From contig NZ_KB905142.1 of the NCBI RefSeq assembly GCF_000378225.1, positions 1 to 64,000 of the forward strand: a DNA stretch of 64,000 bases, written 5' to 3'. The translations under genes were made by a program, and so were the position numbers. Below, piece by piece: positions 1-64,000 of the stretch. Each line of letters opens with the position of its first letter. Position 1 is the stretch's first letter. Source of the DNA: Methylophilus methylotrophus DSM 46235 = ATCC 53528. Its GTDB lineage: Bacteria; Pseudomonadota; Gammaproteobacteria; Burkholderiales; Methylophilaceae. Under the pieces are notes generated by a model. The model was not told the DNA's origin. It made no database searches and saw only the letters and a program-made list of their open reading frames with translations.

Positions 1-52
1 TGCATGTCACATGTCCCTTGTGGATATGTCAGGCATAACATTACCAGTTATG

Positions 53-166
53 TTTGGGGACAATAGCGGTTTGGAACCACCCCTTCCCATCTCGAACAGG
101 GCCGTGAAACGAACTTGCGCCAATGATAGTGTACTCTTCGTATGCGAAAGTAGGTCATCCCCAAGC
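53..166 (+). rRNA. rrf: 5S ribosomal RNA
   Basis: The stretch has the conserved 5S core (the run around ggaaccacccc, the cgtgaaacg element and the gatagtg/gtaggtcat block). Its two ends, tttgggga and tccccaag, are complementary and form helix I. It lacks an ORF of its own; a short frame crossing it is accidental. It is followed at once by a strong terminator, so it is the last gene of an rRNA operon whose 16S and 23S genes lie left of the window. The ends are good to within a few bases. Confidence 0.95.
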
Positions 167-180
167 TCCTTACACAAAAA

Positions 181-207
181 CCCAGCACAACACTGCTGGG
201 TTTTTTA
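181..207 (+). terminator. rRNA operon terminator
   Basis: A 7-bp GC-rich stem (cccagca / tgctggg) with a 6-nt loop is followed by six T residues. It starts 15 bases after the 5S rRNA, as expected for the end of an rRNA operon. Confidence 0.92.
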
Positions 208-394
208 TTGCTCCGCGCAGTTAGACATGACTATTCGTTAGTCATTATTCTTACTAAACATCAATAATCTTCATTATTGATATCGGTTATGCGTTTGCAC
301 ATCAATAGCATCTAGCTAGCTCGTAACATAAAGTCCGTTCTCGATTGTCTGCTGAAACAAAAGTAAGTGAATCTCTGCATGATAAAATGCTTGG

Positions 395-1102
395 ATGACT
401 CAATACCATGTTTTGATTCCTTGTGCCGGCAGTGGTTCACGCATGCAGAGTGCCTCTCCGAAACAATATTTACCCCTGAACGGGAAACCAATCCTCCGTC
501 ATGCCATCGATATCTTTGAGGCGATGCCTATTGTTAGCCAAATATTTATTGTGATCGCTGCTGCGGATGCCTATTGGTCAGATGAGCTTTTGCAAGGCTG
601 TCATAAAACAAAAGTATTGTCTTGTGGCGGTGAGAGTAGGGCAGCGAGTGTTTATCAGGGCTTACAAGCGCTGGTATCGCAAGTCGATAGTGAGGATTGG
701 GTGTTGGTGCACGACGCTGCGCGTCCAGGTATTGATGCGGAGATAGTGCAGCGATTGATTGATGCAATGCAGGCACAAGATATTGGTGGCTTGCTGGCAT
801 TGCCTTTGGCCGATACCTTGAAGCGTGCAGATGCCACACAGCATGTTTCGGCCACGATTCCGCGTGAGGCATTGTGGCAAGCGCAAACTCCGCAAATGTT
901 CAAAATAGGCATGTTGGAACAAGCATTGGCAAGTTGTTTAGAACGTCAACCTACCGATGAAGCCCAAGCCATGGAATGGGCTGGATATAGTCCCAAACTG
1001 GTATTAGGCGATTTAAAGAATTTAAAAATAACGTATCCGCACGATATTGCCGTGGTTTCGGCATTGATGCAGGCTACGCAGAGCGAACAGGATACACGAT
1101 GA
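395..1102 (+). CDS. ispD: 2-C-methyl-D-erythritol 4-phosphate cytidylyltransferase IspD
   Basis: IspD transfers CMP from CTP to methylerythritol 4-phosphate, the third step of the MEP isoprenoid pathway, in the cytoplasm. The 235-residue length is normal. The N-terminal nucleotide-binding loop PCAGSGSRM with the following [12 protein letters not shown] is intact. The VHDAARP metal-site motif (about residues 105-111) and the LPLADTLK region are also present. The stop overlaps the ispF start in an ATGA, so the two are translationally coupled. No Shine-Dalgarno sequence precedes the ATG; a TAAAAT box ends only seven bases before it, so the mRNA may be leaderless. Confidence 0.96.
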
Positions 1103-1581
1103 TTCCTTTTAGAGTTGGTCACGGTTTTGATGTGCACGCCTTGGTGACGGAGCGAGACTGTATTATTGGTGGCGTGAATATCCCTCATTCTCACGGCCTG
1201 GATGGGCATTCAGATGCAGATGTCTTATTGCATGCGATTTGCGATGCATTATTAGGCGCGGCTGCGTTAGGTGATATTGGCAAACACTTCCCCCCGACAG
1301 ACATGCAATACAAAGGCATTGATTCGCGGACATTATTGCGACATGTGATCGCCTTACTCAATGACAAAGGTTACCTCGTTGGTAATATTGATGCCACTGT
1401 AATTTGCGAGGCGCCAAGACTCGGCAAACATACTGGCCAGATGTGTATCAACATTGCGGCGGATTGCAAGATAGAGACCTCGCAGGTGAATGTGAAGGCG
1501 ACCACTACAGAAAAACTGGGCTTTACCGGGCGTAGCGAGGGTATTGCTGCAGAAGCCGTTTGTATCATTTATTCCAAGTAG
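1099..1581 (+). CDS. ispF: 2-C-methyl-D-erythritol 2,4-cyclodiphosphate synthase IspF
   Basis: IspF cyclises CDP-methylerythritol 2-phosphate to the cyclodiphosphate with release of CMP in the MEP pathway. The 160-residue protein has the N-terminal zinc-site motif GHGFDVH, the family signature [20 protein letters not shown] and the C-terminal [18 protein letters not shown] block that lines the CDP pocket. Its ATG overlaps the ispD stop by four bases. IspD and IspF act two steps apart (with IspE between them), and their pairing is common in proteobacteria. Confidence 0.97.
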
Positions 1582-1587
1582 TTTTTT

Positions 1588-3417
1588 ATGCGAGTGTTTA
1601 GCCGTTTTGAGTCATTGGTTTCTCCGTTTCCACGGGAAATCCTCACTCACCTTCCTACCCGTTTCTGGCCTTTTATGTGGGCATGCTCTTATGGCATGCG
1701 CCGTTATATCCTCGTCATGACCGTGCTTACGGCTTGTATTGGTTCGTTCGAGGCACTTTTGTTTGCATTGATGGGTAAGGTGGTTGATAAGCTGACAGCA
1801 ATCTCACCTTCCCAGTTATGGACTACACACCATTCAACCCTATGGTTGGTAGGCGCGATCCTGATGGGCAGTACCTTGATCATCGTCCTGCAAACACTGC
1901 TTAAACACCAGACATTGGCAGGTAACTTTCCAATGCGTTTGCGCTGGCAGTTCCATCAACATATGCTGAATCAAAGCATGGGTTTTTACCAGGATGAGTT
2001 CGCAGGTAGAGTGTCGGCCAAGGTCATGCAAACGGCACTGGCTGTGCGTGAGGTATGGTTTATCCTGGCCGATATTATGGTCTATGTGTTGCTGTATTTC
2101 GCGACCATTGTCACTGTTGTTGGTAGTTTCCATCCATGGATGGTGTTGCCATTCTTAGGCTGGCTGTCATTTTATGCCTGTGCGCTATTCTATTTTATTC
2201 CACGTCTGGCCAAAGTTTCACAACGTCAAGCGGATGCGCGCGCCTTGATGACAGGGCGAATTACGGATGCCTATACCAATATTTCAACCGTGAAGTTATT
2301 TTCGCATGCCGGCCGTGAGGCAGACTATGCACAGTCGGCGATGCAGGAGTTTTTGGATACTGTACATGGTCAAATGCGCATGGTGAGCTGGGTGGAAAGC
2401 ATCAACCACTTTTTAAATATGTGCCTGATTATCGCCAGTGGTAGCATGGTGTTGTGGTTGTGGTCGCAAAGTCTGGTGGCGGCAGGGGCGGTTGCGGCGG
2501 TGATGGCGATGAGTTTGCGCCTCAATGGGATCTCGCATTGGGTGATGTGGGAGCTGACCTCATTGTACGAGCAAATCGGGACCGTGCAGGATGGCATGAA
2601 TACGCTGTCCATCGAAAACCGCGTGGTGGACGTGCCGGATGCCGTGGCCTTAGATGTGCCCAAAGGTGAAGTGGTGTTCCAGCAGGTGAATTTTTCTTAT
2701 GAAAAACAAGCCCCCTTGCTGCAAGATTTTGACCTGCATATTCTGCCGGGAGAGCGTGTCGGCCTGGTGGGGCGGTCCGGCGCCGGCAAGTCGACCATCG
2801 TCAATTTGCTCATGCGTTTTTATGATATCCAGGCTGGACATATCCGCATTGATGGACAGGCGATTGATCGTGTGAAACAGGATTCGTTACGCCAGCAAAT
2901 CGGCATGGTGACTCAAGATACCTCCTTGTTGCACCGTTCAGTGAGAGAAAATATTTTATATGGTCGCCCGGACGCCTCTGACGAGGAAATGATCATGGCT
3001 GCTAAACGCGCAGAAGCCCATGACTTCATACTGACATTACGCGATGCCAAAGGTCGTACCGGTTACGATGCGCATGTTGGTGAGCGCGGCGTTAAATTGT
3101 CTGGCGGCCAACGCCAGCGGATCGCCATTGCGCGTGTCATGCTTAAAAATGCGCCTATTCTGGTGTTGGATGAAGCCACCAGTGCGCTTGATTCTGAAGT
3201 CGAGTTGGCGATCCAGCATCACCTGGCACAATTGATGGAAGGCAAAACCGTGATTGCGATTGCTCACCGACTATCGACCATTGCTGCGATGGATAGACTC
3301 ATTGTATTGGATCACGGCCGTGTTGTTGAAACCGGGACACACCATGAATTGCTGGCTCAGGATGCGATTTACGCTAAATTGTGGACTCATCAAAGTGGTG
3401 GTTTCCTAGGGGAATAA
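1588..3417 (+). CDS. ABC exporter, fused permease and ATPase
   Basis: A 609-residue half-transporter of the MsbA/LmrA-like exporter type. The N-terminal half (about residues 40-330) holds six hydrophobic segments of an ABC transmembrane type 1 domain. The C-terminal half has Walker A GRSGAGKS (near residue 395), the signature LSGGQRQR (near 505), Walker B ILVLDEATSALD (near 525) and the switch histidine in AHRLST. All ATPase motifs are intact. It starts six bases after ispF and may be co-transcribed with it, but nothing indicates a shared function. The substrate cannot be told from sequence; a lipid, peptide or drug is typical of the family. Confidence 0.9.
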   Translation: MRVFSRFESLVSPFPREILTHLPTRFWPFMWACSYGMRRYILVMTVLTACIGSFEALLFALMGKVVDKLTAISPSQLWTTHHSTLWLVGAILMGSTLIIVLQTLLKHQTLAGNFPMRLRWQFHQHMLNQSMGFYQDEFAGRVSAKVMQTALAVREVWFILADIMVYVLLYFATIVTVVGSFHPWMVLPFLGWLSFYACALFYFIPRLAKVSQRQADARALMTGRITDAYTNISTVKLFSHAGREADYAQSAMQEFLDTVHGQMRMVSWVESINHFLNMCLIIASGSMVLWLWSQSLVAAGAVAAVMAMSLRLNGISHWVMWELTSLYEQIGTVQDGMNTLSIENRVVDVPDAVALDVPKGEVVFQQVNFSYEKQAPLLQDFDLHILPGERVGLVGRSGAGKSTIVNLLMRFYDIQAGHIRIDGQAIDRVKQDSLRQQIGMVTQDTSLLHRSVRENILYGRPDASDEEMIMAAKRAEAHDFILTLRDAKGRTGYDAHVGERGVKLSGGQRQRIAIARVMLKNAPILVLDEATSALDSEVELAIQHHLAQLMEGKTVIAIAHRLSTIAAMDRLIVLDHGRVVETGTHHELLAQDAIYAKLWTHQSGGFLGE

Positions 3418-3454
3418 TACACGCTAGAAAAGATTCACTTCATGTTTTAAATTG

Positions 3455-3483
3455 AAACCAGTGCCAAACAGCACTGGTTTTTT
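3455..3483 (+). terminator. terminator after ABC exporter gene
   Basis: A perfect 10-bp stem (aaaccagtgc / gcactggttt) with a 6-nt loop ends in a T run. It separates the ispDF-ABC unit from the secretion operon. Confidence 0.93.
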
Positions 3484-3525
3484 CTTGTGCGATTGCCCGC
3501 TTCAGGCGCCAACCAAATATTACAA

Positions 3526-3553
3526 ATATGACAGACTGTCATATTACCGCCAC
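3526..3553 (+). promoter_or_regulatory. inverted repeat / PHO-box-like site before gspG
   Basis: Positions 3526-3533 and 3537-3544 form a perfect 8-bp inverted repeat, atatgaca-N3-tgtcatat. Read as a direct repeat, CTGTCAT at 3536-3542, a 4-bp A/T spacer and CCGCCAC at 3547-3553 match the PhoB box (CTGTCAT-N4-CTGTCAC) at 12 of 14 positions. It lies 57-84 bases before the gspG ATG, where an activator site would be expected. Whether it is a PhoB site or the operator of another factor is undecided. Confidence 0.4.
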
Positions 3554-3609
3554 TTTTCTGCAATCTAATCTGCTTAGTATTGTCATCAAATTTTCATGGA
3601 GTGTTTACG

Positions 3610-4032
3610 ATGTTTGGTCGTTCTGTCCGCAAAAATCAAGGCTTTACCTTGCTTGAGCTATTGGTCGTGATGGTCATTATAGGTTTGCTGGCGGGCTATG
3701 TTGGACCTAAATACTTCCAGCAGATTGGTAAATCCGAGGTGAAGACAGCCAAGGCACAAATTGCGGCATTGGAACAGGCGCTGGACCAGTACCGACTCGA
3801 CGTCGGGCATTATCCTGCGACTGAACAAGGTTTGCAGGCGCTCATGGCAAATGCGGATAACAATGCGCACTGGAGTGGCCCTTACCTGAAAAAAGAAGTA
3901 CCGAACGACCCTTGGGGTAAACCTTACCAGTACCGTATGCCTGGACAGCATGGTGAATACGATTTGTTTAGTCTGGGCAAGGACGGGCAGGTGGGTGGCA
4001 GCGACGAAGCACAGGATATCACCAACTGGTAA
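3610..4032 (+). CDS. gspG: major pseudopilin GspG
   Basis: The major pseudopilin of a type II secretion system, which polymerises in the periplasm into the piston-like pseudopilus. The 140-residue protein has a short basic leader, the prepilin-peptidase site ending in G before FTLLELL with Glu at +5, and one hydrophobic helix. The GspG C-terminal domain contains VGHYPATEQGLQAL, the PNDPWGKPYQY block and the DLFSLGKDGQ calcium loop. The ATG at 3610 is chosen over an in-frame start at 3580 because it has a Shine-Dalgarno sequence (tggag) eight bases upstream and gives a leader of normal length. It is the first gene of the operon. Confidence 0.95.
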   Translation: MFGRSVRKNQGFTLLELLVVMVIIGLLAGYVGPKYFQQIGKSEVKTAKAQIAALEQALDQYRLDVGHYPATEQGLQALMANADNNAHWSGPYLKKEVPNDPWGKPYQYRMPGQHGEYDLFSLGKDGQVGGSDEAQDITNW

Positions 4033-4038
4033 ACAGCC

Positions 4039-5211
4039 ATGTACTATCAGGCAAAAGTTCTTAATGGCTCCACCCTGACCATGGTCGAGCTGCAAGCAGA
4101 CGATGAGCAGGATGCCTATGCGCAGCTAAAGTCCAAAGGCTTGATGCCAGTGTCGCTGCATGCACAAAAAACAGCGAAAACTTCCAGGCGAGAAGCTTTT
4201 CCATTGGCATTGTTCAGCCAAGAGTTGCTGGCATTGCTAGATTCTGGCCTGAATTTGGTAGAGGCGATTGATGCACTTTCTTTACGCCAGGACCATACGC
4301 GGGCTGTTTTGCAAAGCATCCTGCAATCGCTACAGCAGGGCAAATCTTTTTCTGCGTCGCTGGAGCGCCAGCCGACGGTCTTTCCTCCTCTATATATAGC
4401 CACTGTCAAGGCGGCTGAACGCACCGGTGATCTGGGTAATGCCCTGTCGCGGTATATCGCTTATGACAACCAGGTATCCTTGCTCAAAAAGAAAATCATC
4501 AGTGCCTCGATTTATCCGATGTTGCTGATCGTAGTTGGTGGATTGGTCATTGCTTTTTTAATGGGATTTGTCGTCCCTAAATTCAGCAGTGTGTATGAGG
4601 GTACAGGCGCTGATTTGCCCTGGATGTCACTCATGATGCTTAGATGGGGCGCACTGATTTCACAACATGGCGGAACTATGATGGCGATCTTGGCAGGCAT
4701 GATCATAGGCTTAGTGCTGCTGTTCAAAACGCCTGCTACGCGCCAGTCTCTGCTCAAAGCGATTTGGCGCATTCCGGCGATAGGTGAAAAACTGCATCTT
4801 TACCAGCTTGCCCGTTTCTACCGCACATTAGGCATGTTGTTGGCGGGCGGCACACCCATCATGACGGCGCTAGATTCGCTTGGTGGCTTGTTGGATAGCA
4901 GCATGGCCCGCAGTCTGCAACAGGCGAAAACCATGATCAGCCAAGGTCAGCCACTATCTCAGGCGTTTCAAACAGTAGGGATGACGACGCCCATTGGCGA
5001 ACGCATGCTACTGGTCGGTGAGCGTGGCGGCAACGTCGCACAGATGATGGATAGAATTGCCAGTTTTTATGATGAAGAACTGGCGCGTTGGATCGACTGG
5101 TTTACCAAGTTGTTTGAGCCTTTATTAATGTTGTTTATCGGCTTGGTCATTGGTGTGGTCGTGCTCCTGTTGTATATGCCAATTTTTGAACTGGCAGGGC
5201 AAATCCAATGA
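4039..5211 (+). CDS. gspF: type II secretion inner-membrane platform protein GspF
   Basis: A polytopic inner-membrane protein that couples the GspE ATPase to pseudopilus assembly. The 390 residues comprise an N-terminal ARM-like stretch and two T2SSF repeats, each with an ERTGDLG/GERGGN-type motif. Hydrophobic segments lie near residues 165-190, 210-230 and 355-385. It begins six bases after gspG and its stop overlaps the gspE start by four bases, so it is tightly coupled. Its length is close to that of standard GspF/PilC proteins. Confidence 0.94.
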   Translation: MYYQAKVLNGSTLTMVELQADDEQDAYAQLKSKGLMPVSLHAQKTAKTSRREAFPLALFSQELLALLDSGLNLVEAIDALSLRQDHTRAVLQSILQSLQQGKSFSASLERQPTVFPPLYIATVKAAERTGDLGNALSRYIAYDNQVSLLKKKIISASIYPMLLIVVGGLVIAFLMGFVVPKFSSVYEGTGADLPWMSLMMLRWGALISQHGGTMMAILAGMIIGLVLLFKTPATRQSLLKAIWRIPAIGEKLHLYQLARFYRTLGMLLAGGTPIMTALDSLGGLLDSSMARSLQQAKTMISQGQPLSQAFQTVGMTTPIGERMLLVGERGGNVAQMMDRIASFYDEELARWIDWFTKLFEPLLMLFIGLVIGVVVLLLYMPIFELAGQIQ

Positions 5212-6890
5212 ATCAGCCCTTACCTGTGCTATCCGCCGATCTGCTGTCGCAGGCGCAAATGCAGGCGCTCCAGCAGCAACGACGTGTAATCGAAGTGCTG
5301 GAGGACTTGGTCCCTCTAGACAATGAATCCTTGGTCAGTCAGTTGGCCCATTTGCTGCATTACCCGGTGGCGACCATGCGTGAGATGCGCGAATGGCAAG
5401 TCGCTTTTGAGGTGGTCAGCTATAACGATGCGCAGCAGAAGGAATGTCTGGCGTTTTATGATGCGCAACAAACCCTCATTCTGGTGTTTGCCGACCCATT
5501 TAACCGCCAACTTCTATTGTGGGCTCAACATGCCGTACCGCAGGAGGTTGAATGGCGTTTGGCACACCGGTTAGAGATCAGCGCCTACCTGGCGGGTGAA
5601 GAAGAAACCATGCGCGCCATGGATGGTGTTGGACTGCCTGCCGAGCAGGGGCAAGAGGGCGACGAAGAAGTGGTCATGCAGCTGTCGCTCAAATCTATCC
5701 ACGAAGACGCCAACCCTATTGTCAAGTTGATTAACTCGACGTTGTACGATGCCCTTAAAACCGGGGCCAGTGATATCCATCTGGAAACACATCCGGGCGG
5801 ACTAGCTGTCAAATACCGGGTTGATGGCGTCATGGCCAGTATTGCCAATAGCCCCGGATTGGATAATGCAGAACAGGCGATTTCGCGAATCAAGGTCATG
5901 GCGCAACTGGACATCGCCGAGCGCCGTATTCCGCAGGATGGCCGTTTTAAAGTCCATGCCATGGGGCGCTTGATTGACTTCCGTGTTTCCATCATGCCGA
6001 GTGCATTTGGTGAGGATGCCGTATTGCGGGTGCTGGATAGAAAGGCATTAACTGAGCAGGCGCAAGGTCTGAGCTTGAAAGCCCTGGGATTTGATGCAGA
6101 TGTCATCGCCCGCTTCAGGAAACTGGCCAGTGAACCCTATGGCATGGTACTGGTCACCGGGCCCACCGGTAGCGGCAAAACCACTTCACTCTATGCCGCG
6201 ATTTCGGAAGTGAATACGGGTTTCGACAAAATCATCACCATTGAAGACCCGGTGGAATATCAATTACCTGGCGTACTGCAAATCCCGGTCAATGAAAAAA
6301 AAGGCCTGACGTTTGCTCGTGGCCTGCGTTCTATTTTGCGGCATGACCCCGACAAAATCATGGTCGGTGAAATCCGTGATGCCGAAACCGCCCAGATTGC
6401 CGTGCAGGCTGCACTCACCGGCCACCTCGTGTTTTCTACCGTGCATGCCAATAGTGTGCTGGATGTGATTGGCCGTTTTATGCACATGGGGGTGGATCCT
6501 TACCATTTTGTCTCCGCCGTGAATGGCATTATCGCCCAGCGCCTGGTACGCGCCTTGTGTCCGCAATGCGCAGAACCGTTTGTGCCAGATGAGGAAATGG
6601 TTACTGCCTCCGGATTGACTTTGGAGCAAGCATCCAACATGCAGTTCAAGCATGCCAAAGGCTGCGGTCACTGCCGCGGCACTGGTTACAAAGGGCGTAA
6701 AGCCGTCGCAGAAATACTGGTGCTCAATGATGAGTTGCGCGAGATGATTATCGCTCGGCAACCGATACGACAATTAAAAGAAGCCGCGGCCAGGAATGGC
6801 ATGCGCACCATCCGCGAAGCCGCGGTGAGCGCTGTGGCCGAAGGCATGACCAGTTTGCAGGAGATCAACCGTGTCACGTTTATTGCCTGA
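5208..6890 (+). CDS. gspE: type II secretion ATPase GspE
   Basis: A cytoplasmic hexameric ATPase driving pseudopilus assembly. The 560-residue protein has an N-terminal GspE_N-like domain and a core with Walker A GPTGSGKTTS (near residue 318). The Asp box (ITIEDPVEYQ), the Walker B region (DPDKIMVGEIRDAETA) and the His box (TGHLVFSTVHAN) follow. Two cysteine pairs, CPQC and CGHC (about residues 451-490), form the zinc-binding tetracysteine motif typical of GspE/PilB. It overlaps gspF at its start and the next gene by 20 bases at its end. Confidence 0.95.
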   Translation: MNQPLPVLSADLLSQAQMQALQQQRRVIEVLEDLVPLDNESLVSQLAHLLHYPVATMREMREWQVAFEVVSYNDAQQKECLAFYDAQQTLILVFADPFNRQLLLWAQHAVPQEVEWRLAHRLEISAYLAGEEETMRAMDGVGLPAEQGQEGDEEVVMQLSLKSIHEDANPIVKLINSTLYDALKTGASDIHLETHPGGLAVKYRVDGVMASIANSPGLDNAEQAISRIKVMAQLDIAERRIPQDGRFKVHAMGRLIDFRVSIMPSAFGEDAVLRVLDRKALTEQAQGLSLKALGFDADVIARFRKLASEPYGMVLVTGPTGSGKTTSLYAAISEVNTGFDKIITIEDPVEYQLPGVLQIPVNEKKGLTFARGLRSILRHDPDKIMVGEIRDAETAQIAVQAALTGHLVFSTVHANSVLDVIGRFMHMGVDPYHFVSAVNGIIAQRLVRALCPQCAEPFVPDEEMVTASGLTLEQASNMQFKHAKGCGHCRGTGYKGRKAVAEILVLNDELREMIIARQPIRQLKEAAARNGMRTIREAAVSAVAEGMTSLQEINRVTFIA

Positions 6891-7707
6891 TATTCGGTGG
6901 TGCGGTTTAACCAGGATACTGGTTTTGTCTGACCAGTTGTGGGCTGAGCATTGGCCAGCGGGTTTGCGTTCGCGCCGGGTAGTTGTGCAGGTCGCTTGGC
7001 CTGGCCCACAAGACCAGCCTCTTTCAGCGGCCTTGCAGGCCGGCTTGTCCCAACTCCCAGCGACACGTTGGCAACGCATAGAAGTTTATCTGGCAGACAG
7101 GCATGTGCATTTGCTGCTATTACCCGCGATGGCGCAGTCATTACAAGTATTTAGCTGGTCTGGTGAAGAGCAATTGGCTTATGCGCGAGCTGTGTTGATG
7201 CAAACGTATGGTGAAACCGCGCGTATATGGCCATTTCGTTTGCAGGATATCCGCCAGCCACAAGATTGCCTGTTAGCGGCAATCCCTGCACTGCAATCAA
7301 CGGAGTTGCATGAATTACTGAAAGGAAGCGCGGTGCAATGGTCAGTGCAGCCATATGCTTCGGCCTTGTGGGCACGCACACGCTTACCTGAGAGTGGGAG
7401 TGTGCTCATGGCAGAATCCCAGATGTTGCGCCTGATACAGTTAGAGCAAGGCCGTATTTTGCATGTGTCCAGCTTGGCAGTTGACCTGTCTGACCTGGCG
7501 TCAATCACCGCCTGGCTGATGCGTGAACGTACCTTGCTGAGCGTCCAAGCCTCCGCATGTTACTGGCTTATCGAGCCAGGTTGCAGTGCCATGGCCATGA
7601 CAGGCGGCCATGTAAAACAGGCATTGTCTGCACACTTTCCCCTGCAAAATTTATATGCTACGCATGCGGTGACCACCTTGTGGCAGGAGGTGATGCATGT
7701 GGCTTGA
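6871..7707 (+). CDS. GspL/PilM-position protein of the secretion operon
   Basis: A 278-residue protein without a recognisable catalytic motif. From its place between the ATPase and PilN-like genes it should be the cytoplasmic actin-like PilM/GspL component that recruits the ATPase. The sequence alone shows no clear PilM motifs and no strong membrane segment, so the assignment rests mainly on gene order. The GTG start lies inside gspE and has a clear Shine-Dalgarno sequence (aggaga at 6859-6864); the end overlaps the next gene by 11 bases. Confidence 0.55.
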   Translation: MSRLLPDIRWCGLTRILVLSDQLWAEHWPAGLRSRRVVVQVAWPGPQDQPLSAALQAGLSQLPATRWQRIEVYLADRHVHLLLLPAMAQSLQVFSWSGEEQLAYARAVLMQTYGETARIWPFRLQDIRQPQDCLLAAIPALQSTELHELLKGSAVQWSVQPYASALWARTRLPESGSVLMAESQMLRLIQLEQGRILHVSSLAVDLSDLASITAWLMRERTLLSVQASACYWLIEPGCSAMAMTGGHVKQALSAHFPLQNLYATHAVTTLWQEVMHVA

Positions 7708-8263
7708 TCCTGATTACCAGCTGGAGTTTTCCCGGCCAGCATTTGCCTGGCGCAGGTTGCGTTGGCCAGGCGGGCTGGTGATGCTGGGCCTCGCAGCATT
7801 GGTTGCCGTCGAATACAACCGGGTGGTTGATCAGCAGTCGCAATTGCAAATATTGGTAGAACGCCAGCAACAACTTGTTGCCTTGGGTGCCAATCAGGTC
7901 CAATCCGCGCCCGCACCGCTACAGGTAGTCGCCAAGCAGGCTGCGGTCAAACTGAGCCAGCCTCAACAAAAAGCAGCAGAAAAAATTGTGCAGCAGCTAA
8001 ATGTGCGCTGGTTTGATTTGCTGCAGGCGCTGGAATCGCAGCAGGTACCAGAGATTGCCTTGTTGCAGCTATTGCCGGATGCCAACCGGGGGCAATTTGT
8101 GCTCTCTGGAGAAGCAAAGAGCTACCAGGCCTTGCTCAAGTATGTTAGCCAATTGCAAACAGTGGAGGCGCTTGACCAGGTGCATTTGCAGAAACACCAG
8201 GTCAACGAAAGCCATCCACAACGTCCGGTCAGTTTTGAAATCCAGGGAGGGTGGCAGCCATGA
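7697..8263 (+). CDS. PilN/GspL-like bitopic assembly protein
   Basis: A 188-residue protein with one hydrophobic segment near residues 28-45, a short cytoplasmic N-terminus and a periplasmic domain that begins with a Gln-rich, probably coiled-coil stretch. This layout is that of PilN (Fimbrial assembly family) or the periplasmic part of GspL. A strong aggagg sits at 7684-7689, inside the preceding gene. The stop overlaps the next start in an ATGA. It is likely part of the inner-membrane platform between ATPase and secretin. Confidence 0.65.
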   Translation: MWLDPDYQLEFSRPAFAWRRLRWPGGLVMLGLAALVAVEYNRVVDQQSQLQILVERQQQLVALGANQVQSAPAPLQVVAKQAAVKLSQPQQKAAEKIVQQLNVRWFDLLQALESQQVPEIALLQLLPDANRGQFVLSGEAKSYQALLKYVSQLQTVEALDQVHLQKHQVNESHPQRPVSFEIQGGWQP

Positions 8264-8877
8264 GTCAGTTGCGTTTGCCAACCCTCATGACCTTGCTGTG
8301 GCTGGTGCGCCGCTGCTCCTGGTATCTGGGCTGGATACCTATGCTGGTTTCCGGCATGTTGTTACTGATATGGGCAGGATTACTGCAGCAGCAAGCAGCC
8401 CAAGAAATACAAATCGATGCGCTGCAAAGCGACATCCGCCAACTGGCCATCAAACCAGTGGAACAGGCACCACAGGAAACTGTTGTGATCGAAAAAGTGC
8501 AGACCGTGACGCCTGAGCCGGTCCAACTGTCTTCGCTTTGGCAGCAATTACCTGCTTTTAGTGATTTATCTCCCCGCATGATACAGATCGCCAACCTGGC
8601 GCAAAAACGGCAAATACTGCTTAACGTGGGGGATTACCAATGGCAGGCGCATCAAGTTAAAGATGCCAGCCATGACATTCAGCAGTTTGATATGCGTTTC
8701 ACTATCCAGGCTGATTACATCACCTGCAGACAGTTTATCCTGGATGTATTGCGCAAATATCCTTCAATGGCATTGACCGGATTAGAGCTGCGTAAAAATG
8801 AAACGGTGCAGCCGACCATTGAGGCCACACTGACATTTTCAGTGTTTATCCGCGGAGAACAGGCACATGCCTCCTGA
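8260..8877 (+). CDS. PilO/GspM-like bitopic assembly protein
   Basis: A 205-residue protein with one N-terminal membrane segment (about residues 22-45), a coiled-coil stretch (QQQAAQEIQIDALQSDIRQL) and a C-terminal ferredoxin-like domain, the PilO/GspM pattern. The ATG at 8260 forms an ATGA with the upstream stop and has agggagg nine bases upstream. A GTG at 8251 is less likely because it abuts that site. It should pair with the PilN-like protein in the inner-membrane ring. The end overlaps the next gene by 11 bases. Confidence 0.65.
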   Translation: MSQLRLPTLMTLLWLVRRCSWYLGWIPMLVSGMLLLIWAGLLQQQAAQEIQIDALQSDIRQLAIKPVEQAPQETVVIEKVQTVTPEPVQLSSLWQQLPAFSDLSPRMIQIANLAQKRQILLNVGDYQWQAHQVKDASHDIQQFDMRFTIQADYITCRQFILDVLRKYPSMALTGLELRKNETVQPTIEATLTFSVFIRGEQAHAS

Positions 8878-9496
8878 TTCCAAAGCTGCCACCTCCCCGA
8901 TAGTATGGGTTGCATTTCTGTTTACGCTGGGGCTAGTGTATTGGCAATGGTCGCAAGAGGGCAGCACTGTCCCATCTGAAAACATGTTGGCCAAACCAGC
9001 CTTGCCATCACGATCCCCCGCTACCGAGGCTGTCACTAGCCCCGAATCAGTAAGGGCCGAGGAGCCTGATGTTACCAATGCTTCTGACACATCATCCGAA
9101 GTAGCCACCTACTTTACACGTGCGCTACCTGTAAAAAAAGCCAGTCATGTTTTATTTGCCGCGCATGAGTGGTTGCCCCCGCCACCTAAACCACAACCGC
9201 CACCGCCACCCCAGGCACCACCGTTACCTTATGCCTATGTTGGCAGCATGCAGGATGTCGCAGAGAGTGACATCGTCATTCTCTTGCAACAGAAAAAACT
9301 ATTGTTACCCAAAATTGGTAGCAAGGTCAGTCCACAGTGGCGGCTGGACCGTGAAGATGCCCAAGCGGTGTATTTCACTTATTTGCCGCTAAATAAAGTA
9401 GTGAAGTTAAGTAAAACAAAAACAGTCACAGCCAGCCAGCGCCAGGCCCCTGCCAACGCTGAAAACAATTATTCAGAAGAAATGTTTAACCAATGA
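8867..9496 (+). CDS. proline-rich PilP/GspC-like linker protein
   Basis: A 209-residue bitopic protein: a membrane segment near residues 10-25, a long low-complexity periplasmic linker ending in a proline-rich run (PPPPKPQPPPPPQAPPLPY, about residues 100-120), then a small beta domain with the PYAYVGSMQD start seen in PilP/GspC homology regions. Such proteins bridge the inner-membrane complex to the secretin. The position directly before the secretin gene fits. The stop overlaps the secretin start by four bases. Confidence 0.6.
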   Translation: MPPDSKAATSPIVWVAFLFTLGLVYWQWSQEGSTVPSENMLAKPALPSRSPATEAVTSPESVRAEEPDVTNASDTSSEVATYFTRALPVKKASHVLFAAHEWLPPPPKPQPPPPPQAPPLPYAYVGSMQDVAESDIVILLQQKKLLLPKIGSKVSPQWRLDREDAQAVYFTYLPLNKVVKLSKTKTVTASQRQAPANAENNYSEEMFNQ

Positions 9497-11541
9497 GCGC
9501 TTTAAATTTGAGTTCAAACGCTATTCTAGGGAGAGGAGCCCAGTACGTGCCAACCATGGTCGTAATGGGTTTGTCAGTATTGATGCTATCGTCTTGCGGC
9601 TTGTTTCCACCCAGACTAAATGCGACGACCCCCGAGGGCAAGGTGCATGAGTTGGCGCAGCAAGTCGCCGAACATCCGACAGATGTGGTGTTGCGTAACC
9701 GCTGGTTCCGCGAACGTGAACTGGCGATTAATGCCTTATCGGCAGAGGCGGAGGCAGCGGATGCCAAAGGCGATATTGCTACCGCTAAACAAGTGTATGC
9801 CCGTATCCTCACCTTGGATCCGCATCATGTCAAAGCACTGGATTATGAACGCGCCAGTGAGCGTGACATCGTCTTGCGCAAACAGCTTGAACAGGCCAAG
9901 CAGCATCTGGATAAACCAAAGCAGGCTTTAAAAGAAGTGCAGGATATCTTGCTGGAGCAACCCGCCAACGTAGAAGCACGGGCGTTGGAAAAACAGCTGC
10001 TCGCACAAGAACCCAAAGCGCGTGTTGCCTTGCCACAATTGCAAAGCAACTTTAATAAACCCGTGACACTGGAATTACGTGATGCCAATGTCAAAATTGT
10101 ATTCGAGGCCTTGTCACGTGCCACCGGCATCAACTTTGTGCTGGATAAAGACATCAAGCCTGAAACCAAGGCCTCGGTATTTGTGAAAAAAATGCCGATT
10201 GAAGATGCCATTGATATGGTACTTTCGAGCAATGGTTTGCAGAAAAAGGTGTTGTCGCCCACCAGTGTGCTGGTATACCCGGCCACCCAGCAAAAAAACA
10301 AGGATTACCAGGACCTGCTAATCCGCAACTTTTATTTTGCCAATACCAGTGCCAAACAATGTGCCGATATGTTGCGGACCATCCTGAAGATACGCGATGT
10401 ATATGTAGATGAGCGTCTCAATATGTTGGTGTTGCGCGACAAGCCGGAAGTGATGGCGCTGGCAGAAAAAATGATCAAGGCCCAGGATATCGCTGATCCG
10501 GAGGTTATGCTGGAAATTGAGGTCATTGAGGTTACCCGCAACAAACTACAGCAATTGGGGATTGGATATCCTACCAGCCTGACCGTGCTCAATGACCCAC
10601 TCACTCTTGAAACTATCAAGCAGATCAAATCTAGTACCGTCGGTGTGAGTCCAGCACCGAATGTGCAATTTAGAGCCACCGACAGTGACCTTAATTTACT
10701 TTCCAATCCACGCATCCGGGTTAAAAACAATGAAAAAGCCAAAGTGGTTGTCGGTAACAAAGTGCCTGTGATTACGACCAATGCCATTCAGGGCGGAGTT
10801 ACTTCGGAAAGCGTCTCTTACGTAGATGTAGGGTTAAAGCTCGATGTGGAGCCCAAGGTGATGCTGGATGACTTTATCAGTATCAAGGTCGGACTGGAAG
10901 TCAGCTCACTGGGTGAGGCGGTCACCCTCAGCAATAACTCCAAGGTATTCAATATTGGTACACGAAACGCCAGCACGGTACTGCGTCTCAAACATGGGGA
11001 AACACAGATCCTGGCTGGCCTGATTCAGGATTCTGAACGTAAAAATGCCAACAAAGTCCCAGGGCTGGGTGACATTCCCTTGTTGGGCCGCCTGTTCTCG
11101 AACAATACCGATGAAAAAAATAAAACGGAAATTGTATTAGCAATTACCCCTAAAATCCTCAGTAATGTCACCTTGCCTGAAGCTACTTTTTCTGAGTATT
11201 GGAGTGGAACAGAAACGGTCATTTCAGACAAGCCACTATTGAATAACCAGCCAGCGACTCTCAATCAAAGCCGTAGTCAACAAATCCGCGAGTTGCAGTT
11301 ACAGCGTCAACGTGAGTTGAATGATGGGGACAATGCTCAGGACGGTGATGCATCTGAGTCCTCACCTCCTGAGACTGCACCTGCCAGCGAACCAACGGCG
11401 ATCCCGCCCCCTGACGCGGCACCTGTCAATTCGGGTGCCTCAACAGCACCAGCCAATGCGGCGGGTGGCTTGACCAACAATACCAGTGACTTGCCCGAAC
11501 AAGGCACCACAAGCTTACCTGCGCCCAAGGAGATACCTTAA
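9493..11541 (+). CDS. gspD: secretin GspD/MshL-like, TPR-containing lipoprotein
   Basis: The outer-membrane secretin channel. The 682-residue precursor has a hydrophobic leader ending in a lipobox (LSSC), so it should be lipidated and may not need a separate pilotin. A TPR-like helical region (about residues 75-150) replaces the usual N0-N3 start. Next come one secretin N-domain and STN-like part (about 190-330) and the secretin domain with the VPGLGDIPLLGRLF signature (about 510-560). The last 110 residues are Ser/Pro/Ala-rich and disordered. The TPR-plus-secretin arrangement and lipobox set it apart from classical GspD. Confidence 0.88.
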   Translation: MSALNLSSNAILGRGAQYVPTMVVMGLSVLMLSSCGLFPPRLNATTPEGKVHELAQQVAEHPTDVVLRNRWFRERELAINALSAEAEAADAKGDIATAKQVYARILTLDPHHVKALDYERASERDIVLRKQLEQAKQHLDKPKQALKEVQDILLEQPANVEARALEKQLLAQEPKARVALPQLQSNFNKPVTLELRDANVKIVFEALSRATGINFVLDKDIKPETKASVFVKKMPIEDAIDMVLSSNGLQKKVLSPTSVLVYPATQQKNKDYQDLLIRNFYFANTSAKQCADMLRTILKIRDVYVDERLNMLVLRDKPEVMALAEKMIKAQDIADPEVMLEIEVIEVTRNKLQQLGIGYPTSLTVLNDPLTLETIKQIKSSTVGVSPAPNVQFRATDSDLNLLSNPRIRVKNNEKAKVVVGNKVPVITTNAIQGGVTSESVSYVDVGLKLDVEPKVMLDDFISIKVGLEVSSLGEAVTLSNNSKVFNIGTRNASTVLRLKHGETQILAGLIQDSERKNANKVPGLGDIPLLGRLFSNNTDEKNKTEIVLAITPKILSNVTLPEATFSEYWSGTETVISDKPLLNNQPATLNQSRSQQIRELQLQRQRELNDGDNAQDGDASESSPPETAPASEPTAIPPPDAAPVNSGASTAPANAAGGLTNNTSDLPEQGTTSLPAPKEIP

Positions 11542-12053
11542 TGGGAAAATGCGCGCATTGCTTGTCTCATACGCGTTTTTACTCTGGGTTTACCCTAATC
11601 GAACTCATGGTGTCACTGGTGATTGTTGCGATCATGGCCAGTGTGGCAACCCCCATGGTCCAGCTGACCCTGCAGCGGCAAAAAGAACAACAGCTACGCG
11701 AACATTTGCGGGAAATACGACGTGCGATAGATGCTTATAAAAAAGCCGCTGATGACGGCCGTGTGAAAAAGAATGCCGATACCAGTGGCTATCCTCCAAA
11801 TCTGCAAATATTGGTGGAGGGGGTCGAGGACGCCAAGGATGCCAAACATGCACGTATTCGCTTTTTACGGCGAATTCCGCAGGATCCTATGTTAAATGGG
11901 CAGGCCAATGCCAGTTTAGGTCAAGCCCCAGCGTGGGGCTTGCGTAGTTATGACAGTCCGCCAGATCAACCGCGCTACACACAAGATGTGTATGACGTTT
12001 ATTCACTGAGTCCCAGAACAGGAATCAATGGAGTGCCTTATGCACAGTGGTAG
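11541..12053 (+). CDS. pseudopilin, GspG-like
   Basis: A 170-residue prepilin-like protein. The leader MGKCAHCLSHTRFYSG is cleaved before FTLIELMVSLVIVAIMASVA, with Glu at +5, followed by a helix and a globular domain. YPPNLQILVEGV and RRIPQDPML recall the GspG core. The leader has two cysteines, which is unusual. Its ATG overlaps the secretin stop by one base (TAATG). It probably forms a minor or alternative pseudopilus subunit. Confidence 0.85.
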   Translation: MGKCAHCLSHTRFYSGFTLIELMVSLVIVAIMASVATPMVQLTLQRQKEQQLREHLREIRRAIDAYKKAADDGRVKKNADTSGYPPNLQILVEGVEDAKDAKHARIRFLRRIPQDPMLNGQANASLGQAPAWGLRSYDSPPDQPRYTQDVYDVYSLSPRTGINGVPYAQW

Positions 12054-12432
12054 AAAGCGCAAGACCGCTACCGGTTTTACCCTGGTGGAACTGCTGGTGG
12101 TGCTATCAATCCTGGCATTGCTGCTTTCTTTAGCTGTCCCACGTTATTTTTCGGGGGTGCAACGCGCCAAGGAGCAGGCACTCAAGCAACAGCTCACGAC
12201 CACGCGCAAGGCCTTGGATGAATTTTATGCGGATCAGGGACAATACCCCGACACCCTGCAAGAGCTGGTCGACAAGCATTATCTGGATAAATTGCCATGG
12301 GATCCAATAACCGAACGTAATGATGGCTGGGTCATCACGCCACCAGAATTACCGCTGGTTGGGGGCGTGTATACCTTACACAGCAATGCAGAAGGCCAAG
12401 CCACTGACGGTTCGGCATATGCCGACTGGTAG
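12040..12432 (+). CDS. pseudopilin, GspG-like (small)
   Basis: A 130-residue prepilin-like protein: basic leader, cleavage before FTLVELLVVLSILALLLSLA with Glu at +5, then a GspG-type domain (DQGQYPDTLQELVDKHYLDKLPWDP). The protein ends ...GSAYADW, like GspG. Two in-frame ATGs exist at 12028 and 12040; the second is preferred because ggag at 12030-12033 lies six bases upstream. The gene starts inside the preceding pseudopilin gene. With three GspG-like proteins in the operon, subunit specialisation is likely. Confidence 0.85.
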   Translation: MHSGRKRKTATGFTLVELLVVLSILALLLSLAVPRYFSGVQRAKEQALKQQLTTTRKALDEFYADQGQYPDTLQELVDKHYLDKLPWDPITERNDGWVITPPELPLVGGVYTLHSNAEGQATDGSAYADW

Positions 12433-12445
12433 GGCTTTTGGCGAC

Positions 12446-12934
12446 ATGTCTAAACAAATGGGGTTTTCTTATATAGGCGTCATGGTGACGCTGGTGATTG
12501 CCGCGATTGGCCTACAGGGCGCGGCCGTCATGTGGCAACAGCAAAGCCAGCGCAGCAATGAGGCAACGTTGTTGGAAACGGGCGAGGCCTACCGATTAGC
12601 GATTGGCCGATATTACGAATCTACCCCGCAGCCAGTCAAACAATATCCGGTGCGGCTGGAAGAGCTGCTTGAAGACAAGCGCTTCCCGGTATTAAAACGC
12701 CATATCCGCAAACTTTACCCTGATCCATTTGTTGCGAAACAAGGCATGACATTAATCATAAAAGACGGCCGCATTATCGGTGTGCATAGCCAGTCGTTAT
12801 TGGCACCCATCCGTAACGTCGGCTATCAAGCGTTTCAGGAAGGCTTTCAAAAAGCCAAGCACTATAGTGAGTGGCAATTTATCTATGAGCCGAATACGCT
12901 GGCAGACCTCGAGCAGGCCTGGGTGAATCGCTAA
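12446..12934 (+). CDS. atypical pseudopilin lacking Glu+5
   Basis: A 162-residue protein with a prepilin-like N-terminus, MSKQMGFSYIGVMVTLVIAA, but with Gly where pilins have Glu at +5. Loss of Glu5 is known for GspK-type tip pseudopilins, and this protein may take that role although it is much shorter than GspK. The C-terminal domain (YPDPF..., HSQSLLAPIRNVGYQAFQEG) is unrecognised. The ATG at 12446 follows the previous stop by 13 bases. It is the last gene of the secretion operon. Confidence 0.75.
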   Translation: MSKQMGFSYIGVMVTLVIAAIGLQGAAVMWQQQSQRSNEATLLETGEAYRLAIGRYYESTPQPVKQYPVRLEELLEDKRFPVLKRHIRKLYPDPFVAKQGMTLIIKDGRIIGVHSQSLLAPIRNVGYQAFQEGFQKAKHYSEWQFIYEPNTLADLEQAWVNR

Positions 12935-12940
12935 GGCCTG

Positions 12941-13606
12941 TTAGTGGTTGACTTGGGGTGAGCGAGCTTTAAAGCTTTGATAATACCCCAGCACCCTGGG
13001 TACATATTGCCGGGTTTCGGTAAAAGGGGGAATGCTGTGTTGATGTGCTTTCACTGCTGCCGGGCCAGCATTATAGGCTGCCAGCGCCAACGTCACATCG
13101 CCTTCAAACATGTCTACCATGCGCTTTAAATAACGTGAGCCCCATAGTATCTGCTGAGGGACGGACCATTGCCTCACAGGCACTGTCGTCATCGTCTTGG
13201 CCGTGGCTGGCATTACCTGCATCAGACCAAAAGCGCCCTTACGTGAAACGGCTCTGGGATTGTAGCCGGATTCGGTAGCAATCACGGCATGAATCAGCGC
13301 CGGCTCCAGCTGTGTTACTTCTGCCGCTGCCTGCACCTCTGACTGGTAAGGCAGCTTGCCAGACTGCCAGCGAACTGGCTTGGTATGGTTTGCTGTCGTT
13401 AATTCCTCTGTTGGTATGGCTTCTGTGTCTGTATTGCTAATCACAATTTCAGATGCGTCTGTATTATCCAGCACGATGTTTCCGGCAAGTATCTCATGTT
13501 CATCAGTCACGCCTGCATGAGCAATATTTTGCTGGCAAACCAGAATCAGGCTAAGCCAGCAAGCAGCGAATAGGCTTTGGTTAAGTCTAGGGCAAGTTGA
13601 AAACAT
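12941..13606 (-). CDS. lytic transglycosylase, SLT domain
   Basis: A periplasmic murein lytic transglycosylase of the Slt/MltE-like family. From the ATG at 13606 the product is 221 residues with a signal peptide (ending ...QQNIAHA). A linker follows, then an SLT domain with the catalytic Glu in ATESGYNP, the GLMQVMP motif and ALAAYNAGP. Longer starts exist at 13702 and 13708, but they place 33 or more residues before the signal peptide; none has a good ribosome site. It is convergent with the secretion operon (six bases apart) and might open peptidoglycan for it. Confidence 0.88.
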   Translation of the reverse strand: MFSTCPRLNQSLFAACWLSLILVCQQNIAHAGVTDEHEILAGNIVLDNTDASEIVISNTDTEAIPTEELTTANHTKPVRWQSGKLPYQSEVQAAAEVTQLEPALIHAVIATESGYNPRAVSRKGAFGLMQVMPATAKTMTTVPVRQWSVPQQILWGSRYLKRMVDMFEGDVTLALAAYNAGPAAVKAHQHSIPPFTETRQYVPRVLGYYQSFKARSPQVNH

Positions 13607-13771
13607 GATGGGGAGGATTCTGGCATGCGCATGTGACAACGCCAAGACAGCCGGACTGATGCATTTCAGCCGCTGTTTGTCGGTCTGTCGCAGCTTTACC
13701 ATGCTCAAAACGTAAGCCGATGTAAAGAAAAATCATTGTAAAACAACGTCTTGCCAGCATAGTTCTCTTTT

Positions 13772-13780
13772 TAGTCCGAT
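13772..13780 (+). promoter_or_regulatory. TAGTCCGAT half-site before epsA-like gene
   Basis: The 9-mer TAGTCCGAT is identical to the left arm at 14752 and to a copy at 36453. It lies 99 bases before the regulator's own ATG, as an autoregulatory site would. The palindromic partner is degenerate here. Confidence 0.35.
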
Positions 13781-13811
13781 GTCATGAATTCATCAATGAA
13801 CTGACATGCCG

Positions 13812-13829
13812 CAATCATTTTTCTGTCAC
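13812..13829 (+). promoter_or_regulatory. PHO-box-like direct repeat
   Basis: CAATCAT, a TTTT spacer and CTGTCAC resemble the PhoB box (CTGTCAT-N4-CTGTCAC) at 12 of 14 positions. It lies 49 bases before the ATG of the LuxR-type gene, about the same distance as the similar site before gspG. Confidence 0.35.
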
Positions 13830-13878
13830 AAATCATGCGCAAACTTGCTGCACATTAAATGATAAATGTGTCGTACAC

Positions 13879-14712
13879 ATGGATACCACAATGACAGGGA
13901 TAGATCAGGTCAGCGACCAATGGGCGTTGGCGCTGAATGAAGAGCAGCGTGCAGTATTTATGGAAGTGATTGAAGAATCGTTGCGCTTGCAGCATCGCTC
14001 TCACTTCTTTAACTGGTTACAACGCGGGTTTCAGTGTTTACTTGCTCACGAGGTCGTCGTGATCGGCGTGCGTGGTTTGGAGCGCGCTAGCTACGATTAT
14101 GAATATCTGACCTCCAGCCGCTACTTTGGTGATACCCAGTTTGACCAGGTGCTGAGTGAAGAAGATGGCCTTGTTCATGAAGCCTTCACGCGCTGGAGCC
14201 AACTGGGCATGCCAGTGTTTTATCATACAGACACGTTATCCCAGCAATACAGTCAGTATGCTGTTGAGCATGTAGAGGCAGATCGCATGCTGGCTTCTGA
14301 GCTCAAACGGTTTGTGGTACATGGCTTTGGCAATGAGCATAGCCGCATTGCAACCATGGTGATGTTCGGGCGCTTGAGTTCACCAGCGAATGCCCAAACG
14401 GCTCATCTGTTAGAGCTTTTAATGCCACACCTTCACTGTGCCATTGTGAAAGTGACTGCAAATAAAAGTCCTTCTGTGCTGTCTACGCCTGCGCGCAATG
14501 GTCGTATCAAACCCTTAAGTAAGCGTGAACTTGAAGTGCTGGAATGGCTGCAGGCAGGTAAAACCAATTGGGAAATCGGGGGCATCATGCAGGTCAGCCC
14601 GCTCACCATTAAAAACCATGTGCAGAATATCCTGCGCAAGCTGGATGTAGAAAATCGCAGCCAGGCCGCCAGCAAGGCTTTGAAACTAGGCCTGATTCAT
14701 AGAAGCCAGTAA
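13879..14712 (+). CDS. epsA: LuxR-type transcriptional regulator, EpsA-like
   Basis: A 277-residue regulator with a C-terminal LuxR helix-turn-helix (about residues 212-270: LSKRELEVLEWLQAGKTNWEIG, then SPLTIKNHVQNILRKLDVENR). The N-terminal 200-residue domain lacks a receiver Asp pocket and recognisable acyl-homoserine-lactone motifs. This matches the EpsA regulators described from Methylobacillus exopolysaccharide clusters and found with PEP-CTERM/exosortase systems. It is not beside an eps cluster here but heads the surface island, next to a PEP-CTERM gene. Sites carrying the TAGTC motif lie before it and before several downstream units. The start ATG at 13879 has no strong ribosome site; an ATG at 13891 is an alternative. 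Confidence 0.7.
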   Translation: MDTTMTGIDQVSDQWALALNEEQRAVFMEVIEESLRLQHRSHFFNWLQRGFQCLLAHEVVVIGVRGLERASYDYEYLTSSRYFGDTQFDQVLSEEDGLVHEAFTRWSQLGMPVFYHTDTLSQQYSQYAVEHVEADRMLASELKRFVVHGFGNEHSRIATMVMFGRLSSPANAQTAHLLELLMPHLHCAIVKVTANKSPSVLSTPARNGRIKPLSKRELEVLEWLQAGKTNWEIGGIMQVSPLTIKNHVQNILRKLDVENRSQAASKALKLGLIHRSQ

Positions 14713-14720
14713 ATTTTCAA

Positions 14721-14746
14721 GCATGAAACTCACAAGAATTTCATGC
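14721..14746. repeat. inverted repeat after epsA-like gene
   Basis: GCATGAAA and TTTCATGC form a perfect 8-bp inverted repeat with a 10-nt spacer nine bases after the stop. No T run follows, so it is not a standard terminator; it might be a binding site or an mRNA 3' structure. Confidence 0.4.
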
Positions 14747-14751
14747 AAACA

Positions 14752-14770
14752 TAGTCCGATAGGACTAGTC
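14752..14770 (+). promoter_or_regulatory. TAGTCC-N4-GGACTA palindrome (site 1)
   Basis: A perfect 16-bp palindrome, TAGTCC-gata-GGACTA, at 14752-14767. It overlaps a second palindrome GACTAGTC at 14763-14770. It lies 208-226 bases upstream of the PEP-CTERM gene and 40 bases after the EpsA-like gene. Confidence 0.6.
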
Positions 14771-14846
14771 ATGTTTTAAAGAATGTCATCTCCCCTCCTT
14801 AAACTCTTTCAAGTTTGATCGGCTGGCAAGTGCATTTTGTTTCAGC

Positions 14847-14862
14847 TAGTCCATGTGGACTA
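14847..14862 (+). promoter_or_regulatory. TAGTCC-N4-GGACTA palindrome (site 2)
   Basis: A second perfect copy with the same arms and the same 4-bp gap (atgt), centred 95 bases after site 1, which is nine helical turns. It lies 116 bases before the PEP-CTERM ATG. Confidence 0.6.
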
Positions 14863-14977
14863 ACTGCAAATCACATGTATGACATGCTGGCCTGACAATA
14901 TTCGTGTGTTGTGTTTTAAATCGCCATCTTGATGGTTTGTTCTTTCAGCAGTTTTAAAAATTTTTAAGGAGAAGTTT

Positions 14978-15700
14978 ATGAAATTTCAATATAAAGCTTT
15001 AGTAGCAGCTTTGGCGTTATCTGTGTCTTCATTCGCAGGTGCAGCAACGACAGCTTCAGGTGACGGTAGTTTTTGGTTGACCTTGATTGATCGTGACACC
15101 AGCACTGCAGTGTCTTTTGAAACTGGGTTGACTTACAGTACTTTTAACACCATTGGTCAAGGTGCAGCAGCAAGCTTCACGTTGCCATTTACTTTTGACT
15201 TGTCAGCTGACTCAGCATTTCAAAGCTTTATGTCAACTGCAAGCAGCAATTTGTTTTACGCTTTGTATGCTGGTGATAACCTGGGTACGCAAACCTCAGC
15301 AGGCAGCCGTGGCATGATCATCAGTTATGACTTACGCGAAGATCAGTCAGTTGTCACGATGAGCCGTACGCAATTGGTCACATCTAATTCAGCCATCGAT
15401 CTAGCGCTTGCTAACAACAATATGGCTGATTACTACAGTGCAGACAAAGCTGCTGGCAATGGTGCGACCACAATCAGAGAAGTGGGTGAGGCCATGGGTT
15501 TGATTCAGTACACCAACAGATCAAACAATGCCACCGACAATTATATCTTTGCTGATAACAATAATCCGATCACTGTGAACTTTACACGTGCTGGTGTGCT
15601 GAGTATCAGTGCTGTACCAGAGGCAGAGAGCTATGCCATGTTTATGGCTGGCCTGGGTTTGATGGGTGCTGTGGTTCGCCGTCGTAAGGCCGCCAAATAA
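14978..15700 (+). CDS. PEP-CTERM secreted protein
   Basis: A 240-residue exported protein with a Sec signal peptide (cleavage near residue 23, ...SFAGAA). The C-terminal PEP-CTERM tail (about residues 212-240) has VPEAESYAMF, then a hydrophobic helix (AGLGLMGAVV) and the basic end RRRKAAK. The VPEAE form is a variant of VPEP. Such tails are cut by an exosortase after membrane insertion; no exosortase gene is in the window. The middle domain, rich in Ser/Ala/Thr, is unrecognised. The start has a strong aaggag six bases upstream. Two TAGTC palindromes precede it. Confidence 0.88.
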   Translation: MKFQYKALVAALALSVSSFAGAATTASGDGSFWLTLIDRDTSTAVSFETGLTYSTFNTIGQGAAASFTLPFTFDLSADSAFQSFMSTASSNLFYALYAGDNLGTQTSAGSRGMIISYDLREDQSVVTMSRTQLVTSNSAIDLALANNNMADYYSADKAAGNGATTIREVGEAMGLIQYTNRSNNATDNYIFADNNNPITVNFTRAGVLSISAVPEAESYAMFMAGLGLMGAVVRRRKAAK

Positions 15701-15757
15701 TGCGCGTTGGGGATGCATATCCCCAATGAACATCAACTTATTTTTAAGGGAACGATT

Positions 15758-17254
15758 ATGAAACTGAAACATATTGCATTTGCAATCGCCGGCATGTCAT
15801 TTAGTTTGCTGGCTAATGCTTTGACACCCGCACAAATCGAAGCTGCACGCAGCGCTGGTACATTACAGCAAGCTTGGATTTCTGGCGCAACTGCACCAAC
15901 CAAAACCATTTACGAGGCTTGGAGCCGCGGCTGTAATCAGGCTCAAGCTAAATCCATTTATACGACAATTGCCGCTACAGACGCTAATGGCAATCCTACA
16001 TCTAATGTGCCGGGTTCATTGGGTAACTATGTCGCGTACGCATGTACCCGTGGTAACACGCCTTCTGTATTGTATGTGACCTTAGATGGTGGTTCGCTCA
16101 ACGCCTACACCCCACACACGATTAATGCCAAGTTGGCACGTATTCGTTATGCAGGTACTGCATTAAACACTGCCAATGGTTGCGCATCAACAACCACTAG
16201 CTACACTGATGCGACAGACACACGCAACAATGCCACTGTTTATAAGCAATGTAAGCAAGTAGGCAGCAACCTGCCTGCCACAGGCCCTACTCCAGCAACG
16301 AATGCAGCTAACGCTGCGGCAGTGGCTGCTGACGCCAACGCGCCACAATTGCCAGTGGGTGGTTTTTCTGACGTAGAAGCAGCCTTGTTCCCAGCCAGCA
16401 TTGGTGGTGGTAGCCTGGCAGGTAAAGGCACTGAAGCAAACGCCGGTTTGCTGCAAGGGTTTGGGGTAGCGGTCAGTGTGCCTTTGTACCGTAAACTGCA
16501 AGAGGTGCAAGGCATCACAGAAACATCCGGTTTTGATGTTGCCAACGCTCCTTCTTTGACCAAGGCGCAAATCACAACTATTTTGCAAGATGGTGGTGCT
16601 GTGAGTGCAGCAGAGTCCTGGGCGCCGATTTTTGGCGCGGATAATACAGGTGAAGAAGCTGTGATTGTGCAACGTCGTGTGGATACCTCTGGTACACAAG
16701 CTAGTTCCAATGCTTTCTTTATGGGCAATCCATGTTTGGGTAATGCAAGTCAATTGATCCCTGCCGCAACCACCTCTGGTGCTTATCAGGTTGTGCTGAA
16801 CTCAGGTTCAGGCAACGTCAAAGGCAATATCACCACTGCGACTACTAACAATCGATTCGCTATTGGTGTGTTGTCTTTGGAGAATGATTATCGCGTTGAA
16901 AGTGCTGCCAACGCCGGTTATCGTTTTATCAAAATTGATGGCGTGCATCCTGAAGATGGCGATACCACTAACGCGCGCGTGGCCATGGCCTCAGGTAAAT
17001 ACCCATTTGCAATGGAGTTGAAAACATTTGTTTCAAGCAATCCAGTGTTTGGTGCAGCTAATAGCTTTGCTCGCACCATTGTTCCAACCTTGGCAACTGC
17101 GTTGAAAAATCCAGCAGCTGCACAGTGTGCCTTGTTGCCACGCGGTATTGCTTTAACGGCAGATGGTGGCAACACTTCTTGCGAGGCCGGTGTGACACGT
17201 GCTGTATTAACCAAGTTTGGCAAAAACTGCGCACCAGCGGTGTTGTTTGAGTAA
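15758..17254 (+). CDS. secreted protein of unknown function, possible PstS-like fold
   Basis: A 498-residue exported protein with a signal peptide ending ...SLLANALT. Four to six Cys residues in the mature part suggest disulfides. Blocks such as GGFSDVEAALFP, RFAIGVLSLEND, YRFIKIDGVHPE and YPFAMELKTFV recall periplasmic binding proteins of the phosphate (PstS) superfamily seen as large secreted variants. This is a recollection of pattern, not a match. The ATG at 15758 has aaggga upstream and removes a 17-residue extension read from 15707. It follows the PEP-CTERM gene by 57 bases and is probably co-transcribed. Confidence 0.5.
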   Translation: MKLKHIAFAIAGMSFSLLANALTPAQIEAARSAGTLQQAWISGATAPTKTIYEAWSRGCNQAQAKSIYTTIAATDANGNPTSNVPGSLGNYVAYACTRGNTPSVLYVTLDGGSLNAYTPHTINAKLARIRYAGTALNTANGCASTTTSYTDATDTRNNATVYKQCKQVGSNLPATGPTPATNAANAAAVAADANAPQLPVGGFSDVEAALFPASIGGGSLAGKGTEANAGLLQGFGVAVSVPLYRKLQEVQGITETSGFDVANAPSLTKAQITTILQDGGAVSAAESWAPIFGADNTGEEAVIVQRRVDTSGTQASSNAFFMGNPCLGNASQLIPAATTSGAYQVVLNSGSGNVKGNITTATTNNRFAIGVLSLENDYRVESAANAGYRFIKIDGVHPEDGDTTNARVAMASGKYPFAMELKTFVSSNPVFGAANSFARTIVPTLATALKNPAAAQCALLPRGIALTADGGNTSCEAGVTRAVLTKFGKNCAPAVLFE

Positions 17255-17292
17255 TTGATTTTTTACAGCCTTTACCGAGGTTGTGTGAATAC

Positions 17293-17322
17293 AACGCACC
17301 CCCACAAGGGGTGCGTTTTTTA
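17293..17322 (+). terminator. terminator after secreted protein gene
   Basis: A perfect 10-bp stem (aacgcacccc / ggggtgcgtt) with a 5-nt loop and a T run. Confidence 0.93.
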
Positions 17323-17340
17323 TTGTTTGTCGCGTGTAAC

Positions 17341-17368
17341 GGACTAGTCCGTTTCATGAGCTTGAAAC
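17341..17368 (+). promoter_or_regulatory. GGACTAGTCC palindrome and adjacent inverted repeat
   Basis: GGACTAGTCC at 17341-17350 (extended to AACGGACTAGTCCGTT at 17338-17353) is followed by GTTTCA-N6-TGAAAC at 17351-17368. The site lies about 50-75 bases before the TPS transporter gene and contains the GACTAGTC core found at three other intergenic places. Confidence 0.55.
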
Positions 17369-17416
17369 AAAACTTTAAGAAAATGCAGGCTCTATTGATT
17401 TTCTAACGAGTTTGTT

Positions 17417-19063
17417 TTGCATCTGTCTATCCTGCCCCATTATTGTTTTGCTTTGGCTGCACTGTTGAGTGCAGGCTATGCTTTACCTTCATTGGCCGAA
17501 AATGTTGAGTCTCAAACAGACCATATCAAGACCGCCGCTGCTCCTTCAGCAACGCCAGAGGTTCTCACCTTTGATGTATTTGAATTTCAGGTGGATGGCA
17601 ATTCCGTATTCACCAATGCTGCCATCGAAAAAACAGTCTACCCGTTTATGGGCGAGCAAAAAACGATTGAAGATGTTGAGCAGGCGCGTTCTGCCCTGGA
17701 AAAAGCCTATCAGGATGCGGGCTATTTAACTGTTTCAGTGTCTATACCGCAGCAAGAGGTGAACGCTGGCCTTGTAAAGTTGCTGGTGACTGAGGGGGCT
17801 GTAGAGCGGCTAAAAGTAGTAGATAGCCAATACAACACCCATACTGAAATTAAAGCACGCGCGGGTGAGTTTGCAGAGGGAAAAGTGCCACATTTCCCCA
17901 CAGCGCAAAAAGAGTTAGCGACCTTAAACCGCAATCAAAACCGTCAGGTCAATCCTGTGCTACGCCCAGGTCAGACGCCGGGTAAAGTGGAAGTCGATTT
18001 AAAAGTCCAGGACAAATTGCCATTGCATGGTAATTTGGAGCTGAATGATCGGTATGCACCTAACACCACAAAGTTGCGCTTAAATGCCGGGTTGCGTTAT
18101 GAAAACCTCTGGCAAAAAGATCATAGTTTGGGTGTGAATGTTCAGGTATCACCTGAAGATACCAGCGAGGTGAAAGTATTTTCTGGCACTTATATCATCC
18201 CACGTTTAAATGGCGATTACTTTGCTGCTTATGCCGTCGTTTCTGACAGTAATATTGCTGCTGTGGGTGATATCAATGTCGTGGGTAACGGCTACATTGC
18301 GGGCGCACGTTATATTCACCCCCTACCATTGCTGGAAGGGTATTACCATAGCCTAACCCTTGGCGCTGATTACAAAATATTTAAAGAATCCCTTACCTTG
18401 CAAGGCGCAGATACCAATATCAATACGCCTATTTCCTATTTTGCAACCTCATTAGGCTACGACGCCACTGCACAAAGCAGCTTGGGCCAAACTCAAGCCT
18501 CTTTGGTGCTGAATATGGCCCCTCGGTTACTGGGGAATACCTCAAAAGAGTTTGATGCCAAGCGCGATGGCGCCGGAGCAAACTATATTTTTATACGGAG
18601 TGATGTGAAACAGTTGTATACGCATCCCTCAGGTTGGGCTGTTCAAGGCAAACTGGCCTGGCAGCTTGCCAGTCAACCACTTATCTCCACCGAGCAATTC
18701 ACTGCTGGTGGGCTGGATTCTGTGCGTGGTTATCTTGAGTCTAGTCGATTAGGCGATAGTGGGTTTTCTGGTTCTGTTGAATTACGTACACCCTCTATCA
18801 ATAAATATTTCAAAGAGTACCGCTTTGCAGAGTTCATAAAAGAACTGTATGCGTTTACTTTTATTGACGGTGGTTACGTAAAAATTCGCAATGCTGCAGG
18901 TTTGGAGCCCAGCTATGAGCTCTATTCCGCTGGTTTTGGTGCCAGATTAAAAACGCATTCAGGTGCTTTTGCCTATGTGGATTACGCAAAAGCTTTTAAT
19001 GATGCACCCGAAGTAGACAGCGGCGATTATCGTCTGCACTTCAGGGTAGGTTACGAGTGGTAG
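17417..19063 (+). CDS. two-partner secretion transporter TpsB (ShlB/FhaC family)
   Basis: An outer-membrane beta-barrel that exports the large TpsA protein encoded next. The 548-residue precursor has a signal peptide (...YALPSLAE), two POTRA domains (about residues 45-195; FEFQVDGNSVFTN, QDAGYLTVSVSIPQQ) and a C-terminal 16-strand barrel. The barrel contains GGLDSVRGYLESSRLGDSG, the conserved VRGY motif of loop 6 in this superfamily, and FIDGGYVK. Translation starts with TTG at 17417, the only start that keeps the whole signal peptide; cgag just upstream is a weak ribosome site. Confidence 0.92.
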   Translation: MHLSILPHYCFALAALLSAGYALPSLAENVESQTDHIKTAAAPSATPEVLTFDVFEFQVDGNSVFTNAAIEKTVYPFMGEQKTIEDVEQARSALEKAYQDAGYLTVSVSIPQQEVNAGLVKLLVTEGAVERLKVVDSQYNTHTEIKARAGEFAEGKVPHFPTAQKELATLNRNQNRQVNPVLRPGQTPGKVEVDLKVQDKLPLHGNLELNDRYAPNTTKLRLNAGLRYENLWQKDHSLGVNVQVSPEDTSEVKVFSGTYIIPRLNGDYFAAYAVVSDSNIAAVGDINVVGNGYIAGARYIHPLPLLEGYYHSLTLGADYKIFKESLTLQGADTNINTPISYFATSLGYDATAQSSLGQTQASLVLNMAPRLLGNTSKEFDAKRDGAGANYIFIRSDVKQLYTHPSGWAVQGKLAWQLASQPLISTEQFTAGGLDSVRGYLESSRLGDSGFSGSVELRTPSINKYFKEYRFAEFIKELYAFTFIDGGYVKIRNAAGLEPSYELYSAGFGARLKTHSGAFAYVDYAKAFNDAPEVDSGDYRLHFRVGYEW

Positions 19064-19103
19064 TGTGCGTCAGATTTGAGCGCGTTGAAGTGGGAGAGTG
19101 ACG

Positions 19104-22100
19104 ATGAATAAAGGTATTTATCAGTTAGTGTTTAGTCGTGTGCATCATGCCATGGTGGCTGTTGCAGAAATTGCTTCTTCACGTGCAGGTGATGGAAAAT
19201 CGCGTGCGCGCCGCGCGGCTTCTATTTGGCTGGCTTTATCCTTCTCGCCCCTACCGTGGGCAGTGATGAATGCATTTGCAGAACTGCCCTCCGGGATTGA
19301 GATCCGTGATGCCATCAACGCGCAGGGCGTGATTAATAATGCCACCCAGATTACCAGCTCCAGCGCCAATCACATCAGCTTTCAGCAGCTGGTGCCACAG
19401 GCGATTGTCAACTATAACAAGTTGAATCTTGACCGCGGCCAATCGTTCAACGTCGATATGCAAGCCGGGTGGTCCATGCTGAATCGTGTACACAGTGTCG
19501 ACCCCAGTGTACTCAATGGTAACGTGAATGCGGCAGGAAATATTTATTTTCTCAATGCCAACGGTGTAATCATCGGCAAAGACGCTGTTTTTAACGTCGG
19601 CTCGTTGTATGCGGGCACGCTCAATATTACGGATGAGTTATTCAAATCTGGGTTTGTCAATGAAGCTGGGTATACCAGCGCTTTTCAATTGGTAGATACC
19701 ATCAATTTAACCCCTGAGCAGGCCAACAAAATTAACACTGCTGAAGTGCGGGTAGAGAGTGGTGCGCAAATTAATGCGGCTAAAGGCGGTAAAGTCTTGC
19801 TGTTTGCGCCCAACGTTAATGTTGAGAAAAACGCCATTATTAAAACCCCGGATGGCCAAACCATTTTGGCCGCGGGCAAGACCATTTATCTTAAAAGTAG
19901 CCAGGATCCTGCGGGTATGCTAGTGGAGGTGTCGTCTGGTGGCACAGCCACGAATCTGGGCGAAATTATTGCGGCACGTGGCAATATCACCATGATGGGA
20001 CTGGCGGTGAATCAAGGCGGCAAGCTCTCAGCGTCCACTTCAGTGCGTGCTAATGGCTCGATTCATCTGATTGCACAAGAAGATGTCACCGTGTTGAATG
20101 GTCAAGTCACGCAACGACGTAATGGTTTGATCACGCTCGGCAAGGACAGTGTGACCGAGGTCACCCCAGAGCTGAATGATAAAGAAGAAGTGCTTGCTTC
20201 TTTGCCTTTCAAGACATCCAGCATTAATTTAGAAGCGAGCTTGATCAATATTGATGGTGCCATCAGTGCCAAAGGTGGCAACGTGACGGCCACCACAAAC
20301 GTGAATGCTTCAGCCTTGTTAAATAGCCCAATCGCGCAGCGTATTCATCTTGGTGAAAATGCCAGCATTGATGTTTCGGGTGTGGATGCCCTTGCCCCGA
20401 TGTCACGTAACCAGCTGACTGTACAGCTTAACTCCGACGCGCTTAAAGATAATCCGATTTTACGTGGGTCAGCGTTATTTGGAAAAACCATTTTTGTGGA
20501 TGCGCGTAAAGGCACAGATCTGTTTGATTTGAAGCCTTACATAGACTCCACCCGCTTGGCGACAGTTGCTGAAAAAATGACCAATGCCGGTAAAGTCACG
20601 CTGTCAAATGCGAATGAAATTATTGTTGAAAAAGGCGCCAAGATTGACGTTTCCGGTGGTTCAACCACTTATTCAGCTGGCACCGTAAAGGAGTCCATTC
20701 TTGAGTTTAATGGCCAGTTAGTCGCTATTTCTGAAGCTAAGCCCGGTGTGGCTTATGAACGGGTTGCTGATACGACAACTGTGGTAGACCGTAAATGGGG
20801 CAGTTCAACCACATATAGCCAGGGCAATATCAATAATGCCGTCCCAACATATTTTGAAGGGGCGAATGCCGGTACCGTGAGCTTTGTCTCACCCATTGAG
20901 AATGGCTTTGTACAAAAGTTGGTGGTGGATGGGGATTTAATAGGTAATACCAAAGTCAGTACGCAGCAATTGCTTGCCAATACCGCGCCCAAAGGCGCGA
21001 GCTTAATTGCCAGTGCTCTCAATTTAAACTGGGTGAACAACGCCAATAACTTAGCCTCCAATTTTGCTTTTGGCGATGTGCTGAACGGCGGTGATAGCTT
21101 CATATCAAGTATCGGCACACAATTTCTGCGGCAAGGCTTTAATCGCATTGATTTTTCAAATGTGAAAAACCTCAATGTCAATACTGCCATTCAACTAGAC
21201 GCCAATGGTGCACTGACTTTGGGGCGAGCGGGCGATACCCTGACGCAAATTAATCAAAACATCACTGCACAAGGCGCAAACGTTGCCATGAATGCAAACT
21301 TAACCCGCATTGCCGATAACGTGACGGTGACCACGGCGGGGACGTTTGTCAACGATAGGGCTGGGGTGCAGGGGGCGCTCACGAAAGAAACCGCAGCAAA
21401 TGCCGGTAATATCACCATTGGCCGTTTGGTGACCGGGGGAGGCGTGAAAATAGACGCCAGTGCTGGAGCGTATGTCGATAACGCGGGAGTATTGCATTTA
21501 GGTAAGGCAGGTAATATCAGCTTACAAACCACTGATCAAGGGTTATCGCCAACACTGAATTTGTCAGCATATGGTTTTGACCGTGGTGGCTCACTCAATA
21601 TTCGATTTAGTGAGGGCGAAAAAACTCATCTTTATATCGGGGCAGATAACGCACCAAATGGTCCGCTCGACTTTAGTATTGATAATGTCTTTTTTAGCAA
21701 AGGTGGTTTTTCTAGCTACCGGCTGAGTGCATTTGATATTGATATCGGTGCAGCAGGTCAAACGAATCCCAGCACCATATACGGGGTGGCTCAAAATTTA
21801 ATGATGCGCTCTGGTTTTCAGAGCACTGCAAGTCGTGACAGTATTTTTGATGTGGCAAGGTTAACAACACTGCCCGATGCTACCCGTGCACCTGTTTCAT
21901 TTACCTTTGATACTTATCGAGTCGCTGATGATTTAGGCACGCTCACCTTGCACGAAAAAGCACACATTAAAACCGATATCGGTGGCAGCGTCGCATTGTC
22001 GGCGGGTAAGCAAGTGAATGTATTGGGGGATATTACCGCGCATGGGGGGCAAATTGCGCTGAGTATTGCTGATGACGACACCACTTTGCCTGAAGATGCA

Positions 22101-25100
22101 AGCCAGATGGTGTTTATTGGTGAAAACGCGCAGTTAAATGTCGCCGGTACCACCATCACCATGCCGGATTCTCGTGCGGGAAAACTCAACAACAAAGTGG
22201 TTAATGCCGGCAGTATTACGATTAATACTGACGATAACATCAAAGGCGCTGTGGTTATTAAACAAGGTGCTGTTCTGGATGTCTCTGGAAGCCAAACGCA
22301 AACACATACACGCACCAATCGTGGTTTTGTTTTGGAGACGCTTTACGGTGATGCGGGCAGTATTGATATCTATGGTGTTGGTAGTCTGTTAGTGGATGGC
22401 ACCTTGCGTGGTCAAGCCAATGGTACGGGGCGCGGGGGCAGTTTAGGCTTGTTTTATCAGTCGGTGCCTTTTGATTTTATTGATCCGTATCCCAACCAAA
22501 GTGGTCGCTTCTTAGTTACCAATAATCAACAAGTATTGACTGGTGGTCTGCAAGCGGGTGACGCTCTAAAAGATATTAACTTGCCCGCTAGCTCTAGCCA
22601 AGGTCGCTTGCAAAATGCCCAAATCTCGGCGCAACAGATAGAGGAGGGCGGTTTTGATCATGTCACCCTGGCAAGCTATATTAATGATCCGACCAATCCA
22701 AATAATCGGATTAATTTTGCGTCCGATTTAGATCTAACCATTGCCGGGAACTTAAGACTGAATAGCCCAGTGTTGAGTGTGCTTGATAACGGGCATGCCA
22801 AAATAAACAGTGGGCACTTGCAGTTGTTCAGCCGAACAACAACTATAGATCCAAGTGTATTCTCAAGTAGTAGCGGACAATTGAGTTTAAGTGCCAATCA
22901 AATTTATATTGATGGCTTGGTGGCGGTCACAGGGACAAATAAAACTATCCTGTCTGCGAACAAAGATATCCATGGGCAAGGTGAGAAAACCGCCGTGCTG
23001 TCAAGTACGGTTGCCGACCCTGCTGGCCTTAGCGTCGCAGGCGAATTGCAATTACATGCGCGCCAAATTTATCCGAATTCAGGGGCTAAGCTTAGTTTTG
23101 AAGCGCAGGGGCCAAATAGTCTGATCACAGTTCAATCTAATGGTGTTGCGCCGACTAATGTATTGTCTGGGGGCGGCACGTTATCATTGACGGCAGATCG
23201 TATTGTGCAAGCGGGTGTATTGAAAGCCCCCTTTGGCCAGATTAAATTAAATGCCGCTGATCAAGTCACATTGGCGGCAGGCAGTCTGACATCCGTATCC
23301 GGCAGCGGGCAAAATATCCCATATGGCGAGACGATTTCTTCTGGTCAGACTTTTAACCCCAATGCAGGTGTATCGCAAAAGCCGATTGAAAAAGAAATTG
23401 CGATTTCTGCACCGAACGCAGATTTACAACAGGGTGCCGTCATGGACTTGTCGGGCGGCGGTGAATTATTTGCCTACGAATGGATTAGTGGTGGGGTTGG
23501 TGGCACTCAAGATATTTTGGCGCAATCGAATACCTACGCTTTGATTCCAAGTATGCAAACCGAATTTGCTGCGAATGATCGTTTGTATGAGGGTAGCTCT
23601 GCTGGGGTCGGGACAGGTCAGACCATTTATATCACTGGTGTGAAAGGGATTCCTTCAGGCACTTATACCTTGATGCCTGCCCGATATGCCTTGGTACCCG
23701 GTGCCTTTATTGTGCAGAAAACTGATGTTGCATTGGCGCGCGGCCAAACCGCTAGCTTACAAGATGGCAGTGCTTTAACGTCTGGCTATTTTGCCGATTT
23801 AAACACCGGTGCCAGAGATGCTAACTGGTCTAGCTTTAGGGTCATTGATGGTAGCGTGTTACGCCCTGCTGCAGGCACGGTTTCAAAAGCACCCTCGCAA
23901 TATGTGGTGACCAATGCCAGCAGTTTTTTTGCAAACCCGCTTAAAACCAACGGCGTTGATATTAAAAATACCGATGACGCAGGTAAACTCACTTTGCTGG
24001 CGCAGCAACTGAATCTGGATGCCAGTGTACAAGCGCGTAAAGTCAGCGGTGCTGATGGCTTGGTGGTGGATATTAGTGCCAATGCGATTCGAGTGGTGAA
24101 TCAGCGTGATAACACCGACCCATCCAGCTTGCAGTTAGAGGCCAGCAAACTGAATGCCTTAAATGCGGATAGTATATTGCTGGGTGGCACACGAAATGTC
24201 GCTAATAATGTGACGAATGTCACTACGCAGGCCAGCAGCGTGAGTATTGAAAACGATGCCAGTCATGCTTTGAGTACGCTAGAGTTTTTGGCAACTGCCA
24301 ATAATAATGTCAGCTTGTTAACTGGTGCGGTGATTAATACTGGCAATTCAGCTTCTCAGCCAAAAGCAGTCAATTTGAATACGACGGGTGATGGCGCCTT
24401 CCTCGGTATGTCTTCGCTCAGTCAGTTGGAATATACCCGTACAGGCAGTTCTGTAAATGCGACTTCCGGGGTGTTGGATATTGCAGCTAACACACAACTC
24501 AGTGCTGGCAACTCCCTGGTGATCGATGGTAGTCAAAATGTCAGCTTTGCCGGAAACATTGCACTTGGTGAGAATGCCAATGTGACCTTGGGTTCAAACC
24601 GTATCCTGATTGGTGATGTGCCAGCCAGCCAAAATGGCTTGGTGGTGAGCAACCAGACGCTGGCACAGTTAGGTGATGTTTCTCGTCTAACCCTAAATAG
24701 CTACAGCACGATTGATACTTATGGCAGTGTAGATTTTGGTAACAACCGCCTTAATCTGACAGTGAATGCCGCAGGCATTGCGGGACATTTGGCTGATGGG
24801 GAGACTGCTGCGCCAGCCAACGCAGCGGTGACCATCAATGCTAAATCTTTCGCCCTTAAAAATACTGTAGATGCCAACTATAACTCTCCATCTGACCCGT
24901 CTGGTCGCCGTTTACAGATTAATGCTGAAACGGTCAGGCTGCAGGGCGACCTGTCGGCTGTGCTGGATAGCACTAGCATGGTTGCCAGTGCTGACAGGAA
25001 CACCATCGGTGGGTTTGATAGCGTGTACGTGGATGCTAATACACTCACGGTAGCAGAGCGTGGTGCGTTGGACCTGCAGGTAAATCAGACCACACTGAAT

Positions 25101-28100
25101 GTAGGCAGAATTAATACTGAAAGTTCTGCCAACTATGCCGTTGCAAGCACGGGGGCATTAACCTCAACACAAAAGACAGTCAGCAACCTGCCGACGAATA
25201 GCAATATTGGCGGGAGACTCACGTTACAGGCCGATCAGCTTTTGGTGAATAGCCGGATTGAAGCATTGGCCGGGCAAGTTAATTTGCAAGGTACCAGCCA
25301 GTTAGAGTTAGGTAGCCAAGCGATTGTTTCAGCATCATCAACGACTAAAAACTTTGCCAATAAAGCCAGCGATGTCGATGCTGGTAAAGTGCAATTGAAT
25401 AGTGGTGGCAACATTATTATCGATCAAGGTGCATTGGTGAATGTTGGTGCACAAGGCAGTGCCAACGCCGGACAAGTGACATTGTCGGCGACATCGGGCA
25501 ATCTACAATTACAGGGTCAACTGAATGGTCAAGCTCAAGGTAGTGGCAAAGGTGGCATACTGGCAGTCGATGTCGGCACCATGCCTTCACTGGTTGCGAT
25601 TGACCAGCAGGCGACTGGTTTTAGCCAGAGTCGCAGTTATCGGGTACGCAACGGGGATGTCAACATTGATGGCACCGGTGCACAAGCACTGACCGCCAAA
25701 CAAGTGCTAGTTTCCGCTGATCAAGGAGCAATCACTGTAACTGGCACGATTGATGCCAGCACTACAAAGTCTGGCAGCATTGCACTGTATGCACGCGACG
25801 ATGTGACGCTTGAATCTGGTTCATTGCTGCGGGCCAATTCATCCACTGCCGGTGTTGAAGGCGGTAAAGTGACCCTGGCAACAGCTAGCGGTGCACTCAA
25901 TCTAAATCAAGGTTCGCGCATTGAGGTGGCAGGTGGTATCGGCGGTGATGGGGGCGAGGTTCACTTGCGCGCACCGCGTACGGGTGGCGGTTCAGGGAAT
26001 GGTGTCGCGGTCAATAGCCTTGACAGCAGCATTAGCGGCGCGCAGAGCATCGTATTAGACGCATTTAGGATTTACAACAATGTTTCGACCATTACAACAG
26101 GTACTGGTACTGGGGCGACATTGGGCTTTACGACACTTGCCAACGATGTCAATAACTTTATGGCGAACAAGGACAACATATTAGCCAGTTTGGGCATGTC
26201 AAACGATAGTCGCTTTCATTTACGCGCCGGGCAAGAGATTCGTTCCAATAACAATCTCACGGTTGCCGCCGATTGGAATTTGTATACCACCTCACGTGCG
26301 GGCGATGAGCCAGGAATCCTGACCTTGCGTGCCACCAACAACCTGAATGTGAATGGCTCAATCAGTGATGGTTTTGAAACGGCAGCAAGCAGCGCCGCAT
26401 TGGGTACGGGTGACTCTTGGAGTTATCGTCTGATTTCTGGGGCTGATACCGATGCCGCCAATGTGATGGAGACTGTGGCAGCGACATTGGATGCAGATGG
26501 TAAGAGCCTGTCTGGTAACCTGATCTTAGCCAATAATGAATTGATACGCACGGGTACAGGTAGCATTGATATTGCGACCGGTGGTGATTTGAATTTGGCC
26601 ACGGCGACCTCTGTCATTTATACCGCCGGAGAAAAAGCAGCTGATTTAACTGGTTTTACTGACCCAATTACAAGCCAGCGGCCCACTTATCTTGATAATG
26701 GTGGTGATATTCGAATCGATAGCAAAGGGAATATCTTTGGGGCAGAAGACGATAGCCGACAAGCGATTAATCAATGGTTGTTCCGCCAAGGCGGTAATAA
26801 TCAACTGAAAGACACATCTTGGTGGATACGTACCGACCAATTTAGACAAAGTTTGGCAGCACTGGGCGGTGGTAATGTCAGGGTCAATGCCGGCAGAAAT
26901 ATCGCTAACTTTTCTGTTTCTATTCCGACCACAGCACGCTTCGATAACTTTGGCACAGGCGCCACTGGAAACAATGTCGTTAATGGTGGTGGTGATTTAA
27001 CGGTGACTGCACAAGGCGATATCTTTAGTGGTATTTATTTTATCGGGCAAGGAACCGGCACCATTAAAGCGGGTGGCAGCATCTCCGCAGAAGAGGGTAA
27101 AAACTACGGCACCGTACTGGCGATGATGAATGGACAATTTGATGTTTCCGCTGGCAAAGATCTGCGCATTGAAGCCACTGTGAATCCAACCTTATTGCCT
27201 CAATCCATCACCAATGCACCTAATAATGATAGTACGATCCATAACAGCTATTTTAGCACTTATGGGCAAAGTGCTGCGGTCCGCATGACGTCTCTAGGAG
27301 GTGACGTCAATTACGCCGCTAATGTCAACACGCTTCTTGATGCCTCTAGCGGTCTTCGTAGTGGAGTGAACGGCGGATTGAGTTTGAATCCGGCCAGCTT
27401 GGACATGACTACCTATGTTGGCAATGTGACAGTGGGGCAGGCCTATTTATCGCCGTCATCGCTGGGTAATTTGCAACTGTTGGCAAATAATGACGTCAGG
27501 ATCGGGAAATTGTTAATGTCTGATGCCAATCCAACGGGTATTTTCAATATTAATACTCCGACGCGTTCGACCCAGTTGCTTGATGACCTCATTTTACTCA
27601 GCTTTTTCAACTTGCATGCAAGTAGCCCGCTTCATGCGAACAGTACAACGCCTGCTCGTGTTGTGGCTGCCACCGGTAACATCAGAAGTAATGATGATAC
27701 GGAGCCAGGTTTGTTGATGTTAGCTAAAGAAAGTCATTTGGTCGCCGGTCAGGACATTACGCGTTTAAATATCGGTTTACAAAATAACCGTACTAGCGAT
27801 GTGAGCGTGTTACTTGCTGGACGTGATGTCAATACACAAAATGTGGTGATTGGAGGGCCGGGTGAGTTGCTGGTACAAGCGGGCAGAAATATAGACTTAA
27901 TCTACCCACTTGTCACGAGTATACAGGCAACAGGCAACACAGGGACCAGTAACCCAGTGTATGAGTTTACAAGCGCATTTAATGCAAACACCGCTCTCCC
28001 AAGCAATGGAGCGTCAATTACGATGCTTGCTGGAGTTGGAGATAACTTACGCTTACAAAATTATATTGACACGTACATTGCGCCAGGTGGCTCGGGTCCG

Positions 28101-29114
28101 GAAACGATACGCAGTAATTCGCAACGCTTGGCTGAATACAAAGCGCAAACTGCAGAGTATTTAGTCAGTTTTATGCGACAGTTAACGGGTGATCAGAATC
28201 TGACGTCGGACGAAGCTTATACCCAGTTTAATGCGCAGTCAGATGCGGTTAAAACTGTCTTCGTGAATCGTCACCTGACCACAGAGCTGATCAACTCTGC
28301 AAATGATTTTGCAAAAGCGCGCAATCATGACCGAGGTAATAACGCATTGGCTACCTTGTACCCAACCAAGCAAGCGGGGGATATTTTGTTGTTTAACACC
28401 AAAGTCTCCACTAACAGTGGCGGTAGTATTGATTTGGTCACGCCAGGTGGCCTGATTAACGTGGGTGTACCAGGGCGAGGTGGGGATATCGGTATTATCA
28501 CCGAAAAAGGCGGGGCGATTCGCGGTATCTCAGATGGTGATTTCTCAGTCAATCAATCTAAAGTGATTACCCAGTTTGGCAGTGATATTGCCATTTGGTC
28601 AACAAACGGCACGATTGATGCGGGTAGAGGTTCGAAAACGGCGACCTCTGTGCCAGAACGTATTGTGCAAACCGATGTATTTGGTAACACGGTGGTTGAA
28701 GTGAGAGGTGTCGCTGCAGGCAGTGGTATCCGTGCTCAAACTTATGACCCTGATGGGCCTAATGAAGGTAGGCCTGAAGACGTGCCTAGAGCAGGCAAGG
28801 TAACGCTCACTGCGCCGGTCGTCGATGCTGGCGAGGCAGGGATTGAAGCAGGTGATTTGACGATTGTGGCCCCTGTGGTACTGAATGCGGGCAATATTCA
28901 GGTTCAGGGCGTTTCTAGTGGTGTCCCTGTTGCGGCAACTGCGACCATGGCTGGTGTCACCGCAGGCGTTTCACCTGATGCTGTCAATGCTGCTGCACAA
29001 GCGGTTGCGCAAAATGTGGCCAATGCAGCGGTTAATAACGACATGGCTAAGCCAAAATTACCTTCAATTATTTCTGTAGATGTCATTGGTATCGGGCAAG
29101 AATCGTCCCGCTAA
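19104..29114 (+). CDS. giant filamentous haemagglutinin-like TpsA exoprotein
   Basis: A 3,336-residue surface or secreted adhesin. It begins with an extended signal peptide (ESPR; MNKGIYQLVFSRVHHAMVAV, then a second hydrophobic part near residues 40-60). A TPS domain (about residues 60-270) follows, with LPSGIEIR, the NANGVIIGKDA block and repeated G/N/V beta-helix strands. The long centre is beta-helical. The region near residues 3000-3270 (GGDIGIITEKGGAIRGIS, SDIAIWSTNGTIDAGRGSKT) resembles DUF3739 of haemagglutinin-family proteins. No toxin-like C-terminal domain or VENN motif is seen, so adhesion rather than contact inhibition is likely. The ATG at 19104 has gggagag upstream. Confidence 0.9.
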   Translation: MNKGIYQLVFSRVHHAMVAVAEIASSRAGDGKSRARRAASIWLALSFSPLPWAVMNAFAELPSGIEIRDAINAQGVINNATQITSSSANHISFQQLVPQAIVNYNKLNLDRGQSFNVDMQAGWSMLNRVHSVDPSVLNGNVNAAGNIYFLNANGVIIGKDAVFNVGSLYAGTLNITDELFKSGFVNEAGYTSAFQLVDTINLTPEQANKINTAEVRVESGAQINAAKGGKVLLFAPNVNVEKNAIIKTPDGQTILAAGKTIYLKSSQDPAGMLVEVSSGGTATNLGEIIAARGNITMMGLAVNQGGKLSASTSVRANGSIHLIAQEDVTVLNGQVTQRRNGLITLGKDSVTEVTPELNDKEEVLASLPFKTSSINLEASLINIDGAISAKGGNVTATTNVNASALLNSPIAQRIHLGENASIDVSGVDALAPMSRNQLTVQLNSDALKDNPILRGSALFGKTIFVDARKGTDLFDLKPYIDSTRLATVAEKMTNAGKVTLSNANEIIVEKGAKIDVSGGSTTYSAGTVKESILEFNGQLVAISEAKPGVAYERVADTTTVVDRKWGSSTTYSQGNINNAVPTYFEGANAGTVSFVSPIENGFVQKLVVDGDLIGNTKVSTQQLLANTAPKGASLIASALNLNWVNNANNLASNFAFGDVLNGGDSFISSIGTQFLRQGFNRIDFSNVKNLNVNTAIQLDANGALTLGRAGDTLTQINQNITAQGANVAMNANLTRIADNVTVTTAGTFVNDRAGVQGALTKETAANAGNITIGRLVTGGGVKIDASAGAYVDNAGVLHLGKAGNISLQTTDQGLSPTLNLSAYGFDRGGSLNIRFSEGEKTHLYIGADNAPNGPLDFSIDNVFFSKGGFSSYRLSAFDIDIGAAGQTNPSTIYGVAQNLMMRSGFQSTASRDSIFDVARLTTLPDATRAPVSFTFDTYRVADDLGTLTLHEKAHIKTDIGGSVALSAGKQVNVLGDITAHGGQIALSIADDDTTLPEDASQMVFIGENAQLNVAGTTITMPDSRAGKLNNKVVNAGSITINTDDNIKGAVVIKQGAVLDVSGSQTQTHTRTNRGFVLETLYGDAGSIDIYGVGSLLVDGTLRGQANGTGRGGSLGLFYQSVPFDFIDPYPNQSGRFLVTNNQQVLTGGLQAGDALKDINLPASSSQGRLQNAQISAQQIEEGGFDHVTLASYINDPTNPNNRINFASDLDLTIAGNLRLNSPVLSVLDNGHAKINSGHLQLFSRTTTIDPSVFSSSSGQLSLSANQIYIDGLVAVTGTNKTILSANKDIHGQGEKTAVLSSTVADPAGLSVAGELQLHARQIYPNSGAKLSFEAQGPNSLITVQSNGVAPTNVLSGGGTLSLTADRIVQAGVLKAPFGQIKLNAADQVTLAAGSLTSVSGSGQNIPYGETISSGQTFNPNAGVSQKPIEKEIAISAPNADLQQGAVMDLSGGGELFAYEWISGGVGGTQDILAQSNTYALIPSMQTEFAANDRLYEGSSAGVGTGQTIYITGVKGIPSGTYTLMPARYALVPGAFIVQKTDVALARGQTASLQDGSALTSGYFADLNTGARDANWSSFRVIDGSVLRPAAGTVSKAPSQYVVTNASSFFANPLKTNGVDIKNTDDAGKLTLLAQQLNLDASVQARKVSGADGLVVDISANAIRVVNQRDNTDPSSLQLEASKLNALNADSILLGGTRNVANNVTNVTTQASSVSIENDASHALSTLEFLATANNNVSLLTGAVINTGNSASQPKAVNLNTTGDGAFLGMSSLSQLEYTRTGSSVNATSGVLDIAANTQLSAGNSLVIDGSQNVSFAGNIALGENANVTLGSNRILIGDVPASQNGLVVSNQTLAQLGDVSRLTLNSYSTIDTYGSVDFGNNRLNLTVNAAGIAGHLADGETAAPANAAVTINAKSFALKNTVDANYNSPSDPSGRRLQINAETVRLQGDLSAVLDSTSMVASADRNTIGGFDSVYVDANTLTVAERGALDLQVNQTTLNVGRINTESSANYAVASTGALTSTQKTVSNLPTNSNIGGRLTLQADQLLVNSRIEALAGQVNLQGTSQLELGSQAIVSASSTTKNFANKASDVDAGKVQLNSGGNIIIDQGALVNVGAQGSANAGQVTLSATSGNLQLQGQLNGQAQGSGKGGILAVDVGTMPSLVAIDQQATGFSQSRSYRVRNGDVNIDGTGAQALTAKQVLVSADQGAITVTGTIDASTTKSGSIALYARDDVTLESGSLLRANSSTAGVEGGKVTLATASGALNLNQGSRIEVAGGIGGDGGEVHLRAPRTGGGSGNGVAVNSLDSSISGAQSIVLDAFRIYNNVSTITTGTGTGATLGFTTLANDVNNFMANKDNILASLGMSNDSRFHLRAGQEIRSNNNLTVAADWNLYTTSRAGDEPGILTLRATNNLNVNGSISDGFETAASSAALGTGDSWSYRLISGADTDAANVMETVAATLDADGKSLSGNLILANNELIRTGTGSIDIATGGDLNLATATSVIYTAGEKAADLTGFTDPITSQRPTYLDNGGDIRIDSKGNIFGAEDDSRQAINQWLFRQGGNNQLKDTSWWIRTDQFRQSLAALGGGNVRVNAGRNIANFSVSIPTTARFDNFGTGATGNNVVNGGGDLTVTAQGDIFSGIYFIGQGTGTIKAGGSISAEEGKNYGTVLAMMNGQFDVSAGKDLRIEATVNPTLLPQSITNAPNNDSTIHNSYFSTYGQSAAVRMTSLGGDVNYAANVNTLLDASSGLRSGVNGGLSLNPASLDMTTYVGNVTVGQAYLSPSSLGNLQLLANNDVRIGKLLMSDANPTGIFNINTPTRSTQLLDDLILLSFFNLHASSPLHANSTTPARVVAATGNIRSNDDTEPGLLMLAKESHLVAGQDITRLNIGLQNNRTSDVSVLLAGRDVNTQNVVIGGPGELLVQAGRNIDLIYPLVTSIQATGNTGTSNPVYEFTSAFNANTALPSNGASITMLAGVGDNLRLQNYIDTYIAPGGSGPETIRSNSQRLAEYKAQTAEYLVSFMRQLTGDQNLTSDEAYTQFNAQSDAVKTVFVNRHLTTELINSANDFAKARNHDRGNNALATLYPTKQAGDILLFNTKVSTNSGGSIDLVTPGGLINVGVPGRGGDIGIITEKGGAIRGISDGDFSVNQSKVITQFGSDIAIWSTNGTIDAGRGSKTATSVPERIVQTDVFGNTVVEVRGVAAGSGIRAQTYDPDGPNEGRPEDVPRAGKVTLTAPVVDAGEAGIEAGDLTIVAPVVLNAGNIQVQGVSSGVPVAATATMAGVTAGVSPDAVNAAAQAVAQNVANAAVNNDMAKPKLPSIISVDVIGIGQESSR

Positions 29115-29130
29115 ATATTATGTTTACGAA

Positions 29131-29159
29131 AAAGCCCACCGCATGGTGGGCTTTTTTTT
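29131..29159 (+). terminator. terminator after tpsA-like gene
   Basis: A perfect 10-bp stem (aaagcccacc / ggtgggcttt) with a 4-nt loop (gcat) and eight Ts. Confidence 0.94.
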
Positions 29160-29264
29160 GGTTTTTTTGGGTAGGCAAATGCTTGATACAGGAAGCTATC
29201 TAGAATTTAGGCGGAGCTGTTCGTAGACAGACCAGGCAAGCCATACGCGGCATTCAGGCGATGA

Positions 29265-29274
29265 AGACTAGTCT
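29265..29274 (+). promoter_or_regulatory. AGACTAGTCT palindrome
   Basis: A perfect 10-bp palindrome containing the GACTAGTC core shared with 14763, 17342 and 36450. It lies 164 bases before the nuclease gene. Confidence 0.45.
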
Positions 29275-29332
29275 GACGGCTTAGTGATTGACCTAAAAAA
29301 GTATGAATTGGAGGGGATTACAGCGGATTTTC

Positions 29333-29348
29333 TAGTCCAACCTGACTA
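29333..29348 (+). promoter_or_regulatory. TAGTCC-N4-TGACTA site
   Basis: It has the spacing of the two sites before 14978, with one mismatch (T for G) in the right arm; TAGTC-N6-GACTA is perfect, extended to CTAGTC/GACTAG. It lies about 90 bases before the nuclease ATG. Confidence 0.5.
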
Positions 29349-29437
29349 GTGCGCTGGTGCCAAACTTAATATTGGCGGCAATTCAAATTGCTAAAGTATT
29401 CAGGATTTTAATCGAGCGAAAAACTTCGGAGTCCTGA

Positions 29438-32400
29438 ATGAAATTTAAAAAAATGCATTGGGCACTGGCCTGGTTGGGTCTGTCCTCCTTAAGTATCCCT
29501 GTCTATGCCGAGGTGGTGATTAGCCAGATCTATGGCGGTCAGGGCAGTGTCTATAACCAGGATTACGTTGAGTTATTCAACAACGGTAGCGTGGTGGTGG
29601 ATATCAATGGCTGGTCTGTGCAGTATGCCAGCGCCACGGGTACTGGCAACTTTTCTGCCAACGGTGTGACCACCCTCGCTGGCGTGTTGCAACCTGGCCA
29701 ATATTACCTGGTGGGTTTGCGTAGCACGGCCAACGGTTCAGCTTTGCCTACGCCAGATGCCAGTAATAATGGCACTGACATGAGCGGGACCAACGGCAAG
29801 GTGGTGTTGGTCAAGAGCAGCACTGGCCTCACTTGTAACGGCGGCTCTAATGTGTGTAGCAGCAGCCAGTTGGCGCAGATTGCCGATTTGGTAGGTTATG
29901 GCACGGCCAATTTTGCCGAAGGCTCGACAGCACCGGCAAGTTCAAGCAGCACGGCATTGCTACGTAAGAATAATGGCTGTCAGGATACCAACCAGAACGG
30001 CAGCGACTTTGTGACTGGCGCACCCGCACCACGCAATAGCAGCAGCGCTGTGAATGTCTGCGGTGGAGGCAATACGGGAGGTGGCACAGGGAATCAACCG
30101 ATTGTCACTTCTTGCCCGGCGATAACGCTGCAAGTTGGTGAGGTTGGTGCGGCTCAGGTGCAAGCGTCTGATGCTGACAGTGTGGTCAATGCCGCGACCT
30201 TGGCTTCTAATGCGCCGAGCGGCGTGAGCCTGGTGAATTTTGCTGCGGCCAGCAGTGATGGCCAGTCAGCCAGCGCGACGTTGCAATTGGATGGCAGCCT
30301 GCCTGCAGGGCAGTACACGGCCGATATCCAGTTTGCCAATAATGAAGCGCAGACGGCAACTTGTACCGTCGATATCACGATTAAAAATACCAATATCACG
30401 CGCATTTACGAGATTCAGGGCAGCGAATTGGGGATTGCGTCTGTGAGCCCGCTTAATGGCCAAACCGTCACGACAGAAGGCGTGGTCACTGCAGTTTTCC
30501 CTGGTCTGAATGGCTTTTACCTTCAAGATGCCACCGGTGATGGCAATCCACAAACCTCAGATGGCGTATTTGTGTATCTAGGCTCAGGCGTGACACCTAC
30601 CGTGAGCAAAGGGCAAAAAATCCGCCTGACGGCCAATGTGACTGAGTTCAATACCATCACCGAACTGGTCAATATCAGCGGCTTGCAGGTGATTGGCAGT
30701 GGCAACATTCTGCCAACAGACATAACCTTGCCAGAAGTGACAGAAGGTGACCTGGAAGCCTATGAAGGGATGCTGGTGCGTATCACCGCGCCGATGACCG
30801 CATCACAAAATTACTTCCAGGGACGTTATGGCCAGGTGACCTTGTCTGCCGAAGGCCGCATGATCAAACCCAGCAATATTTATCCAGCCAACTCGACCGC
30901 CGCGGCACAGTTAGCCGATGAAAATGCGCGTCGACGCCTGGTGCTGGACGACGGTAGCAGTGCACAAAACCCCAACCCGATTCCGTTTATTGGCGAAGAC
31001 AATACCTTGCGTGCCGGCGATGTAGTGGAAAACCTGACCGGCGTGATCGACCACGGCTTGATTACAGCCTCAGGCACAGGCCCACGTGATTACAAACTGC
31101 ACCCGACCGAGCCGGTACAGTTTAGCCGTGTCAATTTGCGGACAGCGGCACCCGCCAGCGTGGCAGGTAACCTTAAAATCGCCAGCTTTAACGTACTCAA
31201 CTACTTCACGACCTTTACCAATGGTGCCACTGCCAGCGGCCAGACCGGTCAAGGCTGCCGTTTGGGTAATAGCGTGTCAGCCTCTAACTGCCGAGGTGCC
31301 AATAACCTGGTGGAATTTAACCGCCAGCGTAACAAGATTATCCGTGCCTTGACTGCCATGAATGCTGACGTGGTTGGCTTGATGGAGATTCAGAATAATG
31401 GACTCACTGCGGCACAAAATCTGGTCGATGGTTTGAACGCGGTATTGGGCGCCAACACGTATGCCGTGATCGCTGACCCAGTGTCAGGGACTGGCACAGA
31501 TGCCATTAAAGTGGCCATGATCTACAAACCGGCCAAACTGACACCAACTGCTGGGGCATTGTCCGATAACGACAGTATCAACAACCGTCCAACACTGGCA
31601 CAAACCTTCCGTGCAGCCAATGGCGAGAAGTTCTCTGTCTTGGTCAACCATTTTAAATCCAAGAGCTGCTCGGATGCTGCAGGTGCTAACCAGGATCAAG
31701 GTGGTGGTCAGGGTTGCTACAACCCGCAACGTATCGCCCAGGCCAGCCGCTTGCTGCAATTTATCAATACGGTGCAAGCGCAGTCTGGTGATAGCGATGT
31801 GATGGTGATTGGTGACTTGAATGCTTACGGCAAGGAAGATCCCATCCTGACCCTGGCGGCAGCTGGTTTGCAAGACCAGATTGCCCGCTTTAATGGCGAC
31901 AGCGATTACTCCTACGTGTTTGATGGCGAATCTGGTTATCTGGACCATGCCTTGGCCAGCAACAGCATGGCCGCGCAAATAACAGGCACATCGCACTGGC
32001 ATATTAACGCCGACGAGCCGTTTGTGATTGATTACAACACCGAGTTCAAACCGCAAGACCTCTATACCGATAGCCCTTACCGTTCTTCTGACCATGACCC
32101 GGTCATTGTCGGGGTGCAGTTGGTAAAAACGGTCAACGGCAGTGCTCAACGCGACACCCTGGTCGGCACCGCTGGTGATGACGTGCTGACAGGTGGTCTG
32201 GGGGCAGACACCCTCAGCGGCCTGACTGGACGTGACACCTTTGTTTACCAGAGTATGCGCGATGCCGCGGACACCATTACCGACTTCACGCCGGGAGAGG
32301 ATCAACTGGACATCACCGAGTTGCTGCAGAGCATAGGCTACAACGGTAGCCAGCCTTTTGCCGATGGTTTTGCGCGCTGGGTGACCGTATCAGACGGTGT

Positions 32401-32515
32401 GCAATTGCAAATTGATACGGATGGCACTGGTGGCCCGGCAACAGCCAAAGCCCTGGTGACTTTGAAGGGATTAGCCATGAACCAACTGGATGCACAACGT
32501 GATGTGCGCTGGTAA
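29438..32515 (+). CDS. extracellular endonuclease, ExeM/NucH-like, with type I secretion-like tail
   Basis: A 1,025-residue secreted DNase. In order: signal peptide (...SIPVYAE); lamin-tail domain (about residues 25-205; VISQIYGGQGSVYNQDYVELFNNG); a Cys-containing linker and an OB-fold-like part (about 330-570); an endonuclease/exonuclease/phosphatase domain (about 578-890; KIASFNVLNYF, VGLMEIQNN, VIGDLNAYGKEDP, SSDHDPV) with Glu, Asp and His active-site residues present. The last 120 residues are an RTX-like tail (GTAGDDVLTGGLGADTLSG, then DTITDFTPGEDQL) of the VC_A0849 type I secretion class. A Sec signal together with such a tail is odd. The product would cut extracellular DNA. First gene of a four-gene group. 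Confidence 0.9.
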   Translation: MKFKKMHWALAWLGLSSLSIPVYAEVVISQIYGGQGSVYNQDYVELFNNGSVVVDINGWSVQYASATGTGNFSANGVTTLAGVLQPGQYYLVGLRSTANGSALPTPDASNNGTDMSGTNGKVVLVKSSTGLTCNGGSNVCSSSQLAQIADLVGYGTANFAEGSTAPASSSSTALLRKNNGCQDTNQNGSDFVTGAPAPRNSSSAVNVCGGGNTGGGTGNQPIVTSCPAITLQVGEVGAAQVQASDADSVVNAATLASNAPSGVSLVNFAAASSDGQSASATLQLDGSLPAGQYTADIQFANNEAQTATCTVDITIKNTNITRIYEIQGSELGIASVSPLNGQTVTTEGVVTAVFPGLNGFYLQDATGDGNPQTSDGVFVYLGSGVTPTVSKGQKIRLTANVTEFNTITELVNISGLQVIGSGNILPTDITLPEVTEGDLEAYEGMLVRITAPMTASQNYFQGRYGQVTLSAEGRMIKPSNIYPANSTAAAQLADENARRRLVLDDGSSAQNPNPIPFIGEDNTLRAGDVVENLTGVIDHGLITASGTGPRDYKLHPTEPVQFSRVNLRTAAPASVAGNLKIASFNVLNYFTTFTNGATASGQTGQGCRLGNSVSASNCRGANNLVEFNRQRNKIIRALTAMNADVVGLMEIQNNGLTAAQNLVDGLNAVLGANTYAVIADPVSGTGTDAIKVAMIYKPAKLTPTAGALSDNDSINNRPTLAQTFRAANGEKFSVLVNHFKSKSCSDAAGANQDQGGGQGCYNPQRIAQASRLLQFINTVQAQSGDSDVMVIGDLNAYGKEDPILTLAAAGLQDQIARFNGDSDYSYVFDGESGYLDHALASNSMAAQITGTSHWHINADEPFVIDYNTEFKPQDLYTDSPYRSSDHDPVIVGVQLVKTVNGSAQRDTLVGTAGDDVLTGGLGADTLSGLTGRDTFVYQSMRDAADTITDFTPGEDQLDITELLQSIGYNGSQPFADGFARWVTVSDGVQLQIDTDGTGGPATAKALVTLKGLAMNQLDAQRDVRW

Positions 32516-32572
32516 TCAACCATAACAAATCAGTAAGTTGTTTTTTAAAAACCGAGTGAGAGGATATTTAAG

Positions 32573-33331
32573 ATGAAAAAAATCAGTTTAATCGCCGCCT
32601 TGTTGCTGTCCAGCCAGGCTAACGCAGCCCTGAATGCCGGTGACATCATGTTCACAGCCTTCAATGCCGACGAAGATGGTTTGTCCTTCGTGACTTTTGT
32701 CGACATCGCCGCCAACACCACCCTCTACTTTAGCGATAACGAGTGGACTGGCAGCGCGTTCAATACTGGTGAAAGCTATAACCAGTGGGTTTCAAGTAGC
32801 CTGGTTACTGCAGGTACTGTGGTGCGTTTCTCTGCTTACGACAAAACCACCCTGTCGGCCTCTACTGGTGTGTTATCCCGCGTAACAGTGAGCGGTAGCA
32901 GCAACTGGGGCATTGGTAACGATAAAGAAACGGTCTATGCCTACTTAGGCACCGCTGCCACTGCACCAACCACCTTCCTGACGGCAATCACCAATGGCAA
33001 ATTTGCCAATGATGGCTCGCTAACCAACACAGGTCTGACCAAAGGCGTGAATGCGATTGAGTTGACTGCCAAAGCTGGCGCTTCCAGCGAACCGGATTAT
33101 GCGGAGTACAACGGTGTACGCAGTGGTTTGAACAATTTTGCTGACTACAAAGCACAAGTCGCTAATGTGAATAACTGGAACGTAGACACGACGAACAATA
33201 GTACTTCCGCTGCATTAATTCCAAATACTGCTGCTTTTAGTGTCAGTGCCGTGCCTGAAGCAGATAGCGCCGCCATGTTGCTGGCTGGCTTGGGTGTATT
33301 GACTCTGGTACGTCGCCGTCAATCACGTTAA
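32573..33331 (+). CDS. PEP-CTERM secreted protein beside nuclease
   Basis: A 252-residue exported protein: signal peptide (...SSQANAA), a domain opening with GDIMFTAFNADEDGLSFVTFVDI and FSDNEWTGSAFNTGE, and the PEP-CTERM tail VPEADSAAMLLAGLGVLTLVRRRQSR-like (residues about 227-252). The opening domain resembles lamin-tail-like modules found in secreted nuclease loci, by memory only. It lies 57 bases after the nuclease gene with gagagga upstream. It may anchor or shield the nuclease at the surface. Confidence 0.85.
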   Translation: MKKISLIAALLLSSQANAALNAGDIMFTAFNADEDGLSFVTFVDIAANTTLYFSDNEWTGSAFNTGESYNQWVSSSLVTAGTVVRFSAYDKTTLSASTGVLSRVTVSGSSNWGIGNDKETVYAYLGTAATAPTTFLTAITNGKFANDGSLTNTGLTKGVNAIELTAKAGASSEPDYAEYNGVRSGLNNFADYKAQVANVNNWNVDTTNNSTSAALIPNTAAFSVSAVPEADSAAMLLAGLGVLTLVRRRQSR

Positions 33332-33378
33332 TCATCAATGAGTGCCGTGATGCATCACGGCACTGTGTGGAGAATGCA

Positions 33379-35670
33379 ATGTTTAAACTGAAACAATTAA
33401 CTGCTTGTGTCGCACTGACCTTGACTGCCAGTGTGACCTGGGCGGAGGGTGTGACTGTATTACATGTGGGCGACCAGGAAAGCTGGTTATTGACAGCACA
33501 AGGTAATTTGCGCGATAACTCCGGTCAGGCGATTTCATTTTATGGTGGTGTAGATCGTCTGGCGACCGTGATCAAAAATGCTGAAACAGCCGCGCAAGCT
33601 GCAGGCCGCCACGTGCTCAAGCTGAATGCGGGTGACGCCTTTTTACCAGGCCCTCGTTTGAATGCCAGTTTTCAAAATCTGGGCAGCGCTTACATGGGTG
33701 GTCAGGACTTCTATGACACCATCGCTTTGCGTCACATTGGATTTGATGCGATTGTGTTTGGTAACCATGAGTTTGACCTCGGTGCCGATGTGGCTGCCCG
33801 TTTCGCTGAAGTGTCAGGCAGTACCTACTTGTCTGTGAACCTTAATTTTGATGCCACAAACCCCTTTGCCAGTCTCAAGGCTGCAGGCAAAGTTGCTCCA
33901 TCAAAAATCATCACGACCAGCGCGGGCCACAAGATTGGCCTGGTAGGTGCAACGACACCATTGTTGCCTAATATTTCCTCTCCAGGACCAGTCAATTTGA
34001 TTGGCTTTGATGCCAACAACACCGAGGCACAAAACCTGCAGGCGCTGATTCCGCTGATTCAGGCGGAAGTGAATCGCTTGCGTAACGAGCAAGGCGTGAC
34101 AACCGTCATCCTGATCAGCCATCTGCAAAATGCTGCCAATGAAATCAATGTGGTGATTCCTGCCTTGACCGGTGTTGATCTGGTGTTGTCCGGCGGTGGT
34201 CATGAGTTAATGGCCGATCCTGATGATGCACTGATCAACGGTGGCGTGGCTGCGACCTACAATTCGCATCCAGTGAATGCCGTAGATGCCAATGGCCGCA
34301 CAGTGCCTGTGCTTACCAGCCACTTTGGTAACCGCTACGTCGGGGAGCTCAACTTCACGATTGATGATAGCAATGGCACCTTTGTGGGCATTGACTCCAG
34401 CAAAATGATGCGTGTCAGCGGTGCCGCCGCGGATGCAGACCGTGTGAGTGGCGATGCCACGATCCAGGCACAAGTGGTGACGCCAGTGCAAAATTACATT
34501 GCAGCACTGAACGCACAAATCATAGGCACCACAGCTGTCAAACTCAACGGCCCGACGCATACGACCTGTGCTGCACTCCCATGTACGTTTGTGGCTGGTG
34601 TGCGTAACGCTGAAACCGGCCTGGGCAACCTGGTCGCTGACGCAATGCGCTTTGCCGGTAAAACAGATGTCGCGATCCAGAATGGCGGCGGTATCCGAAC
34701 CAATATTGCATCCGCTGGCAACGTATCCGTAGGCGATACTTTCAATATCCTGCCATTTACCAACCTGGTAAAGCGTGCGCCCGGCATGAATGCCACCCAG
34801 CTTAAAGATCTGTTGGAGCATGGCTATGGCGACACCAGCCCAACTGGCCGTGCCAATGGCCGTTACCCACAAATCTCTGGCATGCAGGTGATCTACGACA
34901 GCCGCAACCCTGCCCGAACCACACAAGGGACTGGGAGCCGCATTCAGCGTGTGGTGCTGGATGACGGCACCGTGCTGATTGATAACGGTGTTGTGGTCAA
35001 TAACCGTACTTTCTCATTTACCACCATAGACTTTACGGCAGCGGGTGGCGACGGTTATCCATTTGCGGCTAATGCAGTGGAGTTTGAAAACAGCCCATTC
35101 ACCATTACCTATCAGGAAGCACTGGCTAACTTCATTCAAACGCCAAAATCAGAGGGTGGCCTGGGTCGCTTGAATAATAGTGATGGTGATGAAATTACTG
35201 TGAATATGTATGGCCTGGAAAACCAGTATGACAAAGGTGGCCGTTTGATTGACCTGGCGATTGCCAATTCAACCGCTGGTGTCACGCGCACTGGCACGGC
35301 TGCACGTGATGTACTGGTGGGCACCGCAGGTGATGACATGATCAACGGTGGCCTGGGTGTGGATACGCTCACTGGTGGCGCAGGTAACGATGTATTTGTT
35401 TATAACAGCATGCGTGAAGCGGGTGACACGATCACTGACTTTACGCCTTATGCAGACAAGCTGCAGCTGACGTCCTTGCTGGCTTCACTTGGAGTATCTG
35501 CCAATAGTGCCCTCACAGGTGGCTACCTGCGCTTGATGGACGTGACTGGTGGCGTACAACTGATGGTCGATACCGATGGTGCGACAGGTCCTGCCGTAGC
35601 TAAACCATTAGTGACCTTGAAAGGTTTGACCGCCAAACAAGTGTCGCCAGCCAGAGATTTCATACTTTAA
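33379..35670 (+). CDS. secreted 5'-nucleotidase / metallophosphatase with type I secretion-like tail
   Basis: A 763-residue UshA-type enzyme that should release phosphate from nucleotides outside the cytoplasm. In order: signal peptide (...ASVTWAE); metallophosphatase domain (LHVGDQES, GDAFLPG, GNHEFDLGAD); the 5'-nucleotidase C-domain (LGNLVADAMRF, NGGGIRTNI, NILPFTN); and a C-terminal tail (GTAGDDMINGGLGVDTLTGG, then DTITDFTPYADKL) paralogous to that of the nuclease. The usual first metal motif DxH is DQE here, a variant found in one subfamily. The ATG at 33379 has ggag six bases upstream; a GTG at 33367 is an alternative. It follows the PEP-CTERM gene by 47 bases. Confidence 0.9.
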   Translation: MFKLKQLTACVALTLTASVTWAEGVTVLHVGDQESWLLTAQGNLRDNSGQAISFYGGVDRLATVIKNAETAAQAAGRHVLKLNAGDAFLPGPRLNASFQNLGSAYMGGQDFYDTIALRHIGFDAIVFGNHEFDLGADVAARFAEVSGSTYLSVNLNFDATNPFASLKAAGKVAPSKIITTSAGHKIGLVGATTPLLPNISSPGPVNLIGFDANNTEAQNLQALIPLIQAEVNRLRNEQGVTTVILISHLQNAANEINVVIPALTGVDLVLSGGGHELMADPDDALINGGVAATYNSHPVNAVDANGRTVPVLTSHFGNRYVGELNFTIDDSNGTFVGIDSSKMMRVSGAAADADRVSGDATIQAQVVTPVQNYIAALNAQIIGTTAVKLNGPTHTTCAALPCTFVAGVRNAETGLGNLVADAMRFAGKTDVAIQNGGGIRTNIASAGNVSVGDTFNILPFTNLVKRAPGMNATQLKDLLEHGYGDTSPTGRANGRYPQISGMQVIYDSRNPARTTQGTGSRIQRVVLDDGTVLIDNGVVVNNRTFSFTTIDFTAAGGDGYPFAANAVEFENSPFTITYQEALANFIQTPKSEGGLGRLNNSDGDEITVNMYGLENQYDKGGRLIDLAIANSTAGVTRTGTAARDVLVGTAGDDMINGGLGVDTLTGGAGNDVFVYNSMREAGDTITDFTPYADKLQLTSLLASLGVSANSALTGGYLRLMDVTGGVQLMVDTDGATGPAVAKPLVTLKGLTAKQVSPARDFIL

Positions 35671-35692
35671 TGTTTACTAAAGGAATTTTGCA

Positions 35693-36205
35693 ATGAACAC
35701 ATTCATGAAAAAAATCACGTTGGCTGCCTTGTTGACAGTCGTCATCCCAGCCCAGGCAGCTATTCAATCCTGGCAGTTTAATGGTCAAGTTGAATCCGGT
35801 TACTACAACGGTACCAGCTATCAGGGTCAGTTCAGCCTTGATGATGCCGGTCTGTTGGCATCGGGCACTGAACTGATCAATCTGAGCAGCCTGAACTTCA
35901 CTTTTGGTGGCAACCTGTTCAACCTGGCAACGCCTGCTCTGGCCGATGCCACTGCCGTATTCCAGGATGGCGTTTTTACTGGCCTGGAGTGGTCCGTAGA
36001 TTCCAACAGTCCGGCGATCGGGTTTAGCTTTATTGCAGGTGGCAGCGATACTTCGGATGCGTACTTTACCTATGACACGACTCTGGGGTTCTCTGGTACT
36101 GGTAGTCTGGCCTATGCCGCGGCTGTACCAGAACCGACACAAACCGGCCTGATGCTCATAGGCTTGGGTCTGTTTGGCTGGATTGCGGCACGTCGCCAAT
36201 CCTGA
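35693..36205 (+). CDS. PEP-CTERM secreted protein, small
   Basis: A 170-residue exported protein with signal peptide (...VIPAQAA), a beta-rich centre (WQFNGQVESGYYNGTSYQG, then SLNFTFGGNLFNL) common in PEP-CTERM proteins, and the tail VPEPTQTGLMLIGLGLFGWIAARRQS-like with the canonical VPEP. It starts 22 bases after the 5'-nucleotidase gene with aaagga upstream, and ends the four-gene group ahead of a terminator. Confidence 0.87.
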   Translation: MNTFMKKITLAALLTVVIPAQAAIQSWQFNGQVESGYYNGTSYQGQFSLDDAGLLASGTELINLSSLNFTFGGNLFNLATPALADATAVFQDGVFTGLEWSVDSNSPAIGFSFIAGGSDTSDAYFTYDTTLGFSGTGSLAYAAAVPEPTQTGLMLIGLGLFGWIAARRQS

Positions 36206-36241
36206 TTATTTCTGCATCAACGCGTTTGCAATGAACGCAGC

Positions 36242-36263
36242 AGCCCGGTTCGCCGGGCTTTTT
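36242..36263 (+). terminator. terminator of nuclease/nucleotidase operon
   Basis: A 7-bp GC stem (agcccgg / ccgggct) closed by a ttcg tetraloop and followed by a T run. Confidence 0.92.
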
Positions 36264-36276
36264 TATTGGGATACCT

Positions 36277-36403
36277 GGAATAAGTGGCTATGCGGGCAAA
36301 TTGCTGCGTTGCGCGGTACTCGCAACCTCGCTGTACACTGCGTACTATCTCGGTTTCTGCGTTCCGTGCGCCTTGCACTTCATCCCGCTCGCTCACTTAT
36401 TCC
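36277..36403. repeat. MITE-like or interspersed hairpin element
   Basis: A 127-bp GC-rich stretch is bounded by perfect 10-bp inverted repeats, GGAATAAGTG and CACTTATTCC. The arms continue with imperfect complementarity (gcggg near the left end, cccgc near the right), so the whole can fold into a long imperfect hairpin. No coding potential is convincing. It is the only copy in the window. It lies between a terminator and the ExbB operon promoter region. Confidence 0.5.
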
Positions 36404-36443
36404 GGCTATCCATTGTTTAAAAAAATCTGGCACTGAACAGATA

Positions 36444-36461
36444 TAGTCCGACTAGTCCGAT
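36444..36461 (+). promoter_or_regulatory. tandem TAGTCCGA sites
   Basis: TAGTCCGAC overlaps TAGTCCGAT, two direct copies nine bases apart, with GACTAGTC palindrome at 36450-36457. It lies 64-81 bases before the ExbB-fusion gene. Confidence 0.5.
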
Positions 36462-36524
36462 CTTAATCTGTCTGCAACATTCACTCTATAGACTTGCTGC
36501 TCGAATTAACTTGTCAGCGAAGCT

Positions 36525-38201
36525 ATGAAGAAAACATTAGGTTTATTGGTTGGATTATTGGGGCTCAGCCTCTCCACTTCCGTGTTTGCCGCCTGGAACA
36601 AAGATTGGGCGACACAACAGAAAATTACCATAGATACCACCAATATTAAGGAAGCCGTCAACCAGGCCCCAGTATTGGTGCGTTTGCATTCCGGTAATTT
36701 TGATTTTACCGGGGCGAATGTGGACGGTGCTGACCTGCGTTTTATTGCCGCAGACGACAAAACAGAACTCAAATTCTCACTGGAAAAATATGATGCAGTG
36801 AATGAATTGGCGGTGGCCTGGGTTGTGCTGCCGCAGGTTTCTTCCGCGAATAAAGACCTTGCGATCAGTCTTGCCGCTGGCAATGAATCAGCCACGTCTG
36901 CCAGTGATGCACAAGTGCTCAATGATCCCGCCCTGCTGGCACGCTTTGCCTTCTCTGACAATGCCTTGCTCAAAGACACTGGCCCCAACCAATTGATCGC
37001 CATGGGTAATGCCACTGTGCAAAAGGCCGGTTTAATTGCCGAAAGTGCCAACCTTAACAATAGCCCATTGACCATCACCTTACCCGCTGCGCCCGTTCTG
37101 GCAAATGGCGGCACCTGGTCGGTGTGGTTAAAGCCGGCCAATCTGCCACAAACGGCGGAAATTTTTAAAAGCGGCAACGTCACCTTGAAACTCGAAGGCA
37201 GTACGCTGGTGTTGCAAGCCGGTACCGCCAACACGCAAGGTGGTGAACTGAAGCCTGGCCAGTGGCAGCACATTGCGCTGGTATTCCAGGGTGACCAGGC
37301 CATCATTTATGTGAATGGACAGGTGGCAGGACAAGTGGCGGCCAATGACGCGCAAGCTGCCGCCAGTGTTACGCTCGGCCAAAATTTAAGCGCTGAAGTT
37401 GATGAGCTGCAATTTGCTTCAACGGCACGTAGTGCATCCTGGCTGGCCCTGGTGGCCCAATCGCAAGGCGCGGATGCCAGTATGGTGAAAGTGATTCCGT
37501 CAGATGCTGAAGAGGAAGGTGAGGGTGGCGAAGCCAATTACATGGGCATCCTCATTGACAGCCTGACGGTGGACGCCAAGGTGGTGATTGGCATTCTGGC
37601 TGTCATGTTCGCCATCAGTGCCTGGGTCATGGTTAGCAAGGCACGCCTGGTCAGCCGTACTGATAAAGACAATGCTTTATTCCTCAAGCGCTTTCAGCAA
37701 TCCAATACTACAGACTTATTGACTCTAGATAAAACCGGTAGTTACACCCATTCCAGCCTATTTGGTTTATACAAAGCGGGCCTGCGTGAAATCAAAAAGC
37801 GTGAAGTGGATGGCAAAGTTGCTTTGGGTGGCGCGTCCATTGATGCGATTAAAGCCGCAGTGGATGCTGACTTGGTACGTGAAACCCAGCGCATGAACAG
37901 CATGATGGTGCTGCTCACTATTGCAATTTCCGGTGGTCCTTTCCTTGGCCTGTTAGGGACAGTGGTCGGTGTGATGATTACATTTGCCGCGATTGCCGCT
38001 GCGGGTGACGTCAACGTTAACGCAATTGCGCCAGGTATTGCGGCCGCCTTGCTGGCGACTGTGGCTGGTCTGGGCGTGGCGATTCCTGCGCTGTTTGGCT
38101 ACAACTACCTGGCTAGCCGCGTCAAAAACATCACCATCGCCATGCAGATTTTTGTCGATGAATTTATCACCCGTACTGCTGAATTGTACGGTAAGGAATA
38201 A
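36525..38201 (+). CDS. DUF2341-LamG-ExbB fusion, proton-channel protein
   Basis: A 558-residue inner-membrane protein. A signal peptide (...STSVFAA) leads into a periplasmic DUF2341-like domain (about residues 25-140; TQQKITIDTT, PVLVRLHSGNFDF) and a LamG/concanavalin-like domain (about 145-310; NGGTWSVWLKPANLP, PGQWQHIALVFQGDQAIIYVNGQ). A membrane segment near 340-365 follows, then a MotA/TolQ/ExbB domain (about 400-555; GGPFLGLLGTVVGVMITFAAI, IAAALLATVAGLGVAIPALFGYN). It should form the ExbB-type stator of a TonB-linked motor whose periplasmic part can bind sugar or surface polymer. It heads a collinear operon with two exbD and tonB genes. Confidence 0.88.
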   Translation: MKKTLGLLVGLLGLSLSTSVFAAWNKDWATQQKITIDTTNIKEAVNQAPVLVRLHSGNFDFTGANVDGADLRFIAADDKTELKFSLEKYDAVNELAVAWVVLPQVSSANKDLAISLAAGNESATSASDAQVLNDPALLARFAFSDNALLKDTGPNQLIAMGNATVQKAGLIAESANLNNSPLTITLPAAPVLANGGTWSVWLKPANLPQTAEIFKSGNVTLKLEGSTLVLQAGTANTQGGELKPGQWQHIALVFQGDQAIIYVNGQVAGQVAANDAQAAASVTLGQNLSAEVDELQFASTARSASWLALVAQSQGADASMVKVIPSDAEEEGEGGEANYMGILIDSLTVDAKVVIGILAVMFAISAWVMVSKARLVSRTDKDNALFLKRFQQSNTTDLLTLDKTGSYTHSSLFGLYKAGLREIKKREVDGKVALGGASIDAIKAAVDADLVRETQRMNSMMVLLTIAISGGPFLGLLGTVVGVMITFAAIAAAGDVNVNAIAPGIAAALLATVAGLGVAIPALFGYNYLASRVKNITIAMQIFVDEFITRTAELYGKE

Positions 38202-38210
38202 GGCTGGGAA

Positions 38211-38621
38211 ATGTCAGAAGGCGTCAAAGAAGAGAACCAGCTCTACGATGAGATCAACATTACGCCCATGCTGGACTTGGCGTACGTACTGCTGGTGATT
38301 TTCATCATCATGACCACAGCATCCGTGCAAGGTGTGAAAGTCGACATGCCGCATACCGTGAACTCTGCAGCGCTGGCCAAACCGCAAATGCGCGCCATTA
38401 CCGTGACCAGTGATGGCAGTGTCTACCTTGATGCGTTTCCGGTGGATATGGCGCAACTGGAGCAGCGCCTGGCGCAATATAAAAGCAGCAACCCCGAGTT
38501 GCCCGTGGTGCTCAAAGGCGATGCTGCTGCCCATTATGAAAAGGTCTCAGAAGTGCTAGAAATCTGTAAACGGCTGGACATCACCGAAGTCGGCCTGGTG
38601 ACTAAGAAAGTGGTGGAATAA
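38211..38621 (+). CDS. exbD: ExbD/TolR-family proton-channel subunit 1
   Basis: A 136-residue bitopic protein with the ExbD core INITPMLDLAYVLLVIFIIM, where the membrane Asp carries protons, and a periplasmic domain. It is nine bases after the ExbB fusion. It shares most of its membrane region with the next gene, so the two arose by duplication. Confidence 0.92.
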   Translation: MSEGVKEENQLYDEINITPMLDLAYVLLVIFIIMTTASVQGVKVDMPHTVNSAALAKPQMRAITVTSDGSVYLDAFPVDMAQLEQRLAQYKSSNPELPVVLKGDAAAHYEKVSEVLEICKRLDITEVGLVTKKVVE

Positions 38622-38624
38622 GCC

Positions 38625-39029
38625 ATGCAGGTACAAAACGATGCCCAACCTTACGACACCATCAACATTACGCCCATGCTGGACCTGGCCTATGTACTGC
38701 TGGTGATTTTTATCCTGATGACGACGGCTGGCGTGCAGGGGCTGACCATGAACTTGCCCAAGCCATCCAACAAGCCGAGCACTGAAAAACACGATATCAA
38801 AATCGTACAGGTGCAGCAGGGCGGCACGCTGACCATCAATGGGGTTGGCGTGAGCATGGCCGAGCTGGAAACCCAGCTTAACCAGGCTAAGGCCATGGAC
38901 CCGAAATTCAACGTCATGATTAAGGGTCAACCACAGGCGCCTTATGCAGGTGTGATAGGCGTGATTGACCTGGTAAACCGCCTGAAAATTGAAAACGTCG
39001 GCCTAGTGACCGGCAAGATCGGGACATAA
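38625..39029 (+). CDS. exbD: ExbD/TolR-family proton-channel subunit 2
   Basis: A 134-residue paralogue of the preceding protein, with INITPMLDLAYVLLVIFILM intact and a divergent periplasmic half. The gene begins three bases after the first exbD. Two ExbD proteins allow a mixed dimer inside the ExbB ring, as in systems where TonB needs two ExbD proteins. Confidence 0.92.
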   Translation: MQVQNDAQPYDTINITPMLDLAYVLLVIFILMTTAGVQGLTMNLPKPSNKPSTEKHDIKIVQVQQGGTLTINGVGVSMAELETQLNQAKAMDPKFNVMIKGQPQAPYAGVIGVIDLVNRLKIENVGLVTGKIGT

Positions 39030-39031
39030 GC

Positions 39032-39736
39032 ATGGTATTGCATGAGACAGATGCAATGGCAGAAGAAACACCTGTGTCTGCCACACGCTTATGGACAACG
39101 CGCATATTGATTGCCTTGCTGGTATTGGCAGTACTGGCGGGGATTGGCTATGGCATTAAAAAACTGTTTTCTGGGGGCGCCCCACAAAAAAAGCAAATCA
39201 CGACCGTGAAGTTGCTACCTGATACGCCCCCACCTCCGCCGCCACCGCCGCCTAAAGAGCCGCCCAAGGAAACCCCAAAAGAGCAGCCTAAAGAGGCGCC
39301 AAAGGAGCCTGAACCGAAACCGGTGGAAGCGCCGCCTGCAGAGAACCTGAAAATGGAGGGTCCTGCCGGTGACGGTCCTAGCGCGTTCCAGGCCGGTGCG
39401 GTGAATAACGAATACAAGGGTGGGGCAGTTGCCACCATAGGTTCGGACGGAGGCGTCAAGTTCCGCTGGTATGCCGGATTGGTCAAATCGCAGATTGAGC
39501 GTGCGATTGAGCGCGACAAGAAACTGACGCAAGGTCAATACAAGATCGTGGTCAGTGTCTGGTTAAAACCTAACGGGCAATTTGAAAGATTATCTGTTGA
39601 GCAGTCTGATTCAACACCAGAGATTGAACAAGGGATACGTGAAGCCCTGAATGATTTACCCGCCATGCAGGAAAGCCCCCCTGAAAACATGCCGATGCCT
39701 ATTCGTATGCGGATCACGGCAAAAAAAATGGGCTAA
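39032..39736 (+). CDS. tonB: TonB-like energy transducer
   Basis: A 234-residue TonB-family protein: a membrane anchor (about residues 24-44), a periplasmic Pro/Lys/Glu-rich spacer with PPPPPPPPPKEPPKETPKEQ, and a C-terminal TonB domain (about 145-234; YAGLVKSQIERAIERDKKL, VVSVWLKPNGQFERLSVEQS). The gene starts two bases after exbD2. An in-frame ATG at 39056 is a possible alternative start. It would transmit the ExbBD motor force to an outer-membrane protein; the next gene encodes a porin-like candidate, but no TonB-dependent receptor plug domain is visible in the window. Confidence 0.88.
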   Translation: MVLHETDAMAEETPVSATRLWTTRILIALLVLAVLAGIGYGIKKLFSGGAPQKKQITTVKLLPDTPPPPPPPPPKEPPKETPKEQPKEAPKEPEPKPVEAPPAENLKMEGPAGDGPSAFQAGAVNNEYKGGAVATIGSDGGVKFRWYAGLVKSQIERAIERDKKLTQGQYKIVVSVWLKPNGQFERLSVEQSDSTPEIEQGIREALNDLPAMQESPPENMPMPIRMRITAKKMG

Positions 39737-39756
39737 TTCATTAATACACACACCAA

Positions 39757-41397
39757 ATGTGGAAACTAAATACTGTGAGTGAGGATATGCAGACTCTCAA
39801 TACCCCTTTAAAAAGAACTACAGTTGCCGTATGGTTGTTTACCCAGTTAGCGGCGACAGGGAGTGCACATGCGGATGAACGCGAGTCACTGGAGCAATTG
39901 CGTGCAACGACGACTAACCTGATTGAATTGCTGGTGCAGGAAGGCGTGTTGTCGAAACAGAAAGCTGACGCCCTGCTGCAAAAAGCCGCTGCTGATGCCA
40001 AAGAACATAGTCAGCAGGCTGAGTTTAAAGAGAACGTGCGATCTGAAGTTAATAAAGCGATTGATGAAAAAACTGTGCGTGTGCAATATATTCCGCAGCA
40101 TGTAAAGCAAGCAATGCGTGAAGAAATTGAACATGATGTGATGGAGAAGTTGAATTACAAGGCTGGAGAGCGTTTGGGCATGCCTGAGTGGATAGATCAT
40201 GTCAGCTTTCATGGAGATCTACGTTTGCGTGGACAAGAGGACAGTTTTGATGGAGGAAATGCAGACTTTGAGGTCTTGAGTGATGATCCCTTGCGCGCCA
40301 TGAATTTGGAAAACTCCTCGGAAGAGCGACGCCGGTGGCGGGTGAGAGCACGTTTGGCAGCGGATGTTAAAGTTAATGACTGGTTAACTGGTGGGATTCA
40401 ATTCGTGACCGGTTTGCCCAACACGCCAGTGACTCCGAACCAAACAGAAGGGATTGCTCAAGGTAAATATCAATTCACACTTGATCGCGTATTTTTGAAA
40501 GCTCAAGTCGCACCTTGGTTCAATGTGACAGGTGGCCGCTTTGAAAATCCTTTCGTTTATACGGATATCTTGTGGGATCCGGATTTAGCGTTTGATGGAT
40601 TTGTAGCTAAATTTACACCTGCTCTTAGCGAACGGCTAAGCAACTTTACGACAATTGGTGCCTTCCCAGTGGAAGAGGTTCAGTCATCCTCAACTAATAA
40701 AGCCAAGGATAAGTGGCTGTACTCCCTACAAACAGGAATCAACTGGGCAGCCACTCCAAAGACTAATGTGAAAGTGGCTTTTGCTTACCATGATTTTAAA
40801 AACGTAGAAGGCCAACTGAACTCGGTCGGACTAAACGACTTCAGAAATACAGCCCCCTTGTTTAGACAACGAGGTAACAATACTTTTGACATCAATAGTA
40901 ATAATGCGGGATCAGATCCTTTGTATGGTATTGCATCAAAATTTGAGTTGATTAATTTCCTGGCACAAGTGGATGTGTTGCAATTTGACCCTGTTCATCT
41001 CACGTTTACCGCAGACTATGTGAAAAATATCGGCTTCGATAGAGACGATATTTTAAGACGTACCGGGAATCTCTATGCCCAAGAAACCGATGCATACAAT
41101 TTCCGCATGGATTTAGGACATAACAGTTTTAATGGCCCTTTTACTAGATTGATAAAAGCCAATGAATGGCAGGTTTCATTAGGCTATAAGTACATTGAAG
41201 CTGATGCGGTGTTAGATGCCTTTAACGATTCTAACTTTAGACTAGGCGGCACAGATACTAAAGGCTGGTATGTGTTTGGCAATTATGCAATTGATAAAAA
41301 TGCCTGGTTGAGTGCACGTTATATGAGTGCAGATACTGTGAGTGGAAAGCCATTTTCTGTAGATGTATTATTGTTTGATTTGAATGCACGCTTTTAA
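39757..41397 (+). CDS. putative outer-membrane porin
   Basis: A protein of up to 546 residues, fitting the Porin_5-type 'putative porin' family. It has a signal peptide (...LAATGSAHAD), an N-terminal coiled-coil (LEQLRATTTNLIELLVQEGVLSKQKADALL) and a C-terminal beta barrel with alternating aromatic strands ending in LFDLNARF (terminal Phe). The ATG at 39757, a GTG at 39775 and an ATG at 39787 are all possible; the last gives a normal signal peptide but its gagg lies only two bases away. It is 20 bases downstream of tonB and likely in the same operon. Confidence 0.8.
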   Translation: MWKLNTVSEDMQTLNTPLKRTTVAVWLFTQLAATGSAHADERESLEQLRATTTNLIELLVQEGVLSKQKADALLQKAAADAKEHSQQAEFKENVRSEVNKAIDEKTVRVQYIPQHVKQAMREEIEHDVMEKLNYKAGERLGMPEWIDHVSFHGDLRLRGQEDSFDGGNADFEVLSDDPLRAMNLENSSEERRRWRVRARLAADVKVNDWLTGGIQFVTGLPNTPVTPNQTEGIAQGKYQFTLDRVFLKAQVAPWFNVTGGRFENPFVYTDILWDPDLAFDGFVAKFTPALSERLSNFTTIGAFPVEEVQSSSTNKAKDKWLYSLQTGINWAATPKTNVKVAFAYHDFKNVEGQLNSVGLNDFRNTAPLFRQRGNNTFDINSNNAGSDPLYGIASKFELINFLAQVDVLQFDPVHLTFTADYVKNIGFDRDDILRRTGNLYAQETDAYNFRMDLGHNSFNGPFTRLIKANEWQVSLGYKYIEADAVLDAFNDSNFRLGGTDTKGWYVFGNYAIDKNAWLSARYMSADTVSGKPFSVDVLLFDLNARF

Positions 41398-41409
41398 AAG
41401 AAGCTAACT

Positions 41410-42093
41410 ATGAAATTTGTTGAACACATAGCTCAATTAGTCTGTTTTTTTGTCCTTAGCATCTGTATTGTTCAGTCGGCTATAGCTGCCGAAAAGCAGG
41501 ATAAAGCCGCCAAGCGCGCAGCGATTCTGATGCAAAAAATGAAGCAGGATCTGGAAGCTGAAAAATCGGCCTTGCAAACGCAATTTGAGCAGGAAAAAAA
41601 GGATTTGTCACAAGCGCTTGATCATGCACAAACTGAGCAGCGGTCACATTCGGCAAAACTGCAAGGGCAAGTAAAACGCAACCAGCAATTACAATCAGAA
41701 AACCAGAAACTGACTCAGGAAAATGAGGCATTGTCGGCCCAGTTAAAGCAATTGCAAACGCAATTGGCTGAGCAGGGCCAGCAGCTTGAGATCACCCAGG
41801 AAGCATTGAAAGCAGCAAAAACCGACCTGGACACCAATGACATGCAGCGTAAGGCCCTGGTGGCAAAAGTTGGTGCGTCGCATCAGCAGCTGGTGTCATG
41901 TGAGGAAAAGAACAGCCGCTTGTACAACTATGGGCACGAGTTGATCAGTCTGTATGACGATGCGAGCGTGTATCAGAAAATCATGCGTTCAGAGCCATTC
42001 TTTCAACTCAAGCGTGTCGAGCTGGAAAATCTCCTGCAGGATAAACAGGCGCAGTTGCTGGAAAATAAAGTTGATACAATAGCCACGCCCTGA
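41410..42093 (+). CDS. periplasmic coiled-coil protein
   Basis: A 227-residue protein with a signal peptide (...QSAIAAE), then a long Gln/Glu/Lys-rich coiled coil from about residue 30 to 165 and a C-terminal stretch (SCEEKNSRLYNYGHELISLY, then SEPFFQLKRVELENLLQDKQ). No enzyme motif is present. Its place between the porin and CAAX-protease-like genes suggests a structural or scaffold role in the periplasm for the TonB-linked system. Family not recognised. Confidence 0.75.
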   Translation: MKFVEHIAQLVCFFVLSICIVQSAIAAEKQDKAAKRAAILMQKMKQDLEAEKSALQTQFEQEKKDLSQALDHAQTEQRSHSAKLQGQVKRNQQLQSENQKLTQENEALSAQLKQLQTQLAEQGQQLEITQEALKAAKTDLDTNDMQRKALVAKVGASHQQLVSCEEKNSRLYNYGHELISLYDDASVYQKIMRSEPFFQLKRVELENLLQDKQAQLLENKVDTIATP

Positions 42094-42130
42094 CTATTTG
42101 CAGGGGACGTGTGTTTATTGAGCGGCTGGC

Positions 42131-42820
42131 ATGATGACTGCATTTTTGAATTCCTGGTTCACCCGGCATGAACGTGCCCGTATTTACCCGTTTGCCGGAT
42201 TTATATTATTACTGGCGATAGAGCCCTGGCTGGCTGTTGTGTTAACACGGTTGGGGATAGGCGCAGAACCTACCTACTTATTGCGTAGTCTCCTGGCTTT
42301 GTGCCTGCTGCTGAACTTCTGCCGTGATTATGTCGAATTGCGTGTGGCACCTAGTTTTAATCAGGCACTTATTGCCTTGTTGGCGGGCGGGGTTGTATTT
42401 TTGCTCTGGGTCATTCCTTATCCTGTCTGGTTGGGTGGGCATGCTGCAACTATTGCACCGGCCATGCCTATGCAAAGTCATGCAGATATCTTCTGGTTGA
42501 TTTGCCGCTGGAGTGGCTCGGCCTTGATCGTGCCAGTGATCGAAGAGCTGTTCTGGCGGTCTTATTTGATGCGCAGGCTGGACAATACAGACTTTATGTC
42601 GGTTTCACCTGCTGTTGTGACGACTTATGCAATTGGTGTAAGTAGCGTATTATTCGCGGTGGAACATCAGCTTTGGTTAGCAGGGCTGTTGGCAGGGCTG
42701 GTATATGCCTGGTTATACCGTCAATTCCAAGTGCTCTGGGTATCAATACTGGCTCACGTAACAACCAATGCCGTGCTGGGGATCTGGGTGGTATATGGTG
42801 GTCACTGGCAGTACTGGTAA
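42131..42820 (+). CDS. CAAX-protease-related membrane protein (PEP-CTERM-linked)
   Basis: A 229-residue integral membrane protein with about six hydrophobic segments and the CPBP glutamate-protease motifs: EELFWRSYLMRR (about residues 138-149), FAVEHQLWLAGLLAGLVYAWLY and a late HVTTN. It fits the CAAX-prenyl-protease-related family that accompanies PEP-CTERM/exosortase systems. No exosortase domain is fused. It is 37 bases after the coiled-coil gene. It may process or protect surface proteins; the substrate is unknown. Confidence 0.78.
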   Translation: MMTAFLNSWFTRHERARIYPFAGFILLLAIEPWLAVVLTRLGIGAEPTYLLRSLLALCLLLNFCRDYVELRVAPSFNQALIALLAGGVVFLLWVIPYPVWLGGHAATIAPAMPMQSHADIFWLICRWSGSALIVPVIEELFWRSYLMRRLDNTDFMSVSPAVVTTYAIGVSSVLFAVEHQLWLAGLLAGLVYAWLYRQFQVLWVSILAHVTTNAVLGIWVVYGGHWQYW

Positions 42821-42941
42821 ACAGGGTGTGATAGCATGTGATTTTCAGTGACGATGAGCATCGTTAAAGACGGGCCTGTGGCAGGCCGTCATCAGTTGGT
42901 GACTGTCGTGGCAGGAAACACAAAATACCAAATATTGAAGG

Positions 42942-43922
42942 GTGATGATGAAGAAAATCGCATTAATCGTGCCAGCACTGTTGCTGGTCATGGCCGGGTG
43001 TAGTAAACACGAAGGTGCTGCCAAAGGTGGCTCACAAGTGGTTGCGAAAGTGAATGGCAGTGAAATCACCGTGCATCAGCTGAATTTTGCTTTGTCCAAA
43101 ATGGGCAAGCTGGATCAATCGCAAGTCAAGGCGGCGTCTGAAAAAGTGTTGCAGCAAATGGTAGACATGGAGTTGCTTAAGCAAAAGTCTGTGGATGAAA
43201 AACTGGACCGTGACCCTAATGTGTTGCAAGTCCTCGAAGCGACCAAGCAGCAAGTGCTGGCGCAAGCCTATATGCAGAAAGTGGCCTCGAAACAGGCGGC
43301 TCCCTCAGAAGATGACATCAAGAAGTTTTACGATACGCATCCCGAACTATTCAGCGAACGTAATGTGTATGTGATCCAGGAATTTGCCATCAAGGATGGT
43401 AACGAGCACGCCAGTGAAATTGAAGCGGGGATCAATGATGCAAAAACCGGGGATGACATTGCCAATTGGCTGAAAGACCATAACCATATGTTCAGTGTGA
43501 ATGCCAGCCGTAAAGCCGCTGAGCAATTGCCGCTGGAGCTGCTGAAAAAAATGAATACGCTGAAGGCAGGTGATACGCTGGTGGTGAAAAGCCCACAGGC
43601 GCTGGTGTTGCTGTTCTTGGCTAAAATTGACCGCCAGCCGGTAGATCTGGAAAAAGCCAAGCCAGTGATCCAGCAATTCCTGGTCAACTCCAACCAGCAA
43701 ACCTTGATCAAGAACGAGGTAGCGGCATTGCGTAAGGAGGCGAAAGTCGAGTTTTACGGCGACTTCTCCAAAATGACCATGGATGGCAATGCAACCGTAC
43801 CAGCAACGCCAGCGGTCAAGCCGGATACCGACAAACCTGAAGCGCCTTTGGCTGCACCTGCGTCGGAGTCCACGCAGCCAGCGCATAATCCAGCGATTGA
43901 GAAAGGCTTGTCTGGCCTCTAA
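42942..43922 (+). CDS. epsD: EpsD-like peptidyl-prolyl isomerase lipoprotein
   Basis: A 326-residue periplasmic protein with a lipobox (VMAGC, residues 16-20 from the start; 14-18 if the second ATG is used), a SurA-like N-terminal helical region (VNGSEITVHQLNFALSKM...MVDMELLKQKSVDEKLDRDPN) and a parvulin-like part (about residues 125-235). The last 45 residues are Pro/Ala-rich. It resembles the EpsD family of PEP-CTERM/exopolysaccharide loci. Two ATGs (42942 and 42945, reading frame MMM) abut; ggtgatg precedes them. A terminator follows, so it ends the operon or is a separate unit after a 121-base gap. Confidence 0.8.
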   Translation: MMMKKIALIVPALLLVMAGCSKHEGAAKGGSQVVAKVNGSEITVHQLNFALSKMGKLDQSQVKAASEKVLQQMVDMELLKQKSVDEKLDRDPNVLQVLEATKQQVLAQAYMQKVASKQAAPSEDDIKKFYDTHPELFSERNVYVIQEFAIKDGNEHASEIEAGINDAKTGDDIANWLKDHNHMFSVNASRKAAEQLPLELLKKMNTLKAGDTLVVKSPQALVLLFLAKIDRQPVDLEKAKPVIQQFLVNSNQQTLIKNEVAALRKEAKVEFYGDFSKMTMDGNATVPATPAVKPDTDKPEAPLAAPASESTQPAHNPAIEKGLSGL

Positions 43923-43940
43923 TTGGTACAGATATTGTCA

Positions 43941-43966
43941 AACCCCGGCCATGCCGGGGTTTTTTA
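43941..43966 (+). terminator. terminator after epsD-like gene
   Basis: A 9-bp stem (aaccccggc / gccggggtt) with a 3-nt loop and T run. It lies between convergent genes and mainly serves the plus strand. Confidence 0.92.
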
Positions 43967-43992
43967 TTGCATGTTTATCAGGTAAAACAGGC

Positions 43993-45402
43993 TTAGTGGC
44001 GATGCTTTCTGCGCCAGCTAAGCCAGCCAGCAAACAGTAATAGCGCAGGCAAGCCAAACTGGAAGCTGTTAAACAGTAGGATCAGCCAGAGTTGTTGCTG
44101 AGGCAGGGCAATCACGCTATCACGTAATGGCGTGACCGGTAGGCTGATGCTGGGCTGGTTGTTGACCACCCATTGCAAGCTTTGCATGGTGAGCGCCAGG
44201 TTTCCTCCGCGCTGCAGTTGCGCATTGGTAAAGAACTGACGACTGCCCAACACCAGAATTCTTTGTAATTCACCGGAAGGACGCTTTTTCTCCATCGCTA
44301 GCGCAATGGTGGCTGGCCCACGGATATCGGTTTCCGCATTAAAAGCGGGTATTGTCCCGGCGTGCTCGCTACGGTAAGCATGACTCACCCATCCATGTTC
44401 TGCCCCTGCCACCAGAGGAATCACCCGCCAAGGGTCGCCATACTGCCGCGGACGATGGATGGCATGTGCATGGTCAAAGAATGTCCGTAAGGAGAAGTCC
44501 TGGGTTGGCCCCTGGCTGGCGTAGCGCTGTGTACTAAGCGCATGCAGGGGAATATCAAAATGGCGATTGGTCAGGTCTATCACTGTGCCCTGGCTGATCT
44601 GCAGGCCCAGGGTGTCTGCGATGGTTTGCAAGCCTTGTTTTGACGCTGAATCCGTCAGCCAGACCAGGTTTCCACCCTGTGTGATATGTGTCTGGATGGC
44701 TTGCACTTGCGTTGCCGTATAGGGTTGCATGGCCCCGGCCAGGACTAATGTGGGTAGCTTGTTGCCCAGGCCAAGCTCAAAAGCTTGACTCTGTCTGACT
44801 TGCAAGCCTGCATTATTCAGTGCCGCCGCCAATTGGCTGGCACCTTGCGCTGAGGTATCGTCCAGTTCAGCTTCTCCATGGCCATTGGCAAACAGGACGG
44901 GCGCACGTTCACCATGTTGCAGTTGCAGTAGCACATTGGTGAATGCTTCTTCTGTGTAAGGCAAGTACATGCGCTTTTCCTGGCCGCGGTAACGGATGAT
45001 CATTTCGCCCTCTTTTTGTATTTGCTGCTGGCGTGCCAGTGCCGGGGCATTCGATGGGTCTATAAACTGGAGATCTATTGCGGGATGCAGGTACTGGTAG
45101 CGCTGTATCAGTGCCGTGATTGATTTTCTGAAGTAGCGCCCCTTGTAAGGGCTGTTGCTGCAAAAGGCTGTCACCTCTATGCGGCTGGGTAATTGCTGCA
45201 ACACCTGATTGCTGGCCGCAGACAAGGTGTTGCGGTGATTATGTGTGGTGTCAGCCATGAGATTGAACTGCCAGGAGACCACCCCTATTAAAATAGTTAT
45301 CAGCAGCAATACCGGGATTGCTAAGTGGTGTTGCCACCAGCCTGCCAAGACAGCCCGCCAGTGTTTTTTTGATTGGAAGTATGGTGGTTCTAAGTCAGCC
45401 AT
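43993..45402 (-). CDS. GldG-like ABC-associated membrane protein
   Basis: A 469-residue protein with one N-terminal membrane segment (LAIPVLLLITILIGVVSWQF), a large periplasmic domain (ABC-type uncharacterised, GldG-like; SRIEVTAFCSNSPYKGRYF, YTEEAFTNVLLQL, VLFANGHGEAELDD) and a C-terminal membrane segment ending RRKHRH. It resembles GldG-type subunits known from gliding motility and other ABC systems, but its function here is unknown. The ATG at 45402 overlaps the permease stop by eight bases. Confidence 0.8.
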   Translation of the reverse strand: MADLEPPYFQSKKHWRAVLAGWWQHHLAIPVLLLITILIGVVSWQFNLMADTTHNHRNTLSAASNQVLQQLPSRIEVTAFCSNSPYKGRYFRKSITALIQRYQYLHPAIDLQFIDPSNAPALARQQQIQKEGEMIIRYRGQEKRMYLPYTEEAFTNVLLQLQHGERAPVLFANGHGEAELDDTSAQGASQLAAALNNAGLQVRQSQAFELGLGNKLPTLVLAGAMQPYTATQVQAIQTHITQGGNLVWLTDSASKQGLQTIADTLGLQISQGTVIDLTNRHFDIPLHALSTQRYASQGPTQDFSLRTFFDHAHAIHRPRQYGDPWRVIPLVAGAEHGWVSHAYRSEHAGTIPAFNAETDIRGPATIALAMEKKRPSGELQRILVLGSRQFFTNAQLQRGGNLALTMQSLQWVVNNQPSISLPVTPLRDSVIALPQQQLWLILLFNSFQFGLPALLLFAGWLSWRRKHRH

Positions 45403-46141
45403 AAAGTCGGTCCGCATGTAAGCGGCGGATTGCAAGTAAAACAAAAAACAGCGCAAATAATACAAAAAACAAGACGTCGTAGCTATTGAGCATGCCCGAG
45501 GCAAACTGGCGGTAATGTTGCATCAGGGAAAAGTCATGAAATAAGGCCTTGGAGTGATCACTGAAAAACTTATCCAGTAACAGCCAGAAAGACAGGGCAG
45601 TGAGGCTGCAAAAGGCCGCCAGTATCGGGTTGGCGGTCAGGCAGGAAACGTAGAGACCAAGCGCACTGCTGGCTACCATCAGCAACCACAGGCCAAAAGC
45701 ATGCGTGATCAGGTAGGGCAGGTCGATTTCTGCCCAGGGTAACAGCAGGGCAATCATCACCACCATGCTGATAATCAGCAGGCTCAGATAGCTGACAATC
45801 CCCAATAACTTACCCAGAATCAGCTCGCTCATGCTCAGCGGGGCACTCATCAACAAGGCCATGGTCTGGTTCTTGCGCTCTTCACTAATCAACTTCATGC
45901 TCACCAGCGGGACCACAAACAGCATCAGCACGGCTGCCACGCCAAACACACCTTCGGCCATAAATTGGGTGATGCCTATGCGCTGTACCTGCCAGTGAGC
46001 ACTGTGCATGATTTCAAAGTACTGGTTGAAACTCAGGCTGTAATAGGTGCCCACAATCGCCTGGAAAACAGCCAGTACCAGCCAGCCCATGGGCGTCGCA
46101 AACAGGCTGCGCAGTTCTTTGCGGGCAATGACCAGAATCAT
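45395..46141 (-). CDS. GldF-like ABC permease
   Basis: A 248-residue ABC-2-type permease with six hydrophobic segments and the ISEERKNQTMALLMSAPLSMSELILGKLLG loop typical of the GldF/NosY group. It pairs with the GldG-like protein. The usual ATPase partner gene is absent from the locus; upstream lies a response regulator 12 bases away. Either the ATPase lies elsewhere or another one is shared. Confidence 0.85.
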   Translation of the reverse strand: MILVIARKELRSLFATPMGWLVLAVFQAIVGTYYSLSFNQYFEIMHSAHWQVQRIGITQFMAEGVFGVAAVLMLFVVPLVSMKLISEERKNQTMALLMSAPLSMSELILGKLLGIVSYLSLLIISMVVMIALLLPWAEIDLPYLITHAFGLWLLMVASSALGLYVSCLTANPILAAFCSLTALSFWLLLDKFFSDHSKALFHDFSLMQHYRQFASGMLNSYDVLFFVLFALFFVLLAIRRLHADRLYG

Positions 46142-46153
46142 GATGCTGCCTGC

Positions 46154-46786
46154 CTAAAGTCCTTTGATAATGCCAAAACGGACTGCAATATGTACCAGCT
46201 GGCCGGTGGTTTCCACGCCGAGTTTCTGCCGCACGCTGGTCTGGATATTGGCAACGGTCTTGTAGCCGATATGCATGGCCTTGGCGATGGCCGCCAGGGC
46301 TTCACCATGGGCAATCCGGCGGAATACCTCGAACTCTCTTGGAGAAAGTTTCTGTATCGGATTTTCCTGGCTTTCCAGATGGTACATCGACAGGCTTTGC
46401 GCCAGTTCGTTGTTGATGTAACGCCCGCCCTTGAGTATTTTCTGCACTGCTTCCAAGACCACTTCTGGTGGCTCGGTTTTGGTCACATAGCCCCGTGCGC
46501 CGGTCTGGATGGCACGCGTGGCGTAAATACAGTCATCATGCATGCTGAAAATCAGCACGCGCATCTGTGGCTTGCGATGCAGAATGCGTTTGAGCGTCTC
46601 CAGTCCGCCAATCCCTGGCATGTCTAAATCCAGGATGAGCAGGTCTGGATGGTTTTTCTCTACCAGTGCACAGGCTTCTTCGCCACTGAGCGCGTCGCTG
46701 GTCACTTCATGATTGGCCTGCTCAAGCAATGTGCGCAGCCCTTGCCTGAGCATGGCATGATCATCTGCAATCATTACTTTTGCCAT
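46154..46786 (-). CDS. NarL-family response regulator, MoxX-like
   Basis: A 210-residue regulator with a receiver domain (MIADDHAML, phosphorylation Asp in LLILDLDMPG near residue 54, Lys in YVTKTEPP) and a LuxR helix-turn-helix (LSPREFEVFRRIAHGEALAAIAKAM, YKTVANIQTSVRQKL). It pairs with the kinase encoded upstream. By position, divergent from mxaF, it corresponds to MoxX of the Paracoccus moxZYX system controlling methanol oxidation; the assignment is by context and family. It probably binds near the inverted repeats before mxaF. Confidence 0.85.
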   Translation of the reverse strand: MAKVMIADDHAMLRQGLRTLLEQANHEVTSDALSGEEACALVEKNHPDLLILDLDMPGIGGLETLKRILHRKPQMRVLIFSMHDDCIYATRAIQTGARGYVTKTEPPEVVLEAVQKILKGGRYINNELAQSLSMYHLESQENPIQKLSPREFEVFRRIAHGEALAAIAKAMHIGYKTVANIQTSVRQKLGVETTGQLVHIAVRFGIIKGL

Positions 46787-46799
46787 GTGTTTTTATGCC

Positions 46800-47153
46800 T
46801 TATTTCTTATTGGCAAAGGTGATGTTCACACATTTGTCATTGGCAAAGGTGAGTTCAGCCGTATTAAAAAATTTGTTTGGCGCGTACTGGATTTTGCCGC
46901 GGTAATACCACATTTCAACGCTGTCACTTTCCCCGGCAATCGCCTGGCCTTTTTCGCGCAGGATCTGGTCGGCGTTGTGTGGCTTGATAGCCGTTTCCTT
47001 TTTCACCGGTTTGCCCAGGTTCTCTTCTACATATTGGCGAGATTTGCCACTGTAGGCATCCAGAAAAGGACGTTCTTCCGTCTGCAAATCTTTGGCGGAA
47101 AGGGATAGTGGCAAAAGGAAAGCAAGCAGGGCCAGCCAGTTACGGTGTTGCAT
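46800..47153 (-). CDS. small secreted protein between kinase and regulator genes
   Basis: A 117-residue exported protein with signal peptide (...LPLSLSAKD). SGKSRQYVEENLGKPVKKE and VEMWYYRGKIQY recall the BamE/SmpA-like fold (small lipoprotein-like domain), but no lipobox is present. One Cys lies near the C-terminus (KCVNITF). It overlaps the kinase stop by 14 bases and ends 13 bases before the regulator, so it is in the same operon. It may serve as a periplasmic signal component; this is speculative. Confidence 0.75.
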   Translation of the reverse strand: MQHRNWLALLAFLLPLSLSAKDLQTEERPFLDAYSGKSRQYVEENLGKPVKKETAIKPHNADQILREKGQAIAGESDSVEMWYYRGKIQYAPNKFFNTAELTFANDKCVNITFANKK

Positions 47154-48531
47154 AATCGTTTACTCCTGAGTTTGAAGTGGAAGTTTCTGTTGGCAGGGCA
47201 TGCTGCGGCCCCGGTAAAGGAATCAGTCCGGTAATCATGGTGCCAGCCTGCAAGCCACTCATGAGCTTGAAACTGCCTTGTAGCGACTCGATACGTTCAC
47301 GCATGCCAACCAGGCCGACGCCTTCTGTGGCTTGTGTCGTATCCATGCCTTTGCCGTTGTCACGGATTTCAATTTGCAGCGCGGGTTTGTCCTGGCGCAT
47401 CATTACCTTGATGTCTATCCAGACTTCGCTGGCCTGCGCATGACGTGAGATGTTGGTGAGTGCTTCCTGTACTACGCGGAATGCCACGATATTGATGTCT
47501 TCATTGAGTGCCTGTTCGCCGATATCTAGCGCAAGGTGACATTCAATCCGCGCATTCAGCTTTTTCCAGTCGTTGACTAGTCGTTCTACGGCGCCAATCA
47601 GTCCAAGCGAATCCAGCGCGGGTGGCCGCAAATGTTTGATCAGCCTGCGAATGGACTGCTGTACATGTTGCGTGTTAGAGGCAATGCGGACGGCAATGAC
47701 ATTGGCCTGGTCCGGTGAGCTTTTCTGCAAGGCCAGGGCATCCATGCGGATGGCGGTCAGGTATTGCCCGGTTTCATCGTGGATCTCGCTGGCAATATAT
47801 TTGCGCTCCTGTTCCTGCACCTGCATGGCATGGCGCGCCAATACCCTGTTTTCTTTCAGTGTACGCTCAAGATCTTGCTCTACCAGGCATTGCTCGGTCA
47901 TATCGACCAGATAACCATGAATCTGGGCAGCATCATGAATATCTTCAGCCGGGACGTAAATAAAGCGGGCGCCGACATAGCAAGGCAACCCATCCGGCCG
48001 ACGGATCTGCAGTTTATTGAAATTGATTTCCTTGTGATGCTGCAACTGCAGCACAAACTCCGGCCAATGAAAAGAAAACAGACGGCTGGCATTGCGGTTG
48101 GTGCTGAGCGGGCGGCAGATACGGTCAAAAGCACGATTATGCATGCCAATATTGCCTTCAACATCCAGCACCACGTTGCCCGTCAGGTCGCCATCAAAAA
48201 GCGTGATATAGAGTTGCTGGCTGTTGCGTAACTGCATTTCAGTTTGTTTGCGGCGCTGAATTTCTGCGTGGATCTCCTGCATGCGTCGCTGGCTGAACCA
48301 CACACTCAGTAACACAAACACAAACAGGGTGAGCGGGATTTCATCCAGTTGGGCATATTCATAGGTCAGCAGCCAGGCGGTGACACGTTCGGCCAAGTCA
48401 AATTGTGACGACAAAACAAAAGTCAGTGCCACGCCTGCGATCACGATGAGCGTGTCACGACTGGAGCGGCTTAATTTGCCCAGCTTTTGAATGTCAGTAA
48501 TCACAGGGATAGACCGGTTATAAGAATGCAT
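47140..48531 (-). CDS. sensor histidine kinase, NarX/UhpB-type, MoxY-like
   Basis: A 463-residue membrane kinase. Two hydrophobic segments (about residues 29-45 and 68-84) bracket a short loop; a coiled coil and PAS-like domain (about 105-230; LFDGDLTGNVVLDVEG) follow. The HisKA_3 dimerisation domain has the phospho-His motif ASEIHDETGQYL, and the ATPase domain has RDNGKGMD and GVGLVGMRERI. The ATG at 48531 is chosen; an upstream ATG at 48585 adds 18 residues. By position it matches MoxY, the kinase of the methanol-oxidation regulatory pair. It starts 278 bases from mxaF, divergently. Confidence 0.87.
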   Translation of the reverse strand: MHSYNRSIPVITDIQKLGKLSRSSRDTLIVIAGVALTFVLSSQFDLAERVTAWLLTYEYAQLDEIPLTLFVFVLLSVWFSQRRMQEIHAEIQRRKQTEMQLRNSQQLYITLFDGDLTGNVVLDVEGNIGMHNRAFDRICRPLSTNRNASRLFSFHWPEFVLQLQHHKEINFNKLQIRRPDGLPCYVGARFIYVPAEDIHDAAQIHGYLVDMTEQCLVEQDLERTLKENRVLARHAMQVQEQERKYIASEIHDETGQYLTAIRMDALALQKSSPDQANVIAVRIASNTQHVQQSIRRLIKHLRPPALDSLGLIGAVERLVNDWKKLNARIECHLALDIGEQALNEDINIVAFRVVQEALTNISRHAQASEVWIDIKVMMRQDKPALQIEIRDNGKGMDTTQATEGVGLVGMRERIESLQGSFKLMSGLQAGTMITGLIPLPGPQHALPTETSTSNSGVNDYATP

Positions 48532-48629
48532 GATGAGGTGACCAAATACTTCCAAATTGCTTCTGCACGCGAATATGAGGGTCATGTACAGACATGCGCA
48601 CTATAGACCACATTCATTGCCATTGCCCC

Positions 48630-48642
48630 GTGAAAAATTCCC
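48630..48642 (+). promoter_or_regulatory. GTGAA-N3-TTCCC motif before mxaF (site 1)
   Basis: GTGAAAAATTCCC is the same 13-mer as at 59768 and one change from the perfect inverted repeat GGGAA-N3-TTCCC at 60892. It sits between the divergent kinase and mxaF genes, 167 bases before the mxaF ATG. Confidence 0.5.
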
Positions 48643-48685
48643 TTTATTGGCCGGTCTGTAGGAATGAATTCTTGAATCCATCATA

Positions 48686-48698
48686 GGGAATCTTTCAT
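48686..48698 (+). promoter_or_regulatory. GGGAA-N3-TTCAT motif before mxaF (site 2)
   Basis: A partial second copy (GGGAATCTTTCAT) of the motif, 44 bases after site 1. A TAGAAA box at 48712-48717 resembles the -10 sequence reported for Methylobacterium mxaF; no clear -35 partner was found. Confidence 0.35.
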
Positions 48699-48808
48699 CT
48701 ATTGCCTTTGTTAGAAATTATTAACAATTCGGTTCGTGAAGTGCGGCATTCGGGGGGGTGTCTGCCACAACACTTAAAAAACGCATTCTTAAGAGATTAG
48801 GAGAAAGT

Positions 48809-50605
48809 ATGAAACTGAAATCATCCCGTGCCGTTGTTGGCGCTTTGGTTGGGGGCTTGTTTGCAAGCATTTCCGGCCTGGCTGTGGCAGATGCTGACCT
48901 GGACAAGGCATTGAACACCCCAGGCGCCTGGCCAGTCGCGACTGGTGGCTATTACAGCCAGCACAACAGCCCATTGGCGCAAATCAACAAATCAAACGTT
49001 AAAAACGTCAAAGCAGCGTGGTCATTCTCCACCGGTGTACTCAATGGTCACGAAGGTGCGCCATTGGTGATTGGTGACATGATGTACATCCACTCCGCTT
49101 TTCCAAACAATACATATGCCCTGAACCTGAACGATCCAGGCAAAATTGTTTGGCAACACAAACCCAAGCAAGACGCTTCCACCAAAGCCGTGATGTGCTG
49201 TGACGTGGTAGACCGTGGCCTGGCTTATGGTGCTGGCCAAATTGTTAAAAAACAGGCAAATGGCCATTTGCTGGCTTTGGATGCTAAAACCGGTAAGATC
49301 AATTGGGAAGTGGAAGTGTGTGATCCTAAAGTTGGTCAAACACTGACACAGGCACCATTCGTTGCCAAAGACACTGTGTTGATGGGTTGCTCAGGTGCGG
49401 AGCTGGGTGTGCGCGGTGCAGTAAACGCCTACGACCTGAAAACAGGTGAGTTGAAATGGCGTGCATTTGCAACCGGTTCTGACGAGTCTATCCGTCTGGC
49501 TAAAGACTTCAACAAGGACAATCCACACTACGGTCAATTCGGCCTGGGTCTGAAAACCTGGGAAGGCGATGCCTGGAAAATCGGTGGCGGTACAAACTGG
49601 GGTTGGTATGCTTACGATCCTAAATTGAACCTGTTCTACTACGGTTCAGGCAACCCAGCACCATGGAACGAAACCATGCGTCCTGGCGACAACAAATGGA
49701 CAATGACTATTTGGGGTCGTGATCTGGACACCGGTATGGCTAAATGGGGCTACCAAAAGACGCCACATGATGAGTGGGACTTTGCTGGTGTGAACCAGAT
49801 GGTGCTGACTGATCAACCAGTCAACGGCAAAATGACACCATTGTTAAGCCACATTGACCGTAACGGTATCTTGTACACACTGAACCGCGAAAACGGCAAC
49901 CTGATCGTTGCTGAAAAAGTGGATCCAGCCGTGAACGTGTTCAAAAAGGTTGACCTGAAATCAGGTACGCCAGTACGTGATCCAGAGTTCGCAACCCGTA
50001 TGGACCACAAAGGTACCAATATTTGTCCATCTGCGATGGGCTTCCACAACCAGGGTGTTGACTCTTACGACCCGGAAAGCCGTACCTTGTACGCAGGCCT
50101 GAACCACATTTGTATGGACTGGGAGCCGTTCATGCTGCCATACCGTGCTGGTCAGTTCTTCGTTGGTGCGACTTTGGCCATGTACCCTGGCCCTAACGGC
50201 CCAACCAAGAAAGAAATGGGTCAGATCCGTGCATTTGACTTGACCACTGGTAGAGCTAAATGGACCAAGTGGGAGAAATTTGCAGCTTGGGGCGGTACTT
50301 TGTACACCAAAGGTGGCCTGGTTTGGTACGCAACACTGGACGGTTACCTGAAAGCCTTGGATAACAAAGACGGTAAAGAGCTGTGGAACTTCAAGATGCC
50401 ATCCGGTGGTATCGGTTCTCCAATGACTTACTCCTTCAAGGGTAAACAGTATATCGGCAGCATGTACGGTGTTGGTGGCTGGCCAGGTGTTGGTCTGGTG
50501 TTTGACCTGACAGACCCAAGTGCTGGTTTGGGTGCGGTTGGTGCGTTCAAAGAACTGCAAAACCACACACAAATGGGCGGTGGCCTGATGGTGTTCAGCC
50601 TGTAA
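48809..50605 (+). CDS. mxaF: methanol dehydrogenase large subunit MxaF (PQQ, calcium type)
   Basis: The periplasmic quinoprotein that oxidises methanol to formaldehyde and passes electrons to cytochrome cL. The 598-residue precursor has a 27-residue signal peptide (...GLAVADA) and an eight-bladed propeller. It has the vicinal disulfide pair Cys130-Cys131 (mature 103-104) and catalytic Asp324 (mature 297) in HDEWDFAG. The residue two after Asp324 is Ala, where lanthanide-dependent XoxF has Asp, so this is the calcium form. The start at 48809 has taggag six bases upstream; an apparent start at 48758 is not supported. It heads the mxa operon, with candidate operator sites upstream. Confidence 0.98.
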
Positions 50606-50635
50606 TTCAAGTCCTGAACCTGTTGATGTAGTGTG

Positions 50636-50674
50636 CAGGGTGGCCGTCAGTCGCAAGGCGGGCCGGTCGCCCTG
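50636..50674 (+). other. stem-loop between mxaF and mxaJ
   Basis: cagggtggcc and ggtcgccctg pair over 10 bp, two of them G-U, around a 19-nt loop. No T run follows, so it may cap or stabilise the mxaF mRNA rather than terminate it. Confidence 0.45.
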
Positions 50675-50703
50675 TTCTCAGCCCTAGAGTGAAGAGAGCA
50701 AAT

Positions 50704-51546
50704 ATGTTTCCTGATGTAAAAAAAGTCCGTGCTGGCTGGGTAAGTGCCTGCCTCACGGTGGCATTCAGCCTCTTGGCATTGCCTGCCATGGCTGCAAATG
50801 CACTCAATGTCTGTGCTGGTAAGGCCGAGTTACCTTTTTCAAATGACAAGCAAGAAGGCTTTGAAAACAAGATTGCAAGCGTGATTGGCAAAGCGTTGAA
50901 TATGCCAGTCAACTACTTTTGGTGGACCAATCCACTCACCCTGCAAAAAGACATGGAAGCGGGTAAGTGTGATGTGTTGATAGGCACTGACCCAAATGAC
51001 CCACGTGTGCTGACAACCAAGCCTTATTATCGGTCAGCCTATGTGTTTATTACGCGCAAAGACCGCGAAATTGATGTGACCTCCTGGGATCATCCCTACC
51101 TTAAAGAGAAGAATTTCCGTATTGGTGTGATGCCGGATAGCCCTGGCAAAAACATGTTGCTGCAAATTAATCGTTTTGACGACATGTTTGACTACTTTAC
51201 TGAAATCCAGAATTTTCAGTCCACTCGCAACCGTTACATTCACGTCGAGCCTTCCCGGTTGGTGAATGATGTGGCCAGTATGCATTTGCATATGGCGATG
51301 TTGTGGGCACCAGAAGCTGCGCGTTATGTGCGTGCCTCCGAAGTACCTTTGAATATGGTGATCGTCGAAGATACCGCCAAAAAAACCAACGGTGAAAAAA
51401 TCCCCATGCACTACAACGTCGTCATGGGCGTCAACAAGCAGCGCCCCGAGCTGGTGGATGCTTTGAATCGTGTCATTGATGCACATGGCACAGAGATTAC
51501 TGCCATCCTTAAAGATGAAGGTATTCCTCTGTTAAACCTGCATTAA
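50704..51546 (+). CDS. mxaJ: MxaJ, methanol dehydrogenase-associated binding protein
   Basis: A 280-residue periplasmic protein with a signal peptide (...LPAMAAN) and a bilobed substrate-binding-protein fold of SBP family 3 (NVCAGKAELPFSNDKQEGFENKIAS, CDVLIGTDPNDPRVLTTKPYYRSAYVF). MxaJ is needed for MxaFI assembly or stability in methylotrophs; its ligand is unknown. The ATG at 50704 has aagagag six bases upstream, whereas the GTG at 50689 does not. It is 98 bases after mxaF. Confidence 0.93.
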   Translation: MFPDVKKVRAGWVSACLTVAFSLLALPAMAANALNVCAGKAELPFSNDKQEGFENKIASVIGKALNMPVNYFWWTNPLTLQKDMEAGKCDVLIGTDPNDPRVLTTKPYYRSAYVFITRKDREIDVTSWDHPYLKEKNFRIGVMPDSPGKNMLLQINRFDDMFDYFTEIQNFQSTRNRYIHVEPSRLVNDVASMHLHMAMLWAPEAARYVRASEVPLNMVIVEDTAKKTNGEKIPMHYNVVMGVNKQRPELVDALNRVIDAHGTEITAILKDEGIPLLNLH

Positions 51547-51583
51547 GCCACCCTATTTTGTTAATCAAGTTTTGGAGTTTGAA

Positions 51584-52192
51584 TTGAAAGAATCTCAACA
51601 ATTGCAGGTACAACATCCGCAATCACGCCGTGCGAAACAACAGCTGGCGGTGGCTTTTGGCGTATCAGGCCTGGTGATGGCTGCTTTTTTAACGGTGGCC
51701 TGTGCAAAAGAGGATGCGTCTGCAAATGCCAAAGAGAGCGCTAAGAGCGCCCCTGTGCAGCTTGCTTTAAAAGATGGTCCTGCACTGGAGTTCCGTGGCA
51801 CGCTGTCCGGCGATGTGCTGGATGTCTCCCCGATGGAGGGTGAAACCTTCAGCCCCGAAGCCAAGCACTTTCTTGCAACAGGCGAAAATCCATATCGCAA
51901 CAATGAAGAGGCCATCAAAAAAGGCTATACGCTGTTTTCAACCGCCTGTTCTGGATGCCACGGACATTTGGCGGAAGGTAAGTTAGGCCCGGCCCTGGCG
52001 GATGAATATTGGACCTATCCCAAAAATGAAACGGACAAAGGCATTTTTGAAACGATTTATGGTGGCGCAGCCGGCATGATGGGGCCGCAACAAGGCCGCC
52101 TGCAAGTCGACGAAATTATTCAGATTATTGCCTGGATTCGTCATCAAGCAGAAGAAAACCAGAAAAACGGTGGCGCAGCCCCGCACGGTTAA
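51584..52192 (+). CDS. mxaG: cytochrome cL MxaG
   Basis: The specific electron acceptor of methanol dehydrogenase. The 202-residue precursor has a long N-terminal segment with a hydrophobic stretch (VSGLVMAAFLTVACA), a single haem-binding CSGCH (Cys122, Cys125, His126) and an axial Met candidate in AAGMMGPQQ. Translation starts with TTG at 51584, seven bases after tggag; the in-frame TTG at 51572 overlaps that site and is unlikely. The atypical start suits a weakly translated partner of the abundant MxaF. Its hydrophobic part ends in a Cys (VACA), which might be a lipid site but lacks a clear lipobox. Confidence 0.93.
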   Translation: MKESQQLQVQHPQSRRAKQQLAVAFGVSGLVMAAFLTVACAKEDASANAKESAKSAPVQLALKDGPALEFRGTLSGDVLDVSPMEGETFSPEAKHFLATGENPYRNNEEAIKKGYTLFSTACSGCHGHLAEGKLGPALADEYWTYPKNETDKGIFETIYGGAAGMMGPQQGRLQVDEIIQIIAWIRHQAEENQKNGGAAPHG

Positions 52193-52196
52193 CAGG

Positions 52197-52233
52197 ATTG
52201 CCGGATCGTCTCGCTGGTGGGCATTCCGGTAAT
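52197..52233 (+). other. stem-loop before mxaI
   Basis: attgccgga and tccggtaat pair over nine bases (one G-U) around a 19-nt loop, just ahead of the mxaI ribosome site. No T run; possible mRNA processing or stabilising element. Confidence 0.35.
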
Positions 52234-52274
52234 TAAAACAAGACACCAGCTAATTTGTGATTAAGGAGAAAGTG

Positions 52275-52550
52275 ATGAAACACGTATTGACATTACTGGC
52301 AGTTGCCGGTGTGTTTGCAGTGTCAAATCAGGCCCTGGCATACGACGGTCAAACTTGTAAAGAAGCCGGCAACTGCTGGGAAGCCAAACCAGGCTATCCG
52401 GAAAAAATTGCGGGTTCAAAATATGACCCGAAACATGATCCGGTAGAGCTCAACAAACAAGAGCAAGCCATCAAAGCCATGGATGAGCGTAATGCAAAAC
52501 GCATTGCCAACGCAAAATCCAGCGGCAATTTCGTGTTTGACGTGAAGTAA
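52275..52550 (+). CDS. mxaI: methanol dehydrogenase small subunit MxaI
   Basis: The beta subunit that wraps around MxaF. The 91-residue precursor has a 22-residue signal peptide (...SNQALA) and a 69-residue mature chain starting YDGQTCKEAGNCW, the same length as the Methylophilus subunit. Two Cys residues in CKEAGNC form the expected disulfide, and the Lys/Glu-rich C-terminal helix (LNKQEQAIKAMDERNAKRI) follows. The ATG at 52275 has aaggag seven bases upstream; an apparent start at 52257 adds six residues and is rejected. Confidence 0.97.
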   Translation: MKHVLTLLAVAGVFAVSNQALAYDGQTCKEAGNCWEAKPGYPEKIAGSKYDPKHDPVELNKQEQAIKAMDERNAKRIANAKSSGNFVFDVK

Positions 52551-52569
52551 TCAAAAAAATCCCCCCAAG

Positions 52570-52599
52570 GAAGCTGACATCGTTTCCGGTGTCGGCTTC
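52570..52599 (+). other. 13-bp stem-loop between mxaI and mxaR
   Basis: gaagctgacatcg (52570-52582) pairs with cggtgtcggcttc (52587-52599) over 13 bp, two of them G-U, with a tttc loop. No T run follows (atcccc). It lies between the abundant structural genes and the accessory genes and is a candidate attenuator or 3'-end stabiliser that would explain lower mxaR-D expression. Confidence 0.6.
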
Positions 52600-52677
52600 A
52601 TCCCCAGTATGTGACATACCGGTGTCGACTGCATGCAGTCGATAGTGGCCTGTTTCATCCCGAATCATGGATTATGT

Positions 52678-53697
52678 ATGGAAAACAACATTGAGTTGCC
52701 AGCCTGGCGCGAACGCGCGCTGGCGTTTGAACAAGCATTAAACACTGTCGTCGTTGGTATGCCGGAGCAAATTCGTGCGCTGACAATTGCCATTTTTTCG
52801 CGCGGCCATGTGTTACTGGAAGGCGATGTGGGTGTCGGTAAGACCACCTTGCTGCGCGCTGCGGCACATTTGCTGGGTGGTGGTTACCAGCGGATTGAAG
52901 GTGCCATCGACCTGATGCCCAGCGACTTTCTTTATCATGCCTATATTGACGAGCGTGGCCAGGCGGCAGTCAAGCCAGGGCCGTTATTACAACATGATGA
53001 GGCTTTGTCCGTCTTCTTTTTCAACGAGATCAACCGTGCCCGCCCACAGGCACACGCCTTGTTTCTGCGCCTGATGGCCGAGCGTTCGGTCAACGCCTTT
53101 AACCGTGAATACCATTTCCCACACTTAACCGTCTTCGCCGATAGAAACCGTCTGGAACGTGAGGAGACGTTTGAAATCCCTGCTGCGGCCCGGGACCGTT
53201 TCCTGATGGAAATATCCGTCAAGGCGCCGGATGATAAAGACCTGCAGCGTGCGCTGATGTTTGACACCCGTTTTTATGATGTTGATGCGCTGGTCAGCCA
53301 GCAGCCGTCAGGGTTGACCCCTTACGATCAGCTGAATGCGGTCGCTGAGGCCGTTCAATCTACAGTCCGCGCTGAAATGCCATTGCAGAACTACGCGGTC
53401 GATTTGTGGCGGGTGTTGAAAGACCCGCAGGCGGCAGGCATTCAGCTGCAGGATGTCGATATGTCACGGTTGCTGGCGGGTGGTGCCAGCCCGCGCGGCA
53501 TGGCGATGCTGATGCGCAGCGCAAGGACACGTGCCTGGCTGGAAGATCGCGATTATTTAACGCCAGATGATATTCGCGCCGTATGGCCATTTGTGGTGAC
53601 GCATCGTGTGTTCTTCAATGGCGCGTATGCCTTGCAGCATGAGCGCCTGGCACCACTGCTGTTGCAAGCGGTGCTCGACAAAGTGTCAGCACCTTAG
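52678..53697 (+). CDS. mxaR: MxaR, MoxR-family AAA+ ATPase
   Basis: A cytoplasmic chaperone-like ATPase required for calcium insertion or maturation of MxaFI. The 339 residues include Walker A GDVGVGKTTLLRA (about residues 48-60), the Walker B/sensor region (VFFFNEINRARPQAHALFLRLM) and the arginine finger region (AARDRFLMEI). The ATG at 52678 gives the usual MoxR length; an in-frame start at 52633 adds 15 residues. MxaR, MxaS, MxaC and MxaL form a MoxR-vWA set acting on the enzyme. Confidence 0.94.
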   Translation: MENNIELPAWRERALAFEQALNTVVVGMPEQIRALTIAIFSRGHVLLEGDVGVGKTTLLRAAAHLLGGGYQRIEGAIDLMPSDFLYHAYIDERGQAAVKPGPLLQHDEALSVFFFNEINRARPQAHALFLRLMAERSVNAFNREYHFPHLTVFADRNRLEREETFEIPAAARDRFLMEISVKAPDDKDLQRALMFDTRFYDVDALVSQQPSGLTPYDQLNAVAEAVQSTVRAEMPLQNYAVDLWRVLKDPQAAGIQLQDVDMSRLLAGGASPRGMAMLMRSARTRAWLEDRDYLTPDDIRAVWPFVVTHRVFFNGAYALQHERLAPLLLQAVLDKVSAP

Positions 53698-53726
53698 GGC
53701 AATGATAAGGCAAGAGGTTGATCCCA

Positions 53727-54665
53727 ATGATGGCCAATTCGTCTGCGCCTAGCGCCATGTCCCGTCGCGTTTCCCGTGTACACAGCGCTTTTGAGCCTGC
53801 ACTGTTTTTTTACACGATTCAGTGGCGGTCCAAGTCCTATCACGCCGGGGCGACCCTGACCGCACATCATGGTAATGGCAGTGATTTTGCCGGTTTTTCT
53901 TCTTTGTTGGCATGTCCTGATCCCAAACGCATTGATATCAGGGCGAGTGTGCGTACCGTCCCCCGTCAATGGCTGGTGAGGACCTATCTTGAACGTGCCG
54001 CGATCCGTGTCTTTGCCATTGTCGATCTTTCAAGTTCCATGTTTTTTGATGGCGAGTCCAATATGCGGCAACAGGTGACTGAGTTTGTCTCTTCGCTTGC
54101 CTGGTCAGCGACGAGACAAGGCGATGCATTTGGCATGTGTGCGGCAGCGGACAACCCTATCCCGGCCTGGCAGGTCATGCCTACTTTTCAACCCGGCACC
54201 GCACACATGATTGCGCAGCAAATGACCAGATACTGGCAAGCCGCAGGTGCCAGCGGAGGGGAGGGCAAAGGCGCAACTGCAATGCCGGAAGCCATGGAAG
54301 CGATAGGCCCGCAACGTGCGCTGGTCTTCCTGCTGTCAGATTTTTACTGGGCCGATGATTTGTTACAGAAAATACTACAAGCAGGTCAGGGTCACGATGT
54401 GATTCCGGTGGTTCTGCGTGACCGCTCCGCCACTGAAGGCTTACCTGCTTTTGGCTGGGCAAGGTTGCGTGACATGGAAACAGGTGAAGAGCGCAGCTGG
54501 ATGCTCAGGCGTCGCTTGCATCAGCAGATCGTCGCCAATGCCCAACAGCAGAAACAGGCACTGAATGCACAGCTATTAAAAGCAGGCACACGTGCCCCAT
54601 TGTGGCTGAGTCCTGGCTGGCAGGCGGAAGATATCAGTCGGCATTTAATGGAGACCATGGCATGA
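53727..54665 (+). CDS. mxaS: MxaS, DUF58/vWA-like protein
   Basis: A 312-residue protein of the DUF58 family, which includes MxaS. SKSYHAGATLTAHHGNGSDFAG and CPDPKRIDIRASVRTVPRQW match the family core, and a vWA-like motif FAIVDLSSSMFFDGES follows. No membrane segment is clear. The ATG at 53727 has agagg nine bases upstream. Its stop overlaps mxaA in an ATGA. It is thought to work with the MxaR ATPase in methanol dehydrogenase maturation. Confidence 0.9.
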   Translation: MMANSSAPSAMSRRVSRVHSAFEPALFFYTIQWRSKSYHAGATLTAHHGNGSDFAGFSSLLACPDPKRIDIRASVRTVPRQWLVRTYLERAAIRVFAIVDLSSSMFFDGESNMRQQVTEFVSSLAWSATRQGDAFGMCAAADNPIPAWQVMPTFQPGTAHMIAQQMTRYWQAAGASGGEGKGATAMPEAMEAIGPQRALVFLLSDFYWADDLLQKILQAGQGHDVIPVVLRDRSATEGLPAFGWARLRDMETGEERSWMLRRRLHQQIVANAQQQKQALNAQLLKAGTRAPLWLSPGWQAEDISRHLMETMA

Positions 54666-55588
54666 CTGCGGATATAAACCGCCTGAAAAATAAAACTGGC
54701 CTGTTGATGCTGGGTAGCCTGCTATTCTGCCTGGCGGGCCTAAATGAGGCGGTTGCGACAAGCGGCGATCAGCTGCAAGTGCGTGCCGAGAGCACGACGC
54801 GGGAGGTCGATTACACGCTGGGCAGTATTGCAACACAGCATATTACCTTGCATGTGCCGCCAGGATTTGAACTGGACGCCTCCAGCTTGCCACCGCCTGC
54901 GCAGAATGAGGCGATCGAGTTACGCGAGGCCCACTGGGAGATCAAGGATACCAAGCAGGAGCGCCTGATTCTGCTTACTATCGACTGGCAGATATTTGTT
55001 GCGGGCGATACGGTGAAAACCATGCCGCTGAAAAAGCTGCATCTTGAATTCAAGCGGGGGCAGCAGCGACTGACGGTGGATGTGCCCGCGGATAAAGTCA
55101 TTGTTTCCAGCCTGTTGCCAGCGCGTATTGATGCAGAGCACGTCAAATTGTATCCCGATGCGCCACTGCCGGCTTGGCCGCTGTCACGCCAGCTTTGGCA
55201 GCTGGCTGGCTGGGCAGGTTCCTTTGGTCTGGGCCTGGTTTACATGCTCTGGTACTTTGGTGTGATCCAGTTGCCACAAGAAAAACGCATGCCGTTCAGG
55301 CAGGCCTGGCGGGCGATGCGTGCGCTCAAAGAGCAACAGGCGCATGCTCCCATGCAGGCGATGCAATTACTCAGCCGTGCCATGGACCAGTTTGCGGGCT
55401 ACGCGGTAACCGCAGAGAATTTGCCTAAGCTATTGTCCACGCATCAGGCTATCCAGCCCTACAGCGAGGCTTTGCAAGATTTCTATCAAGACTTGCAGCA
55501 CACTTTTTTTGCCGGTAAACCAGCCGCCTGGTCGCTGGATAAACTGAAACAGCTGGCTAAAACCCTGAGTCAGATGGAGATTTCTTGA
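54662..55588 (+). CDS. mxaA: MxaA, methanol dehydrogenase maturation protein
   Basis: A 308-residue exported or membrane protein with an N-terminal hydrophobic signal, a periplasmic beta domain (VDYTLGSIATQHITLHVPPGF) and one membrane segment (about residues 180-205; WAGSFGLGLVYMLWYFGVI) followed by a cytoplasmic C-terminus. MxaA is needed for calcium insertion into MxaF in methylotrophs. It overlaps mxaS by four bases, and mxaC begins two bases after its stop. Confidence 0.9.
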   Translation: MTADINRLKNKTGLLMLGSLLFCLAGLNEAVATSGDQLQVRAESTTREVDYTLGSIATQHITLHVPPGFELDASSLPPPAQNEAIELREAHWEIKDTKQERLILLTIDWQIFVAGDTVKTMPLKKLHLEFKRGQQRLTVDVPADKVIVSSLLPARIDAEHVKLYPDAPLPAWPLSRQLWQLAGWAGSFGLGLVYMLWYFGVIQLPQEKRMPFRQAWRAMRALKEQQAHAPMQAMQLLSRAMDQFAGYAVTAENLPKLLSTHQAIQPYSEALQDFYQDLQHTFFAGKPAAWSLDKLKQLAKTLSQMEIS

Positions 55589-55590
55589 GC

Positions 55591-56622
55591 ATGTGGCATG
55601 AAGGCGCTCAGGCAGTACTCATGGCTGCCGGTTTTGGTGATGATTGGGGGCTGGCGAATCTGTGGCCATTGATCCTATTACCACTGGCAGTCTTGCCATG
55701 GATATTGCATGGACAAATGAATTTTGCGCATCCTGCCTTGCAGGGCTTGCCTGCAGACCCCTTGTCAGTGTGGCTGGATCGCACCTGGAAAATAGCCATT
55801 AGCGCGCTGATCGTGGCGTTGAGTGTTGCCTTGGCCGGCCCCTACCTGAAGTCGCAATACGTTGAGAAAGTCGGTCGCGGTGCACATGTGATGATCGTGC
55901 TCGACCGTAGTGCCAGCATGAATGAGCCCTTTGTGAAAAAAGGCGATGCCGCTGACCGCGTCCAAAAAATGGAAGTGGCAAGACAGGTACTCAAAACCCT
56001 GGTGGCTCAAGGCCATGATGACCTGATGGGCATGGTGACCTTCAGTACCTCGCCTATTCTGGCTGCGCCCCTTGGCAATGACCGCGGTTTTGTACAGGCG
56101 GCACTGGATGCCACCGAGGCCGGCGGGATGGGTTTCACTGCTGTGGCGCGTGGCTTGGGCATGGCGCTGGACTATTTTGCTGACCAGCCGGTGACGGGTG
56201 CCCGGGCCATGGTGCTGGTGTCGGATGGCGGGGCGCACCTTGATGGTAAAACCCAGGATATGTTGCGTGCCATGTTCATGCGCCAGCAGGCTTCGCTCTA
56301 CTGGATTTATCTGCGTTCTGAAAGCGGTGTCAGCCTCAAGCAAAGCCTGGCAGAAGGTGAAAATATCGATGCTTATCCAGAATATGCCCTGCATGAGTAT
56401 TTTCAAACGCTGAATGTGCCTTACCGGGTGTATGAAGCTGAAAATCCGGAAGCCGTGATGGCGGCAGTGCGCGATATTGCCACCTTGAAAAATAAACCGA
56501 CCAGGTATCTTGAACCAGTGTCCAGGCAGGATTTAAGCCAGTATGCGTACTGGTTGGCATGGCTGGCAGCGGTATTACTGATGTGTATGTTTGGACTGGA
56601 GTTGAAGCGGTGGCAGGCATGA
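55591..56622 (+). CDS. mxaC: MxaC, vWA-domain membrane protein
   Basis: A 343-residue protein with membrane segments near residues 26-43, 69-88 and 317-338. Between them is a vWA domain with an intact metal-ion-dependent adhesion motif (VMIVLDRSASMNEPF, DxSxS, near residues 105-120) and the later VLVSDGGAHLD. The periplasmic or cytoplasmic side of the vWA domain is undetermined. It acts in MxaFI maturation with MxaR and MxaL. The ATG at 55591 is preferred over a TTG at 55585 because of spacing from ggaga. It overlaps mxaK in an ATGA. Confidence 0.9.
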   Translation: MWHEGAQAVLMAAGFGDDWGLANLWPLILLPLAVLPWILHGQMNFAHPALQGLPADPLSVWLDRTWKIAISALIVALSVALAGPYLKSQYVEKVGRGAHVMIVLDRSASMNEPFVKKGDAADRVQKMEVARQVLKTLVAQGHDDLMGMVTFSTSPILAAPLGNDRGFVQAALDATEAGGMGFTAVARGLGMALDYFADQPVTGARAMVLVSDGGAHLDGKTQDMLRAMFMRQQASLYWIYLRSESGVSLKQSLAEGENIDAYPEYALHEYFQTLNVPYRVYEAENPEAVMAAVRDIATLKNKPTRYLEPVSRQDLSQYAYWLAWLAAVLLMCMFGLELKRWQA

Positions 56623-57221
56623 ATGAAAGGTTTGCAAGCGTGATGCGGCGCGGCGTGCTATGGGCAGCTGTGCTCATGCTGGTTTCTTTGGTGATGTTGG
56701 CCAGGCAACTGGTTGAAATATATCAGGCACATGTCTATCGCCAGAGCCTGGCGCCGCATGTATTGATTCAGAACACCCTTCTGAGCGCTAACCAGACCCC
56801 ACAGGCACTGTTCGCCAATGCCGTGTTTTATGACAACCAGCTCAAGCCTGAGCAGGCCCTGGCGCAATTTGCCGCCTTGATCAGTAAGGTGAGCGAGGCC
56901 GACCCGCTACGCAAGCAGGCCTATTTCAATTCCGGCAATATTTACATGCGCACCGCCACCCGCCTGCTCGAACAGCGTGGCCTGCCCGCCTGGGATGAAG
57001 CCGGGCCGCTGGTTGCCCTCGCCAAGGAAAGTTATCAAAAAGCCTTGAGAATAGATCCTGACTGGTCAGAAGCGAAATATAACTATCATCTGGCATTGCG
57101 CCTTTCGCCGACGACGCATGGCATGTCCGGGCCGCAACAGTATGAAGATGAGCAAATCAAGGCCGAGCAAGAGCCAAGTGGCTGGCCTGCCATGCCTGGT
57201 AACCCAAGAGGCATGCCTTGA
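56619..57221 (+). CDS. mxaK: MxaK
   Basis: A 200-residue bitopic protein with one membrane segment (about residues 12-34; LWAAVLMLVSLVMLARQLVEI) and a TPR-like helical domain (DNQLKPEQALAQFAALIS, AKESYQKALRIDPDWSEAKYNYHLAL). It overlaps mxaC by four bases and its stop shares one base with the mxaL start (TGATG). Needed for calcium insertion into methanol dehydrogenase in Methylobacterium. Confidence 0.9.
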   Translation: MNERFASVMRRGVLWAAVLMLVSLVMLARQLVEIYQAHVYRQSLAPHVLIQNTLLSANQTPQALFANAVFYDNQLKPEQALAQFAALISKVSEADPLRKQAYFNSGNIYMRTATRLLEQRGLPAWDEAGPLVALAKESYQKALRIDPDWSEAKYNYHLALRLSPTTHGMSGPQQYEDEQIKAEQEPSGWPAMPGNPRGMP

Positions 57222-58324
57222 TGGGAGTCAGTTTTTCTGCCTTGAAAGATCAAGGGCGATCCTGGCTGGCTGGTTTCAGCACAGGCCATCAAGGATACTC
57301 ATTCTGGCGCAAACTCAGTCTGCTCGTGATGACGGGATTATTAACGCTGGCTTTGTTCAAACCGCATTTCATGCTGCCCAACCGCGTCTATGACTGGTAT
57401 TTCGTGGTGGATATTACGCAAAGCATGAACGTGCCCGATTACCAGGTGGCCGGGAAAAGTGTCAGTCGGTTGCAAGTGGCCAAGCATAGTATACGCAAAA
57501 CCTTGTCCGCTTTGCCTTGCGGCTCGCAAGTGGCCTTGGGCATGTTCACCGAGCGGAATGTGGTGAATGTCGTCAAACCGGTCGAAGTCTGCAGTCATTT
57601 TGCGGCGTTGGACCAGACGGTGGCAAGCATGGATTGGCGGATGGCCTGGGCGGCAGACTCCTTTATTGCCCATGGTTTGTATCACGCCCTTGAGCAAACG
57701 CCGCAATTAGGTAAGCAGATGCGGCTGATGTTTTTTACCGATGGACAGCAAGCGCCGCCAGCCAATCCGAGATATATGCCTACTTATGCTGGTAAGCCAG
57801 GAGATGTACAGGGTTTTCTGGTGGGTATGGGCAAACCGACACCAAGCAAGATTCCCAAGCTGGATGAAAAAAATGCGGTTTCCGGTTATTGGGAGCAGGA
57901 AGAAGTGCAACGCTTCGGTAATTTCGGCATGGCAGAAACCTTATCCGTATTGGCCATGGAGCAAGGCCAGCATGACCGTAATGCCGGGCACGGGCCAGGC
58001 AATACATTACTGGAAAACGCACATTTGTCTGCGCTGGACGCCCAGAACTTGCAGCGTCTGGCCGAGACCACCGGTTTGCATTTTGTCCGGCTGGACGATA
58101 CCGCCCAGGGCAGTGGCTGGGCAACAGGATTAGGCATGACTGCCTGGCGTTGGGCCGATACCGACCTCAGACCCTGGCTGGCCTGGCCAGCGGTGGCTGC
58201 CTGGCTGGTCTACCTGGCCTTGACCTTTGCCGGTAGCGCCTGGATAAGTGCTTTCCGGCACATCTGGCGTGGCATCAGGCACAGGTTGCCCTCGCTCAAG
58301 CGGCCTGGCAAATTATCCCCATAG
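57221..58324 (+). CDS. mxaL: MxaL, vWA-domain membrane protein
   Basis: A 367-residue protein with a membrane segment near residues 30-52, a vWA domain (VVDITQSMNVPDYQ, DxTxS with Thr in place of the first Ser; later MRLMFFTDGQQAPP) and a C-terminal membrane segment (about 318-345). The altered motif may weaken or change metal binding compared with MxaC. It acts in the same maturation set. The start at 57221 overlaps mxaK; a TTG at 57218 is less likely. Confidence 0.9.
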   Translation: MGVSFSALKDQGRSWLAGFSTGHQGYSFWRKLSLLVMTGLLTLALFKPHFMLPNRVYDWYFVVDITQSMNVPDYQVAGKSVSRLQVAKHSIRKTLSALPCGSQVALGMFTERNVVNVVKPVEVCSHFAALDQTVASMDWRMAWAADSFIAHGLYHALEQTPQLGKQMRLMFFTDGQQAPPANPRYMPTYAGKPGDVQGFLVGMGKPTPSKIPKLDEKNAVSGYWEQEEVQRFGNFGMAETLSVLAMEQGQHDRNAGHGPGNTLLENAHLSALDAQNLQRLAETTGLHFVRLDDTAQGSGWATGLGMTAWRWADTDLRPWLAWPAVAAWLVYLALTFAGSAWISAFRHIWRGIRHRLPSLKRPGKLSP

Positions 58325-58346
58325 ATTTTATCGAGAAGGAGTAAAC

Positions 58347-58946
58347 ATGAAGTGGTCTTTATTACTGGCTGGATTATTGTTGAGTGCGAACGCGTGGGCG
58401 CATGGTCCCACACCGCAGAAAACGGATGAATCCATCCAGGTGGGTGCGTCGGCAGAGGCTGTCTGGAAGCGTATCAGCGCACCCTGTGGTCTGGCACAAT
58501 GGCACCCGCAAGTGACGGCCTGTGAGGCGGTGGGGGACAAGCAGCAAAAGCTAACCCTCAAAAACGGCAAGCAGTTGCTGCAGGAAATTGATGAAGTCTC
58601 GGCTACGGACATGACGGTGGCTTACCGCTTGTCCGGGGATATTGACCTGGAAGCACTGCCAGTCAGCTCGCTCAATGGCAAAATCAAGGTGAGTGCAGAT
58701 GGCAGCAATGCCAAGGTGGTATGGACCGCACGTTACTACCGTGCATTTACTGGCAATGAGCCGCCTGTAGGTCAGGACGATGAATCTGCTAAAAATGCCG
58801 TGGATAATTTCGTGAAAGAAGGTTTGCAAGGGCTGAAAGATGGCCGCAATGCCGTCGCAGCCAGCAGCACCAAAGGCTGGCGCCAAAAGGTGTGTGTGGC
58901 TCTGCGCCCACTGTTTAAAAGTGTAGGCATGTCTGTGTGCGCCTAA
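58347..58946 (+). CDS. mxaD: MxaD, SRPBCC-family periplasmic protein
   Basis: A 199-residue exported protein with signal peptide (...SANAWA) and a START/SRPBCC-type helix-grip fold (AEAVWKRISAPCGLAQWHPQV, VVWTARYYRAFTGNEPP). MxaD is reported to promote interaction of methanol dehydrogenase with cytochrome cL. The ATG at 58347 follows aaggag; earlier in-frame residues from 58248 belong to mxaL overlap. It ends the conserved mxaRSACKLD part. Confidence 0.92.
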   Translation: MKWSLLLAGLLLSANAWAHGPTPQKTDESIQVGASAEAVWKRISAPCGLAQWHPQVTACEAVGDKQQKLTLKNGKQLLQEIDEVSATDMTVAYRLSGDIDLEALPVSSLNGKIKVSADGSNAKVVWTARYYRAFTGNEPPVGQDDESAKNAVDNFVKEGLQGLKDGRNAVAASSTKGWRQKVCVALRPLFKSVGMSVCA

Positions 58947-58955
58947 GGGGTAAGC

Positions 58956-59327
58956 ATGCGTGTGCGCTTTTCTTTGTTACTGGTTCTACTATCGGTCATT
59001 CATCCGCATTGCCAGGCAGATGAGTCACAACAGGCGCTGGTCAGGTTGGTGGAGACGGATGACTCCCTGTGCCTGGCTCATGGCGGCAAAATGGTCTCAT
59101 TACAGTTGACCGAGGCTGCCATGTCAGTGGATCAAAGTCCGGTGGAAGTGTGGATAGACCGCTGGTTTATGCAAGTGCAAACCGCGGACCACACCCGGCA
59201 TGTGCTGACGCCGGAAGTACCAGAAACAGAACTGGGCTGCTCACAAAGCATCGCTGGCCCCCAGCACTGGACGCTGGGCACCATCAAACGCCTGCCGGTG
59301 GCAGGCGCTCCCTATCGCAAGGATTAA
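58956..59327 (+). CDS. small secreted protein in mxaE position
   Basis: A 123-residue exported protein with signal peptide (...HPHCQADE). The mature part has two Cys (SLCLAHGG and ELGCSQS) and a beta-rich layout. The family was not recognised. It occupies the place of mxaE in Methylobacterium-type operons (after mxaD), but sequence identity to MxaE is not claimed. It starts nine bases after mxaD and is followed three bases later by the thioredoxin gene, so it is in the operon. Confidence 0.75.
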   Translation: MRVRFSLLLVLLSVIHPHCQADESQQALVRLVETDDSLCLAHGGKMVSLQLTEAAMSVDQSPVEVWIDRWFMQVQTADHTRHVLTPEVPETELGCSQSIAGPQHWTLGTIKRLPVAGAPYRKD

Positions 59328-59330
59328 TAC

Positions 59331-59723
59331 ATGCAACCTAACCAGACTTCCCCTCAACCGGTCACACTAGATAGCCAGCAGCAGTTCAACCAGCATGTGG
59401 CGAGCCAGGCATTTGTGGTGCTGCTTTTTACTGCCAAATGGTGTGACCCGTGCCAGACGTTTTATCCCGTGTTTGCCGAAGTGGCATCACAGAACCCAGC
59501 GGTATCATTTGCAATTGCTGACGTTGATGTGGCCACCGACCTTGCCGCTAATTTCCAGGTGGCGCAGGTGCCTGCGCTCATGGTGGTACGCGAACGTGTG
59601 ATTATTGATATGGTCACCGGTGCCATGCATACCCATGAGTTGCAACACCACCTGCAAATGTGGCAGGCATTGGAGATGAAGGCCATTCAAGACCATTTCT
59701 CGCAAACCTCTTCCGCAGCGTAA
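59331..59723 (+). CDS. thioredoxin-family protein with CDPC active site
   Basis: A 130-residue thioredoxin-fold protein. The core has FTAKWCDPCQTFYPVF (active-site CxxC as CDPC rather than CGPC), DVDVATDLAANFQV and the cis-Pro motif QVPALMV. No signal peptide is visible, so it should be cytoplasmic. The Asp in the CxxC loop may change redox potential. It is the last gene before a 185-base gap and may support the cysteine-containing maturation proteins; that link is inferred from position. Confidence 0.88.
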   Translation: MQPNQTSPQPVTLDSQQQFNQHVASQAFVVLLFTAKWCDPCQTFYPVFAEVASQNPAVSFAIADVDVATDLAANFQVAQVPALMVVRERVIIDMVTGAMHTHELQHHLQMWQALEMKAIQDHFSQTSSAA

Positions 59724-59767
59724 ATATCGCGTGCCTCTTCTTACAGCAAGTGCTACCCGAAGCGCCG

Positions 59768-59780
59768 GTGAAAAATTCCC
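59768..59780 (+). promoter_or_regulatory. GTGAA-N3-TTCCC motif before YVTN gene 1
   Basis: GTGAAAAATTCCC, identical to the site at 48630 before mxaF. It lies 129-141 bases before the ATG at 59909. Confidence 0.5.
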
Positions 59781-59908
59781 AAGCGCTTGCGGGAGACTGT
59801 CTCAATCCGTTTGTCAGATAAACCCTTATAGTTTTTACCACAAGGTTGGGCTGATAACCCCCGGCCTGGTGTATGTCAGGCCCTGGTAACAGGGATGTGA
59901 TCTTCCCC

Positions 59909-60856
59909 ATGATTAAAGTGTTATGCATGCTGTTGGGCCTCAGCCTGGGCGTTTATGCGCAGGCGGCAGACTACGCCTATATCACCAATCAGGGTGAGGA
60001 TACTGTGTCGGTGGTTGACCTGCAAACACAGCAGGTAGTGAATACCATCCAGGTAGGCAGAGCGCCGGTGGGGGTGGCTGTGGATAAGCGCCACCACAAA
60101 GTATACGTAAGCAATGTAGAAGGATATTCGCTCTCGGTGATTGATATGCACCGCCAGCAAGTGATAAACACCATTGCTTTGCCGATCGCACCCGTAGGCA
60201 TCACTGTCAGCAAGCGCGGCGACCGTGTCTATGTGGCTGACTGGTATCACGATACCGTGTTGGTGATGACGGTAGAAGGGGAAACAGTTGCGCAAGTACA
60301 GGTGGGTCATGCGCCTGGTGGCCTGCAGTTGAGCCGAGATGATGCAACGTTATATGTGGCGAACCGGGATAGTAATGATATGAGTGTGGTTGATACACGC
60401 ACATATAAAGAAACACATCGCATCAGCGTGGGGCTGCATCCCTTTGGATTGAGCCTGAGCCCGGACGGTCAACAGCTATTTGTGGTGAATGTGTATTCAA
60501 ACGCCATCAGCGTGGTCGATACGCGGCGGCATCAAGTGGTGAAGACGCTGGCCGTAGGTGATCATCCTTATTGCGCCACCACGGATATGACAGGTCAACG
60601 CTTGTATGTGACCAATACCGGCGAAGACAGCGTCAGTGTGATTGACCTCGCCAGCGGCAAAACCATCGCTAGGGTTCGCGTGCCGGGCACGCCCGAAGGC
60701 ATTGCTTATGATGCGGTGCATCAGCAGATACTGGTAGCGAGCTGGATGGATAACGTATTGGCAGTGATTGATGGCGAGCGCCTGATCTTGAAACCGGCTA
60801 TCAAGGTGGGCTCTCAACCACGTGCATTTGGCCAGTTTGTCGGGCATACCGAGTGA
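59909..60856 (+). CDS. YVTN-repeat beta-propeller protein 1
   Basis: A 315-residue exported protein with signal peptide (...LSLGVYAQAAD) and seven or so YVTN-type repeats such as YAYITNQGEDTVSVVDLQT and VYVANRD-like copies (LYVTNTGEDSVSVIDLASG). It resembles PQQ-linked or cytochrome-linked periplasmic propeller proteins. The ATG at 59909 gives the signal peptide at the terminus; frames from 59873 add 12 residues. Its position after the mxa operon and the shared upstream motif suggest a link to methanol metabolism. Specific role unknown. Confidence 0.8.
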   Translation: MIKVLCMLLGLSLGVYAQAADYAYITNQGEDTVSVVDLQTQQVVNTIQVGRAPVGVAVDKRHHKVYVSNVEGYSLSVIDMHRQQVINTIALPIAPVGITVSKRGDRVYVADWYHDTVLVMTVEGETVAQVQVGHAPGGLQLSRDDATLYVANRDSNDMSVVDTRTYKETHRISVGLHPFGLSLSPDGQQLFVVNVYSNAISVVDTRRHQVVKTLAVGDHPYCATTDMTGQRLYVTNTGEDSVSVIDLASGKTIARVRVPGTPEGIAYDAVHQQILVASWMDNVLAVIDGERLILKPAIKVGSQPRAFGQFVGHTE

Positions 60857-60891
60857 GGATGTTGGTTGACTATGCTCGTTGTGCAAATAAA

Positions 60892-60904
60892 GGGAATTTT
60901 TCCC
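60892..60904 (-). promoter_or_regulatory. GGGAA-N3-TTCCC inverted repeat before YVTN gene 2
   Basis: A perfect 5-bp inverted repeat with a TTT spacer (on the minus strand its flank, tttattt, matches the tttattgg flank at 48643). It lies 157-169 bases before the ATG at 61061. Confidence 0.5.
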
Positions 60905-61016
60905 GGATAAATCGGGAAGCATGCCGCTATTGGCAGTACGCCTGAACACTTATGATGCAATCATCATTTAAATATTATATTTAATTGATTTTGCATAAAG
61001 TATATCTCCATGTTCG

Positions 61017-61050
61017 GGCCAGTTGTTGCAGCAACTGGCCGATTTTTTTA
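61017..61050 (+). terminator. terminator-like hairpin before YVTN gene 2
   Basis: ggccagttg and caactggcc form a perfect 9-bp stem (6-nt loop) followed by a short gap and seven Ts. It ends 10 bases before the ATG at 61061. It could end the preceding transcript or attenuate the next gene. Confidence 0.75.
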
Positions 61051-61060
61051 AGGATGCTGT

Positions 61061-62023
61061 ATGCAAAAACACCTGTCACACCTATTGCTTGCTGGCGCGC
61101 TGGCCAGTTTCTGTTCAAACGTTTTTTCCCAACCCCTTGCCTATGTGCCCAACGAAAAAGATGGCACGGTTTCAGTGATTGATACCAGCACTGACGAAGT
61201 CATCAACACACTGCCTAAAAAAGGCAAGCTCGGCAAAAAAGTGCAGGCCGCCGCCATCCACCCCAGCAACCAAAAACTCTACGTCGTCGTGCGCGATAAA
61301 AACGCCGTCTCGGTGGTAGACACCCAGCTCGGCAAACAAACTGCCCTGATCAAAGTCGGCGACGAACCCGAAGGCATTGATATTTCACCCGATGGCAAGT
61401 TGCTGGCCGCCTGCCTGGAAGAAGAAAACGCCGTGTCGCTGGTAGACCTGCAAACCAACAAGCTCAAACACACCATTAAAACCCAGGGCAAAAACCCCGA
61501 GCATTGCGTATTTTCACCCGACCAGCAATGGCTGCTCGCCAGCAACGAAGAGAGCAATAATGTGGATGTGATTAACCTCAACACGCTCAAATCCGAACAC
61601 CTGATCGCATCCACCAAACACCCGCGCGGCGTTGGTTTTAGCCCCGATGGCAAATGGGCCTACGTCGCCAACGAAGCCGCTAACATGCTAGAGATAGTCT
61701 CCACCGCCGACTGGAAAGTACAAGCCAATATCAAGGTCGGCTTGCGCTCCAACGGTGTCAAGGTCAACGCCGATGGTAGCCGCATTTACGTTAGCAACGG
61801 CGGCGATCACAACCTCAGCGTGATCGATACCGCCACCCGCGAAGTCATCGCCACGATCCCAGTCGGCCAACGTCCCTGGAATATGGCACTGACACCGAAT
61901 GGTAAAAAACTCTATGTCGCCAATGGCCGTAGTAATAATGTCTCGGTGATTGATACCCAAACAAATGCCAAGCTGAAGGATATTGCGGTGGGGAATCTGC
62001 CTTGGGGGGTGGTGATTCATTAA
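61061..62023 (+). CDS. YVTN-repeat beta-propeller protein 2
   Basis: A 320-residue exported protein with signal peptide (...CSNVFSQPLA) and YVTN repeats (YVPNEKDGTVSVIDTSTD, IYVSNGGDHNLSVIDTAT, LYVANGRSNNVSVIDTQT). It is a homologue of the preceding protein but with a different repeat register. Codon use is richer in C-ending codons (GCC, ATC, GTC, AAC) than neighbouring genes, which might reflect a separate origin. The start has aaggatg upstream. Role unknown. Confidence 0.82.
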   Translation: MQKHLSHLLLAGALASFCSNVFSQPLAYVPNEKDGTVSVIDTSTDEVINTLPKKGKLGKKVQAAAIHPSNQKLYVVVRDKNAVSVVDTQLGKQTALIKVGDEPEGIDISPDGKLLAACLEEENAVSLVDLQTNKLKHTIKTQGKNPEHCVFSPDQQWLLASNEESNNVDVINLNTLKSEHLIASTKHPRGVGFSPDGKWAYVANEAANMLEIVSTADWKVQANIKVGLRSNGVKVNADGSRIYVSNGGDHNLSVIDTATREVIATIPVGQRPWNMALTPNGKKLYVANGRSNNVSVIDTQTNAKLKDIAVGNLPWGVVIH

Positions 62024-62070
62024 CCTTGATAGGTGATTGTTGCTTTTTATTCTGCATCACCACAATATGC

Positions 62071-62092
62071 GGCGTACCGTGTACGGTACGCC
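62071..62092. repeat. REP-like palindrome
   Basis: ggcgtaccgt and acggtacgcc form a perfect 10-bp inverted repeat with a 2-nt centre. There is no T run. Similar GTAGGGCGTACC-type palindromes occur as interspersed repeats in proteobacteria; copy number is not visible in this window. Confidence 0.5.
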
Positions 62093-62169
62093 CTACTTGG
62101 GCTGAAGGACCGCCATTATTTTTTTCTTCCTTTTTAGGAAGACCTGCCCTTTAGGAACTCTCTACCTAC

Positions 62170-62805
62170 TCATACTTGTTTCCTATGCCCAGCGCTGTGG
62201 GTGGCCGACGAGTCGCCAGGCCCCTGCGATTTGGTGACCACAAAGTCTTGCTTGTCTTCATCCCATCTAGATTCAATGCCAGTGACGCAGGACGATTCGT
62301 CACCGAAGAATTGGAAGAGATGTAAAAGATCCTCGATTCGGAGCTCATAGGCCCACTTGTGCCGTTTGTAGTCTGAGAAAACGAGCATTGAAGCAAAGCT
62401 TCGTCCTTCGGACAATGTCTGCATCCAGTAGTAATGAATGATCTGGTTGCATACATCGAGGGTCGACAGTGTAACCGACTCTGGGTTCCCCATATCAAAG
62501 CACTCGTGCGGCCAACCTGAGCCGGTGGCAGTGAACGGGCGGTTGCCGATCTTCTTGTAGCGCAGTACCGGCATACTTCTACTGCGGGCGCAATCATTGA
62601 CCTTCGGTCGCTCCAATAGTGAGCGAATTTGAAATGCAGCCAACATAAGCTTACGCTCGAACAGTACGAGCTGTTTCTCAGACCACCGACGATACGTCCG
62701 ATGATTCTTGAGCCAGTTCAGATCAGCTCTCAACTCAGTACGCCAATAGCGGGATTCAATCATTTTGAAGGCTAGCGGAGGTAAGGGGCCGTCTGGAGGC
62801 GGCAC
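62170..62805 (-). CDS. hypothetical protein
   Basis: A 211-residue protein of unrecognised family, rich in Trp, Arg and Tyr (ESRYWRTELRADLNWLKNHRTYRRWSEKQ). FERKLMLAAFQIRSLLERPK suggests helical structure; no signal peptide or membrane segment is seen. The GTG at 62805 or the ATG at 62763 could be the start; neither has a good ribosome site. It may be a DNA-island protein next to the HEPN-like genes; function unknown. Confidence 0.6.
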   Translation of the reverse strand: MPPPDGPLPPLAFKMIESRYWRTELRADLNWLKNHRTYRRWSEKQLVLFERKLMLAAFQIRSLLERPKVNDCARSRSMPVLRYKKIGNRPFTATGSGWPHECFDMGNPESVTLSTLDVCNQIIHYYWMQTLSEGRSFASMLVFSDYKRHKWAYELRIEDLLHLFQFFGDESSCVTGIESRWDEDKQDFVVTKSQGPGDSSATHSAGHRKQV

Positions 62806-62847
62806 GCCGGAATACGTTCTCGCTTGACCGAAAGGTAAGACATTGAA

Positions 62848-63393
62848 CTAAGCACGAGGCCCCCAAATGGCCTTGTTTCTCCGTTCCCAGTACTCGTATA
62901 AATCATTCCGAAGAGTGATTATCCGATCCGCAAGCTTTTCCAGAGACTCTGCGGAAAACTGGACATATTCTTGCTCCATTCCTTTTGCTGTCGTCTTAAG
63001 CCTCACATAGGTGTAGCCATCGTGATCGGTATTTTCCCAATCAGCGTGGACAACTAGGTTCCTAAGTTTTCCAACATCCGTAAGGTCAGCAATTAGCTTT
63101 TCAAACCCATCAATGACTCCAGAACCAGACAAATGCAAATCATCGCAGAAGCGTTTGAAGAGATCGACCTTCGCTCCATAACTCAACTTTTGAATGATGA
63201 TCAAGCCTGGAATATCTGTTCTGTCCGTAACGGTTTCACACAGCACTGAATCTAGGGATTTCTCAAGCGCGTTGAAATACATAACGACTAAGCCAATAAG
63301 AGGCAGTGAATCTTCTAGATAGAGCTCGGCTTTCTCTTCGTCTTCTATCTCATGAGACAGATGTTGAATTAACTGAGTCGTTTTGGTTTTCAT
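62848..63393 (-). CDS. HEPN-like protein with RNxxxH motif (1)
   Basis: A 181-residue, mostly helical protein. It has the RNLVVH motif (in DVGKLRNLVVHADWEN, near residue 110), which matches the RNxxxH (Rx4-6H) signature of HEPN nucleases. Preceding helices (FNALEKSLDSVLCETV, LSYGAKVDLFKRFCDDL) agree with a HEPN four-helix layout. The family is not recognised. The next upstream gene encodes a similarly built protein. RNA cleavage as toxin or antiviral effector is possible but unproven. Confidence 0.7.
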   Translation of the reverse strand: MKTKTTQLIQHLSHEIEDEEKAELYLEDSLPLIGLVVMYFNALEKSLDSVLCETVTDRTDIPGLIIIQKLSYGAKVDLFKRFCDDLHLSGSGVIDGFEKLIADLTDVGKLRNLVVHADWENTDHDGYTYVRLKTTAKGMEQEYVQFSAESLEKLADRIITLRNDLYEYWERRNKAIWGPRA

Positions 63394-63470
63394 GACCTTA
63401 ACCTCTAGCGACTAACATTAAGGGGCGCGCTTTAGCGAGACCTGCTTGATGGATGGGGTGGGAATGACAA

Positions 63471-63986
63471 TCACAGTAGTCTCTTTTCAGTTTTTGGCAA
63501 ATGTTCTGAAGTAAGGAAAAATAGGTCAGTAACAATACCCTCAAATAAACGGTTTAGGTCGTCAAGGTCATCGGGTGTAAAGTGTTCTTCAGCGGTTGCT
63601 AGATTACTTTTTCGTATAGATTTCTTTTCGCGACGAATTGTATCGGGTTTGGATTCGCTTGCATCCCATAGCGAGTGCACAAGAGTATTTCTCTGTTGTT
63701 CTGCCCAGTGAAGACGGGATATAAGTTCAGATATATCGTCTGGTAGGGTGGTTGATTTTAATGAGTGTGCAAACAAAGCTCCAAATGTTGCCACGCGAGA
63801 GCGAAAGGACATCTCTGTAGTAATAATTTCACCAACTTTGCGCGAACGACCCACCATTGCAGAAATGCATACCGAAAGTGCATCTTCTATGCGCTGAAAC
63901 TGAACAATGCATTCTCCAAGGCGGGCTAATCCGCTTTCCCAAGAGTTTAATGATTGAACCAGTTTTTCATATTCGCTACGACGCAT
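63471..63986 (-). CDS. HEPN-like protein with RNxxxH motif (2)
   Basis: A 171-residue helical protein with the same order of blocks as the previous one: FQRIEDALSVCISAMV, MSFRSRVATFGALFAHSL and EQQRNTLVHSLWDASES, where RNTLVH fits RNxxxH. The C-terminus is Lys-rich then acidic. Base composition is more AT-rich than the mxa region. It starts 14 bases from the window end, so its upstream context is unseen. The relation to the preceding gene is paralogy-like but distant. Confidence 0.7.
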   Translation of the reverse strand: MRRSEYEKLVQSLNSWESGLARLGECIVQFQRIEDALSVCISAMVGRSRKVGEIITTEMSFRSRVATFGALFAHSLKSTTLPDDISELISRLHWAEQQRNTLVHSLWDASESKPDTIRREKKSIRKSNLATAEEHFTPDDLDDLNRLFEGIVTDLFFLTSEHLPKTEKRLL

Positions 63987-64000
63987 AGTTCTTAAGATGC

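Follow-up and report, generated by a model that had tools for sequence, protein, structure and literature searches.

The TIGR03020 family of regulators takes its name from EpsA, encoded in the methanolan cluster of Methylobacillus sp. 12S; among the matches listed in the literature searched, neither an operator for this protein nor anything relevant to the two hexamers described below was found. The operator of ComA from Bacillus subtilis, as described in the accessible part of the source (PMC4797271), consists of inverted TTGCGG hexamers with a 4-nt spacer and is bound by a dimer of this GerE-type activator, with a more degenerate repeat located downstream. Regulatory DNA in front of PEP-CTERM genes is described, in the available portions of the respective papers, for the PrsK/PrsR-sigma54 element (Haft 2006, PMC1569441; pepA of Aquincola, PMC9850573). 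The repeats found in the 64-kb window (the whole stretch of DNA analyzed here) are, judging by sequence, quite probably operators of the adjacent EpsA, which would activate PEP-CTERM and other surface genes.

Repeats and genes in the window

A window scan detects two perfect copies of TAGTCC-N4-GGACTA (14752 and 14847) and one copy with a single mismatch (29333), the same three sites that the sequence-only reading had reported, and no further match with fewer than two mismatches; with three mismatches allowed, the window contains no excess (11 vs 12.0 expected). The palindrome GACTAGTC is present in five copies (14763, 17342, 29266, 36450 and 47575) vs 0.29 expected, a count reached in 0 of 100 shuffles; the earlier estimate of about one 8-bp palindrome per 64 kb was too high. 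All copies had been described as intergenic, which holds for the first four but not for the overlooked copy at 47575, located within the minus-strand ORF 47140-48585. On re-reading, the coordinates previously assigned to all repeats are correct, including those of the 9-mer TAGTCCGAT, which is read directly at 13772, 14752 and 36453. Altogether, the hexamers TAGTCC/GGACTA occur 16 times in the window; 10 of these are outside ORFs of at least 100 aa and correspond exactly to the sites discussed here, and 6 are coding.

The epsA gene (13879..14712, plus strand) encodes a LuxR/GerE-type regulator with the GerE domain in residues 212-266. With respect to its relationship with EpsA of Methylobacillus sp. 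12S, the window protein passes the curated cut-off of TIGR03020 (209.5 bits vs 170, residues 19-268), and its gene adjoins a PEP-CTERM gene, the association expected for this family. The predicted EpsA model (pLDDT 78.5, pTM 0.63) resembles CviR, QscR, SdiA and TraR in a Foldseek search (E 9e-13 for CviR), with full-length TM scores of only about 0.35-0.45 against these quorum-sensing receptors and 0.55-0.67 (target) for the ligand domains alone. Accordingly to this model, the N-terminal part is predicted to adopt the autoinducer-binding-domain fold.

A single TAGTCC half-site within TAGTCCGAT (13772..13777, plus strand) lies 5' of epsA and is a candidate autoregulatory half-site of this gene. 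Box A (TAGTCC-GATA-GGACTA, 14752..14767), overlapped by GACTAGTC at 14763-14770, and the likewise perfect box B (TAGTCC-ATGT-GGACTA, 14847..14862) are followed by the nearest predicted target, a PEP-CTERM protein gene (14978..15700, plus strand; PF07589, 30.6 bits, cut-off 20.7). Everted half-sites CGGACTAGTCCG (17340..17351) precede a two-partner secretion (TPS) pair that consists of a TpsB/ShlB-type outer-membrane transporter with POTRA_2 and ShlB domains (17417..19063, plus strand) and a 3338-aa ORF (19098..29114, plus strand), presumed from position alone to be the TpsA exoprotein. The palindrome AGACTAGTCT (29265..29274) and a one-mismatch box, TAGTCC-AACC-TGACTA (29333..29348), are located before exeM, which encodes an ExeM/NucH-type extracellular nuclease with an RTX end (29438..32515, plus strand; NF033681, 631 bits, cut-off 300) and is followed by PEP-CTERM and 5'-nucleotidase-like genes. 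Finally, tandem half-sites TAGTCCGAC-TAGTCCGAT (36444..36461) precede an ExbB/TolQ-like gene (36525..38201, plus strand; 133 bits for tolQ, below the cut-off of 221) and, after it, an ExbD/TolR-like gene. Both perfect boxes (14752 and 14847) have the 6-4-6 geometry, as does the one-mismatch box at 29333, whereas the everted half-sites at 17342 and the tandem ones at 36444 lack it.

Genome-wide (2.86 Mb), there are 11 copies of GACTAGTC, of which 5 are inside the window (binomial P 2e-6, for a window chosen after the fact); apart from the four intergenic sites, all copies (seven) overlap ORFs of at least 80 aa. The inverted repeat, with no more than a single mismatch, is found at six places, three of them within the window. 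Of the 21 PEP-CTERM matches in this genome at E<=1, 15 are at E<=0.08, and a box lies directly upstream of only 1 of these 15 genes. Thus, the regulon in the window genome is one 23-kb local island and not a genome-wide PEP-CTERM regulon: the earlier proposal of an EpsA-like regulon is supported by the comparative tests below but, in this genome, has to be narrowed to the island.

Conservation across the family and the order

Conservation at orthologous promoters, which the sequence-only reading had put forward as a check of its regulon, is found at the epsA, TPS, exeM and ExbB loci. In 12 of the 12 Methylophilus-type loci (L037-L048), a box is present at the place of box A and a second one, corresponding to box B, 79-108 bp from the first (the L042 copy has two mismatches). 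Across 13 aligned epsA-to-PEP-CTERM spacers, pairwise identity is 95% in the half-site columns, 46% in N4 and 52% in the rest. TAGTCCG or TAATCCG half-sites are located 5' of epsA in some orthologues (e.g., L038 and L044), and 10 of 14 loci have GACTAGTC at the matching place in front of the TPS pair. Among four relatives searched, all three that have exeM carry a TAGTC half-site 5' of it; a GACTA half-site is similarly placed in G019, G036 and G057. The ExbB-like operon has at least one upstream half-site in 4 of 4 relatives.

The 60 family genomes contain 60 perfect copies, all inspected, of which 59 are intergenic (not within an ORF of at least 100 aa), so that the even spread in coding DNA that had been named as evidence against a regulon is not seen. 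A PEP-CTERM-like gene is faced by 41 of the 60 sites under a permissive pattern that also matches 10 of 166 background genes, and at least two of the 41 (L105:1934 and L113:3001) look spurious. Ten box-neighbour proteins compared with NCBIfam all match PEP-CTERM families at E<=0.01, and seven (not L099, L110 and L121) pass the curated cut-off; this set was not blind, given that two script picks that looked wrong were replaced by hand, L105 with a PEP-CTERM-like gene beside another box and L116 with the gene on the other side of its box. In five genomes, the fraction of PEP-CTERM genes with an upstream box is 6/9, 4/6, 8/39, 2/12 and 1/15, with 0.01-0.11 box/PEP-CTERM pairs expected in each; this count uses 81 of 90 PEP-CTERM matches, nine with E >0.08 (six in the window genome, G000) having been omitted.

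The perfect motif is found in 18 of the 31 family genomes with EpsA but in only 1 of the 29 without it (Fisher 3e-6), the corresponding numbers for a reversed control pattern being 15/31 and 14/29. At the order level (n=200), the motif is present in 12/37 genomes with EpsA (E<=1e-40) vs 10/163 without (P 5e-5) and, after removal of the family of the window, in 9/33 vs 10/161 (P 0.001); 10 of the 22 motif-containing genomes of the order have no EpsA match. Thirteen of the 31 EpsA-positive family genomes lack the perfect motif. A one-mismatch site is located near epsA in five of these (G011, G017, G035, G036 and G047), and no site was detected in the epsA flanks covered in G001, G020, G029, G040, G049, G050 and G051; the check thus covered 12 of the 13 genomes (all but G006).

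When all 4096 half-sites were scanned at gaps of 2-6 in the non-coding epsA flanks of the family (23 loci from 14 other genera, with near-duplicates such as L148, L149, L152, L169 and L174 omitted), TAGTCC with gap 4 ranked first, scoring in 8 genera (next 4, mean 0.06), and gap 4 is the only spacing that stands out for this half-site. Outside the family (26 loci from 16 genera, L196-L221), TAGTCC scores only 2, tied with others, and a search for a variant box beside epsA in genera without a perfect box (11 loci) identified nothing convincing that is common to them.

Promoter layout and the proposed role of EpsA

In 93 sequences downstream of boxes (after collapsing those at least 80% alike over 45 nt), -10-like hexamers are found 31 times at 32-33 nt after the box, 15 times at 22-23 nt and 8 times at 43-44 nt (4 at each offset). 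Offset 32 is the top single position (24/93, whereas none of 200 rotations exceeds 9); outside the genus of the window, the single-offset maximum is 11 vs at most 9 in rotations, and the window-genus set alone has one peak only, at offset 32. The helical-period power is matched by 0 of 500 rotations, likewise outside the window genus, with the best period at 11.0-11.25, although the phasing was spotted in the same data that were used for its test. Matches to the -35 hexamer are at the background level in the 32-33 class and fair in the 22-23 class (3 to 5 of 6 positions in 14/15). In the window, the -10-like hexamers are TAAACT, 32 nt after box A (14800..14805, plus strand), and TAAAGT, 43 nt after the 29333 box (29392..29397, plus strand). 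A companion element is also present, TGTCAT 16 nt after box A (14784..14789, plus strand) and TGACAT 17 nt after box B (14880..14885, plus strand); TGTCA/TGACA occurs at offsets 16-17 in 25 of 103 downstream sequences, with at most 4 at any other offset. As a -35 hexamer, TGTCAT is a misfit, being located 10 nt before the -10-like hexamer.

Given that the box precedes surface genes and is found, within the family, almost only in genomes with EpsA, it is probably the EpsA switch for such genes. Binding by EpsA, activation, the positions of the transcription starts and the existence of a signal are inferred. An EpsA dimer would bind the inverted hexamers TAGTCC-N4-GGACTA (consensus TAGTCC-RWWY-GGACTA), with box centres about 43, 53 or 64 bp 5' of the presumed transcription start, and would recruit RNA polymerase to promoters with a -10 hexamer, mostly without a consensus -35; because the former is present and the latter mostly absent, EpsA may be an activator of class I/II type. 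In the window, EpsA is predicted to control four targets: the PEP-CTERM gene beside epsA, the TPS pair, the operon of the extracellular nuclease and that of the ExbB-like protein. Its targets in relatives would be mostly PEP-CTERM genes (exosortase cargo), together with a glycosyltransferase gene and genes for c-di-GMP enzymes.

More than one EpsA-family gene passes the cut-off in 15 of the 31 EpsA-positive family genomes, so that several proteins are candidates for the binder. It is conceivable, albeit rather unlikely, that the boxes are operators of another regulator co-occurring with EpsA, e.g., the response-regulator-like product of ORF 46154-46786 in the window or the second EpsA paralogue of the window genome (G000:C1:682297). 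Operator geometries are common to GerE-type proteins, including ComA, and the EpsA model has 11 matches in the window genome, mostly to the GerE part only. Furthermore, G026 encodes an EpsA of the other helix class (ISPFTVKNHLQRIFKKL) and yet has 17 boxes, and in G005, where no EpsA passes the cut-off, three perfect boxes are located in front of PEP-CTERM-like genes. Against this possibility, 8 of 14 other genera of the family have a box with no more than one mismatch at a distance of about 1.5 kb or less from an epsA-type gene, and the 19 kb around the second paralogue contain no box with 0-1 mismatches.

Control by EpsA thus remains the preferred interpretation, and it is very improbable that the boxes are part of the known PrsK/PrsR-sigma54 control of PEP-CTERM genes, notwithstanding the identical class of target genes in the accessible text of Haft 2006 (PMC1569441). 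PrsR (TIGR02915) is over the cut-off in 2 of 60 genomes, of which only G021 is among the 19 motif-bearing ones, leaving PrsR below the cut-off in 18 of 19, and its best match in the window genome scores 412.5 bits vs the cut-off of 502.6; this absence largely refutes PrsR control. The motif description further sets it apart: motif 1, as given in the part of the source available (PMC1569441), ends in TTTACA and precedes -24/-12 elements, whereas the boxes are phased with -10-like hexamers. The inverted repeats could in principle form a 6-bp RNA stem with a 4-base loop, but action as such a hairpin is rejected as highly unlikely: in the orientation in which the downstream gene is read, the mismatch disrupts RNA pairing at 15 of 19 single-mismatch sites, a G-U pair being retained at the other 4 (nine sites without a single downstream gene were set aside). 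An origin of the repeats by chance or from a small mobile or REP-like element, compatible as it is with the clustering in one island of the window genome, has hardly any likelihood, given that similarity between copies does not extend beyond the box (outside it, no position exceeds 0.36 bit), N4 and the flanks are near background conservation, and the positions match among relatives.

Comparison with known systems

CviR, QscR, SdiA and TraR share the two-domain fold with the EpsA model, but EpsA is not known to have a ligand. The operators of these four receptors differ from the EpsA box in sequence. The 6-4-6 geometry of the box equals that of the ComA operator, as depicted in the accessible part of the report (PMC4797271). 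The hexamer of the ComA operator differs from TAGTCC, and ComA belongs to the response regulators and comes from a Gram-positive bacterium, whereas the N-terminal domain of EpsA is similar to those of quorum-sensing receptors. In both motif and promoter type, the box is unlike the PrsK/PrsR-sigma54 element, as far as the latter is described in the available text (PMC1569441), and the boxes are best read as a PEP-CTERM regulatory code distinct from that system.

The analysis offers a candidate that comprises an operator open to testing, a protein that probably binds it, a promoter model that predicts positions, and sites given for 19 genomes of a single family. Regulation of exosortase cargo in methylotrophs becomes directly testable, and annotation of the EpsA regulon from sequence becomes possible. 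A broader reading, which we consider possible and propose only tentatively, is that EpsA is a solo LuxR-type receptor with the quorum-sensing fold, that its operator code, TAGTCC-RWWY-GGACTA at about -43, -53 or -64, has long served throughout the order as a sigma70-type control of exosortase cargo, in parallel to the PrsK/PrsR-sigma54 system, and that surface-protein sorting in these bacteria might therefore answer to a diffusible or metabolic ligand.

Repeats in the window and in its own genome

A re-scan of the window reproduces every coordinate named in the sequence-only reading and confirms its observation of repeated palindromes. The inverted repeat TAGTCC-N4-GGACTA (hereafter, the box) occurs without mismatches at 14752 and 14847, between epsA (13879-14712, + strand), a LuxR/GerE-type regulator gene, and a PEP-CTERM gene (14978-15700, +), and with one mismatch at 29333, upstream of exeM. 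The related palindrome GACTAGTC is found at 14763, 17342, 29266, 36450 and 47575, that is, five times, compared to 0.29 expected from shuffles (five copies were reached in 0 of 100 shuffles). The four copies named in that reading are intergenic; the fifth, overlooked there, lies within an ORF. Among the 16 TAGTCC/GGACTA hexamers of the window, the 10 intergenic ones are all at the named sites, and the 6 coding ones are elsewhere. The window scan shows no excess of the inverted repeat when 3 mismatches are allowed, so that the signal is carried by the strict form.

Several further features were observed in the window. The ORF containing the fifth GACTAGTC copy (47140-48585) is on the same strand as the adjoining ORF 46154-46786, whose start is receiver-like and which matches GerE weakly (19.8 bits with the EpsA model). 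The TGTCAT, TGACAT and TGTCAC repeats at 13780-13840, 5' of epsA, are present in orthologues as well and may be sites of some other regulator. In the ExbB/TolQ-like protein (36525-38201, 558 aa), the TolQ match is limited to residues 351-550, following a long N-terminal extension.

The window covers bases 1-64000 of contig 2 in a 2.86 Mb genome (G000), whose closest named relatives by EpsA comparison belong to Methylophilus. Genome-wide, GACTAGTC occurs at 11 places, 5 of them in the window, and all seven copies other than the four intergenic window sites overlap ORFs. With up to one mismatch allowed, the genome has the inverted repeat at 6 places, 3 of them in the window; two of the remaining three overlap ORFs, and the third, the one-mismatch box TAGCCCAATCGGACTA (C1:1103419-1103434, L014), is intergenic. 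A box lies in the 500 bp upstream of only 1 of the 15 PEP-CTERM genes detected at E<=0.08 (21 matches at E<=1). Given this site distribution, the box set in this genome forms a local cluster, spanning four or five transcription units, and not a genome-wide PEP-CTERM regulon.

Conservation of the boxes and co-occurrence with EpsA

Of 14 loci retrieved from named genomes with the EpsA protein as the query, 12 (L037-L048, of the Methylophilus type) carry two boxes in the spacer that separates epsA from the following gene, which is PEP-CTERM-like by sequence pattern. In 11 of the 12 neither box has more than one mismatch; in L042 the second box has two. The other two loci, from Methylotenera MAGs (L049, L050), carry a single perfect box 370 and 356 bp 5' of a PEP-CTERM-like gene, with another gene separating the box from epsA. 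Across 13 aligned spacers including that of the window, pairwise identity is 95% in the half-site columns, 46% in the N4 and 52% in the remaining columns, so the sites are conserved at orthologous promoters. Furthermore, GACTAGTC is retained at the place equivalent to 17342 in 10 of the 14 loci, and half-sites are present 5' of the ExbB-like gene in 4/4 relatives and 5' of exeM in 3/3 relatives that possess this gene (G048 lacks it).

In a survey of 60 genomes of the family, EpsA (TIGR03020 above the cut-off) is present in 31 and a perfect box in 19: 18 of the 31 genomes with EpsA versus 1 of the 29 without (Fisher 3e-6), compared to 15/31 and 14/29 for a reversed-pattern control. At the genus level, 10/10 genera with a box fall within the 15 EpsA genera out of 24 (P 0.0015). 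Among 200 genomes of the order, with EpsA called at E<=1e-40 (37 genomes, 34 of them above the cut-off), the box is found in 12/37 with EpsA versus 10/163 without (P 5e-5), or 9/33 versus 10/161 once the family of the window is removed (P 0.001). When 4096 half-site hexamers at each of five gaps were scanned in the non-coding sequence of the ~1.5-kb epsA flanks, TAGTCC with gap 4 ranked highest across 14 other genera of the family (found in 8; runner-up 4; mean 0.06). Across 16 genera of other families, it is joint first with only 2. In one genome from another family (G219), the order epsA, perfect box, PEP-CTERM-like gene matches the window, with the gene below curated cut-offs and the box inside an ORF (>=80 aa) according to a simple ORF caller. 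These results support the interpretation of the boxes as predicted sites of an EpsA regulon, which would be smaller in the window genome and wider among relatives than could be told from the window sequence.

The single family genome with perfect boxes and no EpsA above the cut-off, G005, has them before PEP-CTERM-like genes (C59:461121, 461276 and 694556; L099, L100); the regulator may have been lost or fall in an assembly gap, or a different protein may bind there.

Genes behind the boxes and predicted promoter geometry

Hits are not evenly spread in coding DNA: 59 of the 60 perfect sites in family genomes are intergenic (ORFs >=100 aa), and 53 lie within 450 bp of the start of a gene facing them. 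By a sequence pattern that also matches 10/166 background genes, 41 of the 60 face a PEP-CTERM-like gene, at least two of these matches looking spurious. Ten products checked against NCBIfam (eight proposed by script and two swapped by hand) all match PEP-CTERM families (E<=0.01), seven above a curated cut-off. The share of HMM-detected PEP-CTERM genes with an upstream box (<=1 mismatch) ranges from 6/9 in G026, 4/6 in G004 and 8/39 in G053 to 2/12 in G048 and 1/15 in G000. In G053, one-mismatch boxes occur both 5' of epsA and between epsA and the PEP-CTERM gene. Other genes behind boxes encode a family-4 glycosyltransferase, a GGDEF-EAL protein, a TolC-like protein and an HD-domain protein. 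In another family, boxes precede VPLPA-CTERM-like genes in G161 (above the cut-off; box placed inside an ORF by the ORF caller) and G200 (below it).

A matrix built from 96 dereplicated sites and symmetrised reads TAGTCC-RWWY-GGACTA; no position outside the box exceeds 0.36 bit. Downstream of the box, -10-like hexamers in 93 sequences cluster at 32-33 nt (31), 22-23 nt (15) and 43-44 nt (8); the single-offset maximum is 24 versus <=9 in 200 rotations, and 11 versus <=9 outside the window genus (n=63). Power at 9.5-11 bp periods is equalled by 0/500 rotations in each set, although the window-genus set says little about periodicity because it has a single peak; in the other sets the best period is 11.0-11.25. 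A -35 match 16-18 nt 5' of these hexamers averages 2.87/6 versus a background of 2.56; the 32-33 class stays at background level, and the 22-23 class has fair matches (mostly 3-4). Assuming that the -10-like hexamer occupies -12 to -7, the box centre would lie near -43, -53 or -64. The position around -43 is usual for LuxR-type class II activators and that around -64 fits class I, -53 being less usual.

A TGTCA/TGACA element is found 16-17 nt 3' of the box in Methylophilus and some relatives (25 in 103 sequences). TGTCAT/TGACAT occurs at 14784 and 14880 in the window and also in L037-L048, the element that follows the box at 14752 lying 10 nt 5' of the -10-like hexamer. In G026, the boxes before PEP-CTERM genes (L101, L102, L106, L107) come in pairs with an exact distance of 33 bp, roughly three turns of the helix. 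This is close to the Methylophilus distance from the outer half-site to this element, which might therefore, speculatively, be the relic of a half-site.

The candidate binder and known regulatory systems

The window EpsA scores 209.5 bits against TIGR03020 (cut-off 170). The recognition helix splits EpsA proteins into two classes, SPLTVKNHVQNILRKL-like (including the window) and S.FTVKNHLQRIFKKL-like, with a common TVKNH core; G026, with an EpsA of the latter class, has 17 boxes. Two genomes without a box, G040 and G051, have TVKSH instead, too few cases to serve as evidence. A second EpsA-family gene in G000 (C1:682297-683016; L028, L146; 206 bits) has a different recognition helix, and the 19 kb around it contain no boxes at 0-1 mismatches.

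Among the matches listed in a search of open-licence literature (title and start of abstract), no paper treats the TAGTCC-N4-GGACTA operator, and no open-licence full text linking EpsA with PEP-CTERM, exosortase and LuxR was found. For PEP-CTERM genes, Haft 2006 (PMC1569441) described a cis-element with sigma54 and PrsK/PrsR, and stated that further regulators and motifs had yet to be found; RpoN dependence is reported for pepA of Aquincola (PMC9850573), and in Desulfovibrio, DAP-chip confirmed the PEP-CTERM targets that had been predicted for a response regulator (PMC3333781). A structure model of EpsA (14 sequences; pLDDT 78.5, pTM 0.63) suggests a fold similar to that of quorum-sensing receptors, the best Foldseek matches being CviR, QscR, SdiA, LasR, RhlR and TraR, with TM scores of only ~0.35-0.45 over the full length and 0.55-0.67 (target length) for the ligand domain alone. 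The geometry of the box is that of the canonical site reported for ComA, also a GerE-type regulator, namely inverted hexamers with a 4-nt spacer (PMC4797271).
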